From Cylindrobasidium torrendii FP15055 ss-10 (Eukaryota > Basidiomycota > Agaricomycetes > Agaricales > Physalacriaceae), in the NCBI GenBank assembly GCA_000934385.1, contig KN880543.1, positions 1 through 64,000 of the forward strand: 64,000 nt of DNA, given 5' to 3'. Positions 1-64,000 of this stretch are shown here, one piece after another. The notes below the pieces were generated by a model that had not been told where the DNA came from, ran no database searches, and saw only the letters and a program-made list of their open reading frames with translations. Position 1 is the stretch's first letter. Each line of letters begins with the position of its first letter. The position numbers and the translations under genes are program-made.

Positions 1-100
1 GCTAATTAGATGTATCCCAGATACTCCCGTACATCTGGAATCTCTCTGAGAACCAGGGTTCCTCGGGACAATGGCCCCTTTTCTGGACAAAGTAAGGGCT

Positions 101-1613
101 TGCTGATGCATCGTTGGCGAAGGTGAGGCCCTAGTACATCAGACAAATCCACCTACCTCACTGTTGATGCATGATGACTGACGTGAGCGTGACTTCTTAC
201 AGCCGCGTTTGCATACAAATTCAACTCTCTCGAAAATGAAGACTGCGAAATGGCGAAGATTCTAGAACACTGCATGTACGTCCTCTTGTTCCTTTTTCCC
301 AATGCTCTCTGTACAATGCGAAGGGATGATGCGGCTACGATGAGCAAGACACTTCGCGTCGGCCTCTGGGTCCTCGCGAAGGTTCCTGCGCTGCAGGTTC
401 TCGTCGATTATTCCCTGGCCCCTTTGCATCGTCGGCTTCTACAATTCAAGAACCTTGCACGGGGGCTGGCGAAGCGCATTGTCGACGAGGCAATAGTGGA
501 AGCCTCCGAAGACGACCAAGGCAAAGATATGCTTAGCATTCTGGGTATGTTTGAATCCTTTCAAATCCAGAGTATTCGTGCGTGCCCAATGCTGATATGT
601 ATGGCACAGTTCGCGCGAATCAGAGCGCAGGCATGAAGAAGAAGCTCACGGAGGAGGAAGTTCTATCTCAAGCAACGTGTGCATCATTTCGTTGAAGCAC
701 TCAGTTCCAAATTTTCAACTGGTATATGGCAGGACGATCCTGGGCGCGGGCCAAGAAACGACGTCGTCCACCCTCACATGGCTCTTCTATGAGCTAACCC
801 AGCACCCGGACGTGCAGGACACTGTGCGCCGGGAGATCGCCGAGGTGCGCGAGCGCAAAGGCCCCGAGAGCGACTTCACGACGCAAGACTACGACGGGAT
901 GGAGATGTTGAACGCTGTCATCAAGGTATGTGGACTTTCTCTCACCAAGAGAGAAGTAAAACCAAAAGGATGGACTGTAGGAAACGCTCCGCTTTCACCC
1001 CATCCTAGGTGTGGTCTCGCGCCAGGCATATGTGGACGAGGTCATCCCGCTCGCGGAACCCATCGTCACTGCAGATGGGCAGCGTATTGACAATATCTCG
1101 GTGAAGAAGGGGCAGCTCATCGAGTGCTCGGCGCATGGCTACAATCGGTACGTCCCAGCCTCCCTCAAAATTCCAAATACTCTGTGAAGGGCATGCAGCT
1201 GACTGTGCAATCCCAGTAACCCGACCATCTGGGGTCCAGACGCGCATATCTGGCGACCCGAACGCTGGTCGGAGAAACGAGAGCACCAGCTCGTTGTTGG
1301 GCTCCATGGAAATATCATGACATTCAGTCCGTCAATCTCCTTTTCCTCATCTCCCCTTTTTGCTGATTCCTGATTTAGGTGGTGGCGTCAGAGGATGCAT
1401 TGGCTGGCGATTTGCGTGCGTCCGCCTTCCACTGATACTGATTGCGAACTTATATTTGGTAGTGTGATGTCGATCCAGAGTCTTGCTGCTGAAGTGCTCG
1501 AGAACTTCCATTTTGCGCCGTCCGAGGACACGAAGCTGGTTAGGCGTCGTCCGGGGCTGCTCATAACCCCGCGGCTCGAGGGCCGATTGCCTTTGTCTGT
1601 GACACCGATGTAG
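101..1613 (+). pseudogene. 5'-truncated cytochrome P450 copy
   Basis: This is the C-terminal two thirds of a P450 monooxygenase, closely similar to the full-length gene on the opposite strand at 10310-12657. Reading across about nine introns gives an uninterrupted frame with the I-helix GAGQETT, the K-helix ETLRFHP, WRPERW and the heme loop FSGGVRGCIGWRFA. The heme loop is split by introns at 1327-1378 and 1416-1462, and the stop is at 1611-1613. Every intron position matches the full-length copy. Upstream of about position 101 similarity is lost: the exon that should encode the region before VVGEG is scrambled, and no membrane anchor or proline-rich hinge is visible in the first 100 bases. 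I infer a 5'-truncated duplicate, probably non-functional although its remaining frame is open. A very diverged 5' end lying before the window cannot be excluded. Confidence 0.7.
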
Positions 1614-1946
1614 TTAGTAAATGAGGTCTGGCGAACCATCCCATTTGGCTAACTCCTGCTAGCGTTTGAAGACGATTAAAGACCAAGGACGATTTGTTTA
1701 TGACAGCTCCGTGTAGTTTCGCGCACTAGAAAGACGGGAATGAGACTTAACATCCGACAACCAGTTTTCATTGATGACTAAGCGTCACCGATCGCCCACC
1801 TTCATGTCACAAAGGGCATTTTGCAGGGGGAGCTGCGTATCGAAAAATGGGATGTCCGAACAAGTTTAAATTCAGCCGCGCCTCAAATAAAAAGATATTG
1901 GAAGTATGAATTTACAGTTATTTCCTTTGTGCTTGTTGACATGCTC
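1614..1946. other. Convergent intergenic region
   Basis: Spacer between the 3' ends of the truncated P450 copy and the formamidase gene. It presumably holds both 3' UTRs. I see no other gene or repeat in it. Confidence 0.5.
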
Positions 1947-3921
1947 TCAGAGGACTCCATCGCTACGAACAGCGCATTGTCCAAAATCGCGTTTCGTCAG
2001 GCCTTCCGGCTTTGGAAGGATATCCTGAGAGGTGTTTATCAGAGATTATGCAGACCGACGCTTGGAGGGGACATACATGGTCGAAGATTCCAAGAGGGAT
2101 TGCTAGTGTGACACATGCATTGGGCGAGTCGACTATGGCACCGACATGGCTTTCGACTGGCGCTGCGGAAAGAAGCAAATCTATCGATGATATTAGCCGC
2201 GTGTAGTTCTGAGTGTCGTAAGATGTGTGTCTTACATGCCTGCTCTCGAGCTGATCTGCGAGTTAGCTGTGAAAGATAGTGAAAAATACGTTGAACTTAC
2301 TGTAGCCAATCTGCGGAATAGGTGAGCACTATCATATTATGACAATTCACTTGTCGCCTACCTTTTCCAGGTATGCGATAGCGTTCAATGCAGCTTGCTT
2401 GTACGCAACGGTGCTATAAAGCGGATGAGTAAAATGTCAAACAAACAATGATGTGAAGATGCGTACGCGTCCATGTTGTACTGCTTCCCGTCTCCGTCTA
2501 TAATTTGATGAGACGCTAAAAACAAAAACACGCATGTTTAGTTACTCACGATAATCAACGCTAATCCCCTCGAAAACGAGCTTGGAAGAGTACAGAGGGT
2601 CGATGGGAGACGGCTGTGATCCTATGAGTATACGCACAATGGGTTCGGAAGGCTCAACAAACCAAAAAGATAGGTTGCTTCAACGCGAACTTCTCGACCC
2701 CTCCCTTGATGATGCTTGTGCTGAAAGTGATGATACCTGCCATTTCAATGGCGCCACAGAACGTAAGCTCTCCCTACACCCGCTCAGTCGAATGCCAAAG
2801 CTTTGTAGGGAATGACGTTACATCACCCTGTGAAAAGTGAAGGTCCCCAACAGAAAGGTTGGCGCCGGGAACGAACACGGGGAAGTAGCATCGAGACCCT
2901 CTCGAAAGGTTCTTAATCTACCAAAAAGGTTCACGTAGTCTTCAGCTTTCCGGGAACGTTTGAGATTGGTATAGCACCTACATCGCAGTTGCCGCCGTGC
3001 TCTCGACCTGGAATCGTCCTGGCTCCCTCTTTTCCAATCTTCTCACGCACATCGTCGGGGATGTCCTGGCCGACGTAGCTTCCAGTAGGGTTTGGCGCAA
3101 ATGCAACAGGTGGGATCGCGTCTAGTAGAGATAGAGCATCAATATCTTGCCGTGCAGATCGAAAGGGGCTCCCACTTACCCGCATGCATATCAATCAACC
3201 CACACTCGCGCTCATTCCATGTCGCCAGCAGCTCTGCAGAGGGCGCCGTCCCAATCAGACCTGGGTGAGATACACCTGCAAAACGAACTCCAGGGATGTG
3301 TCGCGACGACGCATACACACCATGGAAGTCCCAAATGGCTTTAGCCGCGCGCGACTTGAACTCTTTGGCAAACAGGCCACCGCCGTTTTCCAGTTCAAAT
3401 ATTCCAGTGTAGCCCCAGGGCATCTTCTCGAAGGGCTGGACATCAAGGATGTCGACGACGAGACAGTCGCCGGGCTCGGCGCCTTCGACTGCGATGGGTC
3501 CGGAAAGGTTGTGTATCTTTGTCAAGTCGACGTCTCGAATGTCGTCGCTGGCTAGAGAGCATGTACTACTAAGTACAAAAGGTCGCAGCAGACTCGGGGA
3601 CATGGGGGGCGTACTGTCATTGTTTCCAATCTGCGCTCCAGTCCAGTCAACGCATTCTACCTTGAAGACTTCTCCAGGTTTAACCGAAGCAAAGGCCGGG
3701 ATGTCTGGGCTGTGATAGGGCATGCATGGTTGAGCCCTGGGCGACACTGAACAATGATAACTGAAGCGTACTGCCAGCGGTTGTGCAGTCCCTTCTGCTG
3801 GTCGGCTGGAACGAACGGGTCTACCTAGCTTGGCATTAGCTTTGCGTCATTGCGTCCAATGTAAAACTGTTCGTACAGAAACAATGGTCGGATGAGCGTG
3901 CGAGTTGGCTTGCGTTGCCAT
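1947..3921 (-). CDS. Formamidase (FmdA/AmdA family)
   Basis: Hydrolyses formamide, and possibly other short amides, to ammonia and the acid; cytosolic nitrogen acquisition is the usual role in fungi. About 14 exons join into one frame. Motifs in order are LHNRWHPDIP, VECVDWTG, DDIRDVDLTKIHNLSGPI, HPGLIGTAPS, GREHGGNCDIKNLSRGS, SVGDLHFSQGDGE, FCGAIEMAG, LVFEGISVDY and a C-terminal AIVDSPNACVTLAIP block. All are hallmarks of the acetamidase/formamidase family. The start is an ATG at 3921 giving MATQANSHAHP, followed by an intron; the stop is at 1947-1949. A stop that seems to interrupt the frame near 2670 disappears if a 49-nt intron beginning GTTTGTTG is removed, and an apparent phase clash near 2240 disappears with the acceptor ATCAG. 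I therefore regard the gene as intact. Length is about 400 residues, normal for the family. Confidence 0.88.
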
Positions 3922-4364
3922 TGTCTACGAGTGAAAGTGAGATGAACGCAAGAGATAAGAGTGTGAGAAAATCAAGGATAGCGTGTTCCCGTGCGCCTTA
4001 CATATTCAATGCTTTATGTGCATCAGACCTGCGCTATCTCAGGACTTATCTGCAAGGAAGAATGCCATGCCGCGGCGGTCACAGAAATATCTCATTGGAT
4101 ACAAAGCTGCAACACTCTTTTCAAAGTGTGATCTTCTAGATATTGAAGCCGGGCTATAATTATGAGTAGGTTGAGAGCAGGAGAACAGCAGAGAAAGGGA
4201 GAAACCTGTCGCCGATCGTGAGTGATGGCCGATCACTCGGCGCGTCATGATTGGTAAGCGGCTGATGCGTCCCGACTATGGGTCTATTGAAGTTTGTTGG
4301 AAGTACTTAATTGCACCATTCAAAAACTACAAGCGATTAAGTCAACTATGTAGCAAGTCTGTAC
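3922..4364. other. Intergenic, formamidase promoter
   Basis: Region upstream of the formamidase start and downstream of the MYND gene stop, both on the minus strand. No coding signal is seen. Nitrogen-regulated genes of this type are often GATA-controlled, and several GATC/TATC-type tetramers occur, but none stands out enough to call as a site. Confidence 0.4.
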
Positions 4365-6423
4365 CTAATGCCGCAACGAATGCGCATAATGCATCGTCCT
4401 ATGCCACGGAAGCGCTGGATTATACAACCCCTTCTTCCCATCGACCTTCTCATACGTGAATCCCATCAACGCACTCAACGTCGCCAGCCGAAAGTACGTC
4501 CCCCCAGCACCCATACTCGTACCCAATATCACCACAGGCCTATCCTTTGTCGCCGTACAGAAGTTCTTGGTCCTCTCCAAGAAAACCATCCACGCAGGCT
4601 CCTTCGGTGCCTCGAGCTGTCCGTTATAGCGCTCGTTCACTCCTTGGAAGGGTACGATATGCATCTTGACGTTACGGTCCTCGACGTACTGCCCGTAGTC
4701 CATGACCAACATGGGGAGCTCGCCTGGGCGCACAGCGGACGCCTCCTTGGCAAAGCAGGCAGCGATGCGCTCCCCGGACCGCTGGACATCCCGTGCTGCG
4801 AGGTACAACAGGAAGTCGCTATCTGTCCGATTCATGCCCAGTCCCTTCACAAGATTGACTGACGAAAACATAAATTTAATTCGGAGGTGAAGGTGTCGAG
4901 CACGTACTGTCCAAAAGCTGGAACGCGGACATGCAATACATGCTATGCCCCTTCTTCCAGTGGTCCCGCTGACACGACTCGGAGCAATACACCGTATGAA
5001 GACATCCCTTGCACCTCCTCGGATGGAACTGACCACGGGGCTGTTGTCAAAGGTCAGCGTCAATATAGGCAACAAATGGTCCGAGAACTCACAGCATCGC
5101 AGTTCGCACACACCCCAATACAAACGTCCTTAATCCGGACACTATCAGAAAAATCAAGCGCAAGCCGCTCCAGTTCGACAAGAGCCCTAGACACTGGCGA
5201 GGTCTGGGATAGTTGAGCACGGAGACCAGTTTTATCAGCAGAGCGAAGCTGTTTGAGAATATCACGACGATGGGAGGGCCAGAGAATATACGGGCGCAGC
5301 ACATTCAACGCATTAGCAACTTCTTGTTCCTTCACAACACTCTTCAAGAGGACCCCGGCCTGAACCAAGGCCAAAAGAGCGCCTGTACGCAGAGCATGTG
5401 TGACATAGGTACTGCCGCGCGACTTGAGGTGGTTATTGAGGTCCCCAATACAAGCGCGGATGACACCTGCTAGGTGTTCGGTATTGGCGGTAGAAAACGA
5501 GCGACGAGAGGTAAGCTTCCTCAAGATATTAGTATGCCAGCGACAGAAACCTCGAGCGGCAAGTGTCATTATGTTCCCGAGCGTAGTCATGTTGAGGAGC
5601 GAGAGGAAGCCAGTGATATGCTCGATGTCGCTGAATCCGTCTTGTTCGATACGTGTGTAGGCGGCAGCCATGGCCCGGGCAAATGTATCGTAGGGGAGCG
5701 CGCGAATGGTGGCAACCATCTCGTCGACGACCGTCAGAGGGATGCGTCCGTTGATGGTAGGGTACGCTGTTCGAGGAGCAAGCCAGTATCCAAGGATTGT
5801 GACAAGTCGGTGCGGGGAGTGTATTTTCTTGTCGGCACTACAGTAGCACCAGAGGCGTATGATTGAGTTGAATGCAGTAATGGTCTTTGCATCGTGTTGT
5901 TTCCGAGCGTCTATAACGAGAGCGTGTTGTGCCAGAGCGGCAGCGAACGCGCGTTCAATAGTTTCAACGACTTCGGGATAGGACGACGGAGAGCTGGGTG
6001 CAGAAGCTGTCGAGGAAGGGGTGATTTGGGTGCAGTCTATGAGCCATGCGCTCCAGTCGCGCACTAACGGCCATGCGTGGACAACGAAGTCGACTCCTGG
6101 ATTAGTGTCGAAAATGTCTTTTTCGCCAAAGCCGTAGGCGAGCATAGACAGGCAGGATATGATTGCGGCGACACGTTCTGCAGAGGGTCGTGTGCCGTCT
6201 TCGTCGGATGCGGATGGTCCGTACACATTGTCTATCGCGAAGATGGTGTCCTTGATGTCGGTGCATGCTACTTGGTGACTAGCGACGAGGTCCTCGAGTT
6301 GCTGGATCGCAGAAAGAGATCCCTTCAAAGCAGAAGCCTAGAGGTCGCCTTGATTGGGACACGAAGACGATGACTCGCAAGTCCACGCACCTGCAAGCCC
6401 TTGATCCTCTCCTGCGTGCTCAT
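4365..6423 (-). CDS. MYND-type zinc finger protein
   Basis: Large fungal MYND-domain protein of about 620 residues. The start is the ATG at 6423 (MSTQERIKGLQ), then an intron of about 50 nt and a long exon encoding a roughly 400-residue helical region without a known signature. An intron splits the MYND finger. The first part reads CIGVCANCDA; after the intron comes PRGQFHPRRCKGC, then VYCSESCQRDHWKKGHSMYC. The cysteine/histidine pattern (C-x2-C, C-x2-C, YC-x3-C, H-x3-H-x3-C type) is complete. MYND fingers usually mediate protein-protein contacts, often with proline-rich co-repressor peptides. The C-terminal 180 residues (LVKGLGMNRTDSDFL to the stop at 4365) carry no motif I recognise. Substrate or partner is unknown. 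Confidence 0.82.
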
Positions 6424-7366
6424 TTCGCGTCAACCAGGTCAAAGATGCGGTCGAAGGGTGATTTTGAGCGATCCGACGCGTGAAAAGCGAAATTTTGAAC
6501 GCGTTTTCGACCTTGGAGAGGAATGTCGTCGTCGCGGTTAGAGCAGAAGAAGGGTCACGTGTCCTACTGACACCGAGTTGCTTCTGCTCAATTCACGATC
6601 GCATTTCCAATTGTTGTTCTGGACTCAATGAGTGGCACTGCCTGGAACAACATTCGAATACTCGGAAGTCGGCCTTTTCTCGTAAGTCCCATGAGAGTAT
6701 AACACGCAATCATATCTTGTCATTCGGATTCCAGCTATCCTTGCCCTCAGCCAAGCGTGTGTACCAAGTCCAAGTGACCTCCCACAAAGAATACTATTAC
6801 TATTGCCCTCAACCCACCGTCTCATCGCGGCCTCAAAACCCCTAGCCGCTGCAAACCAAAAGCTGCCCATCAGTGACAGTTAGCTCTGAGATTTTCCCAC
6901 AAATGCTCGAAGCCGACCCCGTGCCCCGGTTGAACTCAAAAACTCAAGCCTGCGCCGCTGCCCGCCAGCACCCGAGCACCGCGTAGCGATTCAGTCTATC
7001 TACCACTCTGACAGCGGCCGCAGGCTTCTGCCTCGACTTGACCGACTCGCTAGCGACATGTATCCGCGTGTCACAGGATGAGTTGGACAATGGAGGATCT
7101 GTCGCCATGGTTCACTGGGACGAGACTGAGACTGGCACAATGAAAAGCGTCGTGAAAGTTTGCATGAACATTACAAATAACCAACCCAAGAATACAATAC
7201 AGAGTCTAGTAATGCGTACAATGAACGGAAAGTCGTAAGAGGTGGTATGATATGGAGGAGGAAGGGTGTCATTTTTTCCCGTGGGGTCCAAGCAAGGTGG
7301 AATAGTGTATTAAGGCATCAAGCAGAAGAGAGGAAAAGGAGAAAAATGGAGAACAGCCGCTGTGGA
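6424..7366. other. Intergenic region, no gene recognised
   Basis: About 940 bp between the MYND gene start and the stop of the small membrane protein, both on the minus strand. Only short overlapping open frames occur, none with recognisable motifs. The left part should hold the MYND gene promoter and the right part the 3' UTR of the membrane protein. Confidence 0.4.
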
Positions 7367-8197
7367 TTAGACAGCTTCTATAGGCTGCTCCTTCGTGTGT
7401 GTCTTCCGTGGCACTTTCTCCTCCGTGTTCAGCTTTTCTGAGCTGAGACTCGGGAAGCCATACTTCTGCTCGTGCGCAACACCAAGGAACATGAACGCAG
7501 TTCTGCGGGGGAAAAGGTCAGACGAAAGCTAGTCAAGTGTGTGGGAGACTGTGGACGCACGCTACAAACACGGAGACGGTCGCGATCCAGAGCAGGACGA
7601 CCCAGGCGATGTTGACGGACCACTGGTCGTACTGGAACGGAGGGTGCTGGTAGATAGCCACCACGTCCTCGTACGATGGACCGGAGAGCGCGGCCGTGTT
7701 GCCAGCGACAATAACCTGGGTGGGATTGTCAGTATCAGAGGTAGATGGCGTAAGAGGGCATGACGCACTGTGCCAGCAATAGAGCATGCCAACATCCCCA
7801 ACGCGATGAACGCCGCTGAGCCCCGTCGCGCGTAGTCATACCATCTCGGGTAAGTGTGACGGGGGAACTGGGCGAGGAAGAAGAAGTCGGCGCCGAAGAT
7901 GGTGGCGACGAAGACGCAGAAGACGATGGTCGAGATGATGCAGTCGATAATGTCGTTCTGGTAGAGATGGGCACGGTCGGCGATGAACCAGGCCTCGACG
8001 TGTTTCTGGAGGTCTTCGTACTTTGAAAGCGAGTATGTTGCCGTGCACTCTGCTGCGAGGGCAATGTTCATCGCGACCTGGTACGAGAGCGCGCGCTCCT
8101 TGCGCCAGCGATAGTACGGCGTCTTGCTGACCAGTGACTTTGTGGAGAACTTGCCCCAGGTCATTTCAGAGAGCTCGAATCCCAGTACCCGTGGCAT
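7367..8197 (-). CDS. Small multi-pass membrane protein
   Basis: A protein of about 240 residues in three exons: 8197 to about 7770, a middle exon after GVIVAGN, and a last exon starting TAFMFLGVAHEQ. The stop is TAA at 7367-7369. Hydrophobic segments are visible around residues 85-110 (IISTIVFCVFVATIFGADFF), 125-145 (FIALGMLACSIAGTVIVA) and 175-200 (IAWVVLLWIATVSVFVATAF), with a possible weaker one near residue 45. The C-terminal tail is hydrophilic and rich in Lys and Glu. I do not recognise the family; the topology resembles small fungal tetraspan proteins. It is transcribed divergently from the alpha/beta hydrolase at 9073. Confidence 0.75.
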
Positions 8198-9072
8198 CTT
8201 GGATGAGTGATGGTGGTGGTGGTGGGAAGAGAGGAAAATGAAAAGGGGAAGGAAAAAAAAGTAAAGTCAATAATCCAGTCTCGGTTCAGATTATATGAGA
8301 TCTCGCTTAAGTAGTGCCGGGGCTCCCATTGGCGCTGACAGGAGATCGCTTATGAGTGATGTCACGGGCCCAATCGGGCGGCGCGAAGGTCTGTCATCAC
8401 TACAGTCATTTTCCGAGGCACCGTGGCCTAGCTCTGCGTCATGTTTTCCTACTTTCCATGCCAACAAAGTGCTGAACAGCAATGCCAGAGAGCAACAACA
8501 AAGAGAGAAAAAAAGCCAGACAGCGGGCGCAGCAGACACACAAGATTTACTCTCAACTGCAGCGGTGAATATACACAGCCATGTGATACTCAGAAATCGC
8601 AACCCCAAAGGGGAAAGACTGGTTCGCGTATCCTCTCAACCCTTCTGTCTTCAACCCCTTGGTCGTCCTTGGCCGAAAGGTCATGCATCACTTGCGCCGA
8701 CACTGCTTGTTTCCAGCACCTCCCGAGCATTTCAACCGCGTCGGAACGCCCCCGATTCGGCTTGGTTCAGCAGCCTCGGTTCGACGGCTCTCTAGGCGCG
8801 TCCCGGAGAGAACAACGGCAGACTTTTGCCTCATGCTAGCACCAATTTTATAAGGTGTACACTCCGAGTTCATTCACCTCTACCTGAGCTACAAAAGTCT
8901 CTCTCGTTGCATAGCTACGCTCATACCATACCTGGATACGAACCTCTGTAAGTAACCTCATATTCAACGCTTTATGCGAGAACAGCAAGGTTCTGCACCA
9001 AAGTGTGGCGTTCATGCCTAAACTAAGCACAAGTGACGTCAATACGATCGTCAGTTCTTCTTTTGGACCACC
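8198..9072. other. Divergent promoter region with TGG microsatellite
   Basis: Spacer between the divergent membrane protein and hydrolase genes, so it should contain both promoters. A short (TGG)n tract lies at 8211-8225, just upstream of the membrane-protein ATG, followed by an A-rich stretch. No further gene is seen. Confidence 0.45.
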
Positions 9073-10254
9073 ATGTCATTCTCATTGTCCTTCCTTACTG
9101 CTGTCCGACGCTCCGCGCGCCTGCCTCGGTGTTGTATGTACATATCTCCCCTTCTGCGCAGTATTTTCTGTGGTGTGTAACCTTTTCCTCCAAGCAAATT
9201 GCCGCGGAGTTTCGACTGTCTCCGGGCCAGTGAAGCTTGATTTCACGAAAACGCTTCCGGAATCTGGAAATGAAACCAGCAAACCGCTGGTTATTCTTCA
9301 TGGGCTATTGTATGTCTACTCTTGCATATGAAGTGTGTGTATCCAATACCTCTCAGTGGATCCAAGCGCAATTGGACTAGCCTTTCAAAGGCATTCGCGC
9401 GCGACTTGGATAGACCCGTGTACACACTTGTAAGTTCACGGTCACGCCACCGCGTCAACCCACTCTTACTCTCACAGGACTTGCGAAACCATGGAGAGTC
9501 CCCGCACGCGCTTCCCATGACCTATGAAGCCATGGCCACGGACGTCCTGCATTTCTTCGACACCCACGGCCTTTCGGATGTATCCCTCCTCGGACATTCC
9601 ATGTACACGTCTTTTCCTCTTACCTCAATCATATCAAGAACCTGACAGTGTGTTATCTACAGGGGTGGCAAAGTAGCCATGTCTGTCGCGCTGGACCCGG
9701 CATTGCCCGCCTCGCTGCTCCAGCACCTCGTCGTCGTGGACATCGCGCCCTCACGAGGCAGACTCTCCGGTGAATTCTTGCAATATACCGCGGTGATGAA
9801 GCAGATCGAGGGGATGCGTCTGAAGACGCGCAAGGAGGCCGCGCAGGTCCTCGCGGAGGTCGAGAAAGACGCTAGTGTGGTGACGTTCTTGCTTACGAAC
9901 CTTGTTGTCCCGCCTGCGTCTTCGCCGGATCCGGTATCGTTTAGGATTCCTGTTGAGCTGCTCAGCGACAGCGTAGCGAATTTGGGTGATTTTCCGTATG
10001 AGAAGGGTGAGAGGACGTGGGGAGGGAAGACGTTGTTTGTTAAAGGAGAGAAGAGCGCGTTTATTAATCGGCATAATATTCCTGTTGCGGAAGCGATGTT
10101 CCCTGGGATGGTGCTGAAGACGCTTCCGACGAACCATTGGGTGCATGCAGAGAAGTGCGTAGTTTTTTTTTTTTGCGCTTGGTGTTTGGCTTGACTGACT
10201 GCCATATACAGGCCAATGGAGTTCAAGGAAATGGTGACCAAGTTCATAACATAG
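9073..10254 (+). CDS. Alpha/beta hydrolase, ABHD11/Imo32-like
   Basis: Alpha/beta hydrolase of about 285 residues resembling mitochondrial ABHD11 and yeast Imo32 esterases. The start ATG at 9073 gives MSFSLSFLTAVRRSARLPRC, a serine- and arginine-rich presequence without acidic residues, consistent with mitochondrial import. Six exons follow. PLVILHGLL forms the oxyanion region. The segment GSKRNWTSL, DLRNHGESPHA and the nucleophile elbow LLGHSMGGKVA (Ser in GHSMG; an intron splits Met-Gly) are all family hallmarks. VVVDIAPS follows, and the catalytic His lies in LPTNHWVHAEKP near the C-terminus. The stop is at 10252-10254, only 55 bp from the stop of the convergent P450, so 3' UTRs probably overlap. 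The substrate is unknown; lipid or thioester hydrolysis is typical. Confidence 0.86.
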
Positions 10255-10309
10255 CATCTCCATATCAGCAGCCTACGCGACACATCCTCCGACATAGAAT
10301 ATATACATT

Positions 10310-12657
10310 TTACAGCGGTGTCACAGACAAAGGCATCTGGATTCCCTCCTGGAATCGTCCCTGAAGGCGCGGGGTTATGAGCAGCCCCGGACGACGCCTC
10401 ACCAGCTTCGTGTCCTCGGACGGCGCGAACCGGAAGTTCTCGAGCACTTCAGCAGTAAGACTCTGCATGGACATGACACTGCCAAAGATCAATTCGTGCC
10501 CTAGGTCTGTGGAAGATGGACGCACGCAAATCGCCAGCCAAGGCATCCCCGGACGCCGCCGCCTATGCATCGAATCAGCATCAGACTTCGGACTCAAACA
10601 TATGCCATGAAAGGCGGAATGGAGTAGAGAAAAATGACTGACTGAACGTCATGACATTCCCATGAATCCCAACAACCAGCTCGTGCTCTAGTTTCTTTGA
10701 CCAGCGCTCGGGGCGCCAAGTATGTGCGTCGGGACCCCAGACGGTCAGATTACTGGGATTGGTCAGCTGCACGTCAACACAATGCGCAAAGACGGTGCTT
10801 GGAACCTCCCAGGAGGGCTCGGACGTACCGATTGTAGCCATGCGCCGCACACTCGATGAGCTGCCCCTTCTTGACAGGGATATGGTCGATGCGCTGCCCA
10901 TCTGCAGTGATGATGGGCTCCCCGAGCGGGATGACCTCGTCCACATATGCCTGGCGGGACATCACACCCAGAATGGGATGGAAGCGGAGCGTTTCCTATA
11001 AGCACATCCCCAGGCCATCCGTCAAATTTTCGTTTAAGTAGACGGCGGACTTGGACGAACCTTGATGACAGCGTTCAACATCTCCATCCCGTCGTAATCC
11101 TGCGTTGTGAAAGGGCTTTCGCCCACACGCGCGCGCACTGCGGCAATCTCCCGGCGCACAGAGTCCTGCACGTCCTGATGCTGGGCTAGTTCGTAGAAGA
11201 GCCATGTGAGGGTGGACGTCGTCGTTTCTTGTCCTGCGCCCAAAATCGCTCTGAAAATCTGTTGGCATTTCGAAGGAAGTTGTGAGGGGCCTCGATGGGA
11301 AGGATACATACGATGCTTGAGATAGGACTTCATCCTCCGAGAGCTTCTTTGTCATATCTCCATTTTGGTTGGCGCGGACTACCCCATGTTAGTAGGCATA
11401 CACGCATATCTGAGCGGTCAACTTACCTAGAATGCTGAGCATGTCTTTGCCTTGCTCGTCTACCGAGGCTTCCATCATGGCCTCGTCAACAGTGCGCTTA
11501 GCCAGCCCCTTTGCAAGTTTCTTGAATTGAAGCAACCGACGGTGTAGATGGGCCGGAGAATAATCGACGAGCACCTGCAGTGCGGGAACGTTTTCGAGAA
11601 CCCAGAGGCCGACGCGAAGTGTTTTGCTCATTGTGGCCGCACCATCCCTGCGAGTTGTCAAGCTAGTATCAGGGGATACGAAAGGGAAGTTTGAACATAC
11701 ATGAGCTGGTCCATAATTTCGGCCATTTCGGAGGCTTCGTCTTCGAGAGAGTTGAACTTGTACGCGAACATAGCTGTGAAAATGGCCCTCGTTCTCAACC
11801 GTACTAGGTGTATGTGGCATGACTGACTCACCTTCGCCAACGACGTCGAGCGATGCTCGTCCAAACCACATATGCATGTCAAGCCTCTTGCCTGGTTCGT
11901 CAATGGCATTGCGCATCTGCGTGATGAGCTGACTGAATCGTCAGACGGCCCATCTACCTAGACTCGATTTTTGAGCTCAGTCCCACTCACCGTTTTCCCA
12001 ACACGCCGAAAAAGAGGGATGTAGCTCCGCAGTTGTGTCTCCGAAAACGCAGGACTCAAGACCTTCCGATGGCGTTGGTGCGTCGTTCCTACGCCGCACA
12101 AACATAACGACATATCAGGATTAGTAAAGTGGCAGTAAACCCGCCACAGATGCGCACCGTTTACCGCAAGAACACCTCTTCCACTTGATGCCAGAGCACT
12201 GATAAGAATTCCCTGCGCCTTATCAAACTTGTACGCGCAGGTGCGAATGATGTACTGGAGCGCCTTTGCGTCTGAGGTCATCAGGATGTCTTCCTGCACA
12301 AAACGCTCGGGATTCAGAAGGGAAATGGAAACCCAAAATGATGCACGTACGCCAAAAGTCCCTTTTATTTTGTAGGTCGCGCCGTATTTCTTGAACCATG
12401 CGAATTCGAGGTCTCCGGCTTGCTCTTGGTTCATCCAGATATCAATAGCATGGCCTAAGCGCCGTTCACAGTGAGCACTGGCCAGCACGCATAGTACAAT
12501 ATCAAAAGTACGACTGACCTGCGATCCAAGATGGTGAAGGAGGTCCCGGTACATACGAGGGGAGCCGTGGATGTTCGATGTACCTCTTGAGGGCGAATAT
12601 CCCTGCAGTGAAGATGGCCAACGCCGTGAACCACGCTGCTGTACTACTACTAATCAT
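10310..12657 (-). CDS. Cytochrome P450 monooxygenase, full length
   Basis: Membrane-anchored microsomal P450 of about 540 residues with some twelve introns. The start is the ATG at 12657: MISSSTAAWFTALAIFTAGI is the N-terminal anchor, followed by the proline-rich hinge YVPGPPSPSW. Downstream are HRKVLSPAFS (C-helix), GAGQETTTSTLTW (I-helix oxygen-binding motif), ETLRFHP (ExxR), WRPERW and the heme loop FSGGVRGCLGWRFA with the Cys ligand. Two introns split the heme loop, and all joins are GT-AG in consistent phase. The chain ends LSVTPL, with the stop at 10310. It is the intact paralogue of the truncated copy at the left end of the window. Substrate cannot be read from sequence. It lies next to the convergent hydrolase, not in an obvious biosynthetic cluster. 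Confidence 0.9.
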
Positions 12658-12929
12658 TGGAGGATGGTGGGAGGAGATAGAGAATGCTGGGCAAAGCTTA
12701 TTCTTATACAACGTTCAACGTTCAACGTCCACGCGAAATCTTGAATGGCTATCAGCGCCGATGCAAAGCCTACCACACTTCTTCCTTTACTGTGACATGC
12801 CCGAGCCATTTATGGGGCTTAGTGGGGTGTACTCTGGGTGTACTCGGCGCATGAGCGTCTTGCCCAAGAGCGAGAAAATTGAATCGACACAGGTGTTCAA
12901 AACCGCCTTTCAAAGCCATTTGGTGCCAT

Positions 12930-14186
12930 TTATGGAGTGCGACTGGTAAACAAGTGCTTGTAACGCTGTGGAAGACTAGGCCCTTCAAATCTCTCGAACA
13001 CCTTTAGTTCATGCCCTTTACATACCAAACTCAACTTCAGATCACGATTTCCTTTCACCAGAGTCTGTATCCACCGAAGCGTCGCAGCAAGCTGCCCGAA
13101 CGCCGGCTGCAGCGCATCGTCCTGCTCCGTCATGTTCTCCAGGGTCTTGCTCACGACTCTGTCTACAACGCCATCTTTGTGAACCCCAACAACAATCTCG
13201 GAGGTCTGACCAAAAAACATCTGCTCGTAATATTCTTTCCAAGAGCGGATATGGCCAGCGACCTTGAGTTCGACAGTTTTCAGACTAGGGTCGACAGTGC
13301 CCCAGTGTACGACGTTGATAAGGCGTTCAGCAGTGTCGGTCGGATGAACATTCGCCAGTGGGGGAATTTGCGTTGTGGACTCAGTGATGTGGTTCCTCGT
13401 TCGGACAATGCACGAGTCCTCTTCACAGTAGACGACTAGCCGAACTCCTCCCAGGCCCTAAGGTCAATGAGCGCATGCCTTGAACGGTATATGCCTCCCA
13501 CTTACATATGCCAGAATCCTATAATGGCCGTGTGTCGATACTGGACTACCATCCACCGGTCGAGTCATTGCCTCCTCAAACGCGGTGCCAAAGTCGTGGC
13601 TGGGGATCCGGACGCGTGTCTTCTCAGTCCACCGATTCAGCAGGACGCTCTCGCCGACGAGCTCGAGGTCAATCCTGAACGACTTCTTGTGGCCCTTCAC
13701 CCATCGAAGAAGCTTTCGCAGGTTGTTACGCTCCGAGACGATGTCCACGAGCGACCAGTCGAACGTGCTGGGCACGGCGAGCAGAACAGGTAAGAGTGGG
13801 GAAGAGGGCACTCGATGGCCGTTCTGGTCGACAAAGTGTCTTGGAGGTCGTCTTTTGAATTTTTTCTTGGATTGTTTTTTCAGCTGCAGAGGGAGCGTCG
13901 GTGCTTGCAAAAGTACAGGAGAGCCTGTGATTAGTTTGTTCAGTCATTGGTAGAGTCTCGCGGAATCAAGGAGGGCGCACTAGGGACAACAATCGTATGT
14001 TTCGGTCCAGTTGCCCAGCTGTACGACCCGATGCATCGAAAGGCAGTCGGATAAATCCTCGGGGTTGGAGCGACGGCTGCTGGGAGAGGCACGGCTGATA
14101 ATGGGGACTCTGCTAGTCCTTCCAAGATATTGCGTTTATGATTTGGGCGTTTATATTTGCCCTTGGGCGCCCCGGGTGACTCAGGG
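12930..14186 (-). CDS. Conserved fungal protein, 5' end unresolved
   Basis: Protein of a family I associate with many basidiomycete paralogues of unknown function, sometimes mislabelled as geranylgeranyl diphosphate synthetase. Exons read KGKYKRPNHKRNILEGLAES, IGSYSWATGPKHTIVVP, then (after an intron) HFVDQNGHRVPSSPLLPVLL, VDIVSERNNLRKLLRW, SFRIDLELVGE and HGHYRILAY. A last exon continues with LVVYCEEDSCIVRT, SWKEYYEQMFFG, LAATLRWIQTLVKGNRDLKL and ends RYKHLFTSRTP. The RNNLRKLLRW and FVDQN blocks recur across the family. No in-frame ATG exists in the first exon shown; its acceptor lies just before 14186 and the initiating exon must be upstream, but I could not place it with confidence. No catalytic motif is visible. 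Confidence 0.72.
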
Positions 14187-15017
14187 CTGCGCAGAAAGGC
14201 AAGGAGTTCATGTAAAGACAGACTATAATGGCGCTTACAAGCGCTAGGGACCCGCCGAGCAACGTCCAGGCTGACAGGACGCCGAGATTAACAAGTGCAT
14301 CATGCATTGACGTGATTAACACCGCTCACGTAGGTGAAGGAATTTTCGCAAAATCGTGAGAAAGGCGAATGTATTGTGAACAGATGACCTATGTATCGTG
14401 TAGGGAGGGATATCGTAGAAGGATGATAGGCCGCTGTGGCAAACGAGGAGAAGCCGTCCGTCCACTGGTCAAAATCACGCTTTGTCTTTGGGATCTCATT
14501 AGCACAGTGTCATACACAGAAGGGAAAGGGAGGTGGTGGGCTCAGCAAACAAGAAGGTTGTCGTCAAACGCGGTCAAGCGTCAGGCTCATTAAATCAGTT
14601 TTGTATACAATCATCGATGGGGGTGGTAGGTTGGCTGGCGGAACTTACCTGAGAAAAGAAAAGGCAATGCAATGCGGAAAACGTCCAATGTCCAGAATGT
14701 TGTCGTAGGCCAGATCCAAAGAGCAGAGTTCATCGAGATGCAAACTGGCCAACGCCAATTTCAAGTCGCCGTGTCGTCCCGAGTCGGCATCCGCGTCTCC
14801 GCGACGGGGAAAGAAAGAAGATGAAAGTTTTTCGTTTTGAGCCAAGCGGAGCTTGAATACATCAATCGATCACGGTGATGGCCGGCAGTGGCGTACTCCG
14901 AAGACGGACTATAAAGCCTCAGCTAGAGTAATCAAGCGATGGAAATACAAATGAATTTTCTCTACAATCTAATAAATGGTAATACAGCGTATAATACAAT
15001 CCCAAGTTCGCATTAAT
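14187..15017. other. Intergenic region, probable 5' exon of neighbour
   Basis: About 830 bp. It should contain the missing first exon and promoter of the gene ending at 14186 on the minus strand. A candidate ATG-bearing frame lies at about 14200-14322, but it does not join in phase. The right end holds the 3' UTR of the dual zinc-finger regulator. No other gene is recognised. Confidence 0.4.
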
Positions 15018-17768
15018 TCAGAATAACAGCGTATTTTGGTCAAAGAAAGGCAAAGGGAGGCCGTTTTCCACCGCCAATAAGTCTGTCACTGCCGGCACTT
15101 CTTGTACTGCAGCACCCAGCTCTGTGCCCGTCCCACACCCTCCTGTTCCTGCTCCAATCACACCGCGCGCAACACCCTCTCGCACGGCCAGTAACGCCTT
15201 CCACAAATCCGGCGTGCTAAATGGCGTCCCCGCGCGTAGAATCCAACGAACTCTCCCCAACCATTCTTTCATAATACAAACCTGACGCCCCCGAGAAACC
15301 CGTTCGGCCCACTCAGATTGAACGTATCCAACAAGCCCAGCGTCTCCTCCGGCGGTAGACGTGCAGCGAACAACGATACCTGCGCGAGCCAGAAGAACGG
15401 CATCGCGTCGTACGCAAACGGAATTTGCTCTTGCTCTTGCGGTCCCAGAGCATCCCAGGCGCGCATCCAGTTATGCAGCAAAAACCCAAACCCGACGTGA
15501 CTGGCGTTCCTGCGTACAGAGTCGCACGCCGTCGTGGGCACCTGCAGGCTTGCTGGCATGTAGAGGTTCCGCAGGATGCCGTGCACCAGGACGAACAGCG
15601 CGAACCGGTTCAGGTGCTTCAGTTCCGGTTGTGCATCTACCAACTGTTAGCTCAGTTGGCTATATGCGCAGCAGTCTGACCTTTCTGTCCTAGAGCGCGG
15701 AGTGCGCTCTGCAGGGGTATGCCAGGTAGCCGTGTGTATACATGCCCATACACCCCAGGCTCGTTCAGACGTGCGTACCATTCTACGGCGGACGGCGCCT
15801 CCCACAGCAGCTCGTCGCACGGGAGCACCAGGTCCACATCTGCGGCTTGGAGAGAGGGGAGTGAGGACGAGAAGACGCAGTGGCTGCAGTCGTGGAGGTA
15901 CGCGAGGACCAAGGATCTGGTGTCGGAAGTGCATAAGTATAGGTATCAATGATGGAAGAGACAGCACCTCTTTGCTGTTTCGTGTACGCCCCAGTCTTCC
16001 CATGCTGCTTCGATGGACTGTAGGTCGTCGAGGTCTGGGATCGTCCATGCCCTCATGCGTTGCACAGCGTCAGACTCCCGAATCATCTGGAATGGCATAA
16101 GTTTCGAGACCCAAAGAAACAGGGACGACTCACCAAAGCGAGCATCCCATGCCACACACTCGAACTCTCCCTGAACGCCGCATTCTGGTGAAATAGTGAT
16201 ATGGTCTGGAGAAGGGCAACAGCGAGGATGAGGTCGTCTTTTTGCCGAGCTGAGCTTCGCGCCTGAGGGACATTCAGCATAGCTAGGGAGAGGAAAAAGA
16301 ATACGAACAAATTCATCAGCAACCATCCCTCTGACTCCCTCTACACTCTCAGCCAAGAATCGTGCGGCCTTGTCATTCTTGACGAGCAGCGCGCCGCACG
16401 CCTGCATTGCCCGTGTCAAGATGGGGTGTGCGGTATCCATATGCCAGGTGCGTCGGTGAACAATGGGCATCTGCGAGGAGAAGGTGTCGAAGAACAGGTG
16501 CACTGCGATGGGGTTTGAGTAACGACCGCAACACTGTTCCGAAGATGCGGAGAAGAAACACGCACGGTATTCACTGAGCTCTGCATCTCGGTGACTGTCC
16601 CCCGGCTCGAGGAACAGACACGGCGACGTCTCCCATCCAGAATCCATCGTCAAGCTCTGCTCCCCATGCGCCTCATACGTCGTCGATGGAAATCCAAAGA
16701 CCTGGTCCGCATAGCTCGTCGACGGCTCGTATCCCTGCGCCTGGGTCTGCCACCACTCCGCCTGTGTGTCCATCGCCATCGCCGCGCCCTGTGTCGCATC
16801 AAACAAAAAGTCCAGTGAATGGGCGGTACCATCTCCTCCTGCAAGCAGCTCTGGCATCCTCGGCGAATGCGGCGACGCGCTGGGAGACGCGCTGTGCAGC
16901 TTTGGGGAGCCACTCCCGGAACTACCGTCGCCCAGGCTCGAGCCAGAGCCAGTGTAGGTCGGTGAGAAGCCAGAAGCAGAGCCCGCCGACCCCGAATTCT
17001 CGTCCTCCTCGTTCGCCTTCGTTGTCTTCTTCTTTTTCTTCAGCCGCGAGACCTCCGGGTCGTTGATGAACGCGCATGTCTTCCCGCGGGAAATGCATTT
17101 CGAGCATGGGTATTGTAGGTCGCACTTGATTTTGGATTCTGCGCATGCCTGGAGGGGGAATAGTTCTGCGTTAGCATCTCATTTGAATGCGTGGAGGAAA
17201 AGATGGACTCCGTGAAGGAGGTGAAATTGATCCCACGTGAGTAGGGATTGTGGCGCTTACCTGGCAAGATTTACGCCGAGAACGGTGCATTGCACTAATT
17301 TGCCAAGCATTAGTTATGATCTCTCCTTTACTGGTGCGGGATATGGGGGACGGGGGTTTTGATATGGGGAGGAGAACGCAACAAGAGGGGAAGACTTACG
17401 GATCGCCGCATGTCTTTTTGTGTCTTGTCAGGAGATCGCTTCGTGTAAACTCTGCAGAGCAAAGCTAAGTACATAGTTAGCATGCCCCATGAAGATGGAA
17501 ACGAAACACATACGTCGCATTTGTATAGCCGCTCATTGGTATCTGGGTCAGAGTTAGCATGGTCATAGACTGTGCTGTGGGAGGACTCACGCGAGCGTAG
17601 ATGCCGATGCAAATGTGTCGTTCGTGTAAACTTTGCTGGGCAGAGCGGACAGAACTTTGTTTGTGGAAGTGTCGGCGCGTTTCCTTTGTGTGCGCGCATG
17701 CGCGAGGGTTGTCCGTTGGCCTTCACTTCAGTTCCGCGCGTCGTATTATCGTATAATCGAAACACCAT
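15018..17768 (-). CDS. C2H2 plus Zn2Cys6 transcription factor
   Basis: Regulator with two kinds of DNA-binding zinc module, about 740 residues over about ten exons. From the ATG at 17768: a C2H2 finger (FCPLCPAKFTRTTHLHRHLR), a second C2H2 finger split by an intron (RLYKCDVC, then FTRSDLLTRHKKTC), and immediately a fungal binuclear cluster. That cluster has spacing C-x2-C-x6-C-x5-C-x2-C-x6-C, from CQAC through KIKCD to GKTC. A basic RLKKKKKTTK stretch and a Ser/Gly/Pro-rich linker follow. The rest resembles the fungal-specific transcription factor middle domain, with AVHLFFDTFSSQMPIVHRRT, DDLILAVALLQTISLFHQN, RMRAWTIPDLDDLQSIEAAW and a long helical C-terminus ending near 15018. The exact boundary of some C-terminal introns is uncertain. 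It presumably acts in the nucleus on pol II promoters; targets are unknown. Confidence 0.85.
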
Positions 17769-19008
17769 ATCGTGTTCTTGCGTGTAGCCAGGATTTCTCA
17801 GAAAGTCAGTGTGTGGTGGTAGTGGTCCGGTAGTCGCAAAAGGAAGATACGACGTCCAAGGAGTCTAATATATAACATGACTTATGTAGGGCTACATCAC
17901 CAGCTTGGTGAAGCCCCGATTCGCGAATGATGGTGCCTACGTGAGGGATTGGCACGGTGGCTTCCGAATGGGCTGTATAGCGGCGAAGAACGAAACGGAT
18001 TGGTTGCGTGAGATGATGAGCATAGCATGACAATCGTGAGGTGAGAAGATGGTGGGAAGATGCACGGTTAAAGGGCCCGATCGGTAGGAACGTGCCGATG
18101 AATCCGTGTCGGGAATGACTTCGATGCAAGGCAATGCTCTTCTAAGCTTATCTATACTGGAGCTTGGAGGTACGCAATCCGGAAGTCATTCGAGTTCACA
18201 TTACAGCATTCACTGCGCCGCTCGCATTCGTACCGGGTACAATGACTTGTAGTGCAGTGCATCAAATCCATGTCATTGTACCCAATTTCCCATCTAGAAT
18301 CAATTATCAAAGACTCTTCTTGAAGTGAATACGACGTAGCTAGACCATAAACGGAACGTGTTGTACCGCCAATATATTTGCCGCCTCCCATATCGCAAGC
18401 TTCCCCACAAAGCGAAAATCTCCACCTAAGGCCCTTTTGTGTAAGTAGAAAGTAGAGAGGAGATACACCGGGGCCGGCTCGGGGAAACCAAGCTTTAGCT
18501 TTGGTGCAGCACTACGCATCACTGGACGGGCTTGGCGGGATTTGGGCTGCGGCCTCATAGTTATTGAGGAGCAAATGTTCATTAATGATTTCTGCGCTTT
18601 GACAGCCGTACGGTCGTCTGTACTTGACATGTATGTGTATGCACGATGAACGATGCGTCCGTGATAGCGGCTATGCAAGAGTCCTTCGACGGGCGGAAGG
18701 GAGTGCTAGAGCCGGGATTCTAGAGGTGCAAAGGCGAGATGATAGTCCAGCGAGGGGGAGAACCAGGCCAGTACTAGAAAGAAAGAAAGGAATATCGGAT
18801 CCATGGAGCCTGTGTAATTACGCGCTGCCTGCCGAATGGGAGCTGGATGTCATCAACAACAGCGGCGAGGGGCTCATGGTCGGAGCTAAGAAACCTCAAA
18901 CAGATCGAATGCCCGAACAATGATCGGGCCGACTCCCCGAACTTTGGCGTTCGACCATCAGTCCTACAGCCTGCACGCCAGCTTCCTCCATCTTCTCAGG
19001 GCAGATCG
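17769..19008. other. Divergent promoter region
   Basis: About 1.2 kb separating the dual zinc-finger regulator (minus) from the dihydroorotate dehydrogenase gene (plus). It should carry both promoters. I find only short unsupported open frames and no repeats. Confidence 0.45.
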
Positions 19009-20113
19009 ATGGTTCGAATCAACAGCATCGAAGTAAGCCCGCCGCTTATCAATACGTCCTGTGCTTGGGCTTCGGAGCTCTCCCAACTCGAAGAGCTCTA
19101 CCACAGCCCTCACACTGGCGCAGTTACAACACGCACATCCACTTTGCAAGGCTACAATGAAACTGAGGCTCATACCGTTTGCATCCTTTTTTCTTTTGCT
19201 CATTACCCAGTCTTATCTCCAAGGGTGACAGGTTGTATTCTCCAAATCCTCCTTATCGTCTCTCAACTCGTATGGCTACTCTCCGCATCCCAATGCCTAC
19301 TACCTCGACTCTGTCAAGACCATCCTCTCTGAAGTGCCACGGCCCACTAAGCCATTTATCATCAGTCTAGCAGCATCGACCAAAACCGAAATACAAGCCT
19401 TGGTCGGTGCTATCCAGGACCTACGAGCAGACCTACACGACCGGGATCCATCCTCATCTTCTCGCATCGCTATCGAGTTCAACACATCCTGCCCCAATAT
19501 CAGCAACGATTCCCCGCCTACAGGATATGTCTTTGAGGAACTGCGCGATATCCTAGGCGCATTGGCCGAGGCGTACAAGAAGGACGAGACGCTGACGATA
19601 GGACTCAAGATGCCGCCGTACGTGTACCGCCAGCAGTTTATCGCAGCGCTGGACGTCCTCGAATCGTTTACCGTGGAGACAGAAGGGAAGAGGAAAAGTC
19701 CCTGGGCGTTTTTGACTGCGACGAATACGCTTGGGAATTCTCTCATGTTCTCGGAGGACGTCACCCGCTTGGATGGGACGACCAGAGAAGAGCAGTTTGG
19801 TGTCCCGACGGCGACGGGCGGTCTTGCAGGGGAAGCGATACATGCGCTTTCATTGGGAAACGTGCACACTTATACGAAATTGTTGCGCTCGGGCGAGTAT
19901 GAGGGGATGCGCGAGACAGTGATAATTGGTGTGGGCGGTGTTACGAGCTATGCTGCTGCGACGAGGATGAGGAAGGCTGGTGCAGATGTTGTTGGGTACG
20001 TAAGCCATGTCGTCTGTTTTCTGCGATTGACTTTGGAATGCTTCCCTAGATGCGCAACGCTACTTGGAAGGGAAGGCGTTCAGGCGTTTAAAATTCTGAG
20101 TACTCAGCCGTAG
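19009..20113 (+). CDS. Dihydroorotate dehydrogenase, class 1A-like
   Basis: FMN-dependent dehydrogenase of pyrimidine synthesis (dihydroorotate to orotate), about 315 residues. Start ATG 19009: MVRINSIEVSPPLINTSCAW, then GAVTTRTSTLQGYNE, intron, and NSYGYSPHPNAYYLDS, a substrate-loop region. FNTSCPNIS contains the Cys that serves as catalytic base in class 1 enzymes. LKMPPYV contains the FMN-contacting Lys, TATNTLGNSL the orotate-binding Asn pair region, and IGVGGVTSYAAATRMRKAGADVVG plus LLGREGVQAF the phosphate-binding region. It has no mitochondrial presequence or membrane helix, unlike class 2 enzymes, so I infer a cytosolic class 1A form as in yeast Ura1. Whether it is the main enzyme or a second, paralogous oxidoreductase cannot be told here. 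The stop is 60 bp from the convergent HMG-box gene. Confidence 0.86.
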
Positions 20114-20172
20114 TAATGCAGTGGAATGGGTACATTTTGTGGGTATGCTGAGAGGACGGAAAAGACTTATCA

Positions 20173-21313
20173 TCAGTAATAGTATTCCGTTTCCATCGAC
20201 GAAGGATATCCAAAAGGCGCTTGCGGTATCGCAGGAATGTCTGTCAAGCCGGTGTCGGTGTGGAACGCCCAATACTCTAGGTCGTTGATGTATCCTTGCG
20301 GGTATTCCTCGCCCAATATGTCGGTCAAGGACTGCTCAGAGGGGTAGGCGGGAGCCTGGTACTCAGACTCTGCAAGGGCTAGCGTCTGCGTATAATCCTG
20401 GCCTGGGTAGGTCCACTGCTGATCGACCATGGGATGTTCTGGCACCGCCGGCGCGTAGTACTGGGGATAGGGATTGGACTTGGGAAGCATCGTGCTCGAG
20501 GCAGGACTCGAACGCTGGAACTGATAAGTCACAGTCGACATTGAATTACAGGACAACGCACAAGTTCGATTTGACTGTCCATCGCTTCGACAGCGCCGGG
20601 AATTGGGAATGTGTATGAGGGGTGAGAAGGCGCAGACCCACCGCTGGAGTACGACTCTTCTGATGCGCCTCGGGCGGCAGAGCGCGACGCTGGCGGTCCA
20701 GGATACGGTGTGCTGCCTACTGATCCCCTAGGCTTACGCTCCTTGCGCGCGGGTCGGCGGGTCTCCTTCTCCACCATCCCAAATTCTTGCACCACCTCGT
20801 CGCATGCCTGTCCAAGCACTGTACGCGCCCCCATTTCCTCCAGCAGCCTTCGATGCTCTGGGGTGTTCCCATACGTCTTGCGCTTCTGCTTGTCGCCCTT
20901 TGGTCTTGGCTTGAACGTGTAGTCTGGGTAGAGCAGCTGGTGCTCGCGCTGTAGCGCATCCGCACGATCCGCCCATACTTTCTGACCTTCGATACCGAGC
21001 GCGCTCCATGCGCCAGCGACTATACGCGATAGTTGGCGGTGGTCGTACACTTTGGTTTCTTTGATAAACTTGGGGTACATCTCCTGGCGGAAGAGCATGA
21101 ATTTGTTCAGCGGACGCTTCGGCTGCTCTGCAGCATCTTTCGCTTTCTTCTCGACGGGGGAGGCGCCCGTCTCGGGTGTAAGAGGCTGAGAGAACACTAG
21201 CTGCCCTACATTGTCTGTGCAGGGATGGAATCAACAAGATAGCTCTATATGGAGAGTCAAAGCAACGTACGTGCCGCTGTGGCGTCGACCGAGTTCGAGT
21301 GACAAGTGTCCAT
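20173..21313 (-). CDS. HMG-box transcription factor
   Basis: Three-exon gene for a protein of about 345 residues. Start ATG 21313 (MDTCHSNSVDATAA), intron, then a single MATA-type HMG box. The box reads KRPLNKFMLFRQEMYPKFI, HRQLSRIVAGAWSALG, VWADRADALQREHQLLYPDY and FKPRPKGDKQKRKTYG. After the box comes a Lys/Arg-rich segment (KERKPRG), a Ser/Gly/Pro region and an acidic, Tyr/Pro/Gln-rich tail ending METEYYY that may be an activation domain. In basidiomycetes single-HMG factors of this type include regulators of mating and fruiting. No homeodomain or pheromone-receptor genes are near, so I do not call a mating-type locus. Confidence 0.85.
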
Positions 21314-22445
21314 GCTGGCTGGTTCGACAAGGGAGGTGAGCAGAGTATGGGTATCCAATACGTCTCAGGAGAGTCCATCTCTTATACTGGGTCGGCACGT
21401 CGCGGCGCGCTGGGGCGCTCGCGACCATACTCACGTCGTGTTTCCCGTCACGCGTGACATCCAAAAAGGGCAGGGCGGGTCACGGGCGGGGAGGGCGGGT
21501 GACAGGCACAAAGGGAGAATGTGGTGATTGTGATGAGCAACATACCCCTCGTGAATCACATATCACTGGCACCGGGTGTGTGCTCTTCCTTTGTCTGTCT
21601 ACATGTAGCTTGGCATTGTGTGGTGCATATAGCACGCTCAGGCAAGCCGTTTCTGAGGTAGATTTTGCAGTCTGTTAGAGGGTTTGAATAATGAAGTGTG
21701 TGGACATTGAAATACTATGATAGTCGACGCAATGAAGCATGTAGGTCTGTGGGGACAATGAGCTCGAGCGTATACCATCGATACGGAGTGGTCACTTGCT
21801 GAAGGACCGTAAGATCCGATACGACTCGGGTTCCATGAGGATTTCCACGCCTTGACGGAGAGAACGAGGAAGTCCAAATTCCATCCCAAGATGATAAGGT
21901 TTCGCCGGTCGCGCCCTTCATGTCGGGCACACAACGTCTAATCTGAGCATTAACGCACGCTCAAACGGAGTAGCAATTCACACAATGAACATGAAGCCGC
22001 TGCCACTCGTGATCGAATCAGCGTGAGAAAATGCCTAGAAGACATCACCTCAGAGCCCCAGAAGAGGTAGAACCCAACGGGTGAAGAACAATACATAGTG
22101 CCTGTCGAAGTTGTGTCGAAGACGGCACGGTAAAACGCTACTTTCATAGAGGCCGGCCCAGTAAAAATTGTGGAAATGAATAAACTGCTTTCGCTCCTTG
22201 TGGGTAGTCCCATAGTTGGCAAAAGAAAAAAAAGGAGAAGCAAGAAGCCAGCCCCCTTAGCGCCCAAAAGATAATAAACTCCTGGACTGACTAATCGCAA
22301 CGCATGTTTCGCTCTGGTAGCAAGAATCGTGTCCTCTTTCTGTGATTAATAGATTGAATAGTCGATAGTTACTGCAAAATGCATTTGTGGCTAGTTTGCA
22401 GCATGTCATGATTTTATCGGGAGCATAGACCAGTAATCACGCGTG
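21314..22445. other. Intergenic region upstream of HMG gene
   Basis: About 1.1 kb between the HMG-box start and the stop of the SprT-like gene, both on the minus strand. A G-rich segment (GGGCAGGGCGGGTCACGGGC and onward) lies at about 21468-21500 within the likely promoter. No coding sequence is supported. Confidence 0.42.
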
Positions 22446-24175
22446 TCACACCGCCGGATTCAATCGTGTGTTCTTCAGAATCGTCGCCAAAGCATCTAGA
22501 TCGTCCTCGTCGTCGCTGGCAAATAAGCTGTCAGAGTCATCCTTCCCTTTCCACCGCGCGCCATCGTCGAGTGGGCTGCCTGCAGCCCTGGGCATTTTCT
22601 TGGTTCGAGAAGGCGCACGCATAGGTGAATCTGGAAGGTGTAAGCACCTGGACGAGAATATCGAGACGGCAGATATTCACCTGTTGTTTCCGTCGAGGCC
22701 AATCTTGGCTTCCGCGTCCGCTGTTCCCATTGTGGCATAAGGCGTCCTTCCTTACATCGACCACAGCCTTCGAACCTGGTAAGCACAATGGTTTTTGCAG
22801 AGAACGTGGCCTTACGATCTTCCGGTTTGATGCTCTTACTATGTCGTCCATAACTATAACCATGTCAGTATGTCGATGTCGATGCTTGCCGCCGGGTGTA
22901 CTCACTGCATCTCACAGCGGTCGCACTCTGAAAAGTACTTAGTTGCTCATGACACAGTACGCCGAGGTGGAACACGTACTCCAGTTGAACTTGTATGTGA
23001 TCTCGTAGTTGTGCGTCGTAGAAATCTTGATGTCCTTTCGGCGCGCCTCGACCCGCTGACCCCTACACGCCATGAGCACAGACCACGAAAACGATACTCA
23101 CACCTACCATCCCTTGAAGATTGAGCCATGGTTTTCCGTCGGCCTCCCACTAATCACCCAGCTCGCAAGATGGCACATCTCATGGGCGAGTGTATGGCGG
23201 ACGCGTTCTGTTTCTCATCAGGCCTAGTCCAGGAAGACAATGTGTTCAAGTACACACCTTCACAGTCCAACACCTTGATAGCCAGCTCTATCTTTGTTTC
23301 TGTCCTACCATCCTGATGCCGCCTGAAGCTCGCGCGTCCCGCGGTCACCTGCAATGTCTTGCTCCAAAGCAACTGGGCGCCCTTAAGGCCGTCGGAGAAA
23401 ACGCTGCGGTTGAGCTCATCGAAGAGTGTCTGTGCATAGGATTCCAGTCGAGCCAAACGTGCGGTTTCGATAGCTTGCTTTGAATTGGCTCGCGGGACGC
23501 GTGGTTTCGGGGTGCTTTGCTTGGACATAGGAGTAGACGAGCCAGGATCCGTTGTAGGGGTGGGTGGCAGCGCAGCGAGCAGGGACTTCACTTTGGATTT
23601 TGGCTTGGTTCCAGCACGGAGAGGATTACGGGGACTTCGTGGTGCATCCCTTTGTATAAATGCATCAGGAAGCAGCTACCTGTCGACATCGGAGGACGCA
23701 CCATATGAGAAGAGCCCCGTCATCTACGACTTTCGCATAGTCCACTTTGGGTCTGGAGCCTGAGCCTGAGGCCTGTTGAGAGGGTAGGTTGCTGCTCAAC
23801 TGCGAGAGCGAAGGGCGCGAATTTAGAGACCGCCTCTTGTTTGGCGGATCAGAGGGTTTATTCTGAGCAGAAGGCCTGTCGTCCTCTTCGTCTGTGTCCG
23901 ATATGTCGATAACTTCGCAAGCCTCCTCATCCGACGAGCTCTGAACGACATTCCGGCGCTGTAGTGTGGTAAACTTCTTCTTGGGACTGCGAAAGCGCGA
24001 TGGCGAGGAGCTACAACCATTGAGAAAGAGCTAGAAGCTGAAGGAAAAAGCTAGACCTCGTGCCACTGGTAGTATGTTAGTCTCATTGGACAAAGGCAGG
24101 GTAGGCCGCGCACGAGTCTGGCTCTGATTCCGATGAGCTCGAGATTTCGATGATGTCCGTCTCTCCGCTGGCCAT
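22446..24175 (-). CDS. SprT-like metalloprotease, GCNA type
   Basis: DNA-protein crosslink protease related to GCNA/ACRC and Spartan, about 430 residues. The N-terminus (ATG 24175, MASGETDIIEISSSSESEPD) is acidic and Ser-rich with SIM-like hydrophobic patches (IIEIS, EVIDISD). The SprT domain begins YAQTLFDELNRSVF and contains WSKTLQVTAGRASF, KIELAIKVLDCEE and the zinc-protease motif HTLAHEMCHLASW (HExxH with catalytic Glu). It continues HGSIFKGWG and STTHNYEITYKFNW. A C-terminal zinc ribbon reads KCDRCEMHYGRHSKSIKPED, then CGRCKEGRLMPQWEQRT (four Cys as two C-x2-C). The tail is Asp/Glu-rich. All exons join in phase; the acceptor TTCGAAG is needed to keep the last CxxC pair. Likely nuclear, in genome maintenance. 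Confidence 0.88.
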
Positions 24176-25657
24176 GTTGGACAAAAGCGTTCCCGGCGCG
24201 TGAATCCAGAGTCGGAAGTTTCGAACGGCAACGACGGGAGAATGTCCGCGGGCGTCAAGAGCAAGTTGCTCAACGTCACGCGCAAGTCACGCGTCTGCAA
24301 ACGCGTGATCGGGCCGAAAGCCGACGTGGCGACCCTGAAGGACATTGTGCCAGCATCGTGCCTACGATGCCATAAAAGGGACTCTCAAAATTGGATGCCG
24401 CAAATTTATTGCCGGATAAAACTCGCACGAATGGGGCTTCTTTTGAGTAGGTGCCCATGTTCTTTCTCGAGTGAATTTACGACATTCTATGTGACGGACG
24501 TGCCCCCGCCTGTTCCAGGCCAGAGTCAATCTGAACGGAGATGGAGCTCGCCTGTGCCATCCTCCTCAGCGGCTGCCGGTAGATGACACACACATAGAGA
24601 AAAAAGATTCACTTCATGTCCCCATTCGCTCTGCCGCAAGGAGTATTATCACAACATGAAGACACGACCGGTCAGAACTATCACCCAGGCATCCACACCA
24701 GTCGAGTTCTGGGAAAGTGCCGTATTTTCCTCTTGACGTAAAAACCAACGCTGCGCCAGGCGCCGGGGTGTTTCCCCCCATTTTGAGGGGAAGAAGTGAC
24801 TGCATCGGCCGAGTGGTCCCACTTTCTTTTGTGGGCCTCGAGGACGTCGAATTCGCTCCCAGCCATTCAAAAAATGCAGCCCTTCATTCTGTAACCCTCT
24901 CAGAATCGTACTCCATCGACAGTTTGACTCCCGCCAAAAAGTGGGAATCATTGCGGTGTCGCGGAAGTATACCGCGTGGACCCACAAATCCCTGTGTGGC
25001 CACCGATGACTTCAGAGGGGCGGGGCCGGCCGCCGTACGATGGTAGCGGAGAACTTTGTGAAATGTTTGAGGGTGCTTTCGCCTGGATGGATTTTATCCG
25101 CAGGCCCGTCTACTTCCTATCCTTCGCGGGGACCGCAGTCGCAGGCGACTGTGTGGCCATGGTGCTTCATTTGCCCCAGATTCGGGCATCTGGGCACACA
25201 TGATGGCATAGCCCATGCGCGCTCACAGCTGATAACTCGGTGACTGTGCGTTACCCCAAGGGATCACACAGCGTAGGGGGCAGTGGATCAGACTTGCCTT
25301 TTCAAGTGGGAACTTTGACCGAATTCAATTAAGTTTGAGCTTTTGTGTGCGTCCAATTTGATCGATCAGGAGTCCAGACGGAACCCTTCTCACACCACCA
25401 CCATCAGCCTTCAGAGTAGTTAAAAAGTACCTTGGACCCTGTCGTGTGTGCACGAAAATCTGGACCAAACGGCAGCCTCTATTTCTCCGTCCAGTTCCCA
25501 CGGCACTCTGATTCCTTCTTGTCGGTCCATGCATCTGCGTGTGTCCCGGTGATTGCCGTGAGCCACAGACGCCGAGAGAACTGTTTCCTTCTTATTGTTC
25601 ACCCATCCAGGTTCCCCGCCCCGCGTCTTCTCTTGAGTTATTCCCATCTTGTGCACA
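24176..25657. other. Divergent promoter region, 1.5 kb
   Basis: Spacer between the SprT-like gene (minus) and the C2H2 gene (plus). Unusually long for this window. Only small open frames are present on both strands, without motifs; I see no repeat or RNA gene. Confidence 0.42.
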
Positions 25658-27246
25658 ATGTCTGCCTCCCCCTCCGTCCCAAGTCCCGTTAGCCCCAGTG
25701 GCCCGAGCACTACTACCATTGCTCTCTCTTCAGCACCAGCATCTTCTTCGACAACTCTCGACGACTGGCTCAGATGCCCATTCGAAGGCTGCACTTTCCG
25801 CGCCCGACACAGTGCTCGCGATCTGCGCACACACTGGCGCACCCACACTGGCGAAAAGCCGTACATGTGCTCGTATCCCGGCTGCGACTACCGCGCCGCC
25901 CGCCGGGACGGCTTGAAACGGCACGAGCGCGGTGTGCATGCCGACGAACGCCCTTTGATGTGCACGTACGACGGCTGTCCGTACAGAGCGCGCAATCCGG
26001 CTCATATGAAGAGCCATTTACACACACACGAACGTCAGCGCGGTTTGCGCTGCAACGTCAAAGACTGCGGCTATCTGGCGACGCGTGCAGTGTATATGGA
26101 GGAACATATGCGGCTGGCCCATGCAGGGATGGCTATGGAGCAGGCTATCGTCGTGGACGCTGAAAACGACCCTGGATCAAGACATGATCCTCCTCAGTCT
26201 CATCCTCCAGCTCGAACAATTCTTCCGAGACCTCCTTCATGGTAAGATCAAAGCGCTACGCATCGCCTCTTTGATTGCTAAGGATTTCAATTTTAGTGCA
26301 CCTGTGTCTGTCAAAGCTGAGGAAGTCGACATGCCTATGGACAGCGACGAACCAGAGCCTGAGAGTGAAGAACAGGACGAGCTGGAGAGCGAGGAAGAAG
26401 ACGAACGCGTGAACGCAATGCGCGGGATTCGCGCTGGGTCCAGTGGAGAGCAACATCATAACAACTGGCCGGAAGTCGACCGACGTGCTGCCCTTGCCCG
26501 ACAACGAGAACGACACCAGGAAACTGACCGACATATTTACGAATACCGCGACCTTGGGCCCGATGCTCGCGACAGACTGGCTGAGGAGCATCGGATACAG
26601 CGCGAGCGTCTTGTCCAAGCGCACTTGAAGCAGCGCGAGATGGAGGAGTTGGAGCGGCGCGCGCTGCAAAAACGGAGGGAGGGCGAACGCAGACGGAAGG
26701 ACGAGGAGCGTCAGCTTGCTGAACAGCTCAGACTCGCGGAGGACAGACAACTGGCGGAAGCTCGCGTTCGATTCTACCGCAATCCGGGACCCAGCTCGCC
26801 ATCCGAGACATCCAGCAGGTCCAGTGGGCACCACCAGTTCGTACCAGACCCACGAGCCGGGCCCGAAGACCGAGAAAAGTGGCTGCGAGAGGAGCGCGAG
26901 CTTGAGGATGCTAGGAAGCGCTGGAGAGAAGGGTACGCCGCAAATGCAAACACAGCTCGCCCAGGACCGAAAAGAGGCTCGCACCACGACCCTCCTAGGC
27001 AATCTAAATCCTCTGGTTCGCAGCCGCCGAGGTGAGTCTGGATTGGTCGAAACATCGGCACGCCGACTGATTCAACTTCACAGCTACAGAGGTAAGGCGG
27101 ACGCACCATCCAGCGGGAATCAACCAGTGCCCCATGGGGGAGGCATGGAGGTAGATACTTTGGAAAGCGGATTCCCACTGCCGCCGCCTCCGCCGTCTCG
27201 TAAGCGCGAGACGATACATCCCGACATACGAAACCTACTTTCCTAA
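25658..27246 (+). CDS. Four-finger C2H2 zinc finger protein
   Basis: Protein of about 490 residues in three exons. The ATG at 25658 (MSASPSVPSPVSPSGP) is the first in frame. After a Ser/Pro/Thr-rich leader come four C2H2 fingers (residues about 35-150): RCPFEGC...HWRTHTGEKP with the classical TGEKP linker, YMCSYPGC...HERGVH, LMCTYDGC...HLHTH and LRCNVKDC...HMRLAH. An intron after RPPS leads to an acidic stretch (EPESEEQDELESEEEDE). A long highly charged Arg/Glu region (about residues 250-400) is predicted coiled coil, with repeats such as RREGERRRKDEERQLAEQL. The end is PLPPPPPSRKRETIHP. I infer a nuclear DNA-binding protein; no close orthologue is recognised. A 248-codon open frame antisense to it is a composition artefact. 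Confidence 0.84.
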
Positions 27247-28902
27247 CTTGCAAAGCCTATAATTTGGTTATGTTACTTACTTTTTCTCCTACCCTCATCC
27301 CAGCAGTATACGCGCCACAAATTTACTATTCCGCCTCTACCCACTGCGTTCCTCCGGGAATGCTTGCCCTCCGGATGTCCCACAATTTTTCAAGCGGGCA
27401 CCGACACCAGGACCGACCTCAACAAACCCTTCCGGCTTGATTTCGGCCACTCGCTAGATGCCGGCAAGAAGACATTGTATTTCTATTCTATTCCCCTTTC
27501 CGAATCAGGTGCAAGCGAAACAGTAGTGATGAGTGGCTGGCCGGGCTACTGTAAGCACACATTGATAAAGCTTTCCGTTTCCTCTGGCGACGGGCCTACC
27601 GTCCAATAACACAATGGAAGATATGAGGATAGCTGTACGGCGCAGAGTCAGTGAAGCCATCATTCTCCGAGTGATGGGTACCACCCGGGCGATCCTTGGG
27701 CGTCCTTCGAGAGCTAAAATTTCTGAATTCGTTGATGAATACTTGTGCACCGCGGTTCCTTCATCCGTTGTATGTGGACCCACTGGCCCCGGAGGATGCG
27801 GACGCAGTGTATGTATTACATTTCGCCGTTACTCAGGGTGGCGTGTGCCGAGAAGCCTCCAGTCGCAGCTTGGAACTCTCAGTACTGCACGGTCATTTGC
27901 CCAAGCCTTCCATTCTGACCGGACCTTGGCTAGGAAATGGGGTGCTAGTCATCACCCACACAAAAATGGTGGGAACAAATCCGTAAGTAGCAGAGATCCT
28001 ACGACTCAATACATGCTTATCCCCAAAATCCTGAATATATAGAAATTCCCTTGCTCTAGCTAACATTTTGAGGAAGGACGGGACATCTCGCGGACCAAGC
28101 GCGCGCCTGCCGAGCCTGTCGCTAGCAGAAAGGGTTCAAGCTGCTCAAATATTCCGTCTTTACTGTAATCGTCAAGCTTGTACTCGTCAAGCCAGCAATA
28201 CAGAGCCCACTCTGAGTATACATTAAGTATCAATGAGACCAGAAACTTTTCGAAAGGAGTGACACTTGTGTAGCCTGTGTCAGGCCTGTGTAGTCACAAG
28301 AATCCTCGCAAAAAGATCTCCCGCGCGTTTCGTACGGTTTTTCCAAGAGTTATACAACACATTTTGGAGGGTAGAGTATGGTAAGAGAATCCTTCAAGAT
28401 TTTATCAAGGAACGAGCACACTGTTGAACCTTGCTAGCTTTATACGATGGTAATAGCGCACCACCGACCCTGGCCGTTCAATGAAGACAAGTTCAATGAC
28501 CAGACCAGCTCGAGACCAGCACCGGACGACGTATCAATTCGATAAATGTGTGTTTTTTCTCCCTTTCTCTCAAGCATAAAGAATAGCGGACATCTGGGCA
28601 CAGGGGGAAGGTTGCTTTCGAGCGAATCAGTTTGTGCTCCCAATCTGAGGACTCGAATTACGCATTTGAATGATGGTAGGGCAAGTACCTGGACTCTCGC
28701 TATGTCGTTGATAAAGCAGGGGAATGCATCAAGGATCTACACATGGGCGAATTCCTAGCTTTCCAAATTGTGGCGGCAGGACTAAGTATTGCAAGCACGT
28801 GACGTCTAAACCTGTTAACTTCCTGCCATCACCGGATCGACGTGCAATCCTCCTCGCGACCGGCGCCTTGTTTTCTTTTCAACGCTGGAATAGTTCTTCA
28901 AA
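27247..28902. other. Gene-poor 1.65 kb region
   Basis: Between the C2H2 gene and MFAP1. From about 27350 to 28040 several plus-strand open frames of 80-140 codons overlap (for example one at 27614-28042 with EAIILRVMGTTRAILG, another at 27696-27986 with VDPLAPEDADAVYVLHFAVT). They could be exons of an unrecognised gene, but I cannot join them convincingly and they match no family I know. From 28080 to 28900 I see nothing but the MFAP1 promoter. Confidence 0.35.
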
Positions 28903-30698
28903 ATGTCAACAGCCCCAAGAAAAGCGGCACCGCGGCTGGCAAAGCCCGCTGCGCGTTACTGGAAGGGCAAGGCGCCCAAGGGTGTCGCTGCCGAGGTCGA
29001 GTCGGATTCTGAAGAAGAGCAGGAGGAGGGAGAGGAGGAGCAAGAGGGAGACGTGCTCATTGATGATGTAGAGAAAGGCGCAGACGAGGATGAGGAGGAC
29101 GAGGATCTGCCGACTGGACAGACACGCGCGGCGCCAACGAAGGCGATCAATGTTGCACTGCAGGATATTGATTTGTCTAAAGAGACAAGAGAGAAAAGGG
29201 ACGCGGCGATGAAGCAGGAAGGTGCGTGTATCGTGCAGCACATCTGCGTTTGACTGATGTTTCTGTCTCGTAGAGTCTGAGGAGGAATCCGAGGAAGAGG
29301 AAGAGGCTCAAGGGGAGGAGGAGGAAGATGATGTCCGTGCTCATCCATCATTCCAACTCGAAACTCACGTCTTATGCGCAGTCTAGCGAGGAAGAATCAT
29401 CCGAAGAGGACGAGCCCGCGAAACCCCAATTCCGACCCGTGTTTGTGTCAAAGTGCGTTTTCTATTCCATTTGACTGGTACTCGTCCTGACTATATGGTA
29501 CAGACGGAATAGGGTCACAGTATCCGAGAAAGACGAGATAGCAGGCAACACCGAGGAAGCCATTGCTAAACGCGAAGCTGATGCCGCGGAACGCAAGAAA
29601 CAGAGCCACGACATAGCCGCGGAAACTATACGAAGAGAGTTACTTGAAAGTACGTTCCCAGACTGTATATTCTTCTCATCCCAACCAATCTTGCAGAGGA
29701 GAAGGAAGAGGAAGCGCCAGATGTGGACGACATTGACGGCTTGGATGCTGAAGCTGAATTCGAGGCATGGAAGCTGCGCGAACTCGGACGTATCAAGCGC
29801 GACAAGGAGAATGAGACGCGTCGCGAAGAAGAACGGGAAGAGGTCGAGCGCCGTAGGGCCCTTCCTGAGGCCCAGCGCATGAAGGAGGATCTCGAGCGCG
29901 CTCAAAAACTGCGAGAAGAGAAGCCTAAGGGCCAGCAAAAGTTCCTCCAAAAGTACTGGCATAAGGGCGCATTCCACCAGGTCGGTGCACTTCCTGTTCC
30001 AACTAACTGGTGCTAAAACTACGCTAGGACGAAGAGATTCTGCAGCGCCATGATTTCACGGAGGCGACCGAGTCCACCATGGATGTGTCGATGCTGCCTA
30101 AGGTCATGCAAGTGAGAAACTTTGGAAAACGCAGCCGGACGAAGTATACGCATTTGCTTGACCAAGATACGTCTGCAGCGAATGGCGGGTTTGGTGCTGC
30201 TGGCGCTGCGCCAAAACCAGGCAGCTCGTCCAGTGGATGCTTCATATGTGGAGGACCCCATCTCAAGAAAGGTGTGTTCATCTACTGTTTCTGCGCGTGG
30301 TAGACCGACCTGACATGTAACTGGCAGATTGTCCACAAAATACAGGCGAATGGAATGCGACTAAGGGTCGTGCTGGTACGGGTGCCAACAACCACGAGAC
30401 TGGCGGCGGCTCCAGGGAATGGGGTGCACCTCGTCGGCAGTGGAGAGATGAACCTGAGGACGAGGGTGGACGTGACCGTGGAGGCTGGGGTGGGAGGGAC
30501 AGAGACGGTGGGGACAGGCGACCGCGGTATAGGGACGAGAGATCAAGGTCGCCTCGCAGGCGGTCACGGTCGCCGGATCGCAGGAGGGAGCCTCGGTCAC
30601 CACCTCGCAGGAGGGAGTACCGAAGAAGGTCACGATCAAGGTCTGGTTCTCCCCCGCCGCCGAGAGAGCGTGAGCCCAAGAGAATGAGGCTTAGCTAG
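28903..30698 (+). CDS. MFAP1: MFAP1-like spliceosomal protein with RS tail
   Basis: Orthologue of microfibrillar-associated protein 1, a component of the spliceosomal B complex, about 500 residues and six or more introns. Start MSTAPRKAAPRLAKPAARYW. Acidic Glu-rich segments (EEEQEEGEEE, EEESEEDE) flank FRPVFVSKRNRVTV, a typical MFAP1 block. The core has AEFEAWKLRELGRIKRDKE, KFLQKYWHKGAFHQDEE and LPKVMQVRNFGKRSRTKYTH, then LLDQDT, all characteristic. Beyond the usual MFAP1 end is a zinc knuckle GCFICGGPHLKKDCP (C-x2-C-x3-H-x4-C). It is followed by a Gly/Arg/Asp-rich and RS-dipeptide tail (RSRSPRRRSRSPDRR) ending PKRMRLS; the stop is at 30696-30698. The extra C-terminus suggests direct RNA contact and SR-type phosphoregulation. 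Confidence 0.9.
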
Positions 30699-31337
30699 TT
30701 GGATGGGACTTGAATATAATCTATCTTTGTTAAATTGCATTGGTATAGTTGGGGCTGCAACCATTCCTACTGGGTTTGTCGCCGCCACTATGGTTCTGCA
30801 GTTTATTCTAATGACACAAAGTCGAGATATGCAGAACTTTTGCCCCATTGGTGGCAGTAGAGACGCTATGCCTACTGGCCATCCGCTCACTAGGTCGCTC
30901 AATTCTGCTTGTTACTTAATGTTGATACTTTCATCCTTCTTCTGCTTAAATGCCTGTACGCCCACGATATATTCCAGCTGATAGAGTTTACAGTTTACTG
31001 CAATGTTTGTGAGCATCGGATCAAATTTGGAATACCACCGAGCGGATCAGCCAAGGTTCTGGATTAGCGGAGCGGACCTGGATTGACAGCCGATCGCCTT
31101 CAGGTTTCAGTTACTATTTTTCTGCCTTTTTTCTGCACTACCAGGTTTATTTTTCCTACGCCTCAAACGACGAGCGGTGAATGTGAATTTATCACGATTG
31201 GCCCAGCAAATCTCGCTGTCAGTCGCCCATATTGTTGCCATGTGGCATGCCATGGTGTGATTTTGTGACCCGGGATGACCGCAACCTTTTGATGAATTCC
31301 ACGGCCGCGTTCTTTCTTTTTCTTCCCTTCCGCCATC
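30699..31337. other. Intergenic region
   Basis: About 640 bp holding the MFAP1 3' UTR and the promoter of the amine oxidase-like gene. Short frames only. Confidence 0.42.
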
Positions 31338-33117
31338 ATGGCCAGAACCGTCAAAGTTGCTATCGTTGGCACTGGCTTGGCCGGCCTCACTGCTGCATAT
31401 CTGCTCACCAAGCATGCGGACGAGGACGCTGACGTCGTGTTCGACGTCCATGTGTTTGACAAGGTATGTTTTTGTGTTGTCAAGAGAGACGGTCGAGTTG
31501 AAGCTAGCCAGACAAACACACTGGGAATGGATTCCTCCTCGATATCTCTGCCAATTCCAGGAGAAGAAGATACATGGAGAATAGATGTACCCATGCGGTC
31601 TTTCCAAGGAGGTCCGTACAAGCATCTACAGCGTACCAGAGCGCTCCCTAACACGTCAACATCCAGGCTATTACCCCCAGCTCATTGCTCTTTACCGTAA
31701 ACTTGGCGTAGCATTCGTTGCGCGTGATTTCACCTACTCGTTTTCGTGGCTCGCAGGCCAGGCGCAATCACGGTCCATTACTGCAGACATGATTTACAAC
31801 GGTGCTAATGGCGCCAAGGGTGTGGATATGCCAGCCAAATTGCTAGACGCGCACAACCAGAGTGCATTCCTCTTCGGAAAGATGTTCATTTGGATATCAT
31901 CCCGCGTCTTTTTCGCGTTCTGGGTTCTCCAGGTGGCGTGTTGTTACATCCGGTTAGTCTGGCTCTCGATTCCTTTTGTACGACCAAAGCGCATCGAGAC
32001 GATGTCGTATGCGACGTGGGTGAATCGGACCATACCTGCAAGCGCGCTTTCTCGATGGACAGGCTTCGATCGAGCATGGCACGACTTCACTACGGCTGTC
32101 CTTATTCCGATGTTCTCTGGCGTATGCACGGCACCAGAAGAGGAAATCAGAAATCACCCTGTCGAAGAACTCCTAGGTATACCTCTATATTCCTCGCACC
32201 GCTGAGCCATGGCTGATGGAGTAGACTACATCTGGCTATCCTTGGGGACGCATCACTATCTCGTCAAGAACGGTGTGCGGGACGTTGTACAGCGACTGAC
32301 GACGTCTATCAAGAACGTCCATCTGTCCTCACCCATAACCTCCCTCGAGCCCGACCCCGCAAACCCCGAGCTGGCCTCTATTCAATGCTCAACTAACAGC
32401 GGATTCACAACCTACTCTGGCTTCCACCACATCATCTTCGCCACCCAGTCAAACCGCTGTGTGCCCTTGCTCAAATCCTATGCCTTGGCGCTGCCCGCAG
32501 ACCAAGCGCTCCGGCGGCACGCCGTCCTGCAGCAGATCGCATGCCTCGACAAATTCACGTACGCGGCAGCCATCGTCGTGAACCATACCGACGAGACGCT
32601 TCTCCCCGACGACCCGAGGGACCACCGCGAGCTGAATTTTGTCACTGCACCAGACGGACCGGCGTTTGTGCCGCCAGCAGTAGGAGGCAAGCAGGCGCGC
32701 TGTGTCCCACCATCGTACACGATGACAACACAAATCTTGCCTCGGCCAGCAGGCTTCCCGGCTCACCTGCCTAGGGTCTTCCAGACGACAAATCCCGTTG
32801 TTGAGCCGAGGGAAGGCCGGATTTTGAGTGTGGCGTACTTGGAGCGTGCGGTGCTGAATTTGGATGCAAAGGAGGCGCTGAAGGGGTTGTATAAGCGTGT
32901 GCCTTCGAGAGTGCCGGGATGGAAGGCGAAGGAAAGGCTAGGTGCATTGCAGGGTGCTGGAAAGACGAGGACAGGAGGTCCTGGGATATGGATGTGCGGG
33001 GCATATGCATATCATGGGATACCATTGTTGGAGGGGTGTGTGGTCAGTGCGCGGCTGGTTGTTGAGCAGGGAGTGCTGAGAAGTGAGGGTATCTCACCGA
33101 GGGAGGTGCCGTGGTAG
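31338..33117 (+). CDS. FAD/NAD(P)-binding amine oxidase-like protein
   Basis: Flavoprotein of about 510 residues in four exons. The first exon (ATG 31338, MARTVKVAIVGTGLAGLTAA) carries the Rossmann dinucleotide-binding motif GxGxxG and a hydrophobic start. Later blocks are SFQGGYYPQLIALYRKLGV, FWVLQVACCYIRLVWLSIPF (hydrophobic, possibly membrane-associated), SGVCTAPEEEIRNHPVEELL, YSGFHHIIFATQSN and the C-terminal flavin-closing segment GIWMCGAYAYHGIPLLEGC. This arrangement matches the predicted NAD/FAD-binding protein group related to amine oxidases and phytoene-desaturase-type enzymes. Introns at about 31464, 31612 and 32176 restore the phase. Reaction unknown; oxidation of an amine or desaturation of a lipid would fit the fold. 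Confidence 0.82.
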
Positions 33118-33517
33118 ACAAAATTCCACTCTACACTGCTATCCGGCGAGTGAGACTTAGAGATTCGCCACATTTCCCAACTACGAGATATAAGGTGCTG
33201 TCCTCTCTCAATACCGACAATAATGATGTGGAAGATCAAGAGACGCATTTTGTAAGGCTCGGGACAGAATGCACTACTGCTGTTGTTGAACAAGGGTTTG
33301 TTACGTTACCGAAGGAATAGTAAGTACCTCAATCCCTCCAGCGCCAATGAAGCAATCAACCCTACTAGATTTGTAGGATTGTATGAGAACCCACAAAAAC
33401 AAAACAATGGACGAGCACTATGGTGATCTTTGAGATGCACAGGTCTCCGGCAACTGCCGAACGGCCACAGTCACATGCGGGCCGAACGTCCGACTTGCTA
33501 TCCATCCATCATCATTT
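33118..33517. other. Intergenic region
   Basis: 400 bp between the amine oxidase-like stop and the DJ-1/PfpI start. It presumably carries the promoter of the latter. Nothing else is recognised. Confidence 0.4.
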
Positions 33518-34222
33518 ATGTCAAAAGGTCAGAACGGATTGAACATAAGTACTAACGCGATCTGAAGCCCCGCAGATACTCCCCTCAAAAACTTCGCAGT
33601 TGTTGTCTTCCCTGGTTTCCAGGCGCTCGACGTATTCGGCCCTCTCGACGCGCTGAACATCTTGTCCAAACAGTTTCCCATTCGCCTTTCCATCATCGCA
33701 GAGAGTCTATCCCCAGTTTCCACGCGCACTCAGTCACACCCTGACTCTGACTGTGCCCAATCCATTGTTCCCACACACACCTTCGACTCCCCACCGTCCG
33801 ATATTGAGGTTCTTCTCTTACCTGGCGGCATGGGTACTCGCAGCGACGATATCATGAAGGGCCCTATCAAGTTCGTGAAGGATATCTACCCATCGCTCAA
33901 ATTCCTGATCACTGTATGCACCGGATCGACTATCGCATCGCGCGCTGGTGTCCTCGACAACAAACGCGCAACGTCCAACAAAAGGTCATGGGAATGGGTC
34001 ATCACCCAAGGACCCCGCGTCGAATGGGTGCCGCATGCGAGGTGGGTGCAGGACGGGAATATCTACACGTCCTCTGGGGTGAGCGCCGGCATCGATGTGA
34101 TGCTTGCGTTCATGGACGGTGTCTACGGGAAGGACGCTGCAGCTGATGTGACGAATGTGATGGAGTACGAACGCCATCTTGATCCTAACGACGATCCGTT
34201 TGCACCGTTATATGGTCTATAG
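33518..34222 (+). CDS. DJ-1/PfpI family protein
   Basis: Protein of about 218 residues in two exons. The tiny first exon encodes MSK at 33518-33527, then an intron of about 48 nt ends in CCCCGCAG. The second exon starts DTPLKNFAVVVFPGFQALDV. The fold is the class I glutamine amidotransferase-like DJ-1/PfpI domain, shown by FPGFQALDVFGPLDALN, EVLLLPGGMGTR and the nucleophile elbow LITVCTGSTIASRAGVLDNK, with Cys in VCTGS. It also has RWVQDGNIYTSSGVSAGIDV with the typical SSGVSAGID block. This subgroup includes isonitrile hydratase-like and stress-related proteins. Enzymatic role cannot be fixed from sequence. The first exon was chosen because it is the nearest in-frame ATG with a proper donor. 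Confidence 0.84.
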
Positions 34223-34721
34223 GCTGTCGAACAATGAAAACTACGGATTGCTGGCCGTCCGGATTGATAATGTATTCCCAGCTTCAAGTGGCTTGCGCGT
34301 CTTCGAGCTTCATGGGCCGCGCGGATAGCCCTGACTGGGTGGCATACGGAAGTTTCTTGGAATGTGTGCGCAGAAATGCTGCTGAGCAGCTTCATATTAC
34401 GGGGCCCGGGTGATGGCCTGGACCACTTTGACTGAGTGCGAAAAATCCCACGACGAAAATGTTCAGTCGATGCTAGCTCTGCTTTGTGTGTAGTAGCGCA
34501 GCGACAGAGCAAGTGCCACTGAGCACGATTAGAAGCTCATTACTGAGGTAAACTACTAGTAAAGTCAGAATTCGAAGACACGATATGAAGTGCCCGAGTC
34601 CTCTCTATGATTTCGCGGCAAAAGTACAAGTGATACACTATCTTAGCGGCCCGCTGACCAGGACCCCGGTTCGAGGCATATATAAGGTTGTGTGCGACTT
34701 ATCTCACGCTTGACCGAAGAC
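34223..34721. other. Intergenic region with nucleotidyltransferase promoter
   Basis: About 500 bp holding the 3' UTR of the DJ-1/PfpI gene and the promoter of the next gene; a TATA box is called separately. Confidence 0.42.
34679..34685 (+). promoter_or_regulatory. TATA box
   Basis: TATATAA lies 37 bp before the ATG at 34722. At normal TATA-to-start spacing it would give a very short 5' leader. Confidence 0.5.
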
Positions 34722-35491
34722 ATGCACCTTCCCCCATCACAGTCCGAGGTCTTTGACACTGCAAAAGACACTGTCGAGACGCTGAAGTCGCTCGGTTACG
34801 ACTCTTACTTCGTCGGGGGAGTTGCATGTTCGCTCTTTGGAACGCTGCGGTCACCCAATGTATGTTTCGGCGTCGAAAAAATTCTCAAAGTAATGACGGG
34901 CTCCACAAGGATATAGATATCGTCGTCGTGGGAAGCAGTCTGAGTCAAGAAGCACTCAAGCAACAACTCGTCTCTGCCAATCCAAAGTTCTACACTGTTG
35001 CATCCAAGGACCCGTATGCGACCTACCGTGTTCTTTGGTACCGTCTTGGATCATCGTACTCGAGGCGCAGCTGCAAGGTCGACCTTCTCCAGCCAGGAGT
35101 CATGAACATCCCGCATGTTCCAACACGCAAAATCGTGCGACTAGCTCACCCACTGGGCTATGGCAACGGCTTCGCTTTCCCAGCCATGCCGTTTATCCCG
35201 CTCCTCCTTCTCAAACTTCAAGCATGGCAGGATCACGGGGAATCCACGAAGACTTACATGCGCATGAAGCAGCCCGTGGACGTGCGGGATCTTGCCGACT
35301 TGCTTACCCAGTACGCGACGAAGTCGTGGATGCGAGCAGACAATGGGAAATGGGTTGAAAGTAGCTTCATGCAGGCGGGAAGACGCCGCATTCGCAAGTT
35401 CCTGCAAGTTTATCCATCTGACAAATCACAATGGCGAGCGATACTGTTGGTGCTTAACGAGCATGATGCGAAGAGCGCCATCATCTCATAG
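34722..35491 (+). CDS. Nucleotidyltransferase-fold protein
   Basis: Protein of about 240 residues in two exons. The ATG at 34722 (MHLPPSQSEVFDTAKD) opens exon 1, which ends FGTLRSPN; a 52-nt intron follows and exon 2 begins DIDIVVVGSSL. The join creates YFVGGVACSLFG...DIDIVVVG, the G-[GS]...DxD pattern of polymerase-beta-like nucleotidyltransferases. The rest (KVDLLQPGVMNIPHVP, FPAMPFIPLLLLKLQAWQDH, VDVRDLADLLTQY) matches a fungal family related to antitoxin-type nucleotidyltransferases. No second catalytic Asp is obvious beyond KVDLL, which could supply it. Function unknown. The stop is 93 bp from the convergent F-box-like gene. Confidence 0.76.
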
Positions 35492-35584
35492 TAAGTAGTG
35501 CATTGTGAAGATAACTGTAGCGTATGCTCTATGATGACAAGATGTACACCTAAAACCAAGGTCATTGTGCAGTAGAAAGTAGCG

Positions 35585-36936
35585 TTATGGCTTGATGGTC
35601 TGATTGAAGCGTGAAGCGAACGTGCCTTGGTAGAGCACATTCGGTACTGGTTCTGGCGGCATCCCGACGAAGAACTTTTTTGCAACCTTCGGTAGCCATA
35701 AATACACCCAGTTTCTGGCCCTCTGCTGTTCTTCGGGGGTGTACCATTCATGATCTAACATAAGCTCGTCCCGCCAATCCAGATGACCAACACATTCCGC
35801 CAACGCATCATCGAAACGTGCAAGACCAGCATCCTCTGGCAATTTCCAGATGAAGAAAGAAAATTGAACGATCACCCGCTCGACAGGCCGGTTATGGTAA
35901 AGAGTCAACGCCCAGTAGTCCACAGCCTTCGAATGGGATGTGACGGAAAATTCCAGGGTGGTCAGAGTTGACGGAAATCGCATTAGGACTCGTCCAGGAT
36001 CTGAAAATTTGAAGTCAGCCAGATATTTTGCACGCGAAGTTGTCTCTCACAAAGGTTGCCATGGTCTGTCGATAGGCGAAGCGTGTTGAGAGTAGGCCAA
36101 CGGAGTAACAGCCGTTGAAGGACAGGCAGAGAATCGAATGCCCATAGGTGGTGTAAGCGGGAATGTGAGATATTGGGGAAAATCGCTTCATTGGCAACGA
36201 GATCAAGAAACTGGACATCAATCATGGATCCATATCCAACCGTCAAGGAAGTCAGTTGCTCGTTTCTAGGCAGAGATTGCTGCCAAAGACGTGAGGCCAA
36301 CTGTACCCCTTGCTCTGGGATGGACTTCATTTGAACCCGGGTGAGACAACGAAATCCGTTGATGAATTTGAGTAGGCCTGCTGGGGTCGCGAACGCATAT
36401 TTGGTCAGATTGAGTGTCTGCACCGGCGAAGACTGAAACGCCGTTCGCAGAGTTAAAAAACCGAGTTCATCAGAGACGTCATTCAGCAATACGGGACAGG
36501 TCTTCTGCAGAGCAAGGACTTCAAGATGAGAAGCGAGAGTGAGTATTTCTGCCAGCCACTTCCTGGTCTGTGCGGTAGGGCCACTTGCCATCTCGAATCG
36601 ATATCCCACGCAAAGCTGGCTCCCGACAAATATCTTGTGTATGTATGTAGCCACGTTTGGTGCTGTTCTCAGCAAGGAAAGGAGTTTTTTGCAGCGCCAT
36701 CCATTTGCTGAGCTATCATCGAATTTGATGTACTCGAATCGGATCGTACGAATATCGTGCCAGGCCTCCCTCCAAACCAATCCAAGGGATTTGAGGGTGG
36801 AAGGGCTGAGATCATGGAGGTTTCGAGTGATGAGCCCTTTGATTTCAGGTGGAAGAGAGTCCGCCGTCGTCCGCCCTCCGACGACCGTTTTGTTCGAATT
36901 GCGAGTTGTGGACAGCGCGCGCTGTTCCTGCGCCAT
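35585..36936 (-). CDS. F-box-like family protein, copy 1
   Basis: First of eight related genes in the window. Two exons give about 430 residues. From MAQEQRALSTTRNSN (ATG 36936) a short basic leader precedes an F-box-like helix set, LPPEIKGLITRNL then SLGLVWREAWHDIR. A roughly 220-residue region of LRR-like helices and strands follows (LEVLALQKTCPVL, LTSLTVGYGSMIDVQFLDLV, LPVLQRLLLRWPTLNTL). An intron after GNL leads to the conserved C-terminal exon: RFPSTLTTLEF, FDDALAECVGHLDW and LPKVAKKFFVGMPPEP. F-box proteins recruit substrates to SCF ubiquitin ligases; here that role is inferred only. A TTAGGG-type element lies about 50 bp upstream of the ATG. It lacks the CTC-rich acidic tail seen in the array copies. 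Confidence 0.8.
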
Positions 36937-36988
36937 CGTTGCTGTGACTGTGAGCGGCTGTGGTCGTAGTCCAGTGCAGACCCACGCG

Positions 36989-37002
36989 TAACCCTAACCT
37001 AA
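36989..37002 (-). promoter_or_regulatory. Telomere-repeat-like element upstream of F-box copy 1
   Basis: TTAGGTTAGGGTTA on the minus strand, about 52 bp before the ATG at 36936, with an ACGCGT hexamer immediately downstream of it. The same GGTTAGGG core occurs upstream of six other family members. Confidence 0.55.
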
Positions 37003-37104
37003 ACAACTGATACTTCGTGGCGCGTAGCAATACGCATGTTGAAGGAAATCACAACTATCAAGGCGACTTATCTAAATTTTCGCTCCAACATGTATGAAGC
37101 ACAT

Positions 37105-38494
37105 TTAAGTTGTAAAATAGCTCGGTATCGACGTGAAGACGGTCTCATTACAGCGCGAAGCAAATGGCCCTTTGTAAACCACGCCTGACATTGGCTCTGA
37201 TGGCATCCCAGCAAAGAACTTCTTTGCAACCTTTGGGAACACCGCACACACCCAATTTCTAGCCGTCTGCAGCGGCACGTCTCGGGTATGCCTCTTTGAT
37301 CCTATGAGGACGTCCTGCCAATCCAGATAATCTGCGCGGTCCGCCAACGCATCGTCAAAACGCGCAATCGCATCTGTGTCTGGCATTCTTGAGATGAGGC
37401 GGTCCATCCAATAATCGAAGCGAACAATCACCCGCCCGACTGTCTCGTTATTGTATAACGTCGACGCCCAGTAGTTCAGTGGATTTGCGGTGCAGTCGAT
37501 GTTGATGAACAAGGTCGTTAGCGTTGACGGAAACTGCAAATGCATTTGTCCAGGGTCTGAAAATCGAAGTCAGCTACAAGGCCGTCGTAACAAAGCAAAG
37601 TTATTTCTCACAAAAAGCATTGCAACTTGGCGGCAAATTTAGTTGGATGAGAGAAGGCCATCGCAGCAATAGTCGTCGAACAACAGGTAGGAAATTGAGT
37701 TGGGAGGGAGGGAGAAGGCCAAAATGTGTGACATTGGGAAGGATTGGTTCTCTTGCAACAAGATCCAAAAACTTGACGTCTATTGTAGACACATATCCAA
37801 TCGTGAATGAAGTGACTTGCTCATGCCTAGGCAGAGGTTGCTGCCAGAGGTACGAGTCTAATTGCGCCCCTCGTTTTGGAATCGAATTGAAGCGTAGCCG
37901 GTTTAGAGAAGGAAATTCGTGCATGAATTCGAGTAAATCCGCTGGGGTCACGAACGCATAGTCGGACAGGTCGAGTGACTGCACGAGTGATGTTCGAAAT
38001 GCTGCACGAAGACTGGAAAATCCGAGTTCATCAGAGACGTCGTTCATCAATGCCGGGCAGGCGTTGTGTAGAACAAGGGCTTCGAGGCGAGACGCCATAA
38101 CGAGGATTTCGGCCAGCCACTTTCTGTCTTTCCCAGGGCCGCCGCGCTTTCCGAGTCGACATCCCATGCAGATCTCGCTTCCAACTGAAATTCTGAGTAT
38201 GTACGTAGCCACGTTTGGTGAAGATCTGAGAAGGGAAAGGAGTTGCCAGCATCGTCGTCCGCTCGTCGAGCTATCTACAAACTCGATAGACTCGAATCGT
38301 GTTGTTCGAATATCGTGCCATGCGTCCTTCCAAACTAACCCAAGAGAGGAGAGGGATGAAGGACTTAAATTACCCAGTTTTCGAGTAATCAATCCTTTAA
38401 TTTCGGGCGGAAGAGAGTTTGCCGTGGTCCGCTCTTCGATAACCATTTTCTTCAGTCTTTGACTCAGGGATAGATCGCGCTGTTCTTGCGCCAT
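37105..38494 (-). CDS. F-box-like family protein, copy 2
   Basis: Tandem neighbour of copy 1 on the same strand and its closest relative; both begin MAQEQR. Two exons encode about 440 residues. The F-box-like segment is LPPEIKGLITRKL...SLGLVWKDAWHDIR. The middle contains MASRLEALVLHNACP, VTSFTIGYVSTIDVKFLDLV and LPVVRRLLLRWPSLIQL. The intron falls near 37615-37560 in the same place as in the other members. The second exon has FPSTLTTLFINI, DAIARFDDALADRADYLDW and FPKVAKKFFAGMPSEP, then a short tail ending SIPSYFTT. A telomere-like element precedes it. Confidence 0.8.
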
Positions 38495-38564
38495 TGTCTC
38501 TGAGGCTGTTGGCTAGCCTGAGCTTGAGTTTTTGGGTGATCGTGGTCGAGCACAGACCGACTCA

Positions 38565-38576
38565 TAACCCTAACCT
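38565..38576 (-). promoter_or_regulatory. Telomere-repeat-like element upstream of F-box copy 2
   Basis: AGGTTAGGGTTA on the minus strand, about 70 bp before the ATG at 38494. Confidence 0.55.
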
Positions 38577-38706
38577 GAATGAGACGAACAATGTTGAAAC
38601 TGTGGCGACCAACAATAAAAGCTCAGTCATGTATATATGTATAATTCCTCCAGATATTTCCCTCAATTACGTACCCTAATTGACTAGGCCATATGACACC
38701 AGGAGT

Positions 38707-39816
38707 CTACAAAGTCAGCCCAACAAAGGGCCCAATGTCAAGCACGGGTGGGTCTGCGTAGAACTTCTTTGCTTCCGCCTCCATATCGGGATACGGGACT
38801 TCAGGATAAAGGGCGCGTGCATCTAAAGAGCCACTGGCCAAAGCTTTCGACAGAACATTGTCGCCCCGCAGGTACAAACTATTCATGTACTGTGAGCCAG
38901 CCTTGGTGAGGAGGTCTGTACTCTTTGTGCCTTCCAAGATGACTTCGTCTGGAATCTGTTGATGGTCAGAAATATCAGGCGTGCTCTACGATAGTGAACG
39001 CACCTTCGTGTAGTCGGAGAAGTCCTCGCCAGTGATTTTCTCACCCCACGCGTATGCCTCTTCGAGTGTCATTTCTCCATCGTGGACGACGACAGTCTTG
39101 TTGAGAGTGCGAGGATCCTTCAAGACCTTCGAGGTGAGCAGTCCGATAGTGTCGAACGTCGAAATAATGACTTTCTGCTTCTTGTCTCCCACGTAGTTCT
39201 TCGGCGACACGGGACTCGCTGGGTGGGCGTGAGGGTAGGGAAAGAAAGCTCTGATCCACCATCCATCTTCAATGAAGGTGTATGGCAGGCCGAGCTCTTT
39301 GATGTATTCGCGCAAATCCAGTTTCTGCACCATTGAGTCAGTCGCCGTCAAGCTATAGTACGGGTGTCGAAAGGCTACATACCAGATCGTGCAATGCCAT
39401 GACCCCGCGAGGTGCACTTGGGCCAAAGTCGGACGGTACGACGCGCTTTAGAGTCCCAACCTTCTTCGCCGCCCGGAACAGCGGAGCTTGGTCGAGCAAA
39501 ATGGCCTGAACGGTAGAAACAAGGATGTCGACACCCTTGAGGTGTCCCTCGAGGACGTCCTCAGGCTGGCTGATATCGCCAACACGGACTTCTGCACCAG
39601 CGGCCTTGAAGGCCTGCACATCCGGCTTGTCGAGGGACTTTTCGCGGACGAGAATCGCAACGCGCTATAAAGATGCGCTACTGAGAACGCTTGTCATGCA
39701 CTGCGCTGAGGAGAACTCACGTAGCCACCATCTTTGATGAGGTATTCTGTCACGCATTTCCCGGTATTTCCAGTAGCGCCAACGACAAGAACGAGGGGTT
39801 CAGCTCCAGAAGACAT
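38707..39816 (-). CDS. NmrA-like / isoflavone reductase-like NAD(P)-binding protein
   Basis: Atypical short-chain dehydrogenase of about 310 residues in four exons. Start ATG 39816: MSSGAEPLVLVVGATGNTGK has the GxxGxxG NAD(P)-binding loop after the first strand. Next come RVAILVREKS (NADP-type basic residues), VRVGDISQPEDVLEGHLKGV, VQAILLDQAPLFRAAKKVG, RVVPSDFGP and LPYTFIEDGWW. DGEMTLEEAYAWGEKITG and YPDMEAEAKKFYADP complete the chain, which ends GPFVGLTL. Members include redox-sensing NmrA regulators and phenylpropanoid reductases; substrate unknown. Located between the two minus-strand F-box-like genes and an intergenic region. Confidence 0.86.
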
Positions 39817-41068
39817 GTTACTAATAGCAGTAGTAGGATAGCGCACTGGTCTTTTGGACCATGACTTTTATACCACACAAATACCGAACAATAGGCCGCC
39901 ATCGGTCTATGACTAAGCATTCGCCGATTCCGCGGGTAAGGATCTCGATACCTTGGTAACGCAACACAATGGAATTCTTCCCGGTGATCCTTGCAGCGTT
40001 CAACTCATTACCTCGCAAATATTAGTCAGTAGTGTGGGCTACTCTGCAGGTATCTCGATATCGGACAGCATCAGTCCGCCCGGAAATTGGGCTGGGAATG
40101 GAAGTCTTTCCTTGTTGCCAACTGACATATTGGAGTGTAAGTCATCTTATTGGAATACCGACACGCTCGCCGCGCTTTCTTCATGCACAATCACGCCAGG
40201 ATCGTCCAAAATGGCATTTGTGTGAGCAATCGTTTTGACTATGTCCTGCTAAATAATCGAGAAGTGACACCTCCGCGAAGGCTGGTCGGGTAGGTATGAA
40301 GTGGAGGTTGGGTTTCATGAGGCAGTTAGGCGAACACGTGATCGAGTAGACCGATCACGCTTCCTTATACGATACTACCATCACTATAGTCGAGAATCAA
40401 ATCTCGACTCTTATTTGCTTCCTAAAAACCACCCACCCACCCAACAAAACGAAAAGGAGGACCGTTCCGAGAGCGCGACACGGGTTGTCGTTTCAGCTAC
40501 ACTTCACCGTGCGCGCTCGACCCAGACACCTTCCCAACGCGTTCGCGCTGGTCAGGTTTCTCACCCACTCACAGGAACGGTTCTGTTCTTTCACACAGCG
40601 GATAGCATTTAATGATAAACTAGATCTATGTTCGCATAGCCGGCAATGAAAGGTCATCAGTAGGAGACGTACGTCCATGCCAGCGGTTTTGAACAGTGCG
40701 TCCTTTCGTTACGCCTCCATGTGTATGATGCCAGCTTTAAGCAAGCCCAAAAGAAGAATCATTCATTATGCGCGCCTGCGTATATAAGCTATCATCGATT
40801 GATTCGATTCATTAGCCGTGCCCATTGAACATTCGGTGGCGCTGGTATGCAACAACGCACTGCTTACAGCTTCCTATGTCTCTGTTCAGAGTGATGCACC
40901 CTCTCAAGCTCTACGGTGACTATCATCTGAAGCACAGGAGACGATGAGTACGCGACCGGTTTAGCAGCGCCGCCTCCAGCCTTGATCTGCGCACTCCCTT
41001 ACAGGACCCCTACACCGAGCGCTCGTCGCGAGCCAATAGAATGGCTGTGCGCTACAGGGCTTACCGGT
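39817..41068. other. Intergenic region, no gene recognised
   Basis: 1.25 kb upstream of the NmrA-like gene and the single-pass membrane protein, which are divergent. Only small frames occur. The 5' part of the membrane-protein gene may extend into the right end. Confidence 0.38.
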
Positions 41069-41641
41069 ATGACAGGAACACAAATCCAAGATGCAACGTT
41101 GAATAAAAAGGCATTTCCTCTTGTTCTTACTCCTCGACGCTCGTTACTCAAAGCCTCCTGGATGCGAGCATATTCAATCAACACCAACACCTCCGCACGA
41201 CGGCGTGAGCTCACGAGCGAGGGGAAGTACGCGGTTATATCTTCTATCGTTGCGGTCGTTGTTGCGCTGGTTCTCATCGTTGTCTTCTTGCACGCCTGGC
41301 GACGGCGTCGAGCCAATCGTCCTGCATATACAGCCCTCGACACCCACAATCGACATCGATCCTGGCGTTCGGTAGACATGGAACTGGCTTCGCCTTCATA
41401 CCGCACACAGAGCTTAACAGCGCCCATCCCAAGACACGATAAGCCACAACGTTTCGAGCACCAGGCCGACGTTTTTGCGTCGCCGATGCCTACCCCAGAA
41501 CCACCCATAGCACATCACACAAGTACTCACTTTGTCAACTCGGTGCACGACATTTCAAATGATGGGACTTGGCGGACAACAGAGACAATGATCAAGAACA
41601 GCCCAAATCAGCTGCCAAAGCTGGTCATCCCCGCGAATTAG
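41069..41641 (+). CDS. Single-pass membrane protein, start uncertain
   Basis: Open frame encoding a protein of about 190 residues with one clear transmembrane segment, YAVISSIVAVVVALVLIVVF, followed by the stop-transfer HAWRRRR. The cytoplasmic tail is Ser/Pro/Thr-rich with YTALD, SPMPTPEPP and TSTHFVN. This is the layout of many fungal cell-wall sensor or signalling stubs. The frame is open further upstream without an ATG, so the ATG at 41069 is a guess and an upstream exon with a signal peptide is possible. It converges on UMP1, 142 bp away. Confidence 0.55.
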   Translation: MTGTQIQDATLNKKAFPLVLTPRRSLLKASWMRAYSINTNTSARRRELTSEGKYAVISSIVAVVVALVLIVVFLHAWRRRRANRPAYTALDTHNRHRSWRSVDMELASPSYRTQSLTAPIPRHDKPQRFEHQADVFASPMPTPEPPIAHHTSTHFVNSVHDISNDGTWRTTETMIKNSPNQLPKLVIPAN

Positions 41642-41783
41642 GATGGTACAGTCTGCGACTTCGGGGTGATGCGCGGACCAGTAATTACTGCTGGAGCGGA
41701 ATCCACGTAACTGGGGCAGCTATAGAGGACCGGGCAAGACGAATTGAAATTGGACATTATGTGCATTTGGATCCTGGGTACAA

Positions 41784-42390
41784 TTACATGTTGCGTTTCT
41801 TCTCCATGTCGGCGTGAATATCAAGAGGGATCTCCGGGGAAGGCCCTGGAAGGATATTAGTTCGCGGGGCTGGAAACTGGGAGCGAGAGGCGTACCAGCG
41901 AAGATGTCAGCGGTGTCTATCGTCTCGTCGCGGCCCATCAGGATGTCGAGATGAATATTGGTTTGGGGGAGAACGGGCATGTGCGGGGACTAGGCGAATA
42001 AGACAGAGCAACCAAATGGGTAGTACACGCACTGCAGCGACAATCTTGCGCTCCATGAGCAGTCTCATTGGGGCATGCATGCCATAGATGTCCCGTTGCA
42101 TGGTAAGCTTCAGGTTGTCCTGTGTCTCCTCCCACTAGGGCATGGTGAGCATTGCGTAGTATTGAAGGAACAGTTGCGCACGTTCTCTAAGCGCCCGCGA
42201 ATACCACTCTGTGTCTTGACCTCGGCAGCGATTGTGCGTGGTCCATATCTCAGCGTGTCGTGCAGACCGAGGCTGCCTGCGGTGTCCTGGACAGAAGCGG
42301 TCTTTCCAGAACTAGAGGGGACGATTCTGTATGAGGGATCCTGGTGAACATTGAGAAACTGGACTCCAAGCGTGCAATCTGTAGTACCAT
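41784..42390 (-). CDS. UMP1: Proteasome maturation factor UMP1
   Basis: Chaperone of 20S proteasome assembly, degraded as the first substrate of the finished particle. Five exons give about 140 residues. The ATG at 42388-42390 seems to form a 3-nt coding exon on its own: GT follows at once, and the 48-nt intron ends TTCACCAG before DPSYRIVPSSSGK. Then come SLGLHDTLRYGPRTIAAEV, GRLENWEETQDNLKLTMQR, DIYGMHAPMRLLMERKIV, LPQTNIHLDILMGRDETID and the C-terminal PLDIHADMEKKRNM. The LHDTLRYGP, HAPMRLLMERKIV and DILMGRDETID blocks are diagnostic of UMP1/POMP. The stop is at 41784-41786. It is divergent from the RanBPM-like gene. Confidence 0.9.
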
Positions 42391-42465
42391 CGTGAGTGTA
42401 AGAGGGTAAATTGAACGCGTCAGTGCACGCGTGACTTGCGTGACGCGTCAAGAGAGCAAGTCGCT

Positions 42466-42476
42466 GGTTCGAATCC
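42466..42476 (+). promoter_or_regulatory. B-box-like TFIIIC site
   Basis: GGTTCGAATCC is a perfect match to the RNA polymerase III B-box consensus GGTTCGANTCC. No acceptor stem, D arm or anticodon arm folds around it, so it is not a tRNA gene that I can support. Confidence 0.4.
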
Positions 42477-42769
42477 GTTCGAGGACAGAAAGATCTTCAA
42501 CCAGCATATTCAACTTACTCATGATTTTTGGCTCTCAGGGAGAGTTGGGAGCAGTACGCAAGCTCCCTCAAAGTCATTTCTATTTTCCTTATATTTAATG
42601 CAAGATATCTAAACATTTTGATCGGATCATTTCGGACCGATGCCGTACTGAAACCGCACAAGGCCAGTAACCGTACGAGAGATCTTGTAGAGTCTATAAA
42701 TTCCTGCTGTTACATTAGTATGCGGTGGTAATCCTGAAAAGAGGTTATTAAGGAAAGAACAGCCATGCC

Positions 42770-42780
42770 AGATTCGAACC
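42770..42780 (-). promoter_or_regulatory. B-box-like sequence, inverted
   Basis: On the minus strand it reads GGTTCGAATCT, one mismatch to the B-box consensus, about 300 bp from the first and pointing towards it. A 6-of-7 possible acceptor pairing (CAGGCAT with ATGGCTG) flanks it, but the anticodon arm does not form. It could be a decayed tRNA. Confidence 0.35.
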
Positions 42781-43034
42781 AACGACCGACGATCGTTGGC
42801 CACATGGAGGCCGATCCCATGATGCCTGCAGATGCTTCCGCGTGCGCATCCAGTCAGCTCCAGAGCTCCTTGACTCTTTACCACGACTTTCAAGCGACTT
42901 TCATCGTTTACCTCCGCCCCAAAGGCTTCAATTTATTGCCAATTCCGCCGTCCTGCGACCCAATTTTGGCGCATATTGTCGCCTGACCGTCCATACTCCA
43001 GGTCTCGAAGCTCATTTCATACAAGAATCTCATC

Positions 43035-45426
43035 ATGTCAAGCCGCCAGCCAAGATCGTCGAGCATTCCCATTCCCCGCACTGCTTCGTCGTCGTATGCA
43101 GGCCGCAGTATCGAGGACGCTATCTCTATGCCGTTCTCATCGCCAAGGAGGCATTCAACGTTCCGTGGTAGCCCCGACGAATCCAGAAACGGTCTCGGAC
43201 GGTCGGCGCGCATGGCCTACCCAAGCACGTCGCCAGTTCGTCCTACTGCTCGCTCGTATCCACACTCGTCCACGATGGCCCGCAGCCACCCAAGACCGAC
43301 GACTTTCGAGCCGCGCATTGTGCAAGCTGATTCGACCAGGCCCCTTGACTCAACATGCTCCCCCGTGACCGTCCCAATCTCACCCCGCACCCGCCGCACC
43401 AGTTCTGGTCGTCCGCCGAGCATCAATAGGACGACTTCCAGCCATGTTCACTATCCAGCCTCGCACGCTGCCCCGATCCCATTCACACGACCAGCATACC
43501 TTGAGCATGCAGCACTCAGGCATCTTCTCCAAGCGGATAGTCCCAGCCAGCTTCCGCCGCTCCGTAAGCCAGAACCTGCGTATTCCAGGTATGGTGCGCC
43601 TTCGCCGTCCATAGACAGCGACGAAGACAGCGCTACAGCCAGCCCTATGGACATGTCTCCCCCTCCCCAGCCCCTCCCAAGCCCAGATACGATTCTCCAA
43701 CTCCCAACCCGCTGGAGTGACTGTCGCCATCAATCTCTTAATGTCTCCTCCGATGGCCGTGAGCTAATGTTCCAAGGTCCGTATTTTAACCCGTGTTGGT
43801 GTAGCCATCTGACTGGTCCCAAGGTGCAAGTAATGGAGGAGATAGAGATGGTCATGCAGGTGCTGCTCGTACTGATCATCCCATTCCCCCGGCCTGTGGT
43901 ATCTACTACTACGAAGTCGAAGTGCGCAGTAAATCAAGCTCAGCGTGAGTCTCTAAGCTTTCAATGACTCCGTGCACTAACTTCGCTTTCCAGTCACATT
44001 AGCATTGGGTAGGCCGCTTTCTATGCACAAAGGATATAGCAGTTAACTTGTTCACAGTTTAGCAGGTCCAGACGTTGCGCTGAATCGCCTCCCTGGCTGG
44101 GAGCATGATTCATGGGGCTACCACGGCGACGACGGTCGCTCATTTGCTTCAGAAAGAGATGGGACCCTCTTCGGTCCGACATATGGCTGTAAGCACCTTC
44201 GCATCTTCTCGGCGCAACATCGCTGACCTTTCATAAGCTGGCGACATCGTTGGATGTGGCCTCGACTATACCGATGGACGGGTCTTCTTTACGAAGAACG
44301 GCAATCTCATCGGCAAGTGTCCCTGTGCTCTCACCAGAGTGCGCGTGACTGACCGAATACATACAGGACATGTATTCAGCAACGTGGGTCGTACTTTGAG
44401 GGTGTATCCGTCCGTGGGACTCAAGCACACGAATGACGGTGTTCATCTCAATGTTGGCCAAGAGCCTTTCAAGTATGACATTGAGGGCCATGTCCAAGCG
44501 CGCCGGCAAGCTGCGTGGCAGACCGTGATGGATCAACCTGTGCATCTAACTGTTGGGAACGAGGAAAGTGGTGCAGAGACAATGATGGTTGATGGCATGG
44601 CGGAAGACGAGACGAAGCGGTCGCTGAACCGGCTTGTTATGTCCTATCTCTCGCACCATGGCTACTCAAAGACACTGCGTGCTCTCCAGAAGGATACGCA
44701 CCGTGACCCGGCAGGGGATCGGATGGAGACCGACAGTGGGGAGGATTTCGATGCCAGGACACGGATCGTCCAACATGTGATGAACGGCCGTTTGGACGAT
44801 GCTATTGGAGAGACGCGGACACGATACCCAGGCGTGTTTGAAGCGGAGGAAGGCATCATGTTGTTCAAGCTGCGGTGCCGCAAGTTTGTCGAACTTGTCA
44901 TGGAGACCGTCGAGTTGAAGAAGGCGTTGAAGGCGCGTACGACCACGCCTGCGAAAGTTGAGGAGGATCTGGTCATGACAGATGGGATGGACGTCGATGG
45001 GCCCGGCGATGCGGCGATGGACGAGACGGAGGCTGCGCTCAATTCTGCCATTGCGTACGGCCAGGCTCTGGCGAACGACTACCGTCATGACGAGCGGGCG
45101 GAAGTCAAGACGGTTTTCATGAAGACCTTTGGTATTCTGGCGTTCGAGGACCCGAGAAAAGAACCCAGTGTTGCGGATGTCGTGGGCCAGGATGAAAAGA
45201 TTGCTTTGGCCAACGAGCTGAACCAGGCAATACTGCGTATGTTCTCCCGCCTCCCTCTACCATGGTACTTGATGCTGACTACCTCGTAGGTTCCCAGGGA
45301 CGCCCTCCTCAGCCTGCACTGGAGATGTTCTACCGACATACTGGCGCCTGCATGCAGCACCTTGCGCTTCTAGGAGTCGGGATAGCGCCATTCGTGGATG
45401 TCAAGCGGGAGTTCCTGGAGGGCTAG
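43035..45426 (+). CDS. RanBPM/GID-type SPRY-LisH-CTLH protein
   Basis: Homologue of RanBP9/10 and yeast Gid1/Vid30, scaffold of the GID/CTLH E3 ubiquitin ligase; about 690 residues. The Ser/Pro-rich N-terminus (MSSRQPRSSSIPIPRTASSS) is disordered. The SPRY domain starts LPTRWSDCRHQSLNVSSDG and, after an intron ending GGTCCCAAG, continues HPIPPACGIYYYEVEV, RLPGWEHDSWGYHGDDGRSF, SGDIVGCGLDYTDGRVFFTK and VYPSVGLKHTNDGVHLNVG. Next are LisH (LVMSYLSHHGYSKTLRALQK), CTLH (IVQHVMNGRLDDAIGETRTR and IMLFKLRCRKFVELV) and the CRA domain (AIAYGQALANDYRHDE to PALEMFYRHTGACMQHLAL). The stop is at 45424-45426. Its pairing with UMP1 may be coincidental. Confidence 0.9.
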
Positions 45427-45759
45427 GGAACTCTTGGCTCAGCCCTCCACGCTAAGTTAATTGAATTCGGACTATGTACGATACTATGCTTTCCCCCTTA
45501 CTCTGATGCTGGAGCCAAAGTGATGTGATTAGGAATGTAAACAAATAGTGCGCAATGTATAGTAAATTTGACAACGATTGGGTCTGAGCCAGGTCTGAGC
45601 CAAGCTTGAAAAGAGATTGATTCTAGTGCTGAGTGTTTTATTCCATGCCTACTTTGTGCTTGAGCCAGGAGCCTTGAGCGCGCTGAGTTGCAACGCGGTG
45701 TCGTGATACGCATCCTTGCGAGGGCTTCCCACGTTTCCTCTGGACCACCACGACACGAC
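45427..45759. other. Intergenic region before the F-box-like array
   Basis: About 330 bp. Its right end (from about 45690) carries GCAACGCGGT and CACGTTTCC, shared with the upstream regions of later array copies, but the GGTTAGGG element is missing. Confidence 0.5.
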
Positions 45760-47096
45760 ATGCCGTCCATTATGGACTTGCCAGCTGAACTCAAAGAGCT
45801 CGTACTCAAGGAACTGGCCCGCATGGGCCAAGTAAGCTCTCTCGCCCTTGTCTGGCGAGAGACATGGCACGATATTCGCATCTCGCGATTTCAGTACATC
45901 GACCTCGACGACTACAAATCTCGTTCGGTCCGTCTACCTAAACTATTGGCAATCATCAAGACTGCTCCAGAGGTCGCGCTCTATATCAAAGAGATAGATC
46001 TCGGTGACGCTCGTGACTGGACATTGAACGGAGTCCCCTGCCATTGGAACCAGGAGGAAGGATTTTGCGAGAAGCTTGCGTCGCTGATACACGTCGCTCG
46101 TTGCGCAGACGAGCTATCGCTGCGTAGAATGTATCCCTCGACGCCTCTTGAGTATCGCCAATACTCTGTCCTCAAGTCAGCGTTCCAAGCATCGTCCATT
46201 CGGCATCTCCACCTCAATGAGTTCATCTTCTCATCACCGACCAAACTGCTCGAATTTATAGATTGGTTTCCCCTAGTCGAAAGTATAGACATGGTCGACG
46301 GGCGGGCAGATAGTGAGGAAGGGCTGGACGAGTCGCATTGGATACAGCCTTTGCCACAGCATGCTCACATTACTTCTTTGGGTCTCACATACGCATCTGA
46401 CGCCGATGTCCGGCTCTTGCACCTTATAGCAGACCAGCCTCTCTTCCCTGATGTTCAATCGTTTGCCATGAGTTGTTATGATTTAAACTTCATGCCCACT
46501 CTGCGGCGGTTGCTTGTGCAATGGTCGGCGACTCTCACGTCCTTGGAGCTTCCTTTTCTCATACCTCGGTATGGTATGCTGCTATTTCTTCGCGTTTTAT
46601 ATTGACATACTTACCGCACAACAAAGTCCCTATTGGAGTGGCTCCGTTGCAACTACCGCCAACATTGACAACACTAGACGTTGGCGTCCAGCTCTTGAAA
46701 GGACAACAATCTTGCACTGAATTTTTTACGAGCACCCTTCTTCAAAACAAAGCCATTTGGAAGCTGAAGCTCGTCGTTCGTTACTCACACCAATGCGCCC
46801 ACCTCATGACACCCGCGGAGATCGACGCCATAGCGCGTTTGGACGCGGCCGTGGTGGAGCGCGTCGAATTTCTGGAATGGGAGGGCATCCTTGCGCGGCC
46901 GTGTACATGCACGTCCAAAGATGCTCCGACTTGCACATTCCAGGATGTGTGCAGGACGGCGGATGAGTGGATGTTCAAGCAGGCGCTTCCGAAGGTGACG
47001 GAGAAGTTTTTTTCTGGGATGCCTATTCCAGAACCTGGTGACATCCATAGGGGGCCGTTTTCGACGAGGGAACACTGGTCCTACGACTCGAATTGA
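45760..47096 (+). CDS. F-box-like family protein, array copy A
   Basis: Two exons, about 430 residues. The ATG at 45760 opens MPSIMDLPAELKELVLKEL, and ALVWRETWHDIR completes the F-box-like region. The following segment repeats LRR-like features (YIKEIDLGDARDWTL, LLEFIDWFPLVESIDM, HITSLGLTYASDADVRLLHL, RRLLVQWSATLTSLELPFL). The 53-nt intron at 46574-46626 joins to VPIGVAPLQLPPTLTTL. The C-terminal exon holds VVERVEFLEWEGILARPCTC, a cysteine-containing stretch (CTCTSKDAPTCTFQDVC), WMFKQALPKVTEKFFSGMP and REHWSYDSN. Its 3' half and intron are nearly identical to copy B. Unlike the other array members its upstream region lacks GGTTAGGG. SCF substrate adaptor function is inferred from the F-box-like start only. 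Confidence 0.8.
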
Positions 47097-47542
47097 GGTT
47101 CAGATGAAGAGGATGCAGAGGTTGGGCTTAGTATGAGCGTGGAAATTGTTCTACCGTTCACACTACATAATAAAGGGATAGTCAGAAGCGTCCCACTTGC
47201 ACATTATTGTATGTTTCTCATCCAGGGTAGTGGGTCATGGTCGATTGCGACGTGGGCTCGTGTAAACATGTGATCGTTTCTTTCCCGTATTTAGTAGACT
47301 AGATAGCCTCATGTCGCTCTCCAGCCTTGTGAGCGGTACGTGTATTCTTTCGCATTCTTTAAAAGCTACTTGTAGTGTACCGATCCGTCTTTGTACCTGC
47401 AGGTCGCTTGGATTCGGTCTTGGATCAGTTTACTTTCTTGCTCGTGAAGTTCATTGGCTGGCAACGCGGTATCGTGATCAATGATCATTCCCACGCGTCT
47501 TTGGGGTTAGGGCTTCACACGTTTCCTCTGGACCACCACGAC
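47097..47542. other. Spacer between array copies A and B
   Basis: 446 bp, about 200 bp longer than the other spacers in the array. The left part is the conserved copy A 3' segment. The middle (about 47215-47450) has no counterpart in later spacers. The right part is the conserved upstream block of copy B. Confidence 0.55.
47503..47515 (+). promoter_or_regulatory. Telomere-repeat-like element upstream of copy B
   Basis: GGGGTTAGGGCTT about 28 bp before the ATG at 47543, with ACGCGT just upstream of it. Confidence 0.55.
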
Positions 47543-48879
47543 ATGCCGTCCATCATGGATCTCCCGATGGAGCTTAAAGGGCTCGTGCTCAAGGCACTGT
47601 CCCGTATTGGCCGAGTAAGCTCTCTTGCCCTTGTCTGGCGAGAGACGTGGCACGATATTCGCACCGCGCGATTTCAGTACATCGACCTCGACGACTACAA
47701 ATCTCGTTCGGTCCGTCTGCCAAGACTATTGGGAATCATCAAAACTGCTCCAGAGGTCGCGCTCTATATCAAAGAGATAGACGTCGGCGAAGGTGGTGAC
47801 TGGACATTGAACGGAGTCCCCTGCCATTGGAGCGAGGAGGAAGGCATTTTGGAGAACCTTGCGTCGCTGATAAACGTTGCTCGTTGCGCAGACGAACTAT
47901 GGCTGCGTAGAATGTCCCCCTCGATTCCGCTTGAATGTCCCCAATACTCTGTCCTCAAGGCAGCGTTCCAAGCATCGTCCATTCGGCATCTCCATCTCTA
48001 TCAGTACATCTTCACATCACCAGCCAAACTGCTCGAATTCATAGATTGGTTTCCTCTCGCGGAGAGTATAGATATGTACGACGGGCGGGTAGAAAGCCAG
48101 GAAGGGCTGGACGAGTCGCAAAGGGTGCAATCCTTGTCACAGCATGCCCAAATTACCTCTATGGCTCTCACATACGCATCTGACGCTGATGTCCGGTTCT
48201 TGCAGCTTATAGCAGACCAACCTCTCTTCCCTGATGTTCAATCGTTTGCCATGAGTTGTTATGATTTCAACTTCATACCCACTCTGCGGCGGTTGCTTGT
48301 GCAATGGTCGGCGACTCTCACGTCCCTGGAGCTTCCCTTTCTCATACCTCGGTATGGTATGCTGCTATTTCTTCGCGTTTCATATTGACATACTTACCAC
48401 ACAACAAAGTCCCTATTGGAGTGGCTCCGTTGCAACTACCGCCAACATTGACAACACTGGACGTTAGCGTTCGGCTCGTGAAAGGACAACAATCTTGCAT
48501 TGAATTTATTACAAGCACCCTTCTTCAGAACCAAGCCATTGGCAAGCTCATGCTCGTCGTTCGCTACTCATACCAATGCGCCCATCTCATGACACCCGAG
48601 GAGATTGACGCCATAGCGCGTTTGGACACGGCCGTGGTGGAGCGCGTCGAATTTCTGGAATGGGAGGGCATCCTTGCGCGGCCGTGTACATGCACATCCA
48701 GGGATGTTCCAACCTGCGTATTCCAGGATGTATGCAGGACGGCGGATGAGTGGATGTTCAAGCAGGCGCTTCCGAAGGTGACGGAGAAGTTTTTTGCTGG
48801 AATGCCTATTCCAGAACCTGGGGACTTCCATAGGGGGCCGTTTGCGACGAGAGAACACTGGTCCTACGACTCGAATTGA
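47543..48879 (+). CDS. F-box-like family protein, array copy B
   Basis: Two exons, about 430 residues. The ATG at 47543 gives MPSIMDLPMELKGLVLKALS; an open frame extends upstream but this ATG aligns with the other copies. LVWRETWHDIRTARF, WTLNGVPCHWSEEEGI, LLEFIDWFPLAESIDM and RRLLVQWSATLTSLELPFL follow. The intron begins GTATGCTGCTATTTC and is almost the same as in copy A. The second exon has LPPTLTTLDVSVRL, VERVEFLEWEGILARPCTC, CRTADEWMFKQALPKVTEKF and ends REHWSYDSN. Both exons are intact. Confidence 0.82.
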
Positions 48880-49077
48880 GGTTCAGATGAAGAGGATGCA
48901 GAGGTTGGGCTTATAATACGAGCGCGGAAATTACTCTACCGGTCACACTACATAATGAAAGGATAATCAGAAGTGTCCCACTTGCATATCATTGTGTGTT
49001 TACTCTCTTGCCACACGGCGTGAAGTTCTTAGTCCACTTGGCTGGCAACGCGGTGGCGTGATCATTCCCACGCGCCC

Positions 49078-49092
49078 TTAGGGTTAGGGCTT
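49078..49092 (+). promoter_or_regulatory. Telomere-repeat-like element upstream of copy C
   Basis: TTAGGGTTAGGGCTT, two perfect TTAGGG hexamers, about 32 bp before the ATG at 49124. Confidence 0.55.
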
Positions 49093-49123
49093 CACACGTT
49101 TCCTCTCACCATCACCACACAAC

Positions 49124-50504
49124 ATGCCGTCCGTCATGGACCTTCCAGCCGAACTCAAAGGGCTTGTACTAGAAGAATTAGCGGACATCGATGTTGTGGA
49201 CTCTCTTGCCCTGGTCTGGCGGGAGACGTGGCACGATATTCGCACCTGGCGATTTCAGTACGTCGACTTCGGCACCTACAGAGCTCGTTCAGTCCAGCTT
49301 CCAGGACTATTGGATATTATCAGAAGTGCTCCGGAGATTGCGCGCTATATCAAAGAGATAGATGTTGGCGAAGCTGGTGACTGGTCATTCAAGGATGGAG
49401 TGCGCTGCCGCTGGAGCCAGGAGGAGGGCTTTTGCGAAAACCTTGCGTCGCTTGTCAATGCAGCACGCTGTGCAGAAGCACTATATTTGCGTGGAATGCC
49501 ACCCCGACCACTCTCGAGTGTCCCCAATACTCTGTTCTCCAAGCAGCATTCCAAGCATCGTCTATCAGGCATCTCAACCTCCACGAGTTCACATCACCAG
49601 ATAAACTGCTCGAACTAATAGGCTGGTTTCCTAAAGCAGAAAGTTTATTTGTATCCAAAGAACGGTCAGAGAGTGAAGAGGGGAAGGCACCCGGCGAGTG
49701 GCACTGGATACAACCCTTACCCCAGCACACCCACATCACTTCGCTAGACCTCACATACGAGTCTGACGCCGAAGTGCAATTTTTACAGCTTATAGCGGAC
49801 CAGCCTATCTTCCCGAATGTTCAATCGTTTGCCATAGGCTGCCATGACTCCAACTTCATACCAATTCTGCGGCGGTTGTTCATAAAATGGTCGACAACTC
49901 TCACGTCCTTGGAACTCCCTTTTCTCGAGCCAGAGCATGGTATACAGCTACTCTCCCGCCTTCCTTATTTGCATGCTGACTGCTCAACGAAGTTCCTATG
50001 GGAGAGGCTCCCCTGCAACTACCGCCGACATTGACAACCCTAGACCTCGGGATTCGGCTCATGGAAGGAGAAAAATCTTGTCTCGAATTTCTCTCGAATA
50101 CCCTCCTTCAAAACCAAGTCATCGAGAAGCTTCTCCTCACCGTGCACTACTCGCACCAATGCGCCCATCTCATGACACCTGTGGAGTTATATGCTATAGC
50201 GCGTCTGGACACGGCCATAGTGGAACGCGCCGAGTTTCTGGCCTGGGTGGCCATGCTCGTGCGTCCTTGTACATGCAACTCTGGAAAAGCTTCCTCCTGC
50301 ATATACCAGGATGTGTGCAGGACGGCGGATGAATGGGTGTTCAAGAAAGCACTTCCAAAAGTCACGAAGAAGTTCTTTACGGGAATGCCGTTTCCGGAGC
50401 CTGGAGATTTTCATAAAGGCTTGTTCGCGATGAGGGAACACTGGTCCTACGACTCGGATTCAGATGAGGATGACGAGGGTGAGGACGTTGGACTTATAAT
50501 ATGA
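49124..50504 (+). pseudogene. F-box-like family, array copy C, frameshifted
   Basis: Collinear with copies B and D but exon 1 changes frame. The first frame runs MPSVMDLPAELKGLVLEELA through LVWRETWHDIRTWRF to ALYLRGMPP and then goes astray. The sequence resumes in another frame with CPQYSVLQAAFQASSIRHLN and continues FPKAESLFVS, HITSLDLTYESDAEVQFLQL and FIPILRRLFIKWSTTLTSLE. Between the ATG of RGM and the shared TGTCCCCAATAC there are 20 nt here against 21 nt in copy B, so one base was lost at about 49499-49518. Exon 2 is open (LPPTLTTLDLGIRLM, VERAEFLAWVAMLVRPCTC, WVFKKALPKVTKKFFTGMP) and ends in an acidic DEDDEGEDVGLII tail. Either a recent pseudogene or an assembly error. Confidence 0.75.
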
Positions 50505-50660
50505 GGGTGGAAATTACTCTACCTATCACACTACAGAATAAAAGGATATTCAGAAGCATCCTACTTAGACATATGTTTACTCTCTTCCTCTTGAGTTTAT
50601 TCAGCCTATAATTTTCTGGCTGGCAACGCGGTGGCGTGATCATTCCCACGCGCCCTCCTT

Positions 50661-50673
50661 GGGGTTAGGGCTT
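50661..50673 (+). promoter_or_regulatory. Telomere-repeat-like element upstream of copy D
   Basis: GGGGTTAGGGCTT about 32 bp before the ATG at 50705. Confidence 0.55.
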
Positions 50674-50704
50674 TACACGTTTCCTCTAACCACCACGACA
50701 CGGC

Positions 50705-52083
50705 ATGCCATGCATTATGGACCTTCCAGCCGAGCTCAAAGGGCTCATACTAGAAGCATTGGCTGACATCGATGTCGTGGACTCTCTTGCCTTAGTCTGG
50801 CGCGAGACGTGGCACGACATTCGCACCTGGCGCTTTCAGTACGTCGACTTCGGCACCTACAACGCTCGTTCCATCTATCTTCCGAAACTATTGGACATCA
50901 TCAAGACTGCCCCAGATGTCGCGCGTTACATCAAGCAGATAGATGTAGGCGGCACAGGTGACTGGGAGCCGGAGGGACCTTATTACGATACTGAAGAGGA
51001 CGGCATTTGCCAGAATCTTGCGTCGCTGATTAATCTTGCCCGCCGCGCAGATACAATATGGCTGTGTGGACTTTTCCCACCGACCACTCGCGACTGTCCG
51101 GAGTACGCTGTCCTCCAGGCAGCGTTCCAAACATCGTCTATTAAATATCTAAACCTTCACGAGTACACCTTCACAACACCAGCCAAGCTACTTGAATTCA
51201 TTGGCTGTTTCCCTCGAGTGGAAAGCGTAGAGATCATCCCCGTGCGCACCCTCAATGAGGATTGTCTAGACGAGCATCTGTGGGTTCAAGCCTGGCCCCA
51301 GTATGCCCACATCACTTCGCTGGATCTTGCATACGAATCTACAGCCGAGGTTCGCTTCTTTCAGCTCATCGCGGACGAGCCTATCTTTCCCAATATCCAA
51401 TCTTTCTCCGTCGGTAATCATGAGCCTAGCTTCATTCCGATTCTACGACGGCTCCTCATGCGATGGTCCGCGACCCTCACATCCCTAGAGCTGCCCTTCC
51501 TCCAGCCCGAGCATGGTATGTAATTGTCTACTCCTACACCTTCATTCAGGATGCTCACTTTGTTGTCAAAGTCCCTCCAGGAGAAACTCCTCTGCAACTG
51601 CCACCAAGGTTAACAACCTTCAACATCGGAGTACAGCTCATGGAAGGACAGCAATCTTGCCTTGATTTCATCACGAACACTCTTCTTCGAAACCAAGTCA
51701 TCGAGAGGCTCCTCATCACCGTACGCTACTCGCACCAATGCGCCTATCTCATGACGTCCGCGGAGACAGATGCTATAGCACGTTTGGATACAGCCATAGT
51801 GGAACGCGTCGAGTATCTGGTGTGGGAGGCCATGCTCGCGCGCCCGTGTACATGCAACTCTGGGAACGCCTCTACCTGCATATTTCAGGATGTGTGCAGG
51901 ACTGCCGACGAGTGGATGTTCAAGAAGGCGCTTCCAAAAGTGACGAAGAAGTTCTTTACGGGGATGCCTTTTCCTGAGCCTGGGGATTTCCACAGAGGGC
52001 CGTTCGCGACGAGGGAACACTGGTCTTATGATTCAGATTCGGGTTCGGACGATGAGGATGCGGAGGTTGGGCTTATAATATGA
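50705..52083 (+). CDS. F-box-like family protein, array copy D
   Basis: Two exons, about 440 residues. MPCIMDLPAELKGLILEALA and LVWRETWHDIRTWRF form the F-box-like start. The middle differs most from A and B in the loop GTGDWEPEGPYYDTEEDG. Later blocks are LLEFIGCFPRVESVEI, HITSLDLAYESTAEVRFFQL and ILRRLLMRWSATLTSLELPF. The intron starts GTATGTAATTG after QPEHG. Exon 2 has LPPRLTTFNIGVQLM, VERVEYLVWEAMLARPCTCN, CRTADEWMFKKALPKVTKKF, FPEPGDFHRGPFATREHWSY and an acidic tail DSDSGSDDEDAEVGLII. It is closest to copy C. Confidence 0.82.
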
Positions 52084-52239
52084 GTTTAAAAACTACACAT
52101 AATAAAAGGATAATCAGAAGCGTGCTACTTAGACATCGTATACTTACTCTCTTTTATTGAGTCTTGCGACTCTTGCCGCACGTGAAGCTGACAATGACTG
52201 GCCGGCAACGCGGTAGCGTGATCATTCCCACGCGTCCCT

Positions 52240-52252
52240 GGGGTTAGGGTTT
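52240..52252 (+). promoter_or_regulatory. Telomere-repeat-like element upstream of copy E
   Basis: GGGGTTAGGGTTT about 32 bp before the ATG at 52284; an ACGCGT hexamer lies just upstream. Confidence 0.55.
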
Positions 52253-52283
52253 CACACGTTTCCTTCGCCCACCACGACACGAC

Positions 52284-53620
52284 ATGTATCTTCCAGCCGA
52301 GCTCAAAGGGCTCATTCTAGAAGAATTATTCGACATTGATGTCGGGGACTCTATCGCCCTTGTCTGGCGAGAGACGTGGCACGATATTCGCACATTGCGA
52401 TTTCGATACGTCGACTTCGACGACTACAGATCTCGTTCCGTCTCTCTTCCCAATCTATTGGATATTATCAAAACCGCCCCGGAAGTCGCGCGTTATATCA
52501 AAGAGATAAATGTAGGCAAGGCTGGCGACTGGAAAATGGGATTCCTAGGCCACTGGAGCCAGGAGGAAGGCATTTGTGAAAATCTTGCGTCGCTGATCAA
52601 GGTTGCTCGTCACGCAGAGGAACTTTACCTACATAAAATGGTCCCTATTCTTCCTGTGCCAGAGAGCCAAGAATATGGTGTCCTTCAATCAGCGTTCCAG
52701 GCTTCATCTATTCGGCATCTACACCTCTGTAACGCCTGGTTTGTATCACCGGAAAGACTGCTCGAATTCATTGGCTTGTTTCCCAAGGCGGAAAGCATAG
52801 AGATGCCCGACGGATGGCCAGAGCAGAAGGACCGGTGGATGCAGCCCTTGCCACAGTGCACTCAAATCTATGCGCTGGAACACTCGTACGTGTCTAACAC
52901 GGACAGACGGTTTTTGCGGCTTTTAGCGGACAGACCCATCTTTCCCAACATCCAATCCTTTACAATGCGTTTTCATGCGCGCAGCTTTATACCGATTCTG
53001 CGACGGCTGCTCGTGCAATGGTCGACGACTCTCACGTACCTGGCACTGCCCTATCTCGCTCCTGCGTATGGTATGCAGCTCTCACACCTTTCATACTGGA
53101 ATACTCACTAGCCGTTCAAGTACCCGTGGGAGAGGCTCCGCTGCAATTGCCGCCAGGATTGACGACCTTGAACATCGGGGTAGAGATCGTCAACGGACAA
53201 CGACCTTGCCTCGAATTTATCACGAACACCCTTTTTCAGAACAAACCTATCGGGAAGCTGATGCTCGTCGTGAGCTACTCACACCAATGCGCCTCTTTCA
53301 TGACGCCCGCGGAGATCGATGCCATAGCGCGTTTGGACACGGCCATAGTGGAGCGCGTCGAATTTCTTGAATGGGAGGGCGTCCTTGCACGACCGTGTAC
53401 ATGCACATCCAGAGATGCTCCAAATTGCACATTCCAGGATATTTGCAGGACGGCGGATAGGTGGATGTTCAAGCAGGCGCTTCCAAAGGTGACGGAGAAG
53501 TTTTTTGCGGAGATGCCTAGTCCAGAGCCTGGAGATTTTCACAGAGGGAAGTTTGCGACGAGGGGCCACTGGTCCTACGACTCGGATTCAGGCTCGGACG
53601 ACGAGGATGAGGACGTCTGA
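52284..53620 (+). CDS. F-box-like family protein, array copy E
   Basis: Two exons, about 425 residues. The start MYLPAELKGLILEELFDIDV lacks the five residues (PSIMD-like) that follow Met in the other copies, so the ATG itself has shifted within the same segment. SIALVWRETWHDIRTLRF, LLEFIGLFPKAESIEM, a shortened acidic loop (DGWPEQKDRWMQPLPQ) and ILRRLLVQWSTTLTYLALPY follow. Exon 2 reads LPPGLTTLNIGVEIVNGQRP, VERVEFLEWEGVLARPCTC, WMFKQALPKVTEKFFAEMPS and ends DSGSDDEDEDV. Both exons are open. Last unit of the array. Confidence 0.82.
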
Positions 53621-53881
53621 CTTAGAATATGAGCTTGGAAACTATTCTATAATCGCATTCCAAACTGGTACTCATAGGACAAGAAGAGTTAGCGTGTTAT
53701 ATTCCAAAGCGTCCTACAATTAGACTTGCTTTCAACTCGAAATTCCACATTTGGGTCCTCTTACTCTGCTCTTGCCGTACTATCTTCAGGCCAGCCAAAA
53801 GAGCACGCCAAAAAGTCACATCAGCAATAAATAATCTAAAATACACATGATATCCAACATAACACTACACATCCACCAAAC

Positions 53882-56103
53882 TCAGTTCGGTCCAATGAAC
53901 TGGTACAGAATCCTCCTAACCAGACCCGACAAATGGTGCGGGTCATTTTGGTACGTGCTCATCACCATCGCCATACCCATCGCCGTCAACAACGCCTCCC
54001 CCGGCTTTCCCGCACGGAAGCCCCCATTGCCCACCTTGCCCGTCGCAATATTATACCAACTCTCCATCGCCTTGGGAAGCACATACATCGCCAACTCCGC
54101 CCTGCGTTTCTTCTCCTCGAGGAACATCGCAAGGCCTGTAGCAAGACCCGGGAACCAGTACGCCGCGCGCGACACAAACAGGAAGTCCACGACGCTCTGC
54201 GGAAGCTTGAAGATCGAACTCGCAGGCAGAGTTGTGAAGTATTCATGCAGGTTGCTGCGTCCACAAATAGATCCTAAGGCGGGGTTCAGTCAGACAGACG
54301 TGAGAAGACAGAAGACAAGGAAAACGGACCCTGGTATATGATAACATAGAGACCAAGGAACGAGCAGCTCTTTATTGTTCCCACAAGAGCTTTGAGGAGC
54401 ATGCGGTGGGGGTTGCGCATGAACGCAGTCGTCCTGAACAGGATTGGGGGCAAGAAGTGCAGAGCGCCGTAGACAGGCAACATGAAGCGCGCAACATCGA
54501 AGAAGCGCTTGAAAGGCACTTCGCGCAAGCAAGAGGTCTGGCCTGGATGCAAGGCTGGGCACGGAATGTGGGCTGATGGCATGTACTTCGCCGCATCGGA
54601 AGAATGGAGGAGGTAGTCCTGTTTGGTCGAGAGCAGTAGTTCTGCGTTCTCGGGTGTGATTTTCCATTTCTAGAGGCGAAGTTAGTATCGTGCTGGTCAG
54701 TGGGGCGAAAGGCGCATACCGAGCTGGTCAATATCTTGTCCAGTTCGGCGGTATCAAAGTTGTGGGTATGCAGCATGTCATGGTTGGCACGGATGGCCTC
54801 TGGCGGACAATGCGACGCGCGTATAATCCTGCCCAACGCATTAGCATTGCAACACGAACCTGTGTCTTGGGACTCACCAGCCGCGATAACCTGCTGGAAG
54901 ACTGTCCGGACGCACAAAGGACGCATACAGCACTTGAGCAGAGCTAGATAGAGGGATTAGCGCCATTCAAAAGGTCAAAGAGCGGTGCTCACACAAGGGA
55001 GAACAAGATTATGTCACCGTGAGGAATGGTGATGTTCTTGCGCGTGGTAAAGGCGTTGAATGACCCTTGGAGCCCACTTGAAGGATGATTAGCATTGAAC
55101 TGGGTGCGAACGCGTCTACGCACCGAACAAACATCTGCTGGCCGATGGTGATGCGTCGTCCGCGCTTCTCGAACAGAACGGCCAATCCCCCTGCGATGAA
55201 TCCGGCCAATGCAGCATGCCATCGACGCGTCTTCTTGCGAACGATGACCTGTTGGGCCTGGGCGCTGAGTGAAAGGCGAGCGGAGCGGTTTCTGCGGGAC
55301 AGCCCTGCATTTGGGAGTGATACGACTGTCGCTTCAAACTCCGGGCCATCTCCATCCTCGATAGCGGTATCGGACTCGTGCTTGGGCCTCATGGGGAGCA
55401 AGAGTGGGAGCGCATTGATGAGGAATTTATAGACCGACGTGAAACAGCCTGCGCAAGGTAAGAATGGTCGGATGGATGGGATAGGACGGTAGCCCCACCG
55501 AGCATGGCAGCAAAGCGCCATGTATCCTCTCCGAATATTGCGCGCCCAAGGATGGCTAATCTCTGGTTTCTGCAATACGTTTAGAGACAGAGCGGGATGG
55601 AGAAGATGTATGCGTACTTTGGGACCCTTCTCAGTCTGATAAATGCCAGAATAAGATTGAACGCCGCCCGAATGTTGAATGCGAGAGTTGCAGCGCCTGG
55701 ATGGTGATGAGTGATGGCTTGAATGTTGGACAGTACACGCACGAAATCCGCCCAGTGCTGCGTGTCTCAAGCAGGCTTCCAAGTCGGGCAGTTCCACTAC
55801 TGGTTCTCCACGGACGCGCCATACCATCTTTCTGGCTTCCTTAAGACGTTCTTGATGGTTGGCGAGGGCGACGAGGTTCTCGAAGGATGCCATTGCGCGT
55901 CTTGGGGTAAAGTAGATGCCACCGAGCTCGTTGGTGGACGGGGTACCCATTCCAGACGGCGGTAGGCTGAGATGGCCCTCTGTTGGGGAGCCAGAGTCTG
56001 GGGGCGTGTCCCGTGGGGTAAGGGGAAGGACGCGTCCACCGTCGCGCTTGCTGGCCGACATGGAAGAGAGAAACAAGCTGGGTTTGCTTTTGCTAGCCGG
56101 CAT
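53882..56103 (-). CDS. TMEM135 N-terminal-domain membrane protein
   Basis: Multi-pass membrane protein of about 590 residues in roughly eight exons. The first in-frame ATG is at 56103 (MPASKSKPSLFLSS); the open frame upstream has none. The N-terminal 100 residues are polar, with GIYFTPRRAMASFENLVALA. LEACLRHAALG then begins the TMEM135-like region. Its most diagnostic parts are ALAGFIAGGLAVLFEKRGRR, GLQGSFNAFTTRKN, YGALHFLPPILFRTTAFMRN and LKALVGTIKSCSFLGLYVII. AAYWFPGLATGLAMFLEEKK, RRAELAMYVLPKAMESWYNI and the end LVRRILYQFIGPN complete it. The GFIAGGL and glycine-rich helices recall the Tim17/22/23 type. Animal TMEM135 acts in peroxisomal and mitochondrial lipid traffic; the fungal role is unknown. 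Confidence 0.84.
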
Positions 56104-56873
56104 TTTGGCGAGGAGTTGGGAATCGAGTAAGCCCAGGGTCAGGCATAAAATACTCTGCGCGACCTGATGGTGGGTCGATGACACAACGGCTTCAGGTCAT
56201 GTGAATATCACGATCGACTCCTTCTTGCCGGTCACAATTTCCCACGGCCACAACCCAGCCCAAGTCTATCTGAATTCGCCCCACATGTCGCTCTCGTACG
56301 GCCAGCCTGGTGGGCTCTTCGGAATCCTCTCCTTCAAGTCGAGTCTTGTCTGGAATGTATTCTTCTTGCGCCCGTCTCGGATCCACACGGGCGCCCAACT
56401 TGCTCGTACTGATATGGTACAGCTTTTCGCATTCCAACTTTCAACTTCTCCCTGGCGGAAGGGAGGTTATTTACACCAATACCACCACACGGTGATCCCG
56501 ACGTCCGTAAGTTACGAGTGGGAGGCACCTATTAACCTTATCGTGAGCTGCTTCAATACAGCCAATATCCCCGGGCTCTGCGACATGAATAGTACGGTTT
56601 TCAAGTTAGTCCGCGAACTTCAAATGCCGCAATGGGAATGGGGCGCCGATCAGTACTCTATGACATTGCCTGACTTGCTAAATCCCCTTGGGAGACGGTA
56701 GACCGTCGTCCCATGTCAAGCTCTCGTTATTTGGTATTGAAATGTGCTCACGCTCCTGCGAAGCCAATGAGGGGGCGTCCGCAGACTAGGTCCGCCGGCA
56801 GGCAGAGCACTAACGATGATGGAATTTAAGATAAGGAATCGATGTCGACCACTGCGTCCATATTCCTCCCACC
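56104..56873. other. Divergent promoter region
   Basis: 770 bp between the TMEM135-like gene (minus) and the aminotransferase (plus). A plus-strand open frame of 166 codons (56201-56701, internal ATG at 56286) spans it. It lacks recognisable motifs and a conventional upstream ATG, so I do not call it. Confidence 0.4.
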
Positions 56874-58432
56874 ATGACCTTCGACGTTCAGCAAGCCCGC
56901 TCCCATTTTTCCGCACTCAAGTCGGGTTTCATCTTCGCCGACAACGCTGGCGGCTCGCAGTGCGCCAAGGATGTCGCCGACAAGGTGTACGACTACCTGC
57001 TGAACACCAACGTCCAACTCGGCGCGGACTACTCGGTATCCGTGCTTAGCACCACCAAGGTGACTGTCGAGGCGCCCAAAGTAGCCGCGAAGCTATTCAA
57101 CTGCTCCCCGGACGAAATCATCTTCGGTCCCAGTTCCTCCGCAAACATGGAGAACCTCGCGAGGAGCTTGGATGCGAGCATCGAGGCCGGAGATGAGTTC
57201 ATTCTTACCGGAGAGCACGAAGGTGATTTTAGCTTTCCCTGGGATAGCCTATCTACTTTATTAACCGTGGTCCTCGTAGCCAACAACGGGCCATTCAAGA
57301 AGCTCGCAGCGCGCACGGGTGCCGTGGTCAAATTCTGGCGCCCGACTCCGACAAACCCGAGTAACCCGTATTCTGTGGCGCTCAAGACAGACGAACTCCT
57401 CCCTTTGATCACGTCGAAAACGCGCATCATCGCGTTCACGGCTTGCTCAAATATCTTGGGCTCCATCGTCCCGGTGAAAGAGGTAGTAGAGGCCGCTCGG
57501 AAGGCTGCGAAGAAAGAGGGCGCGGACAAGGTTCAATTCTCTGTCGATTGCGTCGCGTATGCTCCCCACCGTCTTATCGACGTCAAGGACTGGGACATAG
57601 ACTACTGTGTCTTCTCGTTCTACAAGGTGAATGATCGTTGACACAAAGACAACTGAATTCGAATTGACGACCTCCCGATAGGTGTATGGTCCTCACACGT
57701 CTGCTTTATACGTACGCCAGCACACACTCGACAAGCTCTCCTCTATCGTACACCACTTCCTCAAGGTCGACACCAAAGCGCACAAACTTCAGCCTGGAGG
57801 CCCCGGCTATGAGCTCGTCTATGGAACGACAGGCGTCGTCCCATACCTCGAGTCTCTCACTCCCGAAGGTACATTGAAGGCGACCTTTGCCGCCATTGCA
57901 GAGCACGAACAAACCCTGGTCGAGCCGCTACTCAAGTTCTTGACAGCACCAGCACAAGTAGAACGAGGCGTACGTGTCGTTGGGCGCGAGGAGGCCGGTT
58001 TAACACGGGTGCCGACCATTAGTTTTGTCGTTGTGGGACAAAAGCCTCTCAAGAGTAAAGCTGTCGTTGATTTCTTCGACAAGAAGGGTGGGGTGCGTAA
58101 CAGTCCTTCCATTAGTTTCCGTACTTCAGCTACGTCGAGTCGCCTGTCGGACGGACCCATGCTGGCATACCTCGCATTTTTATCCGTATTCTTGTTGAGG
58201 ACCGCTGTTTGCCCTTGGCAATCCGTCGATTCGTTTCCTGTAGCCTTCAACGTCGCTGACCCATCGACAGATTGGCATTCGCTATGGCCACTTCTACGCT
58301 TATGGCCTCATCGACAACCTAGAGCCCAAGATAGACCCGGAAGACGCTGTCATCCGCATATCGCTTGTCCACTACAACACGGTAGAGGAGGTGACTGCAA
58401 TAATCGAGACGCTGAAAGAGGCGCTGTCTTAA
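56874..58432 (+). CDS. Class V aminotransferase / cysteine desulfurase-like
   Basis: PLP-dependent enzyme of about 430 residues, four or five exons. Start ATG 56874 (MTFDVQQARSHFSALKSGFI). FADNAGGSQCAKDVADKVYD is the usual FLDNAAGSQ-type opening. EIIFGPSSSANMENLARSLD follows, then ILTGEHE (His stacking on PLP), intron, ANNGPFKKLAARTGAVVKFW, FTACSNILGSIVP, VQFSVDCVAYAPHRLIDVKD (Asp binding the PLP pyridine N) and YCVFSFYKVYGPHTSALYVR with the Schiff-base Lys in SFYK. C-terminal parts are YELVYGTTGVVPYLESL, VPTISFVVVG, RYGHFYAYGL and IRISLVHYNTVEEV. The motif set matches a fungal cysteine desulfurase-like subgroup without the NifS/IscS active-site Cys loop, so substrate is open. Confidence 0.87.
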
Positions 58433-58541
58433 TTGTCATTGAATTGTAGTTTTGGGACTTGGGAGGAAAGAGATTGTCGTTGTAACATAGTATGGAAGCG
58501 ACTGCTCGATGAATCGAGATTGTCGGTGTCCGTCGAAAAGA

Positions 58542-58555
58542 TAGGGTTAGGGTTA
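58542..58555 (+). promoter_or_regulatory. Telomere-repeat-like element upstream of F-box copy F
   Basis: TAGGGTTAGGGTTA about 25 bp before the ATG at 58580. The flanking sequence differs from the array copies, yet the element and the following ACAC and CCACGACATG are kept. Confidence 0.55.
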
Positions 58556-58579
58556 CACACCTTCGATTGCAACCACGAC

Positions 58580-59913
58580 ATGGCAGCAGGCATTGCAGAC
58601 CTACCACCCGAGATAATATCTATCATCGTCAAGGCACTCAAATATTCCTCCCCAAAAGAAGATTCTTTGTCATCCCTTGCCCTGGCGTGGAGAGATGCAT
58701 GGCATGAAATTCGGTTGCTGCGCTTGAAGACAATCCAGATAAGCGGCATCCAAGCCCACTCAAAAATCAACGGCCTGCTGTGTCTCCTCACCACCTATCC
58801 GGAGCTTTCCGAACGTATCAAAGACATTGTTTTGTTTTTTGGATCCTCGCAAGTTCAACCGCTCCGTAGTCCGGGTACTTGCCACGATCTTGTCGAGCTA
58901 CTCTCTATGGCCAAAAATGCTCGATACCTGTCTCTGGATGGCTCCGGTATATCCCAAGTGTTGCTTGCGATGGATGCTTCTAGTCCTCAGATTCACCATG
59001 TACGCGTTGCCTTCCAGAACTCATCCTTCAAGAGTCTGCGCATCAGGTACACTCATGCAGCAACCGGCCTCCTCGACTTCATTGCTTTATTCCCCAATAT
59101 GAAGGAACTGGATCTCGAGAGCACTGCCAACGTCTCTCCGTCGTTTTTCGCCAACAGAGAGCATTCCTTACCCCAATTTGATCGTCTTCTCTCGCTGACA
59201 GTGCCATACACGTCACCTGCAGAGCGCCAATTGCTCGATTTCATCGCGCAGGAATCCGTCTTTCCGAACATTCAAAATTTCACATTCGGGAGATACAGCA
59301 ATCGAGATGTGTTCCCAGTCCTAAAGCAACTCCTTTCTTCATGGTCCACCTCCCTCGTAATGCTCGATATGTTTTATTCATTCCAAATGAGTATGCAATA
59401 GTATTCACCGCTTGCGCACGAGCTGACATGCTTAAAGAAGTCAAAGGCCCGTTTTTAAAACTTCCCTCAACATTGTCCATTATCAAATTGCGCATTCCGT
59501 TAAGGAGCAGCGAATGGCTAGCGTACAACGAATTCTGGGCAGAGACATTGAAGCAACATACGTCCTTCGCTGAAATCCACGTTCAAGTCACTTATCCCAA
59601 GTTCATCGTCGACGCAATCGAGGGTGCAAATATGGACAGATCTATTGCTCCGTTCGACAGAGCTTTGGTGGAGCGTGCTGAGTACTTGGACTGGGAAGAC
59701 GCACCACTTAGAATTCGCCCTCGTCCCAGAGACGCACCAAAGATCGCCGCCACGTATCAGTGGCTCTTCGAGACAGTGTTTCCTCTGACGTCCGAACGAT
59801 TTTTTGCGGGGATGCCAGTGCCGATGCCTGGAGACGTGCACACGAACACAATAGCAACGCGCCGTCATATGATAGCATGTGATGTTCTTTTGTTCGGCGG
59901 CCTAGAAGAGTGA
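58580..59913 (+). CDS. F-box-like family protein, dispersed copy F
   Basis: Most diverged member, two exons, about 425 residues. The ATG at 58580 gives MAAGIADLPPEIISIIVKAL, with SLALAWRDAWHEIRLLRLK completing the F-box-like helices. The middle has LVELLSMAKNARYLSLDGSG, LLDFIALFPNMKELDLE, LLSLTVPYTSPAERQLLDFI and VLKQLLSSWSTSLVML. The intron starts GTATGCAATAG after QM and ends CTTAAAGAAG, the same position as in the other copies. Exon 2 has LPSTLSIIKLRIPL, SIAPFDRALVERAEYLDWED, TVFPLTSERFFAGMPVPMPG and ends GGLEE without the acidic tail. It sits right after the aminotransferase gene, 147 bp from its stop. Confidence 0.8.
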
Positions 59914-60169
59914 AAGCTCATGGCCAAATTCTACTGCATGCAGTACTATGTCCTTACAGGCTGGAAGCACCACGGCTGGGTCTCACTGCGCTCCAACTAC
60001 TTAGTTTAGTAGCGTCGTTGACTGCCCGAACCAAATAGGATTATTGACCACATACATACAAAGACATGTTCAAATTTGACGCCGCGCAACAATTAGTGAT
60101 TGACCAAGTTGGTCTGCAACGACCATCACCACAATTTGACCACAACGCGCCAGTCTGCACCCATCCACC

Positions 60170-60723
60170 ATGTCAACCTACAAGCGCAAGCACCCGCTCA
60201 TCGACACCTCATCCGTAACGCGCGCAGACCTCAAGAAGCTCGGTCCTTGCATCGTCTTCGGCGTCGGACATCGCCTGAACTTGAAGCAATTCGACATGTT
60301 GGCTGAGCAGTACCTCACGGCCGACGAAATGAAGGAGTTCTTCTCCCCAGCATCTGTTTCGCGTCGCATGGAAGGAGCAAAGTGCCGGGCAGGGTGTCTA
60401 CGCGTACCACGAAGACGATGGCTCAGTCTCCTACTTCTGGGTTGTCGGTGCGTACCCAGGCTACAAAGGCCGCGAGGTTCCCAGCGTCACTGTTCCGCCT
60501 CTTGCTGTCGAGTATTTCTTCCCTGGTAGGGAATCGGAATTCGGTGAAGCGGAGGGAATGCTCAAGATGTGGCCTCCTCAATTTTGCCGTGCGTTACTAA
60601 GTGCTCTACTCATTGGTCTATGGTTCAGTGTTAATAGATCCAGACTGGTTAATCCTCAGGTTGGAGTCGATTACGAAGAAACTGATAGTGGTTGAAAGAC
60701 GGCGAGCGGCGCAAAGAGCCTAA
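60170..60723 (+). CDS. Hypothetical protein with apparent frame change
   Basis: The ATG at 60170 opens MSTYKRKHPLIDTSSVTRAD, continuing LKKLGPCIVFGVGHRLNLKQ and FDMLAEQYLTADEMKEFFSP. At about 60350 the coding character jumps by one base to VAWKEQSAGQGVYAYHEDDG, SVSYFWVVGAYPGYKGREVP and VEYFFPGRESEFGEAEGML. An intron (GTGCGTTACT to GGTTCAG) then joins to LLIDPDWLILRLESITKKLI and ends RRRAAQRA, stop at 60721-60723. Both parts look genuinely coding, rich in aromatic and charged residues. No GT-AG intron fits the jump in phase without removing a clearly coding segment. It may be a 1-bp frameshift (decay or sequence error) or an unusual splice. Family not recognised. Confidence 0.5.
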
Positions 60724-62060
60724 GTTCAAGCGCAAGCACAAGCTCAAGCTCGAGTCGGTGCCAGGCGTCCTGCATCAACTGCTAGCGCCTCCGCGTAATT
60801 TCCTGTACCATCGCATATCGCCAGCATTAATGCCCGGTGAGAATCGACACGAGGCAGACCCAGACATCTCCCTACATTTCTCAGACAACAATGCAAAATC
60901 AAGAAAATGAGAATACATGGTTGAAAATAAAGACATGAACATGTAAATACCAGACAGGGACAGATGCGAAGCAACACCTCGCCAGACCGGAACCAGACAG
61001 TTCGATACATTTCGATTTCATTCAATAACAATATTTGACACATTCAATTTCATTTCCAGACAAATGTCGTCGGTGTATCTCATGTTCAGGCGGGGATTTG
61101 GGAGGGAAATGTGTTTTCATTGCTAACTCTAACTACAAACATTATAACTAGAGCACCAGTACTAATAGCAGATACGAAATCGACACTACAGCACACAATG
61201 GGGCTGTGACTGTGAGCGCACGCCAGCGGGCGGCTAAAACGGAGGGCAAGGAAACCTAGGGCGGGATGAGTCTGGCTAATTTCAGGATGGGCGAGCTAAG
61301 ACTTACTGTCACCGGGAGCGAGGAAACTCGAGCTGGTGCTGTCCGAAGCTACATATGTGTTAGGGAGAACGGTCCTGGATGGAATGGACGACTTTGCTTA
61401 CACCCGACGTCGTCAGACCGGCCGAGCTTTCCCGGGCCCTTAGCCAAATCGATTCCATTCTGCTGAGCTTGCGGCCGCAAATTCTGTGCGAAAGTGTTGC
61501 AGCGTCTCGAAGATAAACGGTTGTCCAAGGGCACCAGGGAACGCGAATAACGCGAGACCAATGACGTTGCGATACATGCACACCACCTTGATGGCTTGTA
61601 GCCAACACCGATAGGAAGTCGAGCTGGGGGGTTGCGAGATGTTGCGTAAGGGAAAGAGTTGTATTGATGTGGTCGCCATCGTTTTCCAGCGTCAAAAGCC
61701 CGTATCAGCGACGGTGCCTTCGGAGCTTCGCGCTCCCGGGAGGCCGAAAGCGTCGGAGTGCGCGACACGTCGTGGGTCTGTGGTCGACGTCCTCGGAGCG
61801 TCCTTTCAAGAGCGTCAGGAAAAAAACTCAGTGCATAAGCATGACGCACAATACACGACGTGGACACTGTGTCCTGCACACCGTACGCGTCCGCGACCTC
61901 TGCCCTGTGTCCGATGTCGTGCGGGGTGGTGAAGCCGTCAATGCGTGTCAGTCTGACATGGTGGGCAGAAGCTTAGCCCTGTGTTAGAAATTATTTTGGT
62001 GTTGTTAGTAACTGTCAGAAACATTGGACCTCTTGTGATGGGCTTGTCGGTAAAAATGAC

Positions 62061-62087
62061 CATGTTATTAACTGATAAATAACAAGT
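62061..62087. repeat. TTATTAAC-type repeat cluster, left
   Basis: CATGTTATTAACTGATAAAT and following bases contain inverted GTTATT/AATAAC. The CCATGTTATT part is also found in inverted orientation near 62696. Confidence 0.35.
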
Positions 62088-62228
62088 CATCAAAAACAGT
62101 CAAAAATTCGTTTTAAATCGAGAAATGTCGTGTTTTCAGCCCTACAAATGTAATAAACTGGTTATTGATATCTCTCCGGTCCTAAACTTCTTCCTCGTCG
62201 TCCATGAACGCCGTGCATGAACGTTGAA

Positions 62229-62240
62229 CGCGCGCGCGCG
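62229..62240. repeat. (CG)n microsatellite
   Basis: Six CG dinucleotides in a row, followed by CACCCC. Notable because the surroundings are AT-rich. Confidence 0.7.
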
Positions 62241-62725
62241 CACCCCAAGTTATCATCCGTTGGTCCAACGACAGTTGAACGAGCTCAGCCAAGGGGTATT
62301 GCAATCGTCCATTGGTGCGGTCTAGGGTCGCATGATCTGGAATTTTCCCCGGTCAGTGTGATTGAGATTGTACAGGCCAGGCGTGTTGTACGCAATGGCC
62401 TACTGTAACTCATGGCTTGGTCTGCCTAAGCGTGGGACCGTGACATTCAGAATTCTCCCCGACGTTAACATGATACAGTGCAGACACGGCCGTCTCGGGG
62501 GATCTGTCGATGGCTGATACTTTCGCATGCTGTGCTGATGGGTGCCCTCTGCAAGCTCCACTCTCTCTTTGAAGCACTGGCCCCAATGTGCAGATGCGAC
62601 AAGGGTCTCTCATCAATTTCGCATCCTGGCGCGCGCTGGGTCAGGTCACATACGATTACCATAGACAGAGGGCTTTCTTAATTTATGACAATAAATAACA
62701 TGGTGTTTTTGCGGTCGGTTGTCAG

Positions 62726-62778
62726 ACATGTTAATAACATGTTAATAACGTGACATAAATGACATTGTTAATAACATT
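62726..62778. repeat. TTAATAAC repeat cluster, right
   Basis: Three copies of GTTAATAAC, two of them as adjacent ATGTTAATAAC units, then GTGACATAAATGACATT and a third. GTTAATAAC and its relatives are near-palindromic. Confidence 0.55.
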
Positions 62779-63884
62779 TGAGTTTCTACCACAGGGCTAC
62801 AGAAGCTGAATGCATTGATCGGCGCCGGCCCCTGCCGGCCATTCTGTACGCGCTGCCGGCGGCAATTGAACTTAGCAGTTTAGATTTGCAAAAATCGACA
62901 ACTTCTTAAAGCGGCGTGTGCATATCTCAATGTTCTTCCCAAGCTTATAGAAACAAGAGATTCAGAGACGTATCTGAATTATCAGAATGTGACAACTGCA
63001 ACATTGTCTTTAGACCGTCTCTCTGGCACTGCAAATATAAACTCTGTTGTCGGTATCACGCCATGCATGCTCACACTGGTATGGGCCCGCACAATATTAC
63101 AGCTCAATCTGCAGAACTTATGGTTGACATATTCATTTGTGTCATTCTGTTGTTTTCACCTCTATAGGGTGCACCAAGGCCTACCCTGGATGTCCTGGCG
63201 CCACATTCTATTGAAGCTATAGGTTACAGCGGCTGTGGCATCCGGCCCCCGGAACCGTTTCCCGAAAGTACGAAGACAGAGAAGTCTGTAGGACTTGTCT
63301 CAATGAGTTTTGATTATTATCTTATGAAATATGGCTCCACGTTTCAAACAAATTGGTTGCCTTGGTTTGTCTGGGTATGTATCTTTTTATACGGACAGTG
63401 CCAGACACTTGCTAGACGATCTCGTTTTGCGTGGATAGTACTACCTTTCTTGGATATGTCTGGATCCGCGTCGTGTCGATTCTCATCGGGATTAATGTAT
63501 TACTAGTAACTCTAACTGTTGTCTCTGAATGTTTTATGTACATCGCACCGCGTCGCTTCCGTGAACAAGGGAACGAGCACCATTGAGTCAAATTTAACAT
63601 ATTTGTGCTCAGTCGTAGTGCAGAGCCACTTGAACACTCTAACAGCTTCGTCTAATAATGATGTACTGGAAGACGTGGCATTGCGACAGGAAAAGAGGTG
63701 TACAAGAACAACGCGAAGGAGCGGGAGATAGGACAGATTCTGTGGACGTCGTAAATAGGCCTATACGAATAGACTTGAAAAGAAAGGTGGGTATAGACTG
63801 GGTCGAATAGTATACAGGCAGGAGTCGAGCTCGATACAGAACACAGACATGACATAGAACCAAGAGAGTAAAAATTCAGCCATA

Positions 63885-64000
63885 TCAAGTCGGAACCCAA
63901 GCAGGCAGCCTATTCTCGTTCCCAGGCGACATCATGTTCGTACTGTTGGCAAAGGGGGAGATATCCTTCATCGGAGAACCTTTCGTAGGGGTCCCCAGCT
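63885..64000 (-). CDS. Possible C-terminus of a gene beyond the window
   Basis: A minus-strand frame open to the window edge ends at a TGA at 63885-63887, with Ser/Thr-Pro-rich residues (GTPTKGSPMKDISPFANSTN, then MMSPGNENRLPAWVPT). Another minus frame in the same place (GDPYERFSDEGYLPLCQQYE) is also open and protein-like, so the frame is undecided. Called only as a possible partial exon. Confidence 0.25.
   Translation of the reverse strand, partial: LGTPTKGSPMKDISPFANSTNMMSPGNENRLPAWVPT

Follow-up and report, generated by a model that had tools for sequence, protein, structure and literature searches.

Mushrooms have large and diverse F-box-like families, and the means by which their members stay co-expressed are, to our knowledge, not understood. 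The 64,000-base stretch of the Cylindrobasidium torrendii FP15055 ss-10 genome analysed here (the window) carries eight F-box-like genes, and an earlier, sequence-only reading had proposed that seven of them share a telomere-repeat-like element shortly upstream of the start codon. The locus raises the question of whether this element is a regulatory site kept by the family, and of which protein may recognise it.

The element in the window

The genes and their elements (teloboxes) are listed by coordinates and strand:

35585 to 36936, minus strand: F-box-like gene g1, exons 36936-36051 and 36000-35585, 433 aa (splice choice by script)
36989 to 37000, minus strand: telobox AGGTTAGGGTTA of g1, GGTTAGGG beginning 63 bp before the ATG
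37105 to 38494, minus strand: F-box-like gene g2, two exons, 444 aa (splice choice by script)
38565 to 38576, minus strand: telobox AGGTTAGGGTTA of g2, GGTTAGGG beginning 81 bp before the ATG
45716 to 45727, plus strand: site of the lost telobox in copy A, TTGCG---AGGGCTT
45760 to 47096, plus strand: F-box-like gene A, two exons, 427 aa (splice choice by script), without telobox
47504 to 47515, plus strand: telobox GGGTTAGGGCTT of gene B
47543 to 48879, plus strand: F-box-like gene B (P0002, CYLTODRAFT_491158), 427 aa
49081 to 49092, plus strand: telobox GGGTTAGGGCTT of copy C, preceded by TTA to give TTAGGGTTAGGG
49124 to 50504, plus strand: F-box-like copy C, frame broken after about 130 residues
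50662 to 50673, plus strand: telobox GGGTTAGGGCTT of gene D
50705 to 52083, plus strand: F-box-like gene D (P0001, CYLTODRAFT_491160), 440 aa
52241 to 52252, plus strand: telobox GGGTTAGGGTTT of gene E
52284 to 53620, plus strand: F-box-like gene E (P0003, CYLTODRAFT_491161), 428 aa
58544 to 58555, plus strand: telobox GGGTTAGGGTTA of gene F, which with the preceding base contains AGGGTTAGGGTT, the fission yeast HisBox core
58580 to 59913, plus strand: F-box-like gene F, two exons, about 428 aa (acceptor uncertain)

Exact matches to GGTTAGGG occur seven times in the window, for 1.25 expected from 100 dinucleotide shuffles, in which the largest count was 5 and 7 was never reached (0/100). All seven lie upstream of F-box-like family genes, each in the orientation of its gene, in agreement with the proposal that the element precedes seven of the eight genes, follows the gene on both strands and stands beside no other gene of the window. 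The first base of GGTTAGGG is separated from the A of the ATG by 63 (36936) and 81 (38494) bases in the minus-strand genes and by 38 (47543), 42 (49124), 42 (50705), 42 (52284) and 35 (58580) bases in the plus-strand genes. Copy A (45760) does lack the element, the aligned place differing from its neighbours by one substitution and a gap of 3 bases. For the shorter TTAGGG, the window shows no enrichment (12 observed vs 17.6 expected).

All ten motif-bearing copies, including three outside the window, have two head-to-tail GGGTTA hexamers with 0-2 mismatches each (consensus RGGTTA-GGGYTW), the second hexamer having two mismatches in copies B-D and in C315. The reverse word CCCTAA was found in none of 11 upstream stretches of 150 bp, hence the TTAGGGN6CCCTAA palindrome of Candida Tbf1 is absent here. 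The plant telo box form TAGGGTTT (the other strand of AAACCCTA) is present only at gene E among the ten motif-bearing copies.

With regard to the identity of the family, no Pfam F-box family was matched by the eight first exons (E<=1) or by P0001-P0003 (E<=5), and the source names of P0001 and P0003 begin with F-box. The predicted structure of a family protein (mean pLDDT 65, about 51-65 over the first 40 residues) has as its best PDB match 4i6j_B, a ubiquitin ligase-substrate complex (E 2.9e-4), which is the sole match below 0.001; COI1 is also near the top, among many non-F-box LRR proteins.

Copies and sites across the genome

The tie between the element and the family was found again outside the window. 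The two best protein matches there, C38:92089-92892 and C38:122005-122832 (C38a and C38b), were reached by protein search alone, and both carry GGTTAGGGTTA, 32 and 41 bp before the ATG (2/2). A third member, C315, carries a variant of the element in which GGTTAGGG is absent. Two tandem hexamers precede the ATG in 10 of the 11 core family members (nine with GGTTAGGG, C315 with the variant, copy A without); counting C218, which has no motif, as core would change the share with GGTTAGGG from 9/11 to 9/12. A homologue from a relative's DNA, P0004, is 71% identical over 60% of the query and lies on a 5.6-kb contig. In 13 more distant family relatives of this genome, GGTTAGGG is absent from the roughly 600 bp upstream of the protein match. 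Within 1 kb upstream of 37 other F-box matches (C1-C37), GGTTAGGG occurs never in sense and once in antisense; it is far rarer in front of other F-box genes than in front of this family.

Genome-wide, GGTTAGGG is not a common word, found 327 times (both strands, 29.3 Mb) vs 1095 times for the word read backwards. The pattern RGGTTAGGGYTW has 40 sites in the 29.3 Mb, 9 at the F-box-like family and 31 elsewhere, the 9/40 count being descriptive because the pattern was derived from this family. Neither RGGTTAGGGYTW (40 vs 59 for the pattern read backwards) nor GGTTAGGGTTA (27 vs 34 for the reversed word) is enriched genome-wide. Hence, of the proposed family-specific telobox, the association with the family stands and the exclusivity does not, since 31 of the 40 sites lie away from it. 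Open frames show no excess near non-family, non-repeat GGTTAGGGTTA sites (7 of 14 vs 47.6% of random places), in a test of low power. Near eight GGTTAGGGTTA sites, 6 of 10 open frames have a Pfam match, of mixed kinds (NDUFS4, BTB, HMG box, XRN, Coa1 and F-box-like). A composite of the telobox with CGATCG was also considered (10 matches at 8 distinct GGTTAGGG sites vs 4 in the reversed control); it was rejected as part of the family element, CGATCG being found in 1 of 11 family upstreams (C38a).

The scatter of sites and the mixture of neighbouring protein kinds would suit a general regulatory factor of the Trf2/Tbf1 type that keeps promoters nucleosome-free, with nothing specific to Tay1/Teb1 proteins. 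Budding yeast Tbf1 is described as such a promoter factor, aiding nucleosome exclusion (PMC6410037), and Ustilago is reported to have both Tay1 and Trf2, alike in specificity (PMC7744550). Against this, the Candida Tbf1 palindrome is missing from the 11 upstreams of 150 bp, and a Tbf1 Myb query and the TRFH family PF08558 have no match in the genome, neither search having a working control: the Tbf1 query gave nothing at E<=0.01 (3 candidates scored), and PF08558 had no match in the controls either. We consider this explanation rather unlikely.

Another suggestion is that the family spread from subtelomeric copies, the word being a leftover telomere repeat. The element does resemble about two telomere units of the type known from other fungi, and PMC7952879 names TTAGGG as the most widespread telomere repeat, present in various fungi. 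However, the sites are short, about two units per copy, fixed in orientation and place near the ATG, and set in DNA otherwise close to the shuffled baseline, and the C113 and C38 copies lie away from contig ends, at 36-60 kb in a contig of 78.6 kb and at 92 and 122 kb in one of 155 kb. A four-unit TTAGGG array has no match in the assembly, so that contigs cannot be placed at chromosome ends and subtelomeres cannot be located. Subtelomeric spread is not supported and is very improbable.

Retention in diverged surroundings

The tandem copies B to E were counted as one lineage, giving seven lineages (g1, g2, the tandem group B-E, F, C38a, C38b and C315). In the 150 bp upstream, GGTTAGGG is present in 6/7 lineages with D representing B-E (absent in C315), and TAGGGTTA likewise in 6/7 (absent in D); admitting all four tandem copies raises the latter to 7/7 owing to copy C alone, so that 6/7 is the fair figure. 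In shuffles, no 8-mer was ever shared by more than 3/7 (1000 runs in which D stood for the group, 500 admitting all four tandem copies and 300 further runs). The motif itself is in sense in all seven lineages, 32-81 bp before the ATG.

The surroundings behave differently. In pairwise comparisons leaving out copies A and C, upstream DNA with the motif excised is 79-83% identical between the tandem pairs B-D, B-E and D-E, and between lineages it aligns about as shuffled DNA does (20 shuffles per pair), only 2 of the 33 pairs with at most one tandem copy aligning slightly above the shuffle maximum. Agreement is found in 5-7 of the seven lineages at positions 0-10 from GGTTAGGG and in 2-5 at the remaining positions within 15 bp, with one exception at 6. 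These results support the earlier observation that the element is kept in diverged copies whose upstream DNA otherwise differs. Since the surrounding DNA is near the shuffled baseline, the element looks selectively kept, which, from this comparison among paralogues of one genome, we regard as highly probable.

A motif without function, simply inherited within a young family or made uniform by gene conversion, would account for B, C, D and E, which are close tandem copies with flanks conserved on both sides. It would hardly account for seven lineages, mostly on long protein branches, that share the word despite upstream DNA near the shuffled baseline; conversion would moreover carry flanks along, and the diverged flanks argue against homogenisation. 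A motif of this kind is thus very improbable. In a tree leaving out copy C, C73:18128 and C9, a branch supported at 99/100 has 10 of the 11 distant relatives placed on the same side, and the presence or absence of the motif requires at least three changes, not one. Branches are long for F (1.68 changes per column), C315 (1.91) and also C218, which, lacking the motif, joins the motif-bearing side without support. The element was probably already in the ancestor of the core clade of the family and would have been kept during turnover of the surrounding DNA, having been lost in copy A and possibly also in C218, whose position in the tree is unsure.

The sense orientation in 7/7 lineages and the closeness to the ATG (32-81 bp) also mirror the transcript, as would be expected of an RNA element in the 5′ leader, i.e., a site for a UAGGG-type binding protein or for translation control. 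Plant telo boxes are reported to be concentrated in 5′ UTRs (PMC3022908). This alternative is nonetheless improbable, as the distance to the ATG varies by 49 bp and the register of the tandem hexamers suits a DNA site for a double-Myb protein. The element is described here as a putative functional cis-element of two GGGTTA hexamers in gene sense, placed in the core promoter or 5′ leader, and action at the promoter, on DNA, is its probable mode.

A candidate binding protein and known systems

The sequence-only reading had suspected a TRF/Tbf1-like Myb protein as the trans-acting factor, and a protein of this kind is encoded: the genome contains a Tay1/Teb1-family double-Myb protein, CYLTODRAFT_444894 (P0006), reached through L071, a Pfam Myb search match below the family cut-off. 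Its 846 residues match Myb_DNA-binding (Pfam) in two stretches, with repeats at about 109-162 and 199-251 that end in VDLKDRFRTYF and TDLRDRFRNAF; Tay1 proteins likewise have two such TRF-like motifs in succession towards the N-terminus. Against the PDB, all 15 chains matched at E<=0.01 are TRF-type telomere factors, all through repeat 1; on its own, repeat 2 has MYB21 as its best match (E 4e-5) and matches TRF1 weakly (0.02). Among the 120 P0006 homologues listed, 15 are named meiotically up-regulated gene 152, in part under truncated names, and Mug152 is given as a synonym of Teb1/SpTay1 (PMC4839565). A degenerate pattern, [LIMF]KD.WR, was found at 3 places (8 in the reversed control), none of them in a Myb protein.

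The Ustilago maydis Tay1 described in PMC7744550 likewise carries a pair of TRF-like Myb repeats followed by a long C-terminal part and binds at least two GGGTTA units, a single GGGTTA giving no detectable binding in vitro; the role reported there concerns the replication and recombination of telomeres through Blm and not gene control. As two tandem hexamers suit the two Myb repeats of CYLTODRAFT_444894, the element would most likely be a docking site for this protein, although whether the Tay1/Teb1 protein is indeed the binder is, in our judgement, evenly balanced. Against it stand the telomeric role of Ustilago Tay1 and its need for more than one GGGTTA in vitro, the two mismatches in the second hexamer of copies B-D and C315, and the better match of repeat 2 to MYB21. 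Binding would jointly activate or pre-open the promoters of the family, in the manner of Teb1 at the histone promoters of fission yeast.

The closest parallel is the fission yeast HisBox, or AACCCT box, in which two tandem TTAGGG-type units stand at the promoters of a gene set and AGGGTTAGGGTT is reported to be bound by Teb1 (SpTay1, Mug152) (PMC4839565). Gene F carries the exact AGGGTTAGGGTT 12-mer, the other copies come close, and a Teb1 homologue is encoded; here, however, the targets are F-box-like genes instead of core histones, and the binder is a candidate. In fission yeast, the 17-bp box is reported also to serve the GATA-type factor Ams2 (PMC5128866). Budding yeast Tbf1 sites are likewise TTAGGG words in promoters with a TRF-like Myb binder (PMC6410037, PMC2834713), described as free in orientation and spacing in Saccharomyces and as a spaced palindrome in Candida (PMC2834713), whereas the element here is a 12-bp tandem in a single orientation. 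The plant telo box (AAACCCTA), too, is a short telomere-type word that lies in the 5′ UTR or close to the start codon and is often found in genes for ribosomal proteins; unlike the two-hexamer form here, with its 40 genome sites, it is reported as one unit, in about 9% of Arabidopsis genes and often with site II motifs (PMC3022908).

As to the claim that a family-specific telobox regulon would be new, TTAGGG promoter elements bound by the Tay1/Teb1 family are already known at fission yeast histone genes (PMC4839565). Among the open-licence titles and abstracts surveyed, none describes a TTAGGG promoter element in basidiomycete F-box genes. We lean, by a little, towards a Tay1/Teb1-type promoter element in use by the F-box-like family as the best reading of these sequences. 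The fuller proposal, that a telomere-binding double-Myb protein of the Tay1/Teb1 kind acts through the retained two-hexamer telobox to drive a family of ubiquitin-ligase adaptors that diverges fast, is offered tentatively, as less likely than not.

A 12-bp element thus persists where protein and surrounding promoter have been rewritten, and a candidate for its binding factor can be named. If binding holds, the promoter role of Tay1/Teb1 would extend from the histone genes of fission yeast to an adaptor family of Agaricales, and the locus would allow one to ask directly whether Tay1 in a basidiomycete acts as a transcription factor in addition to being a telomere protein. If the family does form a regulon, this factor could tie the expression of F-box-like proteins to telomere state, S phase or meiosis.

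Telobox sites in the window

The telobox is a telomere-like word before the ATG. Its core, GGTTAGGG, occurs exactly seven times in the window against 1.25 expected, a count reached in 0 of 100 shuffles; TTAGGG alone is not enriched there (12 versus 17.6 expected). All seven matches lie upstream of F-box-like genes, of which the window contains eight, in the same direction as the gene and with their first base 35 to 81 bp upstream of the ATG. The sequence-only reading, which had described a gene-oriented motif before every one of these genes except copy A, was thus correct on this point and about right on the distances. In an alignment of the neighboring copies A to E, A (45760) carries TTGCG---AGGGCTT at the place corresponding to TTGGGGTTAGGGCTT in B and D. 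Because A is nested next to B in the family tree (support 100/98), A has lost the element.

Two further features of these genes were observed. The reading frame of copy C (49124-50504) is broken, its matches falling in two different frames (49124-49525, then 49498-49944), and its telobox is still present; C is either a recently formed pseudogene or misassembled. Directly upstream of the minus-strand gene g2 (38494), and in the same direction, lies a gene at 38707-39816 (minus strand, start MSSGAEPLVLVVGATGNTGKC), which we take to be NmrA/isoflavone-reductase-like. The approximately 210 bp separating the two contain the g2 telobox.

Family members outside the window and retention of the element

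The window covers positions 1-64000 of contig C113. Its protein D is a 100% match to CYLTODRAFT_491160 of Cylindrobasidium torrendii FP15055 ss-10 and, used as a protein query in this genome (29.3 Mb, 494 contigs), gave 19 matches. This search is blind to the motif and therefore serves as an independent test outside the window. The top two matches outside the window's contig, both on contig C38 (E 1.7e-29 and 4.2e-25), have GGTTAGGGTTA at -32 and -41 from the ATG, and a member on C315 has TAGGGTTAAGGTT, with GGTTAAGG beginning at -62. In 13 more distant relatives (five on C73, three on C269 and one each on C147, C218, C43, C247 and C9), no GGTTAGGG was found in the approximately 600 bp before the match, the closest telomere-like words being CCCTAA at -181 (C269:31105) and AGGGTT at -584 (C269:28006). 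Hence GGTTAGGG precedes 9 of 11 core members and 0 of 13 distant relatives (Fisher P 4e-5, related genes not being independent). In a tree of 21 rows, a branch supported at 99/100 sets 10 of the 11 distant relatives placed there to one side, while the motif-less C218 relative groups with the opposite side, unsupported. The motif label requires at least three changes on this tree, or two by well-supported branches, and several long branches leave the deeper placings unsure.

All ten motif-bearing copies contain two GGGTTA hexamers, head-to-tail in a 6-bp register, with 0 to 2 mismatches each. When the tandem copies B to E are counted as one of seven lineages and represented by D, GGTTAGGG and TAGGGTTA each occur in the 150-bp upstream stretch of 6 of 7 lineages; represented by copy C, TAGGGTTA is found in 7 of 7. 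In shuffled controls, no 8-mer exceeded 3 of 7 lineages, a value reached in 32 of 1000 runs when D was the representative and in 38 of 500 when all four tandem copies were admitted. Once the motif was removed, upstream DNA aligned between lineages about as well as shuffled DNA (20 shuffles per pair), with two pairs slightly above the shuffle maximum (F-C315, 0.75 versus 0.72; E-C38b, 0.68 versus 0.66); the upstream DNA of B, D and E remained alike (0.79-0.83). Counted from the first G of GGTTAGGG, positions 0 to 10 agree in 5 to 7 of 7 lineages, and other positions up to 15 bp away in 2 to 5, except one at 6. Conserved motif positions within surroundings at the shuffled level imply that the element was kept while the flanking DNA turned over. 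Gene conversion could also share a motif among copies, but it would carry the flanks too, and retention by chance across lineages so diverged is unlikely. The finding is real, with better support than the sequence-only reading could have had.

Genome-wide frequency and specificity

The genome contains 327 GGTTAGGG sites on both strands, versus 1095 for the reversed word and fewer than the approximately 570 extrapolated from the window dinucleotide expectation. Even if each of these 327 sites stood before a start codon of its own in a set of 10,000 genes (an assumed round number), the chance of finding 9 of 11 members is 2e-12, ignoring relatedness, and that of 6 of 7 lineages 8e-9. The pattern RGGTTAGGGYTW, derived from the family's own sites, has 40 genomic sites (59 for the reversed pattern), nine of them the family's. 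GGTTAGGGTTA has 27 (34 for the reversed word): five at the family, six in one repeat, two in a second repeat and 14 elsewhere. Of ten open frames examined near eight of these GGTTAGGGTTA sites, six matched a Pfam family (NDUFS4, BTB, HMG box, XRN, Coa1 and F-box-like). Open frames lie close to 7 of the 14 sites elsewhere, versus 47.6% of random places, a comparison of little power. A PF12937 profile search, with 150 of 418 candidates scored, gave at least 141 F-box-like places, from which the window's family is absent. The 37 on C1-C37, where the GGTTAGGG list is complete, include none that carries sense GGTTAGGG in the 1 kb before the domain, and a single one with an antisense copy there; across all 141, RGGTTAGGGYTW precedes none and GGTTAGGGTTA precedes only one, an antisense copy on C277. 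The element is not exclusive to the family.

Two kinds of repeat and one recurrent pairing were observed among the telomere-like sites. At six places, GGTTAGGGTTA is joined to GGCCCACCCAGCCAGAGTGGCC-type repeat DNA by a common junction, representing a dispersed repeat that either starts with telomere-like DNA or was inserted at it.

Junctions of GGTTAGGGTTA with GGCCCACCCAGCCAGAGTGGCC-type DNA (positions within sequence stretches)
L002:1501
L003:1501-1511
L038:4979
L043:82-92
L044:4420
L047:4980-4990

A second repeat (L042:4882-4934 and L046:207-259, on C327 and C483) holds several GGTTAGGG and AACCGGTTA words. At six places, listed below, GGTTAGGGTTA is followed by CGCGATCG at nearly fixed spacing, possibly as a composite promoter element of other genes; one of these places is next to an XRN gene and one next to an F-box gene, and the C277:4872 and C210 sites have flanks in common.

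Sites of GGTTAGGGTTA followed by CGCGATCG
C20:13659-13679
C77:86286-86306
C210:22723-22744
C277:4851-4872
C277:9452-9473
C367:1287-1308

The F-box-like proteins and a candidate binding factor

The family is diverged, its first exons being 31-60% identical to D, and a protein search of limited reach gave five matches, only in the C. torrendii genome and one other contig. Its proteins match no Pfam F-box model. The predicted structure is weak (mean pLDDT 65), with helices followed by strand-helix repeats; its best PDB match is 4i6j, a complex of a ubiquitin ligase with its substrate (E 2.9e-4), and COI1 ranks high as well, alongside many other LRR proteins. F-box/LRR adaptors are the likeliest, though unproven, identity of the family.

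A Pfam Myb search of the genome found 33 places, covered by 17 stretches of sequence. On C2, GGTTAGGG (266352-266359, L065) adjoins a Myb-domain frame on the same strand (PF00249, 266088-266352). On C134 (L071, L075), Myb repeats that look TRF-like by eye led to CYLTODRAFT_444894, a gene for 846 residues with two Myb repeats ending VDLKDRFRTYFPDAY and TDLRDRFRNAFPDLY. All 15 solved chains matching it at E ≤0.01 are TRF-type telomere factors, matched via repeat 1; for repeat 2 by itself the best match is MYB21 (4e-5), with TRF1 at 0.02. Among the 120 homologues listed of 604, 15 are named meiotically up-regulated gene 152, in some cases with the name truncated, and the nearest named ones are from Desarmillaria, Armillaria and Mucidula. 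PMC4839565 lists meiotically up-regulated gene 152 as another name for Teb1, also called SpTay1. By sequence, CYLTODRAFT_444894 is accordingly assigned to the Tay1/Teb1 family of telomere-type double-Myb proteins.

The same source describes canonical histone gene promoters of fission yeast that contain AGGGTTAGGGTT(t/g)tgat, bound in vivo by Teb1; gene F has AGGGTTAGGGTT exactly, as in the Teb1-bound box. Ustilago Tay1 is described in PMC7744550 as acting at telomeres and binding at least two GGGTTA units, not one. The likeliest mechanism is that the telobox would act as a Tay1/Teb1-type promoter element; we infer both its effect on expression and the identity of the binding protein. The telobox is a new instance of an element type already known, and its target family is unusual.
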